This document shows, one piece after another, positions 1 to 64,000 of a DNA stretch of 64,000 nucleotides (positions are counted from its first letter, which is position 1; each line of letters starts with the position of its first letter). The DNA is from Kineosporia corallincola. GTDB lineage: Bacteria > Actinomycetota > Actinomycetes > Actinomycetales > Kineosporiaceae. A program made the position numbers and the translations under genes. Below the pieces are notes generated by a model, which saw only the letters and a list, made by a program, of their open reading frames with translations, searched no databases and was not told the origin of the DNA. Where the stretch lies: positions 248,001 to 312,000 of the forward strand of contig NZ_JAHBAY010000005.1 in the NCBI RefSeq assembly GCF_018499875.1. The letters run 5' to 3'.

Positions 1-153
1 GACCACGCCCAGCTCGTGCCAGAACCGGGTCGCCTTCATCCAGCCGACCAGGCGGTGGCCGGCGTGGCCGAACGGCGCGTCGGCGGACTGACCCTCGCCG
101 GTGGCGAACCCGTCGAGCGAGATCGAGAAGTTGTGGACCCTGACCCGCGACAT
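1..153 (-). CDS. Dihydrofolate reductase / RibD C-terminal family protein (partial, N-terminus only)
   Basis: Only the first 51 codons are present; the gene runs off the left edge. The N-terminus reads MSRVRVHNFSISLDGF followed by an Ala/Gly/Asp-rich stretch and a Trp-containing segment. This is typical of the RibD C-terminal/DHFR-like reductases common in actinomycetes, in which the first strand ends in an SLDG motif. The ATG at 153 is preceded by a good ribosome binding site (GAAGGAGC). It is divergent from serA. The specific substrate cannot be told. Confidence 0.7.
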   Translation of the reverse strand, partial: MSRVRVHNFSISLDGFATGEGQSADAPFGHAGHRLVGWMKATRFWHELGVV

Positions 154-343
154 GCGGCTCCTTCAATGGTGGTGGACGTTCCCACCTCAAAGACTCACCC
201 GCCGCCAGGATCTCATCGCCGATCCGGAGAGAATTCCGCCTGCCCGGGCGGCCGGAGCTGGAGCGGGCACCCGGGGGTGGACGCCGGCCGGTCGCCGACG
301 GATGCTCGAGTCGCCGGCACCGCGTTCACCGGAGGGGGCAACC

Positions 344-1546
344 ATGACGCACAAGCCACGCGCACTCCTGCTCGAGGGTATCCACCCCAGCGCGGTGGAG
401 GTGCTCGAGCAGGACGGCTATCAGGTCGACACCCGCCCGGTCGCCCTGTCGGAGGCCGAGCTGGCCGAGGCCCTGCCGGGTGTCGAACTGCTGGGCATCC
501 GCTCGAACACGACGATCGGCGAGCGCACGCTGTCGCGGTCGCCGGACCTGAAGGCACTGGGCTGCTTCTGCATCGGCACCAACCAGGTCGACCTGGAAAC
601 GGCTACGGCCCGGGCCCTTCCGGTGTTCAACGCGCCGTACTCCAATTCCCGCAGCGTGGTGGAGCTGGTGATCGGCGAGATCATCGCGCTGTCGCGGCGG
701 CTGACCGACAAGAACCGGCTGCTGCACGCGGGCATCTGGGACAAGTCCGCGCGCGGCAGCCACGAGGTGCGCGGGCGCACACTGGGTATCGTCGGCTACG
801 GCAACATCGGCACGCAGCTGGCCAACCTGGCCGAGGCCATCGGCATGCGCGTCGTGTTCCACGACATTGCCGACCGGCCCGCCCACGGCAACGCGCAGCG
901 CATGCGTGACCTGCCCACGCTACTGGCCCGGGCCGACGTCGTCAGCCTCCACGTCGACGGGAGACCGGGCAATGCGGGCCTTTTCGGCAGGGCCGAGTTC
1001 GCCCGGATGAAGCCTGGTTCGCTGCTGGTCAACGCCTCCCGCGGAATGGTGGTGGACGACGCGGCCCTGCGGGAGAGCATCGCGGGCGGGCATCTGGCCG
1101 GGGCCGCGCTGGACGTGTTCCCGGTCGAGCCCAAGGCGCAGGGCGATCCCTTCGAGTCCGGGTTGCGGGGGCTCGACAACGTCATCCTCACCCCGCACGT
1201 GGCGGCCTCCACGCAGGAGGCCCAGGAGGAGATCGGCTGGTTCGTCGCCGGGAAGCTGCTGCGCTACGTGCGGGACGGCTCCACCGGGCTGGCCGTGAAC
1301 CTGCCCAACGTCCAGACCGCGCCCAGCGCTAACGTTCTCACCCTGCTGCACCGCAACGTGCCGGGGGTGATGGTCGACCTGAACCAGGTGCTGCAAGACG
1401 CCGGGCTGAACATCACCGCCCAGTCCCTGGCCACCGCGGGCGATCTCGGCTACGTGGTCACCGCGGTGGACCGGCCGGTGCGGGAGTCCGTGCGCCAGGC
1501 GATCGCCGCGCTGCCGACCACGGTCGACTGCCGGCTGCCCGGTTAG
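344..1546 (+). CDS. serA: D-3-phosphoglycerate dehydrogenase
   Basis: Predicted to oxidise 3-phosphoglycerate to 3-phosphohydroxypyruvate with NAD, the first step of serine synthesis, in the cytoplasm. The 400-residue protein has the full SerA layout: substrate-binding RSNT near residue 50, a Rossmann GYGNIG at about 150, NASRGMVVD near 230, the catalytic Glu in FPVEP near 260 and the catalytic His in TPHVAAST near 285, then a C-terminal ACT-like domain from about residue 330 (NVPGVMVDLNQVL). Length matches the short E. coli-type SerA (about 410). The ATG at 344 was chosen because GGAGGGGG sits 6 nt upstream; longer in-frame starts have no such site. It converges on the 18-gene operon, so it need not belong to that pathway. 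Confidence 0.92.
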   Translation: MTHKPRALLLEGIHPSAVEVLEQDGYQVDTRPVALSEAELAEALPGVELLGIRSNTTIGERTLSRSPDLKALGCFCIGTNQVDLETATARALPVFNAPYSNSRSVVELVIGEIIALSRRLTDKNRLLHAGIWDKSARGSHEVRGRTLGIVGYGNIGTQLANLAEAIGMRVVFHDIADRPAHGNAQRMRDLPTLLARADVVSLHVDGRPGNAGLFGRAEFARMKPGSLLVNASRGMVVDDAALRESIAGGHLAGAALDVFPVEPKAQGDPFESGLRGLDNVILTPHVAASTQEAQEEIGWFVAGKLLRYVRDGSTGLAVNLPNVQTAPSANVLTLLHRNVPGVMVDLNQVLQDAGLNITAQSLATAGDLGYVVTAVDRPVRESVRQAIAALPTTVDCRLPG

Positions 1547-1597
1547 AGCTGCCCGGACAGAGCTGCCCGGACAGAGCTGCCCGGACAGAGCTGCCGG
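1545..1597. repeat. 14-bp tandem repeat between convergent genes
   Basis: Three exact copies of AGAGCTGCCCGGAC (1545-1558, 1559-1572, 1573-1586) and a partial fourth copy fill the whole gap between the serA stop codon and the stop codon of the convergent operon. The first copy begins inside the serA stop codon. No clear terminator hairpin is seen in the gap. Confidence 0.9.
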
Positions 1598-2665
1598 TCA
1601 ACGGATTACGGCCGACACCTGCCACGGCGCCGCGCCCACGGTGTCGAGCGCCACGGACAGGCCGGGCACGGACAGCTCGATGGTGGCGGCGGCGACCGTC
1701 AGGACGTCCCACAGCACGTCACCGGGTGGCCCGGGAGCGCGCAGCAGGTGCCTGATCCGGGTCCAGGCCTCCTGCTGACCGGGCCACCCCGACACCGGCG
1801 AGGCCGCCTGCCTGTCCGACCGCCGGGCCACCTGTGACGCCGCCTGTGACGCCGACTGCCGGGCTGCCTGCCGGGCTGCCTGCCGGGCCGACTGCCGGGC
1901 TGCCTGCCGGGCCGCCTGCCGGACCATGGCCGCCGCGGCCAGAGGCTCGTGCGGGCAACCGGCGAGCCGGGCCCAGCTGGCGTCCTCGTCGAGGTCGTGC
2001 GGCGGGCACTGCTCGTAGAGCTCACCGGCCAGGGCCCGCAGCCGCGCGCCCGGCACCCGCCCGGGCCGGCGCACCGCGCCGAGCACCGGCAGGCCGGTCG
2101 CGCTCTCCAGCATCGCGAGTTCCCGCACCACGTCGGCGGGTTCGTCGGCGCTGTGGACGAAGTTCAGCAGTACGCTCGGCCCGGCCAGCTCGGCGCGGAT
2201 CTCGGAGCCGGACCGCTTGCGCGGGTCGGCGGAGCCCTTCACCCCGGACAGCCGGGCCGCCGCGGGAGGACCGGCCGGTGTCCAGGTGCGGTCGCGCAGC
2301 ACCAGCAGCAGGCTGTCGCCGCTGGTCAGGATGCGGTCGACCAGGTCGACCTTGTCCTCGGTGGCATTGGTGAACTGGTACCGCCACAGCTCCCGGATCA
2401 GCATGACCCCGAACCGGAAGCGCCATGCGCCCACCACGTCGAACCCGCGCACGTCCAGCGCCCGCAGGGCCCGTTCCAGCCGCCGCCCGGCCACCGCCTC
2501 CGGCTTCAGCACGGCCACCGTGACCGGCAGGACCAGCTCGGGCGGCAGCTCCCGCAACCCCGCCCGCACGTACGGGTCGCCCAGGTAGCTCGCGACCTTC
2601 CGGGGACTGCGGCTCAGGCGGCGCAGCTCGTCCTCGCGGACGGTGGCCGGACGGGGCGCCGTCAC
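1598..2665 (-). CDS. Nucleoside diphosphate kinase-fold protein 1 (operon gene 18)
   Basis: A 355-residue protein with an NDP-kinase domain in its N-terminal two thirds. It shows the phosphate-contacting Lys in VLKPEAV near residue 49 and the segment NFVHSADEPADVVREL near 170, which corresponds to the catalytic-His motif NxxHgSDs..sAerE of NDP kinases. The histidine is kept. It is over twice the size of a housekeeping Ndk (about 140 residues) because of insertions and a C-terminal extension. The extension includes an Arg-Gln-Ala-rich tandem repeat (DNA 1831-1922, 12-bp units). The GTG start overlaps the preceding stop (GTGA). It is paralogous to the gene at 12544-13548. Phosphoryl transfer is a family inference; the substrate is unknown. 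Confidence 0.75.
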   Translation of the reverse strand: MTAPRPATVREDELRRLSRSPRKVASYLGDPYVRAGLRELPPELVLPVTVAVLKPEAVAGRRLERALRALDVRGFDVVGAWRFRFGVMLIRELWRYQFTNATEDKVDLVDRILTSGDSLLLVLRDRTWTPAGPPAAARLSGVKGSADPRKRSGSEIRAELAGPSVLLNFVHSADEPADVVRELAMLESATGLPVLGAVRRPGRVPGARLRALAGELYEQCPPHDLDEDASWARLAGCPHEPLAAAAMVRQAARQAARQSARQAARQAARQSASQAASQVARRSDRQAASPVSGWPGQQEAWTRIRHLLRAPGPPGDVLWDVLTVAAATIELSVPGLSVALDTVGAAPWQVSAVIR

Positions 2666-3708
2666 CGGCTCACCGCCGGCTTCCTCGCGGTCCACGGCGC
2701 GGGATCGCGCCCGGCCGACCGCGGCCTCTGATCCGCCCACCACCGCACCGACTTCCGCACCACCCCGGCGGGATCCTCGACCACGCGCGTCGGTTCGAAG
2801 GGCGCGGCCAGGCTGGTGTACCCCTCGAACATCCCGAGCAGACGCACCGCCTCGAGTTGCACCGGGGACAGGTGCTTCTCGGCGAAGGACAGGAAGAACC
2901 GGTGCCAGCTGTCCGACGGCACGCACGGCGGCACCGCGATCGGGGCGATGCCGCGGGCGTCCCGCCACTCGTTGATCGTCTCGCAGGTCAGGCGGGTCAG
3001 ATCGGCCAGCCGCAGGCACCGCTCCCCGGCGCTGACGATCTCCAGCCGGGTACCGGCCGGCGGGGACCCCAGCGCCGCGTCCACGACGGTGGCGGCCACC
3101 AGGTCGACCGGCGCGATCTCGACGAAGCCCTCCGGGCTCCCGACCACCACCGCGGCCATCCCGGAGACGATCGCGCGCAGCAGCCCGTAGGGCCCGCTGA
3201 ACCGGGAGATCGCCCCGTCCTGCCGCCGTCCCAGCACCAGTGGTGGACGCACGACGGTCAGGGCGTCCGGGCACGCGGACCGGACGATGTTCTCGCACTC
3301 CGCCTTGGACCACTCGTAACCGTTGCGGTAGCCGCCGAATCCGGTGGTCAGTGGGTCACCGGCGACCCGCGCACCGCCGACGTAGGCGGTGGAGACGTGC
3401 ACCAGGTGGGTGCCCGGGCCGAGCAGACCGGTCAGGGCCCGGGTCGGCTCGATGTTGGCCGTCGTCGCCTCGCGGGCCGTCATCGTCCAGCGGGTGGACG
3501 CCGCGAGGTGCACCACCACGTCCCAGGGCCCGCGCAGGTTCTCGGGCGGGGGTTCGGCCACCAGGTCCCACGGCACGGTTCCGGGCACGGAGCCGGTGCG
3601 GGTGGTGGCCACGACGTCGGCCTCTCGCGTGGGTGCGGTGCGGGCGGTGAACTGGCGGACGACCTCACGGCCGACGACGCCCGCGGCTCCGGTGACGAGG
3701 ACACGCAT
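2662..3708 (-). CDS. Extended SDR, thioester-reductase / NAD-dependent epimerase type (operon gene 17)
   Basis: A 348-residue protein starting with a Rossmann TGAAGVVG motif at residues 6-13 and carrying a YxxxK catalytic pair (YEWSK) and an upstream HVSTAYV strand. This layout fits the Male_sterility/thioester-reductase branch of extended SDRs, which use NAD(P)H to reduce acyl thioesters or act on sugar-like substrates. The ATG at 3708 has GAGGGGAG upstream. It lies 14 nt after the acyl-CoA dehydrogenase-like gene and is translationally coupled (GTGA) to the last gene. If it is a true thioester reductase, the thioester carrier must be CoA or come from elsewhere, as no carrier protein is seen in this operon. 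Confidence 0.72.
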   Translation of the reverse strand: MRVLVTGAAGVVGREVVRQFTARTAPTREADVVATTRTGSVPGTVPWDLVAEPPPENLRGPWDVVVHLAASTRWTMTAREATTANIEPTRALTGLLGPGTHLVHVSTAYVGGARVAGDPLTTGFGGYRNGYEWSKAECENIVRSACPDALTVVRPPLVLGRRQDGAISRFSGPYGLLRAIVSGMAAVVVGSPEGFVEIAPVDLVAATVVDAALGSPPAGTRLEIVSAGERCLRLADLTRLTCETINEWRDARGIAPIAVPPCVPSDSWHRFFLSFAEKHLSPVQLEAVRLLGMFEGYTSLAAPFEPTRVVEDPAGVVRKSVRWWADQRPRSAGRDPAPWTARKPAVSR

Positions 3709-3722
3709 CCGGGAAACTCCCC

Positions 3723-5111
3723 TCAGGACGAGCGGGACAGGGTGGTCGGTGACGGTTCGGTGGTCGGCTCGGTGGGTGACTGGGTGGGTGAATCGATGGA
3801 CGACGCGGCGGTGAGAGCGCGCAGCCCGGGCGCGGTCTCGTCCAGGTCGAGCCCAGCGGGCAGGCCCAGCCCACGGCGGCCGAGGAACTGCCGGGTGGCC
3901 AGGCCGGTGGGCGGGTGGAACCGGATCGCCTGCATGTCGCGCCAGAGCCGTTCGAGGCCGGCGGCCCGGCTGAGCGAGACCCCGCCGCAGACCTCGGCGA
4001 GCGCGCCGATCGCGGCGGGCAGCACCTCCGCCGCGTGCTGCTTCAGACCCAGCACAGCCGGCAGAAGGCGTTCCGGGTCGGCACCGGCATCCATCGCGGA
4101 AGCCGTTGCCGCGCAGGCCGACTCCAGGGTGAGCACGCGCGCGAGGTGTTCCCCGGCCACGGCCTGCACGCTGGGCAGCTCGGCCCGTGAGGCGTCCAGG
4201 TGCGCGATCCGGCCCCGGGCCGTCAGCGTCCGCACCAGGGCCAGGGCGGCGTCCAGCACCCCCAGGTAGCAGGCCGTGCTGGTCAGGACGAACCAGATCA
4301 CCCCGGCGGCCACCACGTCGTCGTCCTGTCCCACCGGGCCGGTGTAGAACACCAGGTCGTCCGGCACCTCGCAGTCCTGCAACCGCAGGGTGTCGGAACC
4401 CGAGCCACGCATGCCCAGGGTGTTCCAGGTGCGGTCCACCGACACCCCGTCGGCCGTGGTGGGCAGCAGGATCACCAGCAGGCGCTCCGGCCCGTCGTCG
4501 GGGTGGGACTGCGCCTGGAGGCAGGCCAGATCGGCGTCGGCGGCCAGCGAGCACGGGCTCTTGCGCCCGGACAGCACCCAGCCCCGCGGCCCGCGGCGGG
4601 CGCGCAGGGTGGAGCGGACCACCGAACCGCCCAGGCTAGGTTCCGCGAAAGCCGATGCCACCAAACGGTTCTGGGTGGCGACGGCCTCCAGCAGCATCCA
4701 CGACACGTCGGCCCGGCGGCGCCACTGCTCGACCATCAGGCCGGTGGAGAACAGATGCATGTTCACCGCGACGGCCAGCGCCGGGTCGGCCGCGGCCAGG
4801 CGGCGCTGCGCGGCACAGCAGCGCAGCACGCCCGCACCGGCACCGCCGAACTCGGTGGGGATCGCCAGGCCCGGCCAGGACGCCCCACGCAGGGCCGCCA
4901 GCCCCGCCGCGGAGATCCGCCCGCTCCGGTCGGCCTCCACGGCCCCGGACCGCACCGTGTCCAGCACCGGGCCGGGCAGCAGGTCGGCGGTGTCCGGCCA
5001 GAGTCCGGAAGCCGTTGCACCCCAGGCCGACTCGCCGAACTCGCCCGGCGCAGCACTCATCCCCGCACCCCGGGAACCCCGCCCGCCGAACTCGCCCGGT
5101 GCCGCGCTCAT
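3723..5111 (-). CDS. Acyl-CoA dehydrogenase-like flavoprotein (operon gene 16)
   Basis: A 462-residue protein with the acyl-CoA dehydrogenase layout: a helical N-terminal domain (PTEFGGAGAG), a central beta domain (FAEPSLGGSV, then a WNTLGMRGSGSDTL segment) and a C-terminal helical domain with CGGVSLSRAAGLERLWRD. Such flavoproteins desaturate acyl thioesters or hydroxylate amines and aromatics. The ATG at 5111 overlaps the upstream stop (ATGA). The start region is duplicated: MSAAPGEFG occurs at residue 1 and again at residue 18, so a second ATG at 5060 is a credible alternative start. The C-terminus ends in a Ser/Pro/Thr/Glu repeat. Substrate unknown. Confidence 0.8.
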   Translation of the reverse strand: MSAAPGEFGGRGSRGAGMSAAPGEFGESAWGATASGLWPDTADLLPGPVLDTVRSGAVEADRSGRISAAGLAALRGASWPGLAIPTEFGGAGAGVLRCCAAQRRLAAADPALAVAVNMHLFSTGLMVEQWRRRADVSWMLLEAVATQNRLVASAFAEPSLGGSVVRSTLRARRGPRGWVLSGRKSPCSLAADADLACLQAQSHPDDGPERLLVILLPTTADGVSVDRTWNTLGMRGSGSDTLRLQDCEVPDDLVFYTGPVGQDDDVVAAGVIWFVLTSTACYLGVLDAALALVRTLTARGRIAHLDASRAELPSVQAVAGEHLARVLTLESACAATASAMDAGADPERLLPAVLGLKQHAAEVLPAAIGALAEVCGGVSLSRAAGLERLWRDMQAIRFHPPTGLATRQFLGRRGLGLPAGLDLDETAPGLRALTAASSIDSPTQSPTEPTTEPSPTTLSRSS

Positions 5112-6361
5112 CGCTGGGTTCCCGAGGCGACGGTGGCCCGGGCCGCCGAGGTCAGCTGTGCGTCCAGCACGGCCAGCGCCTCGGCCAGGTCGGCGTCGCT
5201 GGCGACCAGCGGCGGCATCAGCCGCAACGTGGTCGGGCGGCTCAGGCAGGGCGAGACCAGCAGGCCGGCCGCGGCGAGCCCGACCATCAGCTCCCCGGCC
5301 AGGGCGGGCCCGGTCAGGTCCAGGCCCCACAGCAGCCCCCGGCCGCGCACCCCGGCGATCGCGTGCGGGTGCACGGCGGCGATCCGCCGCAGGCCGGTGC
5401 GCATGGCCGTCTCGATCTGCCGGCCGCGCGGCGCCAGCTCCTCGATCGCCCGCAGGGCCGCCGGCAGCGCCGCGCAGCTCAGCGGGTGCCCGCCGAAAGT
5501 GGCCGAGTGCAGGAAGGGATCAGCGGTCAGCGGCCGGTACAGGCGTTCCGAGAAGACCGCGCCGGACAACGGCACCACCCCGCCGCCGAGCGGCTTGCCG
5601 ACCAGAACGGCGTCCACCGGCAGCCCCCAGGTCAGCGCCAGCGAGCGCTCCCCGCAGCGGCGCAGGCCGCACTGGATCTCGTCGGCGATGACCGGGGTGC
5701 CGTGGCGCCCGGCACTCGCGCACCAGGCGGCGAGCACCCGGCGGTCCAGCGCGCGCACGCCGTTCTCCCCCTGCACCGGCTCGACCACCAGCGCGGCCAC
5801 GTCGCCGTTGCGCACGTACCGCTCGACGGCGTCCGGGTCGTCGGCGGCCACGTGGACGCACTCGGCGAGGCTTCCCTCCAGGCCGCGCCGGAACTCCGGG
5901 CGATGGGTGAGAGCCAGTGCGCCCAGCGTCTTTCCGTGGAAGGCGCCCTCCACCGCGAGCACCCGGCGGCGGCCGGTCACCAGCCGGGCCAGTTTCGTCG
6001 CGACCTCGACCGTGTCGGAGCCGTTGAGCCCGAGGTACACCCGGGGCAGGACGTCGCCGAAGTAGCCGGACAGGGCCGCCGCGGCCTCGGCCGCGGCCGG
6101 GTTGGCCAGCGTGCGGGTGGAGGTGGGCATCACGTCGAGCTGGGCCCGCACCGCGGCCACCACGTCCGGGTGCCGGTGCCCCAGCAGGGCGACCGCGTAG
6201 GAACCGAAGTCCAGCGCCCGGCGCCCGTCCGAGAGCGTCACCCGGCTGCCCTGTGCCGAGGCCTCCACCGCGCCCTGCCCGGCGAAGGAACCGGTGAGCG
6301 CGAGCCGGGGCGGCAGGTGGGCGCGCATACGCTCGAAAACCTTTCCGGCATCGACGGTCAC
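5108..6361 (-). CDS. Class III pyridoxal-phosphate aminotransferase 1 (operon gene 15)
   Basis: A 417-residue fold-type I enzyme. It shows the N-terminal DGRRALDFGSYAVALLGH segment, the PLP-phosphate segment near FHGKTLGALALTH, the DEIQCGLRRCG Asp and the PLP lysine in VLVGKPLGGG. It would transfer an amino group to a carbonyl, as ornithine/acetylornithine/4-aminobutyrate aminotransferases do. The GTG start overlaps the preceding stop (GTGA) and its own stop overlaps the next start (ATGA). A second, divergent class III aminotransferase lies at 11222-12547 in the same operon, so two transamination steps are implied. Confidence 0.87.
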   Translation of the reverse strand: MTVDAGKVFERMRAHLPPRLALTGSFAGQGAVEASAQGSRVTLSDGRRALDFGSYAVALLGHRHPDVVAAVRAQLDVMPTSTRTLANPAAAEAAAALSGYFGDVLPRVYLGLNGSDTVEVATKLARLVTGRRRVLAVEGAFHGKTLGALALTHRPEFRRGLEGSLAECVHVAADDPDAVERYVRNGDVAALVVEPVQGENGVRALDRRVLAAWCASAGRHGTPVIADEIQCGLRRCGERSLALTWGLPVDAVLVGKPLGGGVVPLSGAVFSERLYRPLTADPFLHSATFGGHPLSCAALPAALRAIEELAPRGRQIETAMRTGLRRIAAVHPHAIAGVRGRGLLWGLDLTGPALAGELMVGLAAAGLLVSPCLSRPTTLRLMPPLVASDADLAEALAVLDAQLTSAARATVASGTQR

Positions 6362-7122
6362 GACCGGCTCACCCCGGCCCGATCATCGGCCCGGACATCG
6401 GCCCGGACATCGGCCCGGACATCGGCCTGCACCTGGGGCCGGCCCACCTCCTGCCCCGGTCCCCGGCCCACCTCCTGCCCCGGTCCCCGGCCCACCTCCT
6501 GCCCCGGTCCCCGGCCCACCTCCTGCCCCGGTCCCCGGCCCACCTCCTGCCCCGATTCCCGGCCCACCTCCTGCCCCCGTTCCTGGCCCGCCTCCCCGGT
6601 CGCCCGGCTGCCCGCGCCCAGCCAGGCCGAGGGCATGGCGACGGGCAGGTGCGCGGCCTGGTTGACCGGCAGGATCTGCCGGGCCAGACGCAGGGCGGGA
6701 AAGAGCCCCTCGGGCCGGCGCACCGAGGGGGCCGGGCCGTCGTACCCGAGCTCGGCCTCCAGGGCGTGCACGTACGCCTCGACCGCCGGCAGCCACGAGG
6801 CCGCCTCGACCGGGTCGTGCGAGCGGGCCATCGCCCGCACCAGGCCCAGCCCGGCCGCGACCACCTCCTCCGGCAGGCCCGCGAACGGGTCGGCGAGAGC
6901 GTCCGTCACGTCCGGCACCAGACCACCGGCCAACAGCGCCCTGACCGTCAGCGTGCGCAGCACCAGGTCACGCGTGGCGTAGCGGGCCACGGGCAGCTGA
7001 CCGGCCTCGACCGCCCCGACCACGTCCTCGTAGGAGGCGTGCACGTCCAGCAGCAGCTCCATGCTCCCGTGACAGTGAAAAGCCGCCCAGCGTCGTGGAT
7101 CCACCTCACGCACCCCCATCAC
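6358..7122 (-). CDS. Unknown protein with repeat-rich C-terminus (operon gene 14)
   Basis: I do not recognise this 254-residue protein. Residues 1-170 look like a mainly helical soluble domain with no signal peptide or membrane segment. Residues about 175-245 are low complexity: repeats of GQEVGRGP encoded by 24-bp DNA units, then RADV repeats encoded by 12-bp units. The start is GTG at 7122 or the adjacent ATG at 7119, overlapping the nucleotidyltransferase gene by up to 17 nt. The overlap with that gene, and with aminotransferase 1 (GTGA), suggests a protein working with one of them. Confidence 0.6.
   Translation of the reverse strand: MMGVREVDPRRWAAFHCHGSMELLLDVHASYEDVVGAVEAGQLPVARYATRDLVLRTLTVRALLAGGLVPDVTDALADPFAGLPEEVVAAGLGLVRAMARSHDPVEAASWLPAVEAYVHALEAELGYDGPAPSVRRPEGLFPALRLARQILPVNQAAHLPVAMPSAWLGAGSRATGEAGQERGQEVGRESGQEVGRGPGQEVGRGPGQEVGRGPGQEVGRGPGQEVGRPQVQADVRADVRADVRADDRAGVSRS
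6385..6420. repeat. 12-bp in-frame tandem repeat
   Basis: Three exact copies of ATCGGCCCGGAC with degenerate copies on both sides. They lie inside the C-terminus of the unknown protein and encode RADV-type repeats on the minus strand. Confidence 0.9.
6441..6584. repeat. 24-bp in-frame minisatellite, six copies
   Basis: Units start at 6441, 6465, 6489, 6513, 6537 and 6561, each beginning GGCCCACCTCCTGCCC. The first four are identical and the last two diverge by a few bases. They encode the octapeptide repeat GQEVGRGP in the C-terminus of the overlapping gene. Copies are contiguous with no spacers, so this is not a CRISPR array. Confidence 0.95.
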
Positions 7123-8113
7123 GTCCCTCCTCGTGCACCGAAAGCCACACCAGGTCCTGTTCGATCAGCCGCCGCAGGTCCGGCGTGACCGCCGAGACCC
7201 GGCCGCTCCAGCTCAGGTTCGGGTCGGCGGCCGGGTCCGCGGCCGCGAGTTCCACGCCGCGCAACCCCCAGCGCTGCACCAGCGCCCGGTCGTGCACGCG
7301 CCAGGTCGAGGTCCCCTCCGCCAGACGCACCGTGACCAGCGGGTCGTCGGGCAGCGGCCGGTGCGCGGTGAGCCGGGTGATCAGGCCCTCGGCCCGGTCG
7401 CGGTAGGCGGCCACCTCCCGCTCCCGCAGCGGCAGGTCCATCAGGGCGGCGTACTCGGCCACCAGGTCCGCCCGGCCCAGGCGCTCGAGCTTCAGCCCCA
7501 GCCACTTGGGCCCCACGTAGGTCTGCCCGGCCTCGGTCGCCACCACGTCCAGCGCCGCCGTGGCGGCGTCGCACCAGCGCACGGCGGCGGCCATCGGCCG
7601 GGCCGGGGCCAGGAGCCGGGCCGCCGTGCGGCAGCGCAGCGTCTCGCCGCGCCACCAGTCCCGCGCGTAGTCCACCACCTGCGGGCGCATCCCGGCCTGC
7701 CAGTCCCGCCACGGCCCGGTGCCCGCGAGCGCCGCCCCGAAGGTGAGCCGGGCCAGGCGCAGCAGTCGCGACCGGGCCGCACGCCAGGACGCGCTGTCGG
7801 CGCGTTCCTCCCCGCCCTCACGCAGCACGGCCGACGCCGTCCTCACCCACTCCGCCTCCACGTAGGTGACGTCCACCGCGACCCCGAGACCGTGCGAGCT
7901 GATCGGGAAGTCGGTGACCTGGGCGTCCACGACGACGTGCAGGTCGACGTCGCTGGCGGCGTTGCCGAAGCCGTGCAGCACCGACCCGGAGGCCACCACC
8001 AGCAGCGGTTCGCCGAAGGCGTCACTCACCTCCGCGAGCAGCGCCTCGTCACTCACCCCCGGACCCGCGAGGAACGTCCTCAGGTTGTCGTGCATGCGCC
8101 TGTCGGTGATCAT
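7106..8113 (-). CDS. Pol-beta-superfamily nucleotidyltransferase (operon gene 13)
   Basis: A 335-residue protein whose residues about 40-65 contain GSVLHGFGNAASDVDLHVVV, the GS-x-n-SDxDL signature of DNA polymerase beta-type nucleotidyltransferases with two metal-binding aspartates. The remaining two thirds is helical. Relatives transfer a nucleoside monophosphate to small molecules (for example ANT resistance enzymes) or to RNA and protein. In this context it could cap a biosynthetic intermediate or inactivate the product; both are inference. The ATG is at 8113, with another in-frame ATG at 8095. It follows the ABC permease by 30 nt. Confidence 0.68.
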   Translation of the reverse strand: MITDRRMHDNLRTFLAGPGVSDEALLAEVSDAFGEPLLVVASGSVLHGFGNAASDVDLHVVVDAQVTDFPISSHGLGVAVDVTYVEAEWVRTASAVLREGGEERADSASWRAARSRLLRLARLTFGAALAGTGPWRDWQAGMRPQVVDYARDWWRGETLRCRTAARLLAPARPMAAAVRWCDAATAALDVVATEAGQTYVGPKWLGLKLERLGRADLVAEYAALMDLPLREREVAAYRDRAEGLITRLTAHRPLPDDPLVTVRLAEGTSTWRVHDRALVQRWGLRGVELAAADPAADPNLSWSGRVSAVTPDLRRLIEQDLVWLSVHEEGRDGGA

Positions 8114-8143
8114 GAACGGTCCCTTCCCGGAACGCAGCGGGCA

Positions 8144-8920
8144 TCAGGTGAGAGCGGACTTCTCCCTGCGGTAGTCGAGGGAGCCCAGGCCGACGGCCCC
8201 CAGCACGACGGTGAGCAGGCCGATGAGCAGCAGCGCCTCCAGCGTCGGGCCCCACGAGCCGCCGCCCGTCGTGGCCTCGTCCAGGGCACGCATCGCCCAG
8301 TGCTGCGGCGTGATCAGCCCCAGGGCGTGCGACAGGGCCGGCAGGTTCTCGTCGGGGACGATGGTTCCGCCCACGCTGCCGGACGTCAGCAGCAGCACGT
8401 AGGCCACGCTCTGGAAGTCCGGGGAGGTGCGGGTGACGGCGTACAGCACCACGCCGAGCGCGCACCCGGCCAGCACCAGCGCCGCGCCCACCACGACCAG
8501 CTGGGCCACGGACCCGTGCAGCGGCAGGCCGTACGCGCCGAACGCGACGGCCCAGAACACGGTCAGTTGCAGCGCTCCCGCCCCGGCCACCGGCAGGAGC
8601 TTGCCGACCAGGAAGGCCGCCCGGGACGGGCGGCTGACGGCCTGCCGGGCCCAGGTGTGACTGGTGTACTCGCGGAAGAACGCCAGACCCGCGTAGTTCA
8701 CGGTCATGAAGCTGAACATCACCGCGACGCCGACCATGGAGCGGCCCGGCACGGCCTGCGGGCCGGACCCCGCCACCGCCGGGCCGAGGGTGACCGACAG
8801 CACCGCCGGCACCACGAACATGAAGGCCAGCGGCGTGCGCATCCGCCACATGATCAGGCTGTCGGTCACCGCGAAGGCCCGGGCCACGGCCCAGAACGGC
8901 GGATGGTTCTCACTCGTCAT
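8144..8920 (-). CDS. ABC-2 type transporter permease (operon gene 12)
   Basis: A 258-residue membrane protein with about six hydrophobic segments (including LAFMFVVPAVLSVTL, VAVMFSFMTVNYAGLAFF and ALLLIGLLTVVLGAVGLGSL near the C-terminus) and an overall ABC2_membrane layout. With the ATPase encoded just upstream (11-nt overlap) it would form a homodimeric drug- or polysaccharide-type exporter. Location inside the biosynthetic operon suggests product export or self-protection. Confidence 0.85.
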   Translation of the reverse strand: MTSENHPPFWAVARAFAVTDSLIMWRMRTPLAFMFVVPAVLSVTLGPAVAGSGPQAVPGRSMVGVAVMFSFMTVNYAGLAFFREYTSHTWARQAVSRPSRAAFLVGKLLPVAGAGALQLTVFWAVAFGAYGLPLHGSVAQLVVVGAALVLAGCALGVVLYAVTRTSPDFQSVAYVLLLTSGSVGGTIVPDENLPALSHALGLITPQHWAMRALDEATTGGGSWGPTLEALLLIGLLTVVLGAVGLGSLDYRREKSALT

Positions 8921-9821
8921 CGACGGCTCCCCGCAGGTGCGGGTCGGCGGCGAGCGCGTCGCGCAGCCGGGCCCCGGTGGTCCGGATCTCCTTAAGCCGT
9001 TCCCGCCCGTCGGCGTGGTGCAGCAGGTAGTCGCGCAACTCGGCGACCGTGCGGGGAACCGGTAGGCGGCGCTGCCGGGACGTGCCGGCGTCCGTGGTCT
9101 CCAGCAGCAGTTCGCGACGGTGGGCCGCCATCAGTTCCGGCACCGGGGCGTGCCGGGCGACCACGCCGTCGCGCACCACCACGGCGTGGGTGCACATCTG
9201 CTCGATGTCCTCCGGGTAGTGCGAGGTGACCAGCAGCGCACAACCGTCGATACGCCAGCGGCGGGTGAGTTCCACCAGCCGGGAACGGGTCTCGAAGTCC
9301 AGGGCGGTGGTCGGCTCGTCGAGCAGGCGCAGCGGCGGGTCGTGGACGAAACTCGCCGCCAGGTGGGTCAGCCGCTGCCAGCCGCCGGAGAGCCGGTGCA
9401 CGGGCTCGTGGGCGCGGCCGCGGAGCCCGAACTCGTCCAGGGTGGCGGTGACCGCGCCGGCCACCCGCTCGGGCGGGCAGAGGATCCGGGCCATGTGCCG
9501 GAGGTTCTCGGCCGCCGTCAGCTGCGGGTAGAGCGCCACCTCCTGGGTGGCGTACCCGACCAGCTCGCGGCGCCAGGCCCGGGCACCGGCCAGGGTGACC
9601 GTGCCCTCACGGTGTCCCGACCGGGCCTCCAGCAGGGCACTGAGGAAGGTGCTCTTGCCGGAGCCGTTGGGTCCCAGCACTCCCACGGACTCCCCGGGGG
9701 CCACCCGTAGCGACATGCCGCGCAGAACCGGTCGCTCCGCGCGCGGGTACTGGAACGACAGGCCCTCGACGACCAATTCCCCCCGCATCCGCGTCGGTGC
9801 CGGGCGGGCCGGGGCACTCAT
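8910..9821 (-). CDS. ABC transporter ATP-binding protein (operon gene 11)
   Basis: A 303-residue ABC ATPase with Walker A GPNGSGKST near residue 49, a Q-loop in YATQEVALYP, the signature LSGGWQ, Walker B LRLLDEPT and a switch His in TSHY. It is a DrrA-like exporter ATPase partnered with the ABC-2 permease that follows. The ATG at 9821 overlaps the stop of the SRPBCC gene (ATGA). Confidence 0.92.
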   Translation of the reverse strand: MSAPARPAPTRMRGELVVEGLSFQYPRAERPVLRGMSLRVAPGESVGVLGPNGSGKSTFLSALLEARSGHREGTVTLAGARAWRRELVGYATQEVALYPQLTAAENLRHMARILCPPERVAGAVTATLDEFGLRGRAHEPVHRLSGGWQRLTHLAASFVHDPPLRLLDEPTTALDFETRSRLVELTRRWRIDGCALLVTSHYPEDIEQMCTHAVVVRDGVVARHAPVPELMAAHRRELLLETTDAGTSRQRRLPVPRTVAELRDYLLHHADGRERLKEIRTTGARLRDALAADPHLRGAVDDE

Positions 9822-10264
9822 CGGCTGGACACCAGCCGCCGCTCGATGCCGGCGAGCATCTGGAGGGCATTCTCCCGCAGCGCCGTCACGGCGACCGGGT
9901 TGAGCATGTCGGCCAGCAGCGGGATGCCGATCTCGAAATCCACGTACAGCGTGATGACCGACCCCCCGCCCCCGACGGGGGCCACCTGCCAGTAGCCGGA
10001 GAACCGCTCCAGGTCACCGCTGGTCTGGTGGAAGACGATGCGGTGGGCGTCGTGGTCGAGCAGTTCCTCCTCGGTCCACTCCAGGATCGAGCCCTTCAGG
10101 AACGTCGACCAGGCGATGAGCCGGCGCTCGCCGGTGAGCTTCTCGACGAGCCGCACCGAGCGGACGTTGTCCATGCACGCGGCATAGCCCTCCACGTCGA
10201 TGACGGCCGCCCAGGCCTCGGGCTCGCCTGCGGCGACGGTGTGGGTCACTTCAACGGTGGGCAT
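9818..10264 (-). CDS. SRPBCC / polyketide cyclase-like protein (operon gene 10)
   Basis: A 148-residue single-domain protein starting MPTVEVTHTVAAGEPEAWAA. The strand-helix pattern, the SGYWQV strand and the long C-terminal helix fit the START/Bet v1-like SRPBCC fold used by aromatase/cyclases and ligand-binding proteins. The ATG at 10264 is preceded by GAGGAG. No PKS is encoded nearby, so binding, cyclising or dehydrating a small intermediate is more likely than classical polyketide aromatisation. Confidence 0.75.
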   Translation of the reverse strand: MPTVEVTHTVAAGEPEAWAAVIDVEGYAACMDNVRSVRLVEKLTGERRLIAWSTFLKGSILEWTEEELLDHDAHRIVFHQTSGDLERFSGYWQVAPVGGGGSVITLYVDFEIGIPLLADMLNPVAVTALRENALQMLAGIERRLVSSR

Positions 10265-10296
10265 GTCGCTCCTCGTGATGGCCGAGTGATGGCCGG

Positions 10297-10506
10297 TCAG
10301 GCGACCGGGCTGGGAACCGCCGGGTGGGCGGTCGTCTCCTGCGCGATCAGCTCCTCGATGTCGTCCCGGCAGCTGCCGCACCTGCTGTTGGCGCCGCTCA
10401 CCCGGCGCAGGTCCTCGACGGTGCGGTGACCGCACCGCACCAGGCGGGTGATCTCGTCCTCCCCGACGTCGGCGCACACGCACACCACGACGTCGTCGTC
10501 GTTCAC
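10297..10506 (-). CDS. BFD-like [2Fe-2S] protein (operon gene 9)
   Basis: A 69-residue protein with four cysteines placed as in bacterioferritin-associated ferredoxin domains: CVC near residues 9-11 and CGSC near 43-46. Such small proteins bind a [2Fe-2S] cluster and pass electrons. Its GTG start overlaps the stop of the HAD gene (GTGA). In this operon it could supply electrons to, or repair iron in, the cupin proteins, but this is inference. Confidence 0.82.
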   Translation of the reverse strand: MNDDDVVVCVCADVGEDEITRLVRCGHRTVEDLRRVSGANSRCGSCRDDIEELIAQETTAHPAVPSPVA

Positions 10507-11225
10507 GGCCGGCTCCCGGTCCAGCTCCCGGTCCAGCTCCCGGTCCAGCTCCCGGTCCAGGTCCCGATCCAGGCCGTCAGCTCGGGGTCGAGCAGCGAGC
10601 CGACGACCAGGTCCGCGTCCAGGGGCCGGTCCGGCAGGCTGGGGACCCCGACGACGCGCACCCCGGCCGCCCGCGCCGAGCGCGTACCGGTGGCCGAGTC
10701 CTCGAACGCCAGGGTGTGGGCCGGGTCGACGCCGAGCCGGCGGCAGGCGGTGAGGTACATGTCCGGGGCGGGCTTGGGCTCGGCCACCTCGTCGGCGGCG
10801 ACGCTCACCCCGAAGGTGCCCGCGAAACCGCCCCGGGCCAGGGCGGCGTCGAGCAGGGCCCGCGGCGAGTTGCTGGCCACCGCCACCGGAACGGCATTGC
10901 GCACCAGCTCCACCAGGGCGTGCGCCCCGGCCATCGCCTGCGCCTGCCGGGTCACCACCTCGGTGACCAGGCCGAGCAGTTCCGCCGACAGCGACCGGGC
11001 CGCGGCAGGCTCACCGAGGTGGCCGGCGATCGCGACCCCGACCTGCTCGATCGAGCGGCCGATCACCAGCTCCTTCTGCTCCACGCCGAAAGGCAGCCCG
11101 CGGCGCGCGAACACCTCCCGCTCGGCCACCGTCCAGCACGGCTCGGTGTCCATCAGCAGGCCGTCGCAGTCGAACACCACCGCGGCCGGGCGCCACCCGC
11201 CGGACCAGCCGTCGCAACGCGTCAT
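10503..11225 (-). CDS. HAD-superfamily phosphatase (operon gene 8)
   Basis: A 240-residue beta-phosphoglucomutase-like HAD protein. Motif I is DCDGLLMD near residue 19 (nucleophile Asp and acid/base Asp), motif II is the SNS in VAVASNSPR, motif III is the Lys in EPKPAPDMY and motif IV is EDSATG. The C-terminus is extended by a GSWT tandem repeat. The ATG overlaps the aminotransferase 2 stop (ATGA). Dephosphorylation of a pathway intermediate is the natural reading. Confidence 0.85.
   Translation of the reverse strand: MTRCDGWSGGWRPAAVVFDCDGLLMDTEPCWTVAEREVFARRGLPFGVEQKELVIGRSIEQVGVAIAGHLGEPAAARSLSAELLGLVTEVVTRQAQAMAGAHALVELVRNAVPVAVASNSPRALLDAALARGGFAGTFGVSVAADEVAEPKPAPDMYLTACRRLGVDPAHTLAFEDSATGTRSARAAGVRVVGVPSLPDRPLDADLVVGSLLDPELTAWIGTWTGSWTGSWTGSWTGSRP
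10512..10571. repeat. 12-bp in-frame tandem repeat, five copies
   Basis: Four exact copies of GCTCCCGGTCCA from 10512 to 10559 and one degenerate copy to 10571. They encode the GSWT repeats at the extreme C-terminus of the HAD phosphatase. Confidence 0.93.
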
Positions 11226-12547
11226 CTCTCGTCCTCCAGTGCCAGGAGCGCCCGGCCGAGAAGCTCGGCCATCCGGCGCAGATCGGGCCGTGTCGTCACC
11301 AGTGGAGGATGCAGAATGACCGTGTCGGGCGCCATCCCGGTACTGGCCAGCAGCAGCCCCTCGCCGTCCGGCGGCTCGGCCGCCAGCCGGCGCAGGTCGA
11401 GCGCGAACGGCCCGGTCAGCCGCACCCGCACCACCAGACCCACCGCGTCCACCTGCTCCACCAGCCGGGACGCACCGCACCACCGCCGCAGCTCCCCGGC
11501 CAGGAAGCGTCCCTGGGCCTCCACCCGCGCCGGGACGTTCGGCCAGGCCTCCCAGCGGTCCAGCACGGCCTCCACCGTGGCCAGGGCGTGCGGGTTGCCG
11601 GCGAACGTCGAGGAGTGGCTCCCGACCGCGAAACGCTCGGGAGAGGCGAGGGGTTCGCGGGCCCAGACACAGCTGAGCGGTGTCACCCCGTTGGTCAGCG
11701 CCTTGCTCGCCACGACGACGTCCGGCTGGATGTCGTGCAGCATGAACCCCCAACGCGGACCGAGACGGTGCATCCCGGTGAAGATTTCGTCGACCACGAT
11801 AAGGCCGCCCAGCCCCCGTACGTGGTCCACGACGCGCCGCAGGTGGGCGCTGTCCGGCAGAACCGCCCCGCCCACGTTGAGCAGCGGCTCCAGGATCAGC
11901 GCCGCCACACCGTCCGGGGCGGACGGCCCGGGCACGCCGAGCTGGTCCTCGTGCCCCAGCCGCTCCACGGCGCTCGCGCAGGCCGGGTTGCACCCCACGG
12001 CCGGCCGGTGCGGGCACGACCGGCAGTCGGGGTACGGCAGCCGCACGACCTGCGGGCCGGGCCACGGCTGGACACTGCGGTAACGGGCGCTGGCCGACAG
12101 GTGGGCGGTGAACGGCGACCGGCCGTGGTAGCTGCCCTGGAAGGTCAGCACCGGCCCGGCGCCGCGGGAGGCGGCGACGATGCGCATGGCCATCTCGATG
12201 CCCTGGGTGCCACCCAGCTCGACCGCGACCCGGCCCGCGGTGCCCGTGACCGAGGAGAACAGCGACTCCAGCCGGGTGAGCACCCGCACCCGCAGCTCCG
12301 ACTCGCAGAACGAGGGCAGCGCGGGCAGTTCCAGGGCGGTGCGGTGGGCCGCGGCGAGCACGTCACGGTCGTAGCCGAAGGCGACCGCGCCGTTGGCGGC
12401 CTCCGCGTCGAGGTAGGAACGGCCCGCCTCGTCGTACAGCCGCACCCCCTCGGCCCGCACGAACCGCACCGCCGGCGGCGTCCGGTACACCAGGTCCCCG
12501 GCCGCCAGCGCGGGCGGGATCCGCCGTTCCGCACGCACCGGGTTCAT
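11222..12547 (-). CDS. Class III pyridoxal-phosphate aminotransferase 2 (operon gene 7)
   Basis: A 441-residue class III aminotransferase with FQGSYHGRSPFTAHLSAS, the DEIFTGMHRLG aspartate and the PLP lysine in VVVASKALTNGVTPLS. A Cys-rich insertion (CRSCPHR then GCNPAC) precedes the PLP aspartate, similar to segments in glutamate-1-semialdehyde/diaminobutyrate-like members. It is clearly not a recent copy of aminotransferase 1. It overlaps its neighbours on both sides by ATGA. Confidence 0.87.
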   Translation of the reverse strand: MNPVRAERRIPPALAAGDLVYRTPPAVRFVRAEGVRLYDEAGRSYLDAEAANGAVAFGYDRDVLAAAHRTALELPALPSFCESELRVRVLTRLESLFSSVTGTAGRVAVELGGTQGIEMAMRIVAASRGAGPVLTFQGSYHGRSPFTAHLSASARYRSVQPWPGPQVVRLPYPDCRSCPHRPAVGCNPACASAVERLGHEDQLGVPGPSAPDGVAALILEPLLNVGGAVLPDSAHLRRVVDHVRGLGGLIVVDEIFTGMHRLGPRWGFMLHDIQPDVVVASKALTNGVTPLSCVWAREPLASPERFAVGSHSSTFAGNPHALATVEAVLDRWEAWPNVPARVEAQGRFLAGELRRWCGASRLVEQVDAVGLVVRVRLTGPFALDLRRLAAEPPDGEGLLLASTGMAPDTVILHPPLVTTRPDLRRMAELLGRALLALEDER

Positions 12548-13548
12548 CGTCCGTCCTCCCGTGTCCACCGCTCGGCACCCACCGTCGGGATCACCGGCCG
12601 CAGGCCGGGCACGTTGCACTCGATCGCCGCCGTCGCCACCGACAGCACGTCCCACAGCGCGTCGGCGGGCAGCTCACCGGCGGTGAGAGCATCCAGCAGG
12701 GCGCGCCACCCGGCGCCCTCCCGCACGGCCGGGTGCCGGATCGCCGCCAGCCGTTCCCGGCTGGCGGCCGCGTCCAGGTCGTGCGCCGGAACCTGCTGGT
12801 ACAGAAGGCTTACCAGCTCCTCGACCCGTTGGTCCGGGAGCGGTTCGCCGGCACCCACCGCGGGCGTCACCGGCCGGGGCGTCACCAGGTCGAACAGCGC
12901 CAGCTCCCGCACCACGTCGGCCGGCTCGTCGGCGGTGTGCAGAAAGTTGAACAGCGTGGTCGGCCCGCGCAGGGCGGTGCGCAGATCCGCCGGGCCGCGG
13001 GCGGCCGGGTCAGCCGGCCCCTTCAGCGCGGCGAGCCGGCAGGCCGCCGGCAACGCGGAGCCCGGGCACCACCGGGTGTCGCGCAGCACCAGCAGCAGGC
13101 TGTCGGCGCACGGCAGCAGCAGGTCGACCACATCGGCCCGGTCCCGGCTGGCGATGTTGAACTGGTAGCGCCACACCTCCCGGGTCAGCAGCGGCGTGAA
13201 CCGCAGCGTGGTCGCGGCCACCACGGTGAAGCCGTTCCCACGAACGGTTCTCAGGGCGGCCTCCACCCGGCGACCCGCCAGGGCATCCGGTTTGAGGACG
13301 ACGAAAGTGGTGTTCCAGACGTCCCCCGGCTCGATCAGCTGCCGGCCGCGCCGGTAGTGCGGGTCGATCCGGTACTGGGCCGCCTTCTCCCGGTCCCGGG
13401 TCAGCGTGCGCAGTTCTGCCACGTCGACGTCGCTCAGGCCGTCGTCCGGCAGCTCGTCCGGCATCTCGTCCAGTTCCTGGCCGGCGGGCGGCCGCGCGAC
13501 CGTGCGCGTGGTGGTCTGCGTTGTGGTCTGCGTTGCCGGGGTCATCAC
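12544..13548 (-). CDS. Nucleoside diphosphate kinase-fold protein 2 (operon gene 6)
   Basis: A 334-residue paralogue of the operon's last gene. It has the same VLKPDAL lysine motif, an REVWRYQFN segment shared with the paralogue (RELWRYQFT) and NFLHTADEPADVVREL, in which the His equivalent to the Ndk catalytic residue is kept. Both proteins share a C-terminal region ending in a conserved DALWDVLSVATAAIE-type segment. The start is GTG at 13548 (GTGA overlap with the formyltransferase) or ATG at 13545. The N-terminus is Thr-Gln repetitive. Confidence 0.75.
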   Translation of the reverse strand: MMTPATQTTTQTTTRTVARPPAGQELDEMPDELPDDGLSDVDVAELRTLTRDREKAAQYRIDPHYRRGRQLIEPGDVWNTTFVVLKPDALAGRRVEAALRTVRGNGFTVVAATTLRFTPLLTREVWRYQFNIASRDRADVVDLLLPCADSLLLVLRDTRWCPGSALPAACRLAALKGPADPAARGPADLRTALRGPTTLFNFLHTADEPADVVRELALFDLVTPRPVTPAVGAGEPLPDQRVEELVSLLYQQVPAHDLDAAASRERLAAIRHPAVREGAGWRALLDALTAGELPADALWDVLSVATAAIECNVPGLRPVIPTVGAERWTREDGR

Positions 13549-14396
13549 ACGGCCTCCGCGGTCGGGGTGCGGCCGGCCGCCAGCCGGAGCCCGCCCAGGG
13601 CGGTGGGCCGGCCGTCCAGGTGCACGACGGTGCTGCCGTCGCGGTGGCGGGCCACCGGGTCCAGCGCGAACCGTCCCTCGGCCAGCCCCAGGACGGCCGC
13701 CCGCAGGGCCGGGCGGTCGCTCACCTCCTTCTGCCGCAGCTCGTGCCGCACCACGTCGGCGTCGGTGACCGGCCGGGGCCCGCGATAGGGCGTGAGTGGT
13801 CCCTGCACGAGTACCGCTCCCCCGTCGTGGCTGTCGTCCACGAGGAACGTGGAGGTGCGGGTGGCGTCGGCGCCAGCCCGCAACGCACAGCCCACCGGGT
13901 CCAGGCCGATCAGCTGCCGCTCGCCGGAACGGCTCAGGCGGGTCAGGTCACCCGGATGCTGGTTGATGACGCGGCCCGCGAACGTCTCCAGCAGACGTCC
14001 GTGGATCCACCGGTGATAGGCCAGGACCACCAGGTCGATCTCCCCCTCCCGGTCGCCGAACTCCTCCAGCCGGTCGGTGAGGCGGTCGTGGAAGGCCCGG
14101 GCCTGACGCCGGTACGCGGCGCGCTCACCGTGCGAGCGGCACTGCGCCCACGAACCGCACTGGGCGGTGAAGTCGCCGGGCCACGCCGGGATCCCCTGGG
14201 CCCGGGCCACGTCGAGCGCGGGAGCGTTGCGCCGGTCGGACGCCACCAGGACCACGCGCACCACGTCGGGACGCTGCGCCGCCAGCCGGCACAGGGTGCC
14301 CAGGTTGGCCCCGGTCGACGAGACCAGGACCGCGATGCGCAGCGGCCGGGACCGGCCGGCCAGCAACGGTTTCGGGGCGGCGGGCGGCTCAGGCAC
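13545..14396 (-). CDS. PurN-like formyltransferase (operon gene 5)
   Basis: A 283-residue member of the formyl_trans_N family. It begins with the IAVLVSSTGANL nucleotide-like loop of GAR transformylase, and all three catalytic residues appear to be kept: Asn and His in VINQHPGDL and Asp in the DDSHDGGA segment. A 10-formyltetrahydrofolate-dependent N-formylation is the family expectation. GTG start, 8-nt overlap with the upstream hydrolase gene. It is unlikely to be the purine-pathway enzyme, because it is embedded among tailoring genes and the sequence between the motifs is quite different. Confidence 0.78.
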   Translation of the reverse strand: MPEPPAAPKPLLAGRSRPLRIAVLVSSTGANLGTLCRLAAQRPDVVRVVLVASDRRNAPALDVARAQGIPAWPGDFTAQCGSWAQCRSHGERAAYRRQARAFHDRLTDRLEEFGDREGEIDLVVLAYHRWIHGRLLETFAGRVINQHPGDLTRLSRSGERQLIGLDPVGCALRAGADATRTSTFLVDDSHDGGAVLVQGPLTPYRGPRPVTDADVVRHELRQKEVSDRPALRAAVLGLAEGRFALDPVARHRDGSTVVHLDGRPTALGGLRLAAGRTPTAEAV

Positions 14397-15177
14397 GACC
14401 GGCCTCCCCGGCCAGCGCCAGGATCTCCCGGCGGACCACCTGCCAGGCCGGGCGCCCGGGGTTGACCAGGTGCATGTGCCGCGCCCCCTCGACGGCCACC
14501 AGCCGGGACCCCGGACGCTCCCGCACGTAGCGCCGGGAGTGCGACGGCGGCACCGCCTGGTCGTCGCTGCCGTGCACCACGACCACCGGGCACGGCGCCG
14601 GCACCGGACGGTGCGCGGGCGACGCCTCCCGCAGCACCCGGGCCCGGTTCCCGGCGGCGACCGGGCCCAGCAGCCCGGTCACCGCACCGTTGCCCAGCCC
14701 CTCGGCGTCCGCCGCCTCCAGATCGGTGACCGGGGCCAGGGCCACCACCGCCGCGGGCGTGACCTCACCGGCCGCCAGCAGCGCGAGGTGTCCCCCGGCC
14801 GAGTGACCGACCAGCACGGTACGCCGCGCCGGAATGCCGGTGTGCCGGGCGAAAACCTCCAGCGCGTGGACGATGTCGTGCAGGCAGGTGGGCCAGGTGC
14901 CGCCCTCCTCGGCGGCCCGGTACTCCGCCCCGCCGACGGTCAGGCCCTCCGCGGCCAGCTCGTGCATCATCGGGTGCAGGTCGGCGACGGTCTTCTCGCG
15001 GCGCCAGAAACCGCCGTGGACCAGCACCACACCCACTCCCGGCAGGCTCTGCCCCGGCTGTCCTGACTGCCCCGGCTGTCCTGGCTGTCCGGGCTGCCGT
15101 GGCGGGCGGTCGATCTCGACGAACCGTGGCCCCTCGCCGTAGGGCACCCGCACCAGGCGCCGCTGCACGGTGTTCAC
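14389..15177 (-). CDS. Alpha/beta hydrolase, kynurenine-formamidase/BD-FAE-like (operon gene 4)
   Basis: A 262-residue hydrolase with the oxyanion segment VLVHGGFW, nucleophile elbow GHSAGG, an Asp in VVHGSDDQAV and a His in EGARHMHLV. The HGGFW motif is characteristic of the kynurenine formamidase/BD-FAE group that cleaves formamides or esters. A Pro-Gly-Gln repeat (DNA about 15048-15098) is inserted between the first strands. The GTG at 15177 overlaps the cupin stop (GTGA). It lies next to a formyltransferase gene, so it could remove a formyl group, but this is inference. Confidence 0.75.
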   Translation of the reverse strand: MNTVQRRLVRVPYGEGPRFVEIDRPPRQPGQPGQPGQSGQPGQSLPGVGVVLVHGGFWRREKTVADLHPMMHELAAEGLTVGGAEYRAAEEGGTWPTCLHDIVHALEVFARHTGIPARRTVLVGHSAGGHLALLAAGEVTPAAVVALAPVTDLEAADAEGLGNGAVTGLLGPVAAGNRARVLREASPAHRPVPAPCPVVVVHGSDDQAVPPSHSRRYVRERPGSRLVAVEGARHMHLVNPGRPAWQVVRREILALAGEAGRA

Positions 15178-15860
15178 AGCACCCCGAGCGCGGTCAGCCG
15201 ACCGCGCCAGTGCGCGAACCGCTCGTCCGGCATCTGCACCTCGCGACGGCGGGCCTCGTCCTCCTCCGCCGCCCCCAGCCGCCACCAGACATGGCCGTCC
15301 TCACGGCGGATCATGAACGCCCGGGCCTTCTGCGCCGGGCTCTGGATCATCAGCGACACCGTCTCCGGGTCGGTCAGGGTGGTGTGCAGCTGCTCGTGGT
15401 GCAGGGTGATGATCGCCCCGGTCTCCTCCTCCCGCACGGTGCGGGGCCAGAACCTGGTGACGTCGGCGGTCTCGTCGAGCGGCTGATCGGTGGCGTACAT
15501 CGTGTGGTAGTAGCGGCCGTACAGCAGATAGGCGGTGAAGGAGTACCGGTGGTTGTGCACCCGCTCGTACTGCGAGGTGTTCGCCAGCCGCAACCGGATC
15601 CGCAGGCCCTTGTCCTGGTCGTCCCAGATGACGATCTTGTCGTCCAGGGCATGGCACTCACACTTGGCCCGCAGGTCGGGCGTCGTGGGCACCCGGTCCA
15701 CGAGGGCCCGCAACAGCGCCCGGTCACCACCCAGCCGCAGGGCGATCCGGCGCGTGGTGTCGGCGGCCCCCTCGATGTCGGACCAGTCCACCGCGGGCAG
15801 ATCGTTCATCACCGCCAGCACGTCCGTCTCCGTCGGTGCCGAACCCGTCGTCATCGTCAT
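15174..15860 (-). CDS. Cupin-like protein A, possible thiol-dioxygenase-type fold (operon gene 3)
   Basis: A 228-residue protein of no family I can name. It contains VHNHRYSFTAYLLYGRYYH, which resembles the first metal-binding motif of cupins (HxH, then GxYxH), and a later LHHEQLHTTLTDPETVSL segment resembling the second motif with another His. The spacing recalls cysteine-dioxygenase-type cupins. It is paralogous to the next gene upstream (15898-16578). ATG at 15860 with GGAGACGG upstream. Non-heme iron oxygenase activity is a guess from motif pattern only. Confidence 0.6.
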   Translation of the reverse strand: MTMTTGSAPTETDVLAVMNDLPAVDWSDIEGAADTTRRIALRLGGDRALLRALVDRVPTTPDLRAKCECHALDDKIVIWDDQDKGLRIRLRLANTSQYERVHNHRYSFTAYLLYGRYYHTMYATDQPLDETADVTRFWPRTVREEETGAIITLHHEQLHTTLTDPETVSLMIQSPAQKARAFMIRREDGHVWWRLGAAEEDEARRREVQMPDERFAHWRGRLTALGVL

Positions 15861-15897
15861 CGTCCGTCTCCTTCCCCTGGTGCCGGATGGTCGGTCA

Positions 15898-16578
15898 TCA
15901 CAGCACCTCCAGCCGGTTCAGCCGGCCGACCAGGTCCTCGAAGTCGTCCTGCCGCATGACCTTCCGCTCACGCCGGTCCGGCCGCTCCCGGTCGGCTCCG
16001 TACCGCCACCAGAGCCGGCCGGTCTCGCGCTCGGTGATCAGCGACCGTTCCTTCTCGGCCGGGCCGCGCAGGAACAGCGAGACCGTGTCCGGCGTGGTGA
16101 AGGTGGTGTGGATCTCGGTGTGGTGCAGCGAATACGTGCTGCCGGCGCTCTGGTGCGTGACGAACCGCGGCACGGCCTTCGCCTCACTGAGGCGCGCGTC
16201 CACGTCGTCCTGCACGTGCCAGGGCAGGTTCTCGTCGAGCTCACCGACGAGTTCGTGGCGGGTGTGCCGGTACCGGCCGGTGATGATCCGGCTGGTGAAC
16301 GAGAACCGGTGGTCGTGCGGCCGGTCCCGGTGCTCGCGGGTCGAGATGTGCAGGCGCAGGCGGAATCCCCGCTCACCGCCGTCGTAGATCACGATCTTGT
16401 CCAGCAGCCGGTGCCGCTCGCACATCGCCCGCAGCGCGGCGTCTTCACGGGCCCGGTCCACGAGCAGGCGCAGGGTGTCGCGGTCGGCGGCCAGTTCTTT
16501 CAGCAGTTCACGGGTCACCTGGTGGGTACCGGGCAGGTCGGCCCAGTCCAGGTCCAGTCGGTCCAGTGCCTCGATCAC
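15898..16578 (-). CDS. Cupin-like protein B, paralogue of A (operon gene 2)
   Basis: A 226-residue protein that aligns end to end with cupin-like protein A: both share DKIVIxD, a His-x-His motif (here RPHDHRFSFTSRIITGRYRH) and LHHTEIHTTFTTPDTVSL. The shared histidines are the likely metal ligands. GTG start at 16578 behind GAGGAGCTGA. It lies 63 nt after the NagA-like gene and 37 nt before cupin A. Tandem paralogues with preserved ligands suggest either a heteromeric enzyme or two successive reactions. Confidence 0.6.
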   Translation of the reverse strand: MIEALDRLDLDWADLPGTHQVTRELLKELAADRDTLRLLVDRAREDAALRAMCERHRLLDKIVIYDGGERGFRLRLHISTREHRDRPHDHRFSFTSRIITGRYRHTRHELVGELDENLPWHVQDDVDARLSEAKAVPRFVTHQSAGSTYSLHHTEIHTTFTTPDTVSLFLRGPAEKERSLITERETGRLWWRYGADRERPDRRERKVMRQDDFEDLVGRLNRLEVL

Positions 16579-16641
16579 GTCGATCAGCTCCTCGTACGGA
16601 TGACGACAGCGGTTTCGGACGTCGGCCCGCCCGAACGGATT

Positions 16642-17982
16642 TCAGCCGGCCCGCTCGGGTGCGGCGCCCACGATCGCGGTGCGCCGGAGCCCACCGAGCG
16701 CCCCCGGGTCACCGGAGGGCTCGACGAAGCAGCCTGACCGGCCGGCGTCCAGCTCGGGCCGGCGGCCCAGGTCGAAGGCCCGATAGGCGGCGAAGGCGGC
16801 CAGGTTCCAGATCGCGGTCTCGTCCAGCCCGCGGGAACGGGCGTTGCCGAGCTGACGGTCCATGGGCTGCGAGCCCGCGGCCACGATCCCGCCGTGCTGG
16901 TACCACAGGCCGTTCTCCTCGCCCCGGTGCAGCGCCTGTCCGCCGAGCCGGGCGGAGTCGCACCGGTCGGTCATCAGCATGATGTTGTCGCGGCCCACCA
17001 GCTCGACCGCGCGGGCGGCGATCGCCAGGTCGACGTGCTCACCGTCGAAGTTGATGCAGGAGGCCACCTTTCCCTGCCGGCACAGCCTCATGATGGCCGC
17101 GGGTACCGGCCCGACCTGTTCGGGCAGGTCGTCGAGCGTCCAGCCGGGCAGATCGTAGGCCCGGAGCGTGGCGTCACGCTCCTGGCGGGCGCGCCGGGTG
17201 CGGAAGGCGTGCCGGATCGTCAGCGGCATGTCGTTGAAGAGGTGGTCGGTGACCACCCGGGCGCCGGTGATCGGGCTGTCGGTGTCCCAGGCCACCTCCA
17301 CCAGCTCCTCCACCAGCCGGGCCGAGCCGAGCGGGTCGGACCGGGTGAAATGCCCGAGTGCTGGCCGGATTCCGGCACCGACCAGGGTGCGGACGATCCA
17401 TGGCAGGTCCGGGTGCCGGCGATCCACCCGGTCGTGCAGTTCCGACCCGGGAGTCAGTGCGTCGGGCGACATCACGACGTAGACCAGGCCGAGAGGCCCG
17501 CAGGAGGCCAGGATCTCCCACTCCGCGCGGGTCGGCGGCCACACCGTGGCCGCCGGGGTGCCGCCGTGACTGGCCAGCAGGGGCCCCTCGAGGGCGATGC
17601 CGGGAACGTAGGGCAGCGACCCGGCCGCCCTCATCTGCGCGTAACGGCGCATGAAGGCGACGAATTCGCCGAGACGATCGTGCCGCAGGTACAGCGTCGG
17701 GATGCACAACACCCCCTCGGCCGCCGACGTCTCGTCCAGCGCGGCCAGGTCCAGCGCGGCGAAGTCGGAGAAGTCGACGTCACCGATGCCGTGGCAGTGA
17801 ACCTCCACCGGCAGAGCGGGAACGAAGTAGGGACGCGCACCGTCCGGGTTCGCGACCGCGGCGCCCGTGTTCTCGACGTGCAGCTCGTGCCCGTCCCAGC
17901 TGACCAGCCCGCCCACCGAACCGTGGACATCCAGAATCTGTTGCGCGGCGAAGCTTTCCGACCGTACGTTTCCCCGTTTCAT
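16642..17982 (-). CDS. NagA-like amidohydrolase (operon gene 1)
   Basis: A 446-residue amidohydrolase resembling N-acetylglucosamine-6-phosphate deacetylase. It has a metal-binding HCHG near residue 62, the LEGPLL glutamate near 125, DHLFNDMPLT near 250 and a catalytic-type Asp in LMTDRCD near 340. It would hydrolyse an N-acyl group or related C-N bond. The ATG at 17982 has a G-rich ribosome site; longer frames upstream lack one. It is the first gene of the operon, so the promoter should lie in 17983-18260. The family is secure, the substrate is not. Confidence 0.75.
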   Translation of the reverse strand: MKRGNVRSESFAAQQILDVHGSVGGLVSWDGHELHVENTGAAVANPDGARPYFVPALPVEVHCHGIGDVDFSDFAALDLAALDETSAAEGVLCIPTLYLRHDRLGEFVAFMRRYAQMRAAGSLPYVPGIALEGPLLASHGGTPAATVWPPTRAEWEILASCGPLGLVYVVMSPDALTPGSELHDRVDRRHPDLPWIVRTLVGAGIRPALGHFTRSDPLGSARLVEELVEVAWDTDSPITGARVVTDHLFNDMPLTIRHAFRTRRARQERDATLRAYDLPGWTLDDLPEQVGPVPAAIMRLCRQGKVASCINFDGEHVDLAIAARAVELVGRDNIMLMTDRCDSARLGGQALHRGEENGLWYQHGGIVAAGSQPMDRQLGNARSRGLDETAIWNLAAFAAYRAFDLGRRPELDAGRSGCFVEPSGDPGALGGLRRTAIVGAAPERAG

Positions 17983-18007
17983 GCGGCGATACCCCCCAAG
18001 GCGATGC

Positions 18008-18030
18008 GCACGCCCGGAATGAGGGCGTGC
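18008..18030 (-). promoter_or_regulatory. Inverted repeat in operon leader
   Basis: Perfect 8-bp arms GCACGCCC / GGGCGTGC separated by 7 nt, centred about 37 nt before the start codon of the first operon gene. It could be an operator or an mRNA leader hairpin. Confidence 0.5.
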
Positions 18031-18268
18031 GAAAAGAGGAAGACCAAGACAAGAAAAAGCCTGATGACCCCCCACCCAGGCTCTATCCACCGCGTACTTC
18101 TCACGGAATCACCACGTCTGGCCTGCGCGGCGTTCCGGACACATCTCACGACCAGCACCGGATATTCAGGCATCCTAAGATGGCCCGATTCACGTCGTCA
18201 ACCCACGTCGCAGGCCACCAGCCTTTGGGGCAATTCCCTGGCACACCCCTGGCCAAGGAGGCGGCCAT

Positions 18269-18481
18269 ATGGTGGCCACCGACCGTCCATCCGCCCTTCA
18301 TCGAACACATACGCCACAGGCGAATACATCCGCCCCATCCATCCCCCCGCCAATCCGCGTTCCGCGGCCGGGATCACCGAACACCCGCCTCCCTACGCGA
18401 AAGTCACCGGTCATCGGCACGGGACCGGCCAGGACCGTTCGGCGACCGGCCAACACCCCCACGGCAACGACCGACCGGTAA
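18269..18481 (+). CDS. Possible small protein, 70 residues (doubtful)
   Basis: The ATG at 18269 is preceded by AAGGAGG with 7-nt spacing, close to an ideal actinomycete ribosome binding site, and the frame stays open for 70 codons. The predicted peptide is rich in Pro, Thr and Arg and matches nothing I know. Third codon positions are less G/C-biased than in neighbouring genes, which argues against a conserved gene or for a recently acquired one. It is divergent from the 18-gene operon. Confidence 0.25.
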   Translation: MVATDRPSALHRTHTPQANTSAPSIPPPIRVPRPGSPNTRLPTRKSPVIGTGPARTVRRPANTPTATTDR

Positions 18482-18533
18482 TCGGGTAGGCCCTCGGACC
18501 CGTGAGTCATACGGCAGGAGCCCGGGCTGGCGA

Positions 18534-18576
18534 TCGGCTTCTCCCTTGTCTTTTCTCCGGAAAAGGGAGAAGCCGA
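18534..18576. terminator. Hairpin, likely transcription terminator
   Basis: Perfect 14-bp arms, 18534-18547 (TCGGCTTCTCCCTT) and 18563-18576, with a 15-nt loop. It lies about 140 nt downstream of the SDR stop codon. There is no U-tract on either strand, which is common for actinomycete terminators. Confidence 0.6.
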
Positions 18577-18600
18577 CGAACGAGAACCCGGGAAAGGATG

Positions 18601-18622
18601 TGCCGGAATCAGCGCTCCGGCA
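18601..18622. repeat. Short inverted repeat TGCCGGA/TCCGGCA
   Basis: Perfect 7-bp arms with an 8-nt loop. It sits between the two larger hairpins downstream of the SDR gene and is probably part of the same terminator region. Confidence 0.4.
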
Positions 18623-18638
18623 TTCCTGCCCGAATGCA

Positions 18639-18669
18639 CGAGATCAATTGCTGATATCAATTCATCTCG
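18639..18669. terminator. AT-rich hairpin downstream of SDR gene
   Basis: Arms of 12 bp with one mismatch (CGAGATCAATTG and CAATTCATCTCG) around a 7-nt loop, 43 nt past the SDR stop codon. It is unusually AT-rich for this genome. Confidence 0.5.
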
Positions 18670-18712
18670 CCTCCGGCTCTTCATTTCCGGACCTGGGCCG
18701 GCCGGCGGCCGT

Positions 18713-19408
18713 CTACAGCAAGGTGGCCAGGCGGTCGTAGAACTCCCGCGGGTCATGGGCGGCCGAAGACTTGAACAGGGCGGCGATGTCGTCGACGATC
18801 ACCTCGTACGCCCCGGCCTCCACGCCGTCCAGGGCCGCCTTCGCCACCACCGATGCCGGATTCTTCGGCAGGTCGAGGCCTTTCGTCAGGTCGGTGTCGG
18901 CCAGTCCCAGGTGCACGGAGGTGACCAGCACGTCCTTCCCGGCCAGCTCGTGCCGCAGCCCGTTGGCCAGACTCCACATCGCGGCCTTGCTCGCGCCGTA
19001 ACCCGTGGCACCGGGCATCGGGAACCAGGACGCGGCCGAGGCGATGTTCAGCACCGCTCCCCCACCGTTCGCCTCCAGAACCGGCACGAAGGCACGGATC
19101 ATCGACAGCGTCCCCCAGAAGTTGACGTCCATCTCGGCGCGCACGGCGTCCAGGTCACCGAGGAAGGTGCCGCCCGCGCCGATACCGGCGTTGTTCACGA
19201 GCAGGTCGACGTCGCCGGCCTGCCGGGCGGCGTCCGCCACGGCCCGCGGGTCGGTGACGTCGAGGGCCAGGATCTCGGCGCCGGGCAGGTCGATGCTGTC
19301 GGGACGCCGGGCGGTCGCGTACACCTTGGCGCCGCGGTCGAGCAGTTCGGCGGCCAGGGCGCGGCCGATGCCGCGGTTGGCGCCGGTGACGAGTGCTGTG
19401 GTGGTCAT
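18713..19408 (-). CDS. Short-chain dehydrogenase/reductase
   Basis: A 231-residue classical SDR with the cofactor motif TGANRGIG at residues 8-15, NNAG near 88, the catalytic Ser in the NIASAAS segment and YGASK near 150. It would oxidise or reduce a small alcohol/carbonyl with NAD(P). The ATG at 19408 lies only a few bases from the expected transcription start of the divergent MerR-type promoter, so the mRNA is probably leaderless. The MerR gene next door is the likely regulator. Confidence 0.88.
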   Translation of the reverse strand: MTTTALVTGANRGIGRALAAELLDRGAKVYATARRPDSIDLPGAEILALDVTDPRAVADAARQAGDVDLLVNNAGIGAGGTFLGDLDAVRAEMDVNFWGTLSMIRAFVPVLEANGGGAVLNIASAASWFPMPGATGYGASKAAMWSLANGLRHELAGKDVLVTSVHLGLADTDLTKGLDLPKNPASVVAKAALDGVEAGAYEVIVDDIAALFKSSAAHDPREFYDRLATLL

Positions 19409-19415
19409 GGCGGTT

Positions 19416-19447
19416 ACGCTAGGACCTCACGTTGACGTGAGGTTCAA
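19416..19447 (-). promoter_or_regulatory. MerR-type promoter and operator
   Basis: A perfect 20-bp palindrome ACCTCACGTTGACGTGAGGT (19424-19443) lies between a minus-strand -35 TTGAAC (19442-19447) and a -10-like TAGCGT/CTAGCG (19416-19422). The spacer is 19-20 bp, the elongated spacing typical of promoters activated by MerR regulators through DNA distortion. Confidence 0.75.
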
Positions 19448-19465
19448 GTCGAGCAGGGAGGCGCT

Positions 19466-19837
19466 GTGCGCATCGGAGAGGTCGCCGAACGGGCCGGCGT
19501 CAGTGTTCGGGCCATGCGGTACTACGAGGAGCAGGGCCTGGTGACTGCCGACCGCAGCCCGAGCGGTCACCGGCGCTACGCCGAGTCCGCCGTGGTGCGA
19601 GTGCGTTTCATCCAGGCGCTGTACTCGGCCGGGCTCAGCAGCAGAACCGTCGCCGAGCTGCTGCCGATCATGGACGAGGGCGTGATCACCGCGCAGATGT
19701 TCACCCGGCTGGACGGCGAGCGCGAGCGCATCCGCGTCCAGATCGACGAGCTCACCCAGGCATACGAGCGGCTGGGGCAGCTGATCGAGAGCGGCCGGCA
19801 ACTGAAGACGCCCGTGGTCACCATGGCGTGCGACTGA
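19466..19837 (+). CDS. MerR-family transcriptional regulator
   Basis: A 123-residue protein with the MerR N-terminal winged helix (MRIGEVAERAGVSVRAMRYY) and a C-terminal dimerisation coiled coil. There are no conserved cysteines for metal binding, so an organic ligand is more likely. GTG start at 19466 behind GGGAGG. It is divergent from the SDR gene with a palindromic operator between them, so it most likely controls that gene and itself. Confidence 0.9.
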   Translation: MRIGEVAERAGVSVRAMRYYEEQGLVTADRSPSGHRRYAESAVVRVRFIQALYSAGLSSRTVAELLPIMDEGVITAQMFTRLDGERERIRVQIDELTQAYERLGQLIESGRQLKTPVVTMACD

Positions 19838-19865
19838 CCCGGACGGGTGAACCGATACTGGGGTC

Positions 19866-20471
19866 ATGACCCTGAACGACCGGTTCACCCACATGGCCAC
19901 CGGCGCGATGTACGACGACCTCGCCCCCGAGCTGGTCGAGGCCCGCATCCGCACGGTCCTGGCCACGAACGAGTACAACGCCTCCTACGGCCGGCCGCAG
20001 GCCGAGCGCGAGGAACTGCTGCGCCGGGTGGTCGGCTCGGCGGGTGAGGGAGCCGGTTTCGAGCCGACCTTCCGCTGCGAGTTCGGGAGCAACATCCGCC
20101 TGGGGGTGGGCTTCTTCGCCAATTTCGACTGCGTGATGCTCGACGGCGCCCCGATCACCATCGGCGACCACGTGCTGCTGGGCCCGAAAGTCGGCCTCTA
20201 CACGTCCAACCACGCGTTCGACGCCCGCGAACGACGCCAGGGCGCCTGCTTCGCCAGGCCCATCACGATCGGGGACGACGTCTGGATCGGCGGCGGCGTC
20301 ACCGTGCTGCCGGGTGTCACGATCGGGGACGGCGCGGTGATCGGCGCCGCCAGCGTCGTCCTCAAAGATGTTCCGCCGCACACGATCGCCGCCGGGAACC
20401 CGGCCCGGGTGCGGCGCGAGATCACCGACGCCGACCGAACCGGCTACGAACCGGGTCACGGCATGCCGTGA
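19866..20471 (+). CDS. Maltose/galactoside O-acetyltransferase-like (hexapeptide) protein
   Basis: A 201-residue left-handed beta-helix acetyltransferase of the Maa/LacA/NodL group. It has an N-terminal helical cap, the catalytic-type His in YTSNHAFDARERR and a series of hexapeptide turns (ITIGDDVWIGGGVTVLPGV, VIGAASVVLKDVP) ending in the family's AGNPARVRR. It would transfer acetyl from acetyl-CoA to a sugar hydroxyl. ATG at 19866, 28 nt after the MerR stop, so possibly co-transcribed. Confidence 0.87.
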   Translation: MTLNDRFTHMATGAMYDDLAPELVEARIRTVLATNEYNASYGRPQAEREELLRRVVGSAGEGAGFEPTFRCEFGSNIRLGVGFFANFDCVMLDGAPITIGDHVLLGPKVGLYTSNHAFDARERRQGACFARPITIGDDVWIGGGVTVLPGVTIGDGAVIGAASVVLKDVPPHTIAAGNPARVRREITDADRTGYEPGHGMP

Positions 20472-20472
20472 C

Positions 20473-20915
20473 TCACCACTGCGAGGGCTTGACCCGCTCC
20501 AGCCAGCTGCGCGCCTCGGCGGCCGGCAGCGGGCCCTCCACCCGCAGAAGCGGTGCCATCAGCGGGTACTGGCGGCCGGCGTGCCCTCGTTCCAGATCCA
20601 CTGGCCGCCGGCGTCCCCCCCCCTGTTCCAGGTGCCGCGGATTCCGCCGTCGGGTTGCAGGTTCTCACCGGTCCCGGCGGCGGCCACCTCCGCGGCGTTC
20701 GGCGCCCGGCCCGGCAGCAGGCCCTGGGCCGGGTCGCCGACGAGGGCCGAGGCCAGCAGCGTGTGCAGCTGGAAGTTGTCGCTGATCCCGCCGAACGTGA
20801 CCCGGTAGCCCTGGCCGGTGCCGGCGAATCCGCGGTCGAACACGATCAGCGGTTCCTCGTCCAGCACGATCAGCAGGCCCGCCAGCCAGGTCGATGTCCG
20901 GAATCGGTCATCCAC
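20473..20915 (-). pseudogene. Frameshifted remnant of a conserved hypothetical gene
   Basis: The first 110 codons from GTG 20915 read as a plausible protein (for example LLIVLDEEPLIVFDRG, SDNFQLHTLLASALVGD, GGQWIWNEG) but then stop at 20559. The neighbouring frame continues with a convincing tail (QYPLMAPLLRVEGPLPAAEA, then SWLERVKPSQW) to a stop at 20473. So at least one frameshift lies shortly after WIWNEG, near 20580-20600. A run of nine G (minus strand) near 20615-20623 is another unstable site. The protein also seems to lack an N-terminal part. It could be a true pseudogene or a sequencing error. It overlaps the end of the HxlR gene. Confidence 0.55.
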
Positions 20916-21300
20916 GGCCGGCGTCCCAGAGCTGGCCGTGCCGGTCGATCTCCGCCATGTTCGTCTCGGCCCATTCCCTCAGCACGGCGAGGGGCCCGCC
21001 GAGCGAGAGGCCGAGGCCGGTCAGTCCGTAGTGGACGCGTGGCGGCACCGAGTCCTCGACGCGGCGGGTGACCAGCCCGTCGCGCTCCAGGCTGCGCAGG
21101 GTGGCCGACAGCATCTTCTTCGAGATGCCCGGCGCGCGCCGCCGCACCTCGGCGAAGCGGACCTCGTGCGGGTGGGCGTCGGTGAGCACCTTCACCACCA
21201 TCGACGTCCACTTGTCGCCGATCCGGTCGAGCAGGTGCCGGGTGGGGCAGGCTTCGTCGAAGAGGTCACCACGCCGCTCACCCGTCGCCACCTCCCCCAT
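20908..21300 (-). CDS. HxlR-family transcriptional regulator
   Basis: A 130-residue winged-helix protein of the HxlR type. CPTRHLLDRIGDKWTSMVV near residues 20-40 and RRRAPGISKKMLSATLRSLE with DGLVTRR downstream are the family landmarks (the usual Cys near the N-terminus is present). ATG at 21300. It is followed by the frameshifted gene with an 8-nt overlap and preceded by the hydrolase at 21306, all in the same direction. Confidence 0.88.
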   Translation of the reverse strand: MGEVATGERRGDLFDEACPTRHLLDRIGDKWTSMVVKVLTDAHPHEVRFAEVRRRAPGISKKMLSATLRSLERDGLVTRRVEDSVPPRVHYGLTGLGLSLGGPLAVLREWAETNMAEIDRHGQLWDAGRG

Positions 21301-21305
21301 GCTAC

Positions 21306-22124
21306 TCAGGTCAGGAACTCCTCCAGCACCCCGAGCAACGCCTGTGGCCGGTGCTGGGGAACGATGTGCCCGCAGCCGTCCAGCACGGTGCCGCGCACAT
21401 CGTCCGCCACCGGCCGCACCTGCCGAAAGGTGGCTTCTCCCACAGGGAATGCCCCCACGCACAGTGTCGGCACCCTCAGCCGGGCTCCCGCCACGGCCTC
21501 GTCGATCTGCCGGGCGCTCTCCGGGAACGCCCGGTAGTGCTCGAACGCCGCCCGCAGGGCCCCCGGCGCGGAGTAGGCCTCGTGCACCGCGGCCGTGAAA
21601 CCCGCACCGGCGCCGTCGCCGAGAGTACCTGCCCGAAGGAAGAAATCGAGATACTCGGCCTCGTGACCGGCCAGCACCGTCTCGGCCAGGCCCGGCACGG
21701 CATGGAACCCGAACCACCACGGCGGCGTGAATCGCTCGGCGCCGGGCAGTGTCCCGACGAGACTCTCCGCCAGCACCAGCCGGCTGATTCTCCGGGGATG
21801 CCTCAGGGCGGCGAGGAAGGCGGCCGGCGTGCCCAGGTCGATCCCCACCAGGGCGGCCTGCCCGATCCCGAACTCGTCGAGCAGGCCGATCACGTCCCCC
21901 GCGACATCGCCTGCCGTGTAGTTCTTCTCCGGTCGCGAGGAATCACCCAGCCCGCGCAGGTCGGGAGCGATCACGGTCCTGGTGCGGGCGAGAGCCGGGA
22001 CGACCGGCTCCCACACGCGCCAGGTGTGGGGAAAGCCGTGCAGCAGCACCACGGCCGGTCCCTCCCCCTGCACAGCGACGTTCAGTTCGACGTCGCCGGT
22101 GCGGATACGGCTCAGCGTGACCAC
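21306..22124 (-). CDS. Alpha/beta hydrolase, epoxide hydrolase/dehalogenase-like
   Basis: A 272-residue hydrolase with the oxyanion motif LLHGFPHTW and the nucleophile elbow GIDLGTP, in which Asp takes the place of Ser as in epoxide hydrolases and haloalkane dehalogenases. A catalytic His is in DGCGHIVPQ. I chose the GTG at 22124 because GGAAGG lies 9 nt upstream; an earlier in-frame GTG at 22163 would add 13 residues. It probably forms a unit with HxlR just downstream. Confidence 0.82.
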   Translation of the reverse strand: MVTLSRIRTGDVELNVAVQGEGPAVVLLHGFPHTWRVWEPVVPALARTRTVIAPDLRGLGDSSRPEKNYTAGDVAGDVIGLLDEFGIGQAALVGIDLGTPAAFLAALRHPRRISRLVLAESLVGTLPGAERFTPPWWFGFHAVPGLAETVLAGHEAEYLDFFLRAGTLGDGAGAGFTAAVHEAYSAPGALRAAFEHYRAFPESARQIDEAVAGARLRVPTLCVGAFPVGEATFRQVRPVADDVRGTVLDGCGHIVPQHRPQALLGVLEEFLT

Positions 22125-22319
22125 GATCAGTGCCCTTCCGGTGTCTGTGACAACTCCGGCCACCGTAGGAAGAACGGTTCCCGGACGGAAGACGGCACCT
22201 TCGCGTGACCTGGTTCCCCCGGGGTTACCCCCTCAGACCTGGTTCTCGCGCAACACCCAGGCCGCGACCGGCCACCGCGTCCACGCGACGCCCCCGGCTC
22301 GCTTTGCTAGGGTCCAGCG

Positions 22320-22763
22320 ATGATTCGGGACGACCTCACCGGAAGCCACGTCGGCGTGAACGGTTTTCGCCTCATGCCCGGCGACCCCCTGCGCGAGTTT
22401 CCCGCCACCGCCAGCCTCAGCACCGCCGCGGGAGATCATCTGGGACTGGTCGCCTACACCTGGCAGCACCCCGACGACGGCCCACAAGACGGCCTGATCA
22501 TGATCTGGCGCACCGCCGAGCCCGACGGGATCGCCGCCACCTGGGGCGACTCCTGGTACCAGAAGCCCGGAACCATGCCCCTGACCGGAAAGTCCTCACC
22601 CGACGGCTCTTTACAGCTCGACGGCGACTACGGTGAGGGGTGGGGCTGGCGGATCCTGATCGGGCCGGGCGAGTACCTGCTGCGCATGGAGAACGTCGTC
22701 CCGTCCGGGCACTCGCCGGCCGGCGCGTACCCGGTCATGCTGCTGCGGCGGATCACCGGCTGA
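22320..22763 (+). CDS. Hypothetical protein, 147 residues
   Basis: I do not recognise the family. The protein is beta-strand rich with several Trp and Gly (for example TWGDSWYQKPGTMPL and GEGWGWRILIGPGEYLL), no signal peptide and no membrane segment. A fatty-acid-binding or lipocalin-like barrel would fit but is not shown. No ribosome site is obvious before ATG 22320, but TAGGGT lies about 10 nt upstream, which would suit a leaderless transcript. Confidence 0.65.
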   Translation: MIRDDLTGSHVGVNGFRLMPGDPLREFPATASLSTAAGDHLGLVAYTWQHPDDGPQDGLIMIWRTAEPDGIAATWGDSWYQKPGTMPLTGKSSPDGSLQLDGDYGEGWGWRILIGPGEYLLRMENVVPSGHSPAGAYPVMLLRRITG

Positions 22764-22892
22764 GGCCCGGGAGATCGTCGGCGGCGTGCGTCGTCTCCGC
22801 AGGCCAGAAGCTTCTTTATCAGTTACGCGAACATCGCGGCCCGCCGCCCCATACGCTGCGCACGAGGTCAACCCCAAGGAAGGGAAACCCCC

Positions 22893-23780
22893 GTGAACAA
22901 ACTGGCCAGGGTCGTCACCGCGGTCGCGTTCTCCGTCGGCATCGCCGTCGCTTCCAGCCTGCCCGCCTCCGCCGCCACGGACCGGAGCGGGGCGGAGCGG
23001 CTGAGCATCCCGGACAGCAGCTCGTGCAAGGCCGGGCGCACGGTCATGCAGGGGATGGTGGCGGGGCCGGGTGGTCAGCTCTACATCATCTTCACCCGAG
23101 CGGGTGGTGCGGACCCGATCCTGTCCCGGTGGGCGCGTGACGGCTCGGCCTGGGACGGCACCAGCTGGACCTGTTCCGGCACACCGACGGTTCTGGGCGA
23201 CGTGGGCCACAGCAACGATCTGGCCTACAACGCGGACTATCTCGGCACCGGCCCGGCCCTGATCGTCACCCACGGCAGTCAGTCCGCCTACCTGGACGAC
23301 GACGTGACGGTCATCCGCCTGAGCGACGCCGGCTACTACGAGTCCGCCGCGGTCGTCGACCTGCCGATGAACATCAGCGGCCTGTGCTACAGCGCCACGG
23401 CTGCCGACGGCGCCGGCCGCTACGCCGCGCGCCGTCTGGGAAGCCTGTGGACGCACGCCGGTTCCGGTTCGCTCTCCAGCGGGTGGACGCTGGTGGAGAG
23501 CAGCCTGACCAGTCACGACAACCGTTCCGACCAGGGCATCGACTGCTCCGAGAACTACGTCTGGAACACCAGGTCGATCAACGACTCCACGCCCGACACC
23601 GGCTGGAACTGGGTTTACCAGTACAACTGGTCCGGTGGCGACGTGGAGAGCGACATCGGGATTCCGGGCAACAGCCTGACCGACGAGATCGAGGACGTCA
23701 CCCACGTCGGGAGCGAGTTCTTCGTCGGTATCAACCGCAACGGCGGACTGGCCGACTCGGTGAAGGTGCTCGTCGAGTAA
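22893..23780 (+). CDS. Secreted protein of unknown function
   Basis: A 295-residue protein with a clear Sec signal peptide: MNKLARVVTAV, a hydrophobic core to about residue 24, then the cleavage site ASA-AT. The mature part is rich in Trp, Tyr, Gly and Asp and appears to be beta-strand repeats (for example SSLTSHDNRSDQGIDCSENY), with a few cysteines that may pair outside the cell. A beta-propeller-like or lectin-like fold is possible. GTG start at 22893 behind GGAAGGG. A strong terminator follows. Confidence 0.78.
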   Translation: MNKLARVVTAVAFSVGIAVASSLPASAATDRSGAERLSIPDSSSCKAGRTVMQGMVAGPGGQLYIIFTRAGGADPILSRWARDGSAWDGTSWTCSGTPTVLGDVGHSNDLAYNADYLGTGPALIVTHGSQSAYLDDDVTVIRLSDAGYYESAAVVDLPMNISGLCYSATAADGAGRYAARRLGSLWTHAGSGSLSSGWTLVESSLTSHDNRSDQGIDCSENYVWNTRSINDSTPDTGWNWVYQYNWSGGDVESDIGIPGNSLTDEIEDVTHVGSEFFVGINRNGGLADSVKVLVE

Positions 23781-23797
23781 CCGGGGCAGAGCGACGG

Positions 23798-23834
23798 GGG
23801 ACGACGCCGGGCCCTCGCGGCCCGGCGTCGTCCC
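23798..23834. terminator. Bidirectional intrinsic-type terminator
   Basis: Perfect 16-bp stem (23798-23813 with 23819-23834; arm begins GGGACGACGCCGGGCC) and a 5-nt loop CTCGC, lying 17 nt after the secreted-protein stop and 12 nt after the convergent apnO stop. No T-tract, as often in actinomycetes. Confidence 0.85.
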
Positions 23835-23846
23835 GGCGTTCTTGGA

Positions 23847-24704
23847 TCAGCGGTGGATGTGATCCAGGTGCAGCATCTGCTTGAGCACGCTGTCCAGCTC
23901 GGTGTCGTCGAAGATGGACTTCCAGTCGTCCTTGATCAGCTTCTCGCGGCCGTAGTCCATCGCGATCAGGCAGGCGTCGGAGAACGGGTTGTCGCCACGC
24001 AGGCCGTTGGCCAGCGCCACCTGCACGTGGCCCATGAGCATGGCGCGGGCGGCCGGCTCCGGCACGCCGACCTTGTTGACGGTCTCCATCAGGGCCTCGT
24101 TGAGCAGGTCGCCGATCATGCAGGCGACGACCTCGACCAGGGTCGGCTCCAGGTAGGCCAGCTGCTTGACCGTGACCCAGTGCACGTCCAGGACGGGCGC
24201 GTACATCAGCTTGATGACTTCTTCGGCGATGGCCTGCTTCTCGGCGTTGCCGGACTCCAGGGCGGCCACGACGTCCTGCGGGGCGGCGATGCCGCCGAAG
24301 GTGTCCTCGAGCTCCGCCTGCGTCTTGCGCTGGAGGAACACCGACGGGTGACAGGGGTGCGCCACGGCGTACTCGATGTCGTCACGACGGAACAGCAGGT
24401 TGGCGTACGCGGCGGCCGGGTCGAGGGTCAGCACGACCGTGCCCGGGTTGACCTGGGGCACGATCTCGGCGGACACCGGGCCCAGCGCGATGTCGGGCAC
24501 CGACAGGATGACGACGTCGGCGTCCTTGACCGCGTCGGCGGCCTCGGAGAGCTCACGGCCGGCCTCGACGGTGCGCTGCTTCCCGGCCTCGCCGTTCTCG
24601 ACGTAGAACACCGTGTGGTTGCTGCGCTGCAAGTTGTTGGAAACCCGCATGCCCATCTTCCCACCGGCACCGATGACGGCGATGGTCAGCTTCTGCTCGC
24701 TCAT
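23847..24704 (-). CDS. apnO: D-apionate oxidoisomerase-like dehydrogenase
   Basis: A 285-residue protein with an N-terminal Rossmann motif GAGGKMG and a phosphogluconate-dehydrogenase-like helical C-terminal domain (HPCHPSVF, then TVKQLAYLEPTLVEVV). Members of this family include ApnO, which converts D-apionate to 3-oxo-isoapionate with NAD. The assignment rests on the gene set: the next four genes upstream match the rest of the decarboxylating D-apionate pathway. The ATG at 24704 lies behind TTGAGGAG. Alternative: a related hydroxy-acid dehydrogenase for another branched C4-C5 sugar acid. Confidence 0.75.
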   Translation of the reverse strand: MSEQKLTIAVIGAGGKMGMRVSNNLQRSNHTVFYVENGEAGKQRTVEAGRELSEAADAVKDADVVILSVPDIALGPVSAEIVPQVNPGTVVLTLDPAAAYANLLFRRDDIEYAVAHPCHPSVFLQRKTQAELEDTFGGIAAPQDVVAALESGNAEKQAIAEEVIKLMYAPVLDVHWVTVKQLAYLEPTLVEVVACMIGDLLNEALMETVNKVGVPEPAARAMLMGHVQVALANGLRGDNPFSDACLIAMDYGREKLIKDDWKSIFDDTELDSVLKQMLHLDHIHR

Positions 24705-24709
24705 TTGCT

Positions 24710-41671: not shown

Positions 41672-43379
41672 CGAGCAGCCTCCGCCCGTAGTCGCTGGTG
41701 ATGGCGGTGCCGAGGTCGTCCGACGGGACGCTCTCGACGATCCGGCCCTGACTGATGACGACGACCCGGTCGGCGATGACGCGGGCCGCGGCCAGGTCGT
41801 GCGTGACGAAGAGCATGGGCAGCCCCAGGTCGTGGCGCAGCAGGTTGAGCAGGTTCAGCACCGAGCAGGCCACCGACACGTCGAGGGCGCTGGTCGGCTC
41901 GTCGCACAGCAGCAGCGCGGGCGGCACCACGACCGCCCGGGCGATGGCCACCCGCTGGCGCTGGCCGCCGGACAGCTCGGCCGGCTTCACGTCCAGCACC
42001 GAGGCGGGCAGGGCGACCCGTTCCAGGGCCAGCCGCACGTGCTCCTCGCGTTGCCGGGCGTCCAGGGCCTTTCCGGTGGCGGTGTTCCCGAGCCGTTCCA
42101 GCAGCAGCGAGCGCACGCTCAGCCAGGGGGTCAGCGACGACCCGGCATCCTGGAAGATCACCTGCACGCCCTCGCCACCGCTGTTGCCGTCGTGGGAGCG
42201 GTGGCCGACCACCACGTCCCCCCGGTCGGCCTTCTCCAGACCGGCCGCGATCCGCAGGATGGTCGACTTGCCCGAGCCGCTCTCGCCGACCAGGGCCACG
42301 CTCTCGCCGGCCGCGATCCGCAGGTCCACGTCGTGCAGCACGGCCTTGCGGGTGCGGCGGCCGAAGCCGCCGGTGGCGAACGACTTGCTCACCCGGGCCA
42401 GTTCCAGGGCGTACACCGGCGCGTTCACCGTTCTCGGCCGGGAGGTGCCGAAATCGTCCCAGCGCAGGGCTTTGCGGGCCCAGCGCCGTTCCAGCTCGGC
42501 GTGCTCCAGGTCGAGGGCCTCGCCCATCGAGGCGACCACGGTGGGCTCGGGCAGTCCCACCGGGCGGTGCCGGTCGGTATCGAGGGTGAGCCGGGAGGCC
42601 ACCAGCCGGGCGGTGTAGTCCGCCGTGGGCCGCTCGAGCACCTGGGCGGTGGGCCCGCGCTCGACGATGCGGCCGGAGCGCATCACCGCCACCTCGTCGC
42701 AGACCGCGCGGGCCACCCCGAGGTCGTGGGTGATGAACAGCACCCCGCAACCGAGCTGTTCGCGTTCGCGGGTGAGCAGTTTCAGGATCTGTGCCTGCAC
42801 GCTGACGTCGAGGGCGGTGGTCGGCTCGTCGGCCACCAGCAGGGCCGGGCGGCGGGCCAGGGCCAGCGCGATCATCACCCGCTGCCGCATGCCGCCGGAG
42901 AGCTGGTGCGGGTAGCTGCGCGCCACCGTGGCCGGCTCGCGGATCTCGACCTGATCCAGCCAGCGCCGGGTCTCGGCGGCGCTGCCGGTGACCAGGCCGA
43001 GCAGCCGCCCGATCGTCATGGTCGGGTCGAGTGACGACATCGGGTCCTGGAACACGGTGGTGACCCGGTGCCCGCGCACACCCCGCCAGCCCGTCTCCAC
43101 GGACGGGTCCAGCCGGGTGCCGCCGACGGTCACGGTGCCCCGGGTCTCGACGCGACCACCACCCCTGCCCTGCGGGTCGGTGAGCAGCCCCTGCACGGCG
43201 AGCCCGATGGTGCTCTTGCCGGAGCCGGACTCGCCGACCAGGGCCAGGCACTGGCCGGGGGCGATGTCCAGGCCGACGTCGTCGACGGCCGTGGTGCCCT
43301 CGCCACGGGCGGTGTAGCGCACCGTCAGGCCGGCGACGGACAGGGCCGGTGGGGTGGCCGGGGTGGTGGTCGTCGTCAT
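41655..43379 (-). CDS. Fused dipeptide-type ABC ATPase (DppD-DppF)
   Basis: A 574-residue protein with two complete ABC ATPase domains. Domain 1 has Walker [10 protein letters not shown] near residue 50, signature LSGGMRQR and [11 protein letters not shown]. Domain 2 has Walker [10 protein letters not shown] near residue 360, signature LSGGQRQR and [11 protein letters not shown]. This corresponds to a DppD-DppF fusion, common in actinomycetes, and powers the two adjacent permeases. Confidence 0.93.
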
Positions 43380-43380
43380 G

Positions 43381-44961
43381 TCAGGACCCCGACGGGCTCA
43401 GGGTCTGGAGCTGGAGCACGCCGGTGATGACCGGGTTCCAGGCCTTGTCGACGCCGGAGACGTCGTCCTGGAACACCGCGGTGCCCTTGCTGTTGGCCAC
43501 CGAGTACCAGTAGGCCGACTCGCTGACCTTCGCCGCGACCTGGGAGTACAGATCGGTGTCGCCGGTCTTGGCGGCCTCCCTCAGCAGGCCGGAGACGCCG
43601 TCCACCTCGGCGCCGAACAGGTCCAGCCCGCCGTCCGGGGTGTAGAAGACGGTGCCCCAGGCGTCGGCGTTCGCGGTGTCGGGGAAGCCGGAGAAGAACG
43701 TGATGTCCGGGCCGTCGGCGCCCTTGGCCAGGGCCGGGAAGTAGGTGCCGGAGGCGTAGCCGGTGCTCTCGGCCTTGATGCCGGCCGAGTTCAGCATGGC
43801 GGTGACGTTGTCGCACAGGGCCTGGGCCGAGGAACTGCTCTCCGCGTAGCCGCAGGAGATCGTCCCGCCGGACAGTTTGCCGGAGGCGAGCTGCGCCAGG
43901 GCGCCGGAGTCGTGGGTGATCTTCTGCTGGTTGTCCGCCTCGGGCAGCAGGTTCTCCGGGAACACCTGCGTGGTGGACGTCCCGGTGTCGCCCAGCGCCT
44001 GCTGGGCCAGCGCCGCGAAGTCGATCCCGGAGACGAAGGACGTGCGGGTCTCGTCGTCCCCCAGTTCCTTGCTCTGCGGGTTCACGAACAGGGTGGGCGT
44101 CTGCATGCTCGGGAAGGCGTAGGTGGCCAGGTTCGGCTTGCTCTTGAGCGTGGTGAAGGCGGAGCTGTCGGTGTAGCCGATCAGCCCGTCCACCTCGCCC
44201 TTCTCCAGCTGGAGCTGCACCGTGGACATGTTCGAGACCACGTCGAAATCGACGTCGGTGTAACCGGGTTCGTCACCCCAGTAGCCGTCGTAGGCGCTGA
44301 GCGCGTAGGAGACGCCCTGGTCGAAGGCGCCGTACTGGTAGGGGCCCGTGCCCGCGTCGTGGGTGGCGAACCAGTTGTCCTCCTCGCCGGTCCACGGGTG
44401 CTCCTCCAGCGCCGTGGGGCTGACCATCTTCGGCCCGAACGGCGAGGCGAGCAGGTCGAGGAAGCCGGCGTTGGGGGCGTCCAGGGTGATCGTGACCTCG
44501 TGATCGCCCGAGGTCTTGACGCTCTTGACCCCCTTGACCATGTAGGCCGGGCCGCTGTCGACGTCGAGGCGGCGGTCGAAGGACGCCTTCACCGCGGCGG
44601 CGTCGAACGCGGTGCCGTCGTGGAAGGTGACGCCCTCGCGCAGGGTGAAGGTGAACTCGGTGTTGTCGTCGTTGGCCTTCCACTGCGTGGCCAGGCGCCC
44701 GACCAGCTCGGGTTCGGCCTGACCGGCCCGGTAGTCGAGCAGGCCCTCGTAGGCGCTGTTGACCAGGTTCAGTTCGGGCCCGTCGTAGGCGGTGTCCGGG
44801 TCGGGGGTGGAGATCCCGCCGAGGAACGCGAGCTTCAGGGTGCCGCCGGACGTCCCGGACGCGGTGCCGGCGCCGGGCGTGCTGCCGCCGCAGGCGGCGA
44901 GGGAGAAGACGACCGCGGCGAGGCCGGCGGTCAGGGCGGTGATGCGCAACCGATGAGGCAT
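43381..44961 (-). CDS. Extracellular solute-binding lipoprotein (SBP family 5)
   Basis: A 526-residue lipoprotein: signal peptide with lipobox LAAC (Cys 24), then the family 5 landmarks ELNLVNSAYEGLLDYRAG and FTFTLREGVTFHDGTAFDA. It captures the substrate outside the membrane for the DppBC/DF transporter. First gene of the operon; one base separates it from the ATPase gene. ATG at 44961. Confidence 0.92.
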   Translation of the reverse strand: MPHRLRITALTAGLAAVVFSLAACGGSTPGAGTASGTSGGTLKLAFLGGISTPDPDTAYDGPELNLVNSAYEGLLDYRAGQAEPELVGRLATQWKANDDNTEFTFTLREGVTFHDGTAFDAAAVKASFDRRLDVDSGPAYMVKGVKSVKTSGDHEVTITLDAPNAGFLDLLASPFGPKMVSPTALEEHPWTGEEDNWFATHDAGTGPYQYGAFDQGVSYALSAYDGYWGDEPGYTDVDFDVVSNMSTVQLQLEKGEVDGLIGYTDSSAFTTLKSKPNLATYAFPSMQTPTLFVNPQSKELGDDETRTSFVSGIDFAALAQQALGDTGTSTTQVFPENLLPEADNQQKITHDSGALAQLASGKLSGGTISCGYAESSSSAQALCDNVTAMLNSAGIKAESTGYASGTYFPALAKGADGPDITFFSGFPDTANADAWGTVFYTPDGGLDLFGAEVDGVSGLLREAAKTGDTDLYSQVAAKVSESAYWYSVANSKGTAVFQDDVSGVDKAWNPVITGVLQLQTLSPSGS

Positions 44962-45005
44962 GGGCAGTTTGCTTTCTCGGGAACGGCGGGGAGCGGGTGC
45001 CCTAT

Positions 45006-45025
45006 TAGCTATCGGCTGATAGTTA
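45006..45025. promoter_or_regulatory. Candidate operator upstream of solute-binding protein
   Basis: An imperfect palindrome TAGCTATCGGCTGATAGTTA (core CTATC-N4-GATAG) about 45-65 nt before the solute-binding protein start, in a locally AT-rich spot suited to a promoter. The regulator is not identified. Confidence 0.45.
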
Positions 45026-45088
45026 CGCCAGGTGGCGCAGTCCGTTACCCCGAGGTTTCCCCCTGCTCCGAGATCGCTGTGGGCCGCC

Positions 45089-45862
45089 TCACACCGGCGC
45101 CAGCACGTCGCGCAGCACCTCCCGCAGCCCGGGGACCAGGAAGAAGTGCCCACCCGGGTGCACGCCGAGCCGGAACGGACCGCGGGTGGCCTCGGCCCAG
45201 TCCCCCACCAGGCCGGGCGGGGCGTGCCGGTCGTCCGCCCCGGCCAGGGCCAGCACCGGTACCCGCAGCGGCGGGTGCGGCGCGATCCGGTAGGTCTCCA
45301 CCGCCCGGTAGTCCGAGCGCATGATCGGCAGCAGCACCGCCCGCATCTCCGGGTCGTCCAGCAGCTCGTCCGGCACCCCGCCGAGGGTGCGGAACTCCGC
45401 CGCGAAGGCCTCGTCGTCCAGCCGGTGCAGCAGCCCGGCCCGGTGGTGCCGGCGGCCCACCCGGCCCGAGACCACCAGCCGCTCCAGCATTCCCGACGGC
45501 TCGGTGCGCCGGGCCACCTCGTAGGCCAATAGGGCGCCCATGCTGTGCCCGAACAGCCACAGCGGGGTGCCGTCGAGCAGGTCCGGCACCGCCGCGACCC
45601 GGTCGGCCATCACCTCCAGGTCGGGCAGCAGCGGCTCACCGAACCGGTCCTCCCGTCCGGGGTAGCGCACGGCCCAGACCTCGCAGTCGGCGGGCAGGTG
45701 CGCGGCCCAGTCCCGGTAGAACCCGGCACCCGCCCCGGCCGGCGGGAAACAGACGAAGCGGCGCCCGGTCGCGCTCCGCGACGGATGCCGGCGCACCCAG
45801 CGGCTCTCCACGGTGCCGGATGCGGTGGCCGACGCGGTGCCGGACGCGGTGCCGGATGTCAT
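45089..45862 (-). CDS. Type II thioesterase of the NRPS cluster
   Basis: A 257-residue alpha/beta hydrolase of the TEII type: CFPPAGAGAGFYRDWAAHL near residue 40, nucleophile LFGHSMGALLAYE, Asp in LALAGADDRHAPP and His in HPGGHFFLVPG. It clears misprimed carrier proteins of the adjacent synthetases. ATG at 45862 overlaps the stop of the hotdog gene (ATGA). The N-terminus has a Thr/Ala/Ser/Gly tandem repeat from 12-bp units (about 45811-45858). Last gene of the NRPS operon. Confidence 0.9.
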   Translation of the reverse strand: MTSGTASGTASATASGTVESRWVRRHPSRSATGRRFVCFPPAGAGAGFYRDWAAHLPADCEVWAVRYPGREDRFGEPLLPDLEVMADRVAAVPDLLDGTPLWLFGHSMGALLAYEVARRTEPSGMLERLVVSGRVGRRHHRAGLLHRLDDEAFAAEFRTLGGVPDELLDDPEMRAVLLPIMRSDYRAVETYRIAPHPPLRVPVLALAGADDRHAPPGLVGDWAEATRGPFRLGVHPGGHFFLVPGLREVLRDVLAPV

Positions 45863-46803
45863 GCCGGCCGCCGGGCGTCGCGCAATTGGGCTTCGGGCAA
45901 GCGGGTTTCGAGGAGCCGGCCGGCCGGTGCGAGCGTGGCCACCAGCCGGCCGATCCGCAGCACCTGCACACCGCGCACCCGGCTGCTGCCGCGCACGATG
46001 CTCATGCCGCCGAGGTTCCGGACGAAGGTGATCTCGTGCTCGATCGTGTCCCCGGGACGCACCGGCGGCCCGAACGTCACCCCCTCGGCGGTACCGGCCA
46101 CCGGCACCCCGCCCACCGTCACGTCCGGATCGGGCCGCTCGCCCAGCAGCAGCACCAGCGCCGACTGTGCCCACGACTCCAGCAGAAGTGCCTGCGGCAA
46201 GGCATCATTCACCGGTTCCAGCCAGACCGGATCGGCCGGGACGTCGTGCTCGGTCACCGCGCGGCGCCCGGCCTCCAGCTCGGTGACCCGGTCGACCAGC
46301 AGGATCGGGGGGCGGTGCGGGATGACCCGGGCGATCGCGGCGCGGTCGAGCAGGGTGGAACCTGATGCGGCGCGGCGCTCTTCGATCCGCCGGCCGTCCG
46401 GCCGTGCCGCCCGGGTGCGGAACCGGATCTGCGCCGCTGGCCGCCCGGCGGCGGTGACCGTTGCGGCGCAGAACCATTCGCCGTCAGTGTGGTCCGGATG
46501 CACCGGGGTGGCGGTGATCCGGGCGACGATCCGCTCACCCGGGAAGGTCGGGCCGACGAAGCGGCACTGCTCCACCTCGACCAGCTCGGCACGGTGCGGG
46601 AAGGCGCGCCGCACGACGTCCACCAGGTAGGCCCCCGGCACCAGCGGGCAGCCCGGATAGTGACCCGCGAACAGCGGGTGCCCCGCGGGCGGGGTGGTGA
46701 TCACGGTTGCCTGTTCACCGTTCTCGGGTGGGGCGGTGTTCTCCGGCGGGGCGGTGCTCTCGGGTGGGGCGGTGCTCTCGGTTGGGGCGGTGCTCTGGCT
46801 CAC
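45859..46803 (-). CDS. Double-hotdog FabZ/FabA-like dehydratase
   Basis: A 314-residue protein with two hotdog domains. Domain 1 (about residues 40-135) has HPLFAGHYPGCPLVPGAYLV, like ApeI/FabZ-type dehydratases. Domain 2 (about 155-300) has VIPHRPPILLVDRVTEL and PQALLLESWAQSALVLL, which keep the His and Glu of the FabZ active site. It could dehydrate a beta-hydroxyacyl thioester. A Ser/Thr/Ala/Pro/Glu repeat from four 18-bp units opens the protein. GTG start overlaps the upstream NRPS stop (GTGA). Confidence 0.8.
   Translation of the reverse strand: MSQSTAPTESTAPPESTAPPENTAPPENGEQATVITTPPAGHPLFAGHYPGCPLVPGAYLVDVVRRAFPHRAELVEVEQCRFVGPTFPGERIVARITATPVHPDHTDGEWFCAATVTAAGRPAAQIRFRTRAARPDGRRIEERRAASGSTLLDRAAIARVIPHRPPILLVDRVTELEAGRRAVTEHDVPADPVWLEPVNDALPQALLLESWAQSALVLLLGERPDPDVTVGGVPVAGTAEGVTFGPPVRPGDTIEHEITFVRNLGGMSIVRGSSRVRGVQVLRIGRLVATLAPAGRLLETRLPEAQLRDARRPA
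46723..46794. repeat. 18-bp in-frame tandem repeat, four copies
   Basis: Units start at 46723, 46741, 46759 and 46777, each like CTCGGGTGGGGCGGTGCT with one to three changes. They encode the STAPPE/NTAPPE repeats at the N-terminus of the double-hotdog protein. Confidence 0.92.
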
Positions 46804-49748
46804 GGGGTGGTCCTTCCGCTGATCAGGTCGGCGACGGCGCTCAGCACGCTCTTGCCGCCGTCGGAGTTGGTGAGGGCCACGAAGCCGGTGCCGGCGGTCA
46901 CCCGGGTCATGCTGATCGCCCGGAAGCCCACCACCTCACCGGCGTGGCCGAACTCGACGTCGCCGCCGGTGTCGTCGAGAACCGTTCCCAGCCCGTAGAA
47001 ACTGCCCGGGTGCTGAAGGGTCAGCATCTGCCGGGCCGCACCGGGTGACAGCAGCGTGGCCGGCTCGCCACGGTAGGCGTGACGCAGGTCGACGGCGATC
47101 CGGGCCAGGTCGAGCGCCGTGCTCCAGAGCCCGTTGGCGGCCACAGTGGGCCGGGTCCGGCGTCCGCCGGGCACCGGCAGGCCCTGCGCGTCGTGCCCGA
47201 GAGCCCGCTCCTGCCCGGGCGCCCGGTCGTCGAAATCGTGCCGGAAGGTGCTGCCGCCCAGGCCGAGCGGACCGAACAGCTGCTCGTCGGCGAGCTGCGC
47301 GAAAGGAGTGCCGGTGCGGTCTTCCAGCAACAGCTGGAGCACGGCCCAGTGACTGCCGGCCTTCTGGAACGTGCTCTCCGGAGCCGATTCCCGGCGGATC
47401 GGCCCGTCCTGCTCCGGCGTCGTCCCGTTCAGGAGACCGACCAGCGACGGCATCACGGCACCCGGCTCGTACCAGGTGGACGGTGTCGCCGAGAGCCCGG
47501 ACCGGTTCGCCAGCAGGTGCCGGATCGTCACCGGGCGGAACCCGGCCGGCACCCGCCACCGGCGCAGGTGGATGTTGACGTCCTGGTCGAGGTTCAGCAG
47601 CCCTTGGTCGACCAGCCGCAGGGTCAGGCAGGTGGTGACGTGTTTGCTGATGGACGCCACGTGGAACCGGGTACTTTCGGTCACCGCGGCCCCGCCGGGG
47701 GTCAGCGCGCCGGCCGTGACCACCTCGTCGATCTCGCCGTTCCGCAGCACCACCAGGCTCGCCCCCGGCACCTGGTGCGTGTGCGCCGCGTCGCGCAGCA
47801 CCACCCCGGCGAGTGACCGCGGTGCCACGGCGGCCGCGTCCAGGTTGCGGGCCAGCTCCTCGATCGTCCCGGACATCAGCAGCGTCTTCAGCTGCACGGC
47901 GAGCCCCGCCCGGCGGGCCGCGCCGAGCAGCGTGACGATGCGCAGCGAGTCAATACCCAGGCGGGAGAACCGGTCCCGCACCCCGATCCGCTCCAGGCCG
48001 AGGGTCTCGGCGCAGATCCGCACGATCAGCCGCTCGGTGGCGGTGCGGGCCTCCCCGTGCTCGCCGTCGTCCTGGTCGGCGGTCTGGTCGGCGATCTGGT
48101 AGGCGGTGCGGTCCGGGGCGGGCAGCGCGTGCCGGTCCACCTTGCCGGACGCCAGGAGCGGCAGCCGCGCCAGCACCACCACCGCCGCGGGCACCATGTA
48201 GCCCGGCAGCTCCCGCGCCAGGTGCTCCTGCACCCCCTGCGGGGGCGTGCCGGCGACCGCGGGCGTCACGTAGGCCACCAGTGTGCGGTCGCCCTGGGCG
48301 TCCTCCCGCGCCACCACCACGGCGTCGCCGGTGGCCGGGTGACGGCGCAGGCTCTCCTCGATCTCGCCGAGCTCGATCCGGTGCCCGCGCACCTTGACCT
48401 GGTGGTCCACCCGGCCCAGGCACTCCAGCTCGCCGTCCGGGCGGATCCGGGCCAGGTCGCCGGTACGGTACATCCGGCTGCCCCGACGGCTCCCGCCCCG
48501 CTTGCCTCCCGGCGTGAACGGTTCGGGCAGAAAGCGTTCCGCGGTCAGGTCCGGCCGGCCCGCGTAGCCCCGGGCCACGCCGTCCCCGGCCAGGTACAGC
48601 TCCCCCACGGCCCCGGGGGCGACCGGCGCGAGGTCGGCGTCGAGCAGGTAGGCCCGCGTGTTCGGCAGGGGCCGCCCGATCGCCACGGCACCGTCCGACC
48701 CCGCCGGGATCCGCACACCCGTCGACCAGACCGTGGTCTCCGTCGGACCGTACAGGTTGTGCAGAACCGGCACCCGGCGGGCCAGTTCGGCCGCCAGGCT
48801 CGGCGGGCAGGCCTCGCCGGTGGTGATCGCCGTGACGCTCCGGTGCCCGAACCCCGCGGCCAGCAACAGTCTCCAGCCCGACGGCGTGGCCTGAACGTGC
48901 GTCACCCCCTCCGTCGCGACCAGCTCGCAGAGCGCGACCGGGTCGTGCACCTGCCCACCGGTGGCCAGCACCACGGTGCCGCCGGTGATCAGCGGCAGCC
49001 ACACCTCGGCCATCGAGATGTCGAACGAGAACGACGTGGCCGCCAGCCACACCTGCCCCGGCCCGGCATCCATCCGCGCCCGCACCGAGAACAGCAGGTT
49101 CATCAGGGCCCGGCGACTGATCTGAACACCTTTGGGACGCCCGGTGGAACCGGACGTGAACAGTACGTACGCGAGCAGGTCACGATCGTCGGGCCCAGCC
49201 TGGATGACGCCTGTCGGCTCACCGCCGGTCTCACCGGCCAGGACCGACTGCCCGCTGAAACTTTCCGGCAGCCGGTCTGTTCCGGCGGGGTCGGTCAGCA
49301 CCACCCGTACGCCGGCGGTCTCCAGCATGTAGCCGATCCGCCCGGCCGGCAGAGCGGGATCGAGGGGCAGGTAGGCGGCCCCGGCCCGCCACACCGCGAG
49401 CAGGCCGGCCAGTGCCGTGACGGAACGGTCCAGCAGCACCCCGACCACGTGGTCCGGCCCCACCCCGGACCGCGCCAGGCCGGCCGCCAGTTCCCCGGCC
49501 CGGCGGTCCAGTTCGGCGTAGGTCAGGCGCTGCCCGGCGGCCACGACCGCCACGGCGTGCGGGGTCGCCGCCACCTGGGCCGCGAAACACGCCGCCGGCC
49601 CGGAAAACGGCCGGCCCTCCGGCCTCACGGCCTTCGCCGTCGTCACCGCGCTCGTCGTCGCTGCCCCCGTGGCACTCAGGCCAGGAGCGCTCCCCACGAC
49701 GGGCGCGCTCGTCGTCATCCATGGTGGTGTCCCTGCAACTGATGTCAT
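46800..49748 (-). CDS. NRPS protein A-T-(PBP/beta-lactamase-type thioesterase)
   Basis: A 982-residue synthetase that should act after the large NRPS, whose last domain is a lone condensation domain. An adenylation domain covers about residues 50-530 (FTSGSTGRPKG near 199; specificity residues by manual alignment to GrsA read D-I-A-Q-I-T-L-V-W, partly like glycine codes). A carrier domain follows near 598 (RLGIDSLR, with Ser for phosphopantetheine). Residues about 640-980 are a class C beta-lactamase/PBP-like serine hydrolase with the SxxK motif SISKH and a C-terminal HAG in place of KTG. The usual YxN Tyr is not seen. ATG at 49748 behind GAGGGGGAG, preferred over earlier starts. Confidence 0.88.
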   Translation of the reverse strand: MTSVAGTPPWMTTSAPVVGSAPGLSATGAATTSAVTTAKAVRPEGRPFSGPAACFAAQVAATPHAVAVVAAGQRLTYAELDRRAGELAAGLARSGVGPDHVVGVLLDRSVTALAGLLAVWRAGAAYLPLDPALPAGRIGYMLETAGVRVVLTDPAGTDRLPESFSGQSVLAGETGGEPTGVIQAGPDDRDLLAYVLFTSGSTGRPKGVQISRRALMNLLFSVRARMDAGPGQVWLAATSFSFDISMAEVWLPLITGGTVVLATGGQVHDPVALCELVATEGVTHVQATPSGWRLLLAAGFGHRSVTAITTGEACPPSLAAELARRVPVLHNLYGPTETTVWSTGVRIPAGSDGAVAIGRPLPNTRAYLLDADLAPVAPGAVGELYLAGDGVARGYAGRPDLTAERFLPEPFTPGGKRGGSRRGSRMYRTGDLARIRPDGELECLGRVDHQVKVRGHRIELGEIEESLRRHPATGDAVVVAREDAQGDRTLVAYVTPAVAGTPPQGVQEHLARELPGYMVPAAVVVLARLPLLASGKVDRHALPAPDRTAYQIADQTADQDDGEHGEARTATERLIVRICAETLGLERIGVRDRFSRLGIDSLRIVTLLGAARRAGLAVQLKTLLMSGTIEELARNLDAAAVAPRSLAGVVLRDAAHTHQVPGASLVVLRNGEIDEVVTAGALTPGGAAVTESTRFHVASISKHVTTCLTLRLVDQGLLNLDQDVNIHLRRWRVPAGFRPVTIRHLLANRSGLSATPSTWYEPGAVMPSLVGLLNGTTPEQDGPIRRESAPESTFQKAGSHWAVLQLLLEDRTGTPFAQLADEQLFGPLGLGGSTFRHDFDDRAPGQERALGHDAQGLPVPGGRRTRPTVAANGLWSTALDLARIAVDLRHAYRGEPATLLSPGAARQMLTLQHPGSFYGLGTVLDDTGGDVEFGHAGEVVGFRAISMTRVTAGTGFVALTNSDGGKSVLSAVADLISGRTTP

Positions 49749-49759
49749 CGGTCTCCCCC

Positions 49760-52700
49760 TCACCACTCGACGTCGGTGTCGTTCCACTCGTGCAGCAGAC
49801 GATTTCGCTCGGCCTCGGACAGCAGGGCCGGTTGCGCCGGCCCGTCCGGGTCGGCGGCCATGGCCTCCAGCACGGTGCGGTACATCGCGGCGATCTGCTC
49901 GGCGCCCGCCCGGCCGACGGCGTGGTCCATCATCCGCAGGGTCAGCTGACCCGGCTGGTTGTTCACCGACATCAGGAACTCGTTGGCGCTGTCCGAGGAG
50001 CCACCGCGCACGTCCACCCGGCCACCGTCCACCTGGTGGAAGTCGGTGTAGTTGAACATGACGTGCAGCAGTTTGCGGCCCCCGGCCATCCGCTGGATCT
50101 CCGGCATCGGGAAGTGCCGGTGCCCCCAGATCGCGGCCTCGGTGTCGAACGTCTGCCGCACCAGGTCGCGCCAGGTCGCGGCGCTCCGGTCGTGCGGGAA
50201 CGGCAGGGTGTTCAGGAACATACCGTAAACCCGCTCGGAACCCTCGGTCTCGGGACGTCCACTACTCACCAGGCCGGTGTGGAAAGCGGGCTCCCCGGTC
50301 AGCTGACTGAGCACCTTCAGGTGGGCGGCCAGCAGCACGCTCTTGAACGACGCATCGGCGCTGCGCCCGAGATCCCGCAGAGCGGGCTCGAGGTCGCGGA
50401 AGCCGACCCGCACCCTGAACCGCTCCGGCACCCCGCCACGGCGCTCGCCCCAGCCCTCCGGCAGCACGAACCCGCGGTGCCGGGTCACCACGTCCTGCCA
50501 GAAGGCCCGGTCGCCGTCGTCGGCCAGCGCCGCGCGCTCAGCCGCCACGAACTCGGCGTACCGCGAAACCGGCTTCTCCCAGTCAGGTTCCGGATCACCG
50601 GCGACGTACGCGCGGTACAGGTCCAGCACCTCCATCAGCAGGTTGTGCTGGCTCCAGCCCTCGGTGACGGCGTGGCAGTGGGTGAAGGCCAGCCGCCAAG
50701 AGCCGTCGTCGAGCACCAGCGCACCGATCCGCAGCAGCGGCGGGGCGGCGAGGTCGAACGGTGCCGCTCTCTCAGCCGCCAGCCACTCGCGCACGGCCTC
50801 CTCCTCGTCGCGACCGCGCAGGTCGGCCACCCGCACCGGCAGCTCGGCGCTCTCGTGCACCAGCTGGAGCGGCTCGGAGAACTCGTCCAGATGGATGGAG
50901 GTGCGCAGCATCTCGTGCCGGGCCACCACGGTCGCGGCGGCCCGGCGCAGGGCACCGGCCTGGAACCCGGCATCGTCACGGATGCGGAAGGTGGACGCGT
51001 TGACGTACCGGTTCTGCGCGTCGTCCCCGAGCATCTCGACGATCATGCCGAGCTGCACCTGCGCCAGCGGGAAGGCGTCGGTGACGCCGGCGGGCAGCCG
51101 GTCCCGGTCACCCGCCCCGATCATCGAGAACGCCTCCACCCCGGTGGTCTCCGCCGTCGTCGACGAGGGGACGACGCGGGCCAGGGCCCGCACGGTGCGG
51201 TGCTGGAACACGTCCTTGACCTGCACCGGCAGACCGGCCGCACGCAGCGCACCGACGAGGGCGATCGCCCGGATCGAGTGCCCGCCCACGGCGAAGAAGC
51301 TGTCTTCCACGCTCACCCGGTCCAGTTCCAGCACCTCGCACCAGATCCGGGCGATCAGCTCCTCCCGTGCTCCCACCGGAGCCACGAGAACCGCTGTCTC
51401 CGCGACGTCCCCGACCGGCGGCAACGCCGTCCGGTCGATCTTGCCGTTACGGTTGAGCGGCATCGCCTCCAGCCGCACGAACACCGACGGCACCAGGTAC
51501 TCCGGCAGCCGCTCCCGGCAGAACTCCTCGACGTCCGGGGCGTCACCGGTGACGTAGCAGACCAGCCGGGCGTCCGCGCCCTCGCCGTCCACCACCGCCA
51601 CGGCCTCTCCCACGCCCGGACAGTCCCGGGCCACAGCGGCGACCTCACCCAGCTCGATCCGGTAGCCCCGGATCTTCACCTGGTCGTCCATCCGCCCCAG
51701 GAAGTCCACCACCACAGGACTTTCCGAACCCGAAGGGTCGCCCGGAACCGGGTCCCGCCGCACCCACCGCGCGCGGTCGCCGGTGCGGTACATCCGCGCG
51801 CCACCACCCGCGAACGGGTCGGGCAGAAAACGTTCCGCGCTCGCCCCGGGCCGGCCCACGTAGCCGCGGGCCACGCCCTCACCACCGACGAACAGCTCGC
51901 CCGGAACACCCGCCGCGACCGGTTCCAGATCGGCGTCGAGCAGGTACATCCGCACCCCGGGCAGCGACCGGCCGATCGGCACGACGCCCTCACCCGGAGA
52001 CCCGGAGACCGGAAGAACGCAGGCTCCGACCGAGGTCTCGGTCGGCCCGTACTCGTTCACCAGCCGGCCGTCACCCAGCAGCCCGCGCCAGCGCTCCGCG
52101 AGGGCCCCCGGCAGCGCCTCGCCGGCCACCACGATCACGCCGGACAGGCCGGCCAGGACGTCGTCCTCCAGTTGCCGGCCAAGCACCTCCAGGTGCCCGG
52201 GCGTCAGCTTCAGGAAGCTGAAGGACTCACTGCCGGAACGGTTCAGCGAGGAGACCAGGGCATCGCCGAGGCCGGACAGGTCGACCGACTCCGGCACCAC
52301 GTGCACCGGCTGCCCGGCCACCAGCGAGGCCCAGACGTTCGGCACCACCAGATCGAACGCGACCGACGAGAACAGCGCCGAGCCACCCGTCCCGCGCAGG
52401 GCCAGTCGCGCGACCGCCCAGGACACGTGGTTCGCCAGCCCGCGGTGCGAAACCGCGACTCCCTTGGGCCTTCCGGTCGATCCCGAGGTGAAGATGACAT
52501 AGGCCAGCTCGTCCGGATCGACGTCGACGGCGGCACGGACGGGCGGGCACCCGGCGATCCCGGCGGCGTCCGCACCGTCGAGAACCACCACCCGGCAGCC
52601 CGTACCACCCGAACCGTCCGGGCCTACGAACCGGTCCGCCAGCGACGCCTGTGTCAGCACCGTCCCGGCGCCGGCGGCGGTGAGCATGTACGACACCCGG

Positions 52701-55700
52701 TCCGCCGGGAAGGCCTGATCCAGCGGGACGAACGCCGCCCCGGCCCTCCACACCGCCAGCAGCGAGGCGATCAGGTCGGGCCCCCGCTCCAGCAGCACCC
52801 CGACCACCGAACCGCGCCCCACACCGTTCGCGGCCAGGAAGCCCGCGATCCGTGCGGCCCGCACCTCCAGATCGCCGAAGCCGAGCGCGGAACCCCCGCA
52901 CCACACCGCGGGCAGGCCGGGCATCCGGGCGGCGACGACCCCGACGGCGGTGGGCACGTTCACCGCCGCCGCCGGCAACGGCGGCACCCCCTCGCCGTGC
53001 CGGACGTCCACCGCGAGACCGGGCACCGCCACACGTCCCGAAAGCCCTTCCCGAACCAGTGATTCCAGAGCCGACCGATAGGCGCCACCGAGCCGGGCGG
53101 CCGCGTCCGGGGAGAGCACGGCGGTGTCGACGGTGAGCAGGATCTCGCTGCCCCGGGCCGCCACCGCCAGGGCGAACTCCGTGGCTCCCTCCCCCAGGCC
53201 GGAACCGGCGTCCACCACGTCGGTGCCGTCGGGCGCCGAGCGGTCCAGGTCGAGGTAGCTGAACCGGGCGTCCAGAAGCCTTCCCTCACCGGCCATCCGC
53301 TGGATCTCGGGCATCGGGAACCGGCGGTGCGGCCAGATCTCCGCCTCGGTGCCGAAGGTCCGCCGGATCAGCCCGCCCCAGGTCCCGGGTTCCCGGACGT
53401 GCGGGAAGGGCAGGGTGTTCAGGTACATGCCGTAGACCTTCTCCGAGCCCAGCACCTCGGGCCGGCCGCTGCACACCAGACCGGTGTGGAAGGCGGCCCG
53501 GTCGGTGAGCCGGCCGAGCACCGCGAGGTGGGCGGCCAGCAGCACGCTCTTCAGCGAGGCGTCGGCCTCGCCGGCCAGGGCCTCCAGGCGCGGGCGCAGG
53601 TCGTCGAGCGGGACCCGCACCAGGTGCGTCCCGGCCGGGCCGCCCCAGCCCGGGGGCAGCACGAACCGCTCGTGGCCGGAGACCACACCGGCCCAGAACT
53701 CCCGGTCACCGTCGTCGTTCAGCGAATCACGTTCCGCCGCGACGAAATCCGCGTACCGCACGGCGGGAAGCTCGCGCGGCGGCGGGCGTTCGCCGGCCCG
53801 CTCGTGCAGATACCCTTCGACCAGCTCCATCAGCAGGGCGCGATGGCTCCAGCCCTCGGTGATCGGGTGGCACACGCTGACCGACATCCACCAGCACTCG
53901 TCGCTCTCGACGTGCGCGGTGATCCGCATCAGCGGCGCCTGCCCGAGGTCGAACAGGGTGGCGCGTTCCCGGGCGGTGAACCGGGCCAGGTCGTCGCCTA
54001 CCCCGGCCGGGTCGAGGTCACGCAGGTCACGCACCTGCACCGGCATCGCCGCGCCGGCGTGCACCAGCTGCATCGGCACCGAGTACCGGTCGAGATCGAA
54101 GGAGGTGCGCAGCATCTCGTGCCGTTCCAGCACGGCGTCCGCCGCCCGGCGCAGGGCCTCCACCCGGAACGGCCGGCCGTCCCGCACCCGGAACGACGCG
54201 GTGTTGTGATAGCGGTTGCGGGTCTCGTCGGCCAGCATCTCGACCAGCATGCCGAGTTGCACCTGCGCCAGCGGGTAGGCGTCGGTCAGGCCGCCGGGCA
54301 GCAGGGCCCGGTCGTCGTCGCCGATCAGCGAGAACGGCTCCACACCGGGGTTCTCGGTGACCGGAGCGCCCGGGGCCAGGGTGGCCGCCAGGGCCCGCAC
54401 CGTGCGCTGCTCGAACACGTCCTTCACCTGGGCCGGCAGACCGGCCGCCCGCAGCGCGCCGACCAGGGCGATGGCCCGGATCGAGTGGCCGCCCACGGCG
54501 AAGAAGCTGTCGTCCACGCTCACCCGGTCCAGTTCCAGCACCTGGCACCAGATCCGGGCGATCAGTTCCTCCTGGGGCCCTTCGGGCGCCACGAAAGCCC
54601 GCGCGGACTCCCCGGCTCCGCCGACCGGGGGCAGGGCCGTGCGGTCCACCTTGCCGTTGCGGTTCAGCGGCAGGGTCTCCAGCCGCACGAACACCGCGGG
54701 CACCAGGTACTCCGGCAGCCGCTCCCGGCAGTACGCCCCGGCGTCCGTGGCGTCACCGGTGACGTAGCAGACCAGCCGGGCGTCCGAACCCTCACCGTCG
54801 ACCACCACCACGGCCTCGTCCACCCCGGGGCAGTCCCGCACCACGGCCGCGACCTCGCCCGGCTCGATCCGGTAGCCGCGCACCTTGACCTGGTCGTCCA
54901 CCCGGCCGAGGAAGTCGGCGACGCCGGCCGTCGCCAGCCGGGACGGATCACCGCCCACCGGGGGCCGTTCCACCCAGCGCACCCGGTCACCGGTGCGGTA
55001 CATCCGCGCGCCGCCACCGGCGAACGGGTCGGGCAGGAAGCGCTCGGCGGTGAGCGCGGCCCGGCCGACGTAGCCCCGCGCCACGCCGACGCCGCCGACG
55101 TACAGCTCACCGGGCACCCCGGTCGTCACCGGCGCGAGACCGGCGTCCAGCACGTACATCCGGGTGCCGGGCAGCGGACGGCCGATCGGCACCACGCCCT
55201 CTCCCTGCGGCCCGGACACCGGCAGCACGCAGGCCCCCACCGAGGTCTCGGTCGGCCCGTACTCGTTCACCAGCCGGCCGTCACCCAGCAGGCCACGCCA
55301 GCGCTCCGCGAGGGCCCCCGGCAGCGCCTCACCGGCCACCACCACGACCCCGGCCAGACCGGCCAGGACGCCGTCCTCCAGCTGACGGCCGAGCACCTCC
55401 AGGTGCCCGGGCGTCAGTTTCAGGAAGCTGAACCCGGACGACCTCGCCGTCCTCAGGGAATTCACCAGGGCGGCACCGAGTTCGGACAGGTCCACCGACT
55501 CGGGCACCACGTGCACGGGCTGCCCGGTGGTCAGCGGCGCCCAGACGTTCGGCACCACCAGATCGAAGGCGACCGACGAGAACAGCGCCGAGCCACCGGT
55601 GCCGCGCATCGCCAGTTCGGCGGCCGCCCAGGCCACGTGGTTCGCCAGGCCGCGGTGCGAAACCGCGACCCCCTTGGGGGTTCCGGTCGAGCCCGAGGTG

Positions 55701-58700
55701 AAGATGACGTAGGCCAGCTCGTCCGGGTCGAGATCGACGGCGACGTGATCCGTTGCGCAGGAGGACATCTCGTCACCGTCGACCAGAGCGACCGGCACCT
55801 CGTGGAACCGCCCGGCCAGGGAGGTCCGGGTGAGCACCGTCCGCGCCCCGGCAGCTGACAACATGAGAGCCGTCCGGTCGTCCGGGAAGGCCTGGTCCAG
55901 CGGCACGAAGGCGGCCCCGGCGCGCCAGACCCCGAGCAGCGCGGCGATCAGGTCGGGCCCCCGCTCCAGCAGCACCCCGACCACATCGCCACGAACGACC
56001 CCCTGCGCCGCCAGGAGATTCGCGATCCGTGACGCCCGGGCGTCCAGCCCGGCGAAGTCCAGGGCCTGGTCACCACAGCGCACCGCGACGGCCCGGGGCC
56101 GCCGCGCGGCCGTGGCCGCGAACGCCGCGGGAACGCAGACCGCGGCACCGGCCAGCGGCGGCACGCCGGTGCCCCAGTCCGTGGCCCGCACCGGCACGCC
56201 GACCAGGCCGTCGGGGCCCTCGGTCACCAGAGCCTCCAGCACGCCGCGATAGAGGTCACCGAGGGCGGCCAGCCGGGCCGCCTCGACGTACCGGGCCTGC
56301 GCGGTGAGCACGAGGAACCCGGCGCGGGTCGAGACCCCGAGCGGGAACTCGGTGGGGCTGTCGTCGATGGTGGCGGCGTAGTCGATCACCTCGGTGTCGA
56401 CCTGGCGGAAGTCCTGGTAGCTGAACCGGACGTCGAGCATGCGCCGGCCACCGTTGAACTCGCGCTGCATGACGCCCATCGGGAACCGCCGGTGCGGCCA
56501 CAGCCCCAGCTCGGTGGCGAACACCTGCCGCAGCAGGTCGTCCCAGGTGCGGGCGGCGTCACGGCGGAACGGGAAGGGCAGCGGGTTGAGATACACCCCG
56601 GCCACCCGCTCGGCGCCCCGGGCCTCCGGGCGGGCGTTGGTCACCAGCCCGGAGCAGAAGGCGTCCTCGTCGGTGATCCGGCTCATCACGGCCAGGTGTG
56701 CCGACAGCATCACGGTTTTCAGCGACACCCCGGTACGGGCGGCGATCCGGCGCAGCTCCGGTTCCAGGTCACGGTAGGGCACCCAGGTACGGTTCACCCC
56801 GGCGGCATCGGGCGAACCGGCCCACGCGGCGGGCAGGTTCAGCCGCTCGTGGTTCGCGACCACGTCCTCCCAGTAGGCCCGGTCGTCCTCGCCCCCCAGC
56901 GACTCCAGCTCGGCGGCGACGAAGTCGGCGTAGCGCACGGCCGCGGCCTCCGGCTCGGTGACCGGCTCCCCGTCGCGCACCTGCCGGTAGACCGAGACCA
57001 GCTCCATCAGCAGCGAATGATGGCTCCAGCCCTCAAGAACCGCGTGGCACTCGGTGAGGGTCAGCCACCAGCCGCCCTCCCCGGGCGTCTCGTGCGCGAA
57101 GAACCGCACCAGTGGCGGCTTCGTCAGGTCGAACAGCACGGCCCGCTCCCGGGCCATGAAGGCACGCAGCGTGCTCTCCCGCTCCGGCCGGTCCTGGGCG
57201 GGCAGGGTCTGCCGCCCCACCTGGGCCTGCGCCGTGGCGTGCACCAGCTGCATCGGCACCGAGTAGCGGTCGAGTTCGAAGGACGTGCGCAGGATCTCGT
57301 GCCGCTCCAGCACGTGCTCCACCGCCGCGCGGAAGGCGTCCCAGGAGAAGTCCTGGTCGTCGAGGATCCGGAAGCAGGTGGAGTTGTGATATACCCGGCG
57401 GCCGGTGTCGGCGAGCATCTCGACCACCATGCCGAGCTGCACCTGCGCCAGCGGGTAGGCGTCGGTCAGGCCGTCCGGCAGCAGGGCCCGGTCCTCCGCA
57501 CCGATCAGCGCGAACCGCTCGACGGCCGCGCCCGGGGCGGAACCGGCCGTCCCGCCGAGGAACTCGGCCAGACGGGCTACCGACCCGTGCTCGAACACGT
57601 CCCGCACGCTCACCGTGACGCCGCTCTCGCGCAGCGCGCCGACCAGGGCGACGGCGGCGATCGAGTCGCCGCCGAGCTCGAAGAACCCGTCGTCCACGCC
57701 GACCCGGTCCACGCCCAGCACCGTCAGCCAGGCCCCGGCGATCCGCTCCTCTAGCGCGGTGCGGGGCGCCACGTACTCCTGGGCGGCCGCGAGCGCGGCG
57801 CGGCCGGGGGCGGGCAGCGCGGCCCTGTCGACCTTGCCGTTGGTGGTCAGCGGGATCCGGCCGAGGGGCACGAACGCGCTGGGCACCATGTAGGACGGCA
57901 GCTGCCGGGCCAGCAGGGTGCGCAGGTCGCCCGGGTCGGGGGCGGTGCCGTCGGTGGGCACGACGTAGGCGACGATGCGCAGTTCGCCGGGGGTGTCCTC
58001 GCGCACCAGCACCACCGCGTCGCGCACCGTGGGATGGGTGACCAGCACGGAGCGGATCTCGCCGGGCTCGATCCGGAATCCGCGCACCTTGACCTGGTCG
58101 TCGGAGCGGCCGAGGAACTCCAGGCGGCCGTCCGGGCGGCGGCGGGCCAGGTCGCCGGAGCGGTAGAGCCGGGCGCCGCACGGGCCGAACGGGTCGGGCA
58201 CGAAGCGCTGCGCGGTCAGGTCCGGCCGGCCCAGGTAGCCGCGGGCGACGCCGGGCCCGGACACGTGGATCTCGCCCGGCACCCCGAGCGGGACCAGCTG
58301 ACCGGCGGCGTCGAGCAGGTAGACGCCGGTGTCGTCGAGGGGGTGGCCGATCGGGTTGCCGGCCTCGGGGGCCAGGTCCGAGCCGGTCACCCGGTGATAG
58401 GTGGTGTGCACGGTGGTCTCGGTGATGCCGTACATGTTGACCAGCTCGGTGCGGTCCAGGCCGCGCCGGGCCACCCAGGGGGCCAGGTCGGGCACGGTCA
58501 GTTTCTCGCCGCCGAAGATGACTACGCGCAGGGCGAGTTCGTCGATGCGGGGGTCGCCGGCGGCGGCCAGGTCGACGAGACCGCGGAAGGCGGAGGGGGT
58601 CTGGTTGAGCACGGTGACCCGGTGGCGCAGCAGCAGGGCGAGGAAGTCCTCGGGGGAACGCCGCTCCTCGTGGGTGACCACGACCAGGGTGCCGCCCCAG

Positions 58701-64000: not shown

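Follow-up and report, generated by a model that had tools for sequence, protein, structure and literature searches.

What is made by a long operon in which no core synthase is recognised, and do all its genes serve one product? The question is raised by 18 consecutive genes on the minus strand of a stretch of Kineosporia corallincola DNA (64,000 nucleotides, in the following referred to as the window), which the initial annotation had read as a dedicated pathway behind one promoter, lacking PKS, NRPS, and terpene synthase. Indeed, Pfam matches to these three enzyme types are absent among the 18 genes. An NRPS of 3687 aa is encoded approximately 32 kb to the right of the operon.

Operon layout and gene families

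The genes are numbered here g1 to g18 from left to right, g18 being the operon's first gene, and all coordinates refer to the minus strand. Gene calling by codon usage yielded 18 consecutive genes between 1598 and 17916, with a model trained on window genes, some of them from the operon, which makes the call only partly independent. Hand-picked starts leave every one of the 18 frames open as far as 17982, the start positions of several genes being uncertain by tens of bases. Twelve of the 17 junctions overlap, nine by four bases (ATGA or GTGA) and three by 8, 11, and 17 bases; the other five are gaps of 14–63 bases. The 18-gene operon is real. Upstream of g18 there is one sigma-70-like site (18172..18201) with 9 of 12 consensus bases, where shuffled sequences gave a mean of 0.2 sites each, which lends weak support to the promoter that had been placed upstream of 17982.

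The family assignments made at first sight were correct for the two class III aminotransferases, the PurN-like, HAD, ACAD, SDR, and BFD proteins, and the ABC exporter, and the two NDK-like proteins lie just above the Pfam cut-off. An SRPBCC protein, an alpha/beta hydrolase, and a helical partner of the nucleotidyltransferase were missing from that list.

Judged from these families, the 18 genes most likely make and export a small molecule. Salvage in primary metabolism was set aside because an exporter and the lower block (g1–g9) are present. We propose, at about an even chance of being right, an orphan biosynthesis-export operon of two blocks, an alkylamine block (g1–g9) and a rare add-on (g10–g18), that feed one product. 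The cluster is an orphan with enzymology of known type in a new combination; no description of this gene set was found in the literature searched, a scope outside which most subscription journals lie.

A recurrent, probably amine-forming module

The claim that the operon has no recognised core was half right, since an acyl-thioester-to-amine step is recognisable via four genes that recur together. The SDR g2 (348 aa, 2662..3708) is thioester-reductase-like: Pfam NAD_binding_4 matches above its cut-off (E 1e-21 with a longer ORF), and Thioester-redct is the top NCBIfam match (E 7e-16), yet its 58 bits fall short of the cut-off, which is 213. The class III aminotransferase a, g4 (417 aa, 5108..6361), matches its Pfam family over residues 35–400 (E 8e-67) and has a VGKPL motif. 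The other two members are the ACAD-fold flavoprotein g3 (462 aa, 3723..5111) and the SRPBCC (Polyketide_cyc) protein g9 (148 aa, 9818..10264; Pfam E 4e-16 with a longer ORF). In 68 named loci, found in a scan that was seeded with g9 and viewed up to 10 kb per side, so that all counts are conditional on this seed, SRPBCC was matched in 68, aminotransferase a in 62, SDR in 61, and ACAD in 55, and the full quartet is present in 49. The four genes are a recurrent module. The same loci contain an ABC ATPase in 30 cases and a permease in 28; in the window these are g8 (DrrA-like, 303 aa, 8910..9821; Pfam and NCBIfam) and g7 (ABC-2 permease, 258 aa, 8144..8920; Pfam), which would export the product.

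The quartet's likely chemistry leads from an acyl thioester via the aldehyde and the amine to an N-oxidised amine. SDR g2 would reduce an acyl thioester made elsewhere, g4 would convert the aldehyde to a primary amine, g3 would oxidise its nitrogen, and g9 probably holds the chain. PP-binding and AMP-binding have no Pfam match (E 0.01) among the 18 genes, which accordingly include no recognised ACP or acyl-activating gene, and a flavin reductase is likewise unmatched. The assignment of g3 as nitrososynthase-like comes from PDB comparison, in which nitrososynthase-type entries rank 3–5 among the 32 matches listed. It aligns over 358–377 residues, most of its length, with 3m9v/4kcf (E 5e-26), which we take to be KijD3, and with 3mxl (E 8e-23), presumably ORF36, and all of them have an RDxxAxxF stretch near the C-terminus; DnmZ (4zxv, E 4e-16) was also matched. 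It should be noted, however, that ranks 1 and 2 go, with slightly higher scores, to 5z8t and 5gj7, whose titles say no more than "Acyl-CoA dehydrogenase type 2 domain protein", that isovaleryl-CoA dehydrogenase 4kto (E 2e-20) stands above DnmZ, that many other dehydrogenases match, and that the top NCBIfam match is the acyl-CoA dehydrogenase FadE16. Moreover, the context of g3 appears to be alkyl rather than sugar.

Comparable logic is described for two known systems. In tambjamine YP1 biosynthesis (PtTamH with TamA), fatty amines are made by PtTamH, which unites a transaminase and a thioester reductase in one protein (PMC9594044), a PLP transaminase/thioester-reductase pair like that proposed here. 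The likeness is one of description: in the operon the genes are separate, an adenylation or ACP gene is absent, and a flavoprotein, an SRPBCC protein, and a nucleotidyltransferase are added. For azodyrecin, PMC9379638 proposes dehydrogenase, transaminase, and VlmH-like N-hydroxylase, in that order, the aldehyde, amine, and ACAD-fold N-oxygenase logic of azoxy clusters of the azodyrecin/valanimycin type. In locus L072 quartet homologues (28–38% identity) adjoin LPG_synthase_C and flavin reductase genes; L073 and L074 carry quartet homologues as well. An azoxy or other N–N product of this kind would share these steps with the window, and the operon has two cupins, a type of protein that forms N–N bonds in other pathways (PMC11705231). 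Such a product is nevertheless very improbable: neither LPG_synthase_C (VlmA-type) nor an aminoacyl-tRNA-synthetase-like protein has a Pfam match among the 18 genes, where nucleotidyltransferase, NDK-like proteins, formyltransferase, and cupins are found instead, and the cupin that was modelled matches thiol dioxygenases.

The quartet thus looks like a reusable amine-building cassette, which lies beside azoxy-type genes (L072), beside AfsA-like and NDK-like genes (L119 group), and in many orphan clusters, and its four genes may be used together to search for clusters that contain neither PKS nor NRPS genes. In quartet loci without a nucleotidyltransferase there occur families F10 (22 of 71 clustered loci) and F11 (21 of 71), by eye P450-like and FemAB-like.

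The nucleotidyltransferase and its helical partner

Between exporter and aminotransferase genes lie g6 (335 aa, 7106..8113) and g5 (254 aa with a repetitive tail, 6358..7122). The nucleotidyltransferase motif GS...SDxD of g6 is found in 19 of 19 aligned rows, its first residue being S in L077; a profile search of the PDB yielded the poly(A) polymerase cid1 (E 0.001), and the Pfam match to DUF6001 (E 7e-4) is under the cut-off. For g5 there is no Pfam match. Its residues 1–175, modelled with pLDDT 81.5, form a helical bundle that weakly resembles HEPN and aminoglycoside nucleotidyltransferase C-terminal domains. Each of the two window proteins was matched in 26 of the 68 named loci; genes of the nucleotidyltransferase type are present in 37, and in 35 of these a partner-type gene is adjacent.

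The conserved motif and the HEPN likeness could indicate that the pair is a self-protection or MNT-HEPN-like device rather than a biosynthetic one, and an R-x6-H pair, within the R-x4-6-H form expected of the helical partner in MNT-HEPN pairs, is aligned in 14 of 22 rows of the partner, the window's included. This pair is, however, missing in the other 8 rows and located at the beginning of the first helix. In L031, L033, L036, and L037, clusters that also carry an SDR, nucleotidyltransferase and partner domains are united with an AMP-ligase-like part in a single protein. A protective function is considered unlikely.

These four clusters and L034 are presumably salinipostin-like. Like the operon, all five combine SDR with nucleotidyltransferase and partner domains, L034 being the one in which the AMP-ligase-like part is not in the same protein. 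A called NDK-like gene adjoins the SDR gene in four of the five; in L037 none was called, and a match was found in its short counterpart L009. Loci L119, L121, and L123 unite matches to aminotransferase a, SDR, SRPBCC, and NDK-like proteins. By eye, L031 encodes AfsA-like and PEP-synthase-like proteins, whereas among the operon's 18 genes AfsA, PEP synthase, ACP, and UbiA have no Pfam match; the same holds for a phosphonate-type PEP mutase. Functions of the salinipostin genes were not found in the accessible parts of PMC8609351 and PMC6681047.

The window contains two NDK-like paralogues, one per block and 48% identical: g1 (355 aa, 1598..2665; Pfam NDK E 3e-6 with a longer ORF) and g13 (334 aa, 12544..13548; E 8e-7). 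VLKP and NF(L/V)H are present in both (VLKPDA and NFLH in g13), and the catalytic histidine is invariant in 9 of 9 rows. With 19 bits each against an NCBIfam equivalog cut-off of 155 they do not score as true NDK.

In the biosynthetic reading, g6 and g5 together with g1 would activate or join the product via phosphoryl or nucleotidyl transfer. We suggest tentatively, as something possible rather than probable, that the g6/g5 pair, aided in some clusters by an NDK-like protein, catalyses an undescribed activation or capping of oxidised alkylamines with phosphate or nucleotide. If so, many of the 37 loci, which are not linked in the literature found, would use such capping, to which the operon of the window would add a head group bearing a formyl. 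The pair is thus singled out as one with a directly testable reaction.

The upper half: one product or two

The operon's first gene encodes g18 (446 aa, 16642..17982), whose match to NCBIfam nagA is weak (E 5e-4, far under the family cut-off); its designation as NagA-like is upheld by VHCHG, LEGP, GHFTR, DHLFN, and LMTDR, which we take to be the HxH/E/H/H/D-type set of NagA-like amidohydrolases. The alleged cupins g17 (226 aa, 15898..16578) and its paralogue by sequence g16 (228 aa, 15174..15860) have no Pfam match at E 0.01, but g17, the one modelled (pLDDT 89.7), has a predicted thiol-dioxygenase fold; of the three histidines expected as metal ligands of thiol dioxygenases, the HxH pair is invariant in the aligned sequences (9 of 9 rows) and a third is seen by eye in 8 of 9. 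There follow an alpha/beta hydrolase (g15, BD-FAE-like with GHSAGG, 262 aa, 14389..15177; Pfam E 1e-17 with a longer ORF), the PurN-like formyltransferase g14 (NQHP and DDSHDGG, 283 aa, 13545..14396; Formyl_trans_N E 7e-13; NCBIfam PurN E 2e-14, under the equivalog cut-off), g13, aminotransferase b (g12, 441 aa, 11222..12547; Pfam E 2e-47 with a longer ORF), a HAD-family hydrolase (g11, 240 aa, 10503..11225; NCBIfam, and Pfam E 4e-22 with a longer ORF), and a BFD-like [2Fe-2S] protein (g10, 69 aa, 10297..10506; Fer2_BFD E 1e-12).

The probable output of this block is a small amino head group with an N-formyl, made via deacylation by g18, transamination by g12, formylation by g14, and oxidation by the two cupins, while g13 and g11 would add and remove phosphate. 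As a best guess, the exported product is an alkylamine oxidised at its nitrogen and linked to this head group through phosphoryl or nucleotidyl chemistry. Reduction, transamination, N-oxidation, formylation, and export are inferred from the enzyme families, as is phosphate or formyl in the product; the substrates of the phosphoryl- and nucleotidyl-transferring enzymes, and the feeding of both blocks into one molecule, are guesses.

Comparison with other genomes, which the initial annotation had proposed, gave a split result: the lower-half set is conserved across genera, whereas among the 68 named loci two have a cupin match, one has a HAD match, and none matches the NagA-like protein, the alpha/beta hydrolase, the formyltransferase, or BFD (although the E 1e-8 limit may miss a BFD protein of only 69 aa). 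NDK-like proteins, of which each block has one, are matched in three of the loci. Matches to aminotransferase b in 61 of the 68 were discounted as cross-matches to aminotransferase a (24–31% identity). Because the upper half is missing from these loci, the 18 genes are a mosaic; of the dedicated pathway that had been claimed, the small-molecule operon with exporter stands, and one conserved 18-gene pathway does not.

The absence or near absence of block 2 from loci with block 1 would be expected if two unrelated pathways shared one transcript, an N-oxidised alkylamine being made by block 1 and an independent amino-sugar or amino-acid tailoring by a block 2 that came to lie upstream. Outside the window, NagA-like relatives (57–60% identical) are found on two Streptomyces plasmids amid other gene sets, for one of which the annotation names methylaspartate mutase, ATP-grasp, and diaminobutyrate transaminase genes, and on two plasmid records (L152, L153) a cupin relative adjoins a formyltransferase-family gene. 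There are, however, the NDK-like paralogues, one in each block, and the border between g10 and g9 is a gap of just 32 bases. We regard two pathways as a rather unlikely explanation. In the named loci block 1 is not accompanied by block 2, a cupin in L137 and L140 excepted, so that the preferred one-pathway reading depends on how the operon is built.

Wider searches found the upper-half genes to be rare. The cupin was matched only in the window's own genome among 58 relatives (five congeners) and in 9 of 394 genomes of the class, its own included; blastp of the wider neighbourhoods of L040–L043 revealed no other operon gene. Among 364 class genomes, PurN-like g14 was found in its own genome only (E 1e-20), without a match on the plasmids searched, and NagA-like g18 in its own and in L161, where the neighbours appear acyl-reductase-like by eye only. 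Nine plasmid records have a cupin match, and six were examined (L152–L157): besides the two with a formyltransferase-family gene, the neighbours are unannotated in L154, an ACAD fragment and transposases in L156, prenyl synthases in L155, and radical SAM and dTMP kinase in L157.

Operon layout and occurrence of its two blocks

Codon-usage gene calling places 18 minus-strand genes at 1598 to 17916 of the window, within a host genome of 8.2 Mb, and manual choice of starts, every frame being open, extends the set to 17982; with starts set by hand, 12 of the 17 junctions are overlaps, nine of them of four bases. Read 5' to 3', block 2 encodes NagA-like, cupin A, cupin B, alpha/beta hydrolase, PurN-like, NDK-like a, class III aminotransferase b, HAD and BFD proteins, followed by block 1 with SRPBCC, ABC ATPase, ABC-2 permease, nucleotidyltransferase (NTase), a helical protein (its partner), class III aminotransferase a (AT3a), an ACAD-fold flavoprotein, SDR and NDK-like b. 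No known family that we tested accounts for the operon as a whole.

Block 1 is a recurrent cassette, and block 2 is rare and joined to it in this operon. A named-genome scan seeded with an alignment of five SRPBCC sequences yielded 68 distinct loci, several of them shortened by contig ends. When these were compared with the operon proteins (tblastn, E 1e-8), SRPBCC matched in 68/68 by construction of the seed, AT3a in 62, SDR in 61, ACAD in 55, the ABC ATPase in 30 and the permease in 28 (the last two possibly including unrelated transporters), NTase and partner in 26 each, NDK-like in 3, cupin in 2 and HAD in 1; NagA-like, alpha/beta hydrolase, PurN-like and BFD each matched in 0/68. Gene-family clustering of the 68 loci at a threshold of 33% identity finds all four families of the quartet (SDR, ACAD, AT3a and SRPBCC) in 49; a further 10 have three of them, 5 have two and 4 have none. 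As the seed guarantees an SRPBCC match in every locus, the lower counts partly reflect this threshold. Loci L045, L070 and L071, which come from outside the named set, duplicate L113, L120 and L139, respectively, as judged from a single 200-base probe for each. The cupin family had no match in the five congeners searched.

It appears evenly balanced whether block 1 would convert an acyl thioester via aldehyde and amine to an N-oxidised amine while block 2 would provide a formylated head group. The amine steps we consider more probable than this reading as a whole, the phosphoryl steps and a single product less so.

SDR, aminotransferase a and flavoprotein

The top NCBIfam match of the SDR is a thioester reductase domain (E 7e-16, below its cut-off), and AT3a shares 65–68% identity with proteins from a large group of the 68 loci. 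Fatty amines are made by PtTamH, in which transaminase and thioester reductase domains are joined (PMC9594044).

The closest solved relatives of the flavoprotein are 5z8t and 5gj7, both titled 'Acyl-CoA dehydrogenase type 2 domain protein' and nothing more. Next come 3m9v and 4kcf (titled FAD-dependent oxidoreductase), which we take to be KijD3, and the nitrososynthase 3mxl; isovaleryl-CoA dehydrogenase 4kto ranks ahead of DnmZ, and many dehydrogenases follow. In locus L072 all four quartet homologues adjoin an LPG_synthase_C gene and a flavin reductase, and in L075, for which no SDR match is listed, the SRPBCC, AT3a and ACAD homologues are close to a weak AurF-like match below cut-off. For azodyrecin, the proposed order is dehydrogenase, transaminase and two-component N-hydroxylase like VlmH/VlmR (PMC9379638).

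Elsewhere in the same genome (contig C16, locus L077, 7471–19207) a second SRPBCC/aminotransferase/SDR set adjoins a nucleotidyltransferase-motif protein, a dCTP-deaminase-like gene, a desaturase and a phosphodiesterase.

Nucleotidyltransferase and helical partner

Nucleotidyl activation has reportedly been described for phosphonate pathways (PMC6697681). The NTase motif GS...SDxD is present in 19/19 aligned rows, with S as first residue in L077. Three families assigned as NTase by clustering occur in 37 of the 68 loci (duplicate L045 excluded), the motif having been inspected in 2/10 members of the second and 2/3 of the third. A partner-type gene adjoins the NTase in 35 of the 37; the other two have one in the same cluster. 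Among 714 sequences searched, the partner profile detects the third partner family in full (3/3, E 4e-13 to 2e-12). The ten members of the second score E 2e-8 to 0.1, and L077_12 scores 0.23 vs 0.35 for the best decoy, which is no useful margin, so that some NTase/partner pairs rest on position and size.

Both domains are found in one protein in L034, and together with an AMP-ligase-like part in L031, L033, L036 and L037. A search of these five proteins alone detects the partner domain with E 9e-10 to 2e-4; profile-profile comparison gives probabilities of 74% for the partner and 99.4% for the NTase. The partner model is all helical (pLDDT 81.5) and has no Foldseek match at E <= 0.001. Its weak matches include HEPN proteins and aminoglycoside nucleotidyltransferases, a likeness that may serve as a hint, not as a classification.

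A PEP mutase-like EDKxxxxxNS stretch was seen by eye in a Nocardia protein (L118, 5308–6195) near SRPBCC and NTase-type genes; its gene family also occurs in L122, L124 and L132.

NDK-like genes and neighboring clusters

When the NDK-like pair served as an independent seed, 14 of 394 class genomes gave a match, the host's own among them and several only near E 1e-4; five of the nine other loci with an NDK-like protein found by tblastn have an SDR match. The five loci with fused NTase and partner, which presumably resemble salinipostin clusters, all contain an SDR. A called NDK-like gene adjoins it in L031, L033, L034 and L036; none is called in L037, and an NDK-like match sits in its short counterpart L009. 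PEP-synthase-like and AfsA-like proteins were read by eye in L031.

By eye, NDK-like and AfsA-like parts share a single protein in L119 (3709–5730), whose gene family recurs in L121 and L123. AdoMet-synthetase and inositol-1-phosphate-synthase family genes adjoin block 1 homologues in L068 (6598–8891), and the similar locus L096 has an NDK-like protein, again by eye.

The window also encodes a 3687-aa NRPS (49760–60823, minus strand) with four condensation, three adenylation and three carrier stretches, to which 2510- and 1814-aa proteins in the flanking stretches L046 and L047 are related, and a 924-aa protein (46800–49574, minus strand) combining an adenylation domain and a beta-lactamase-fold domain.
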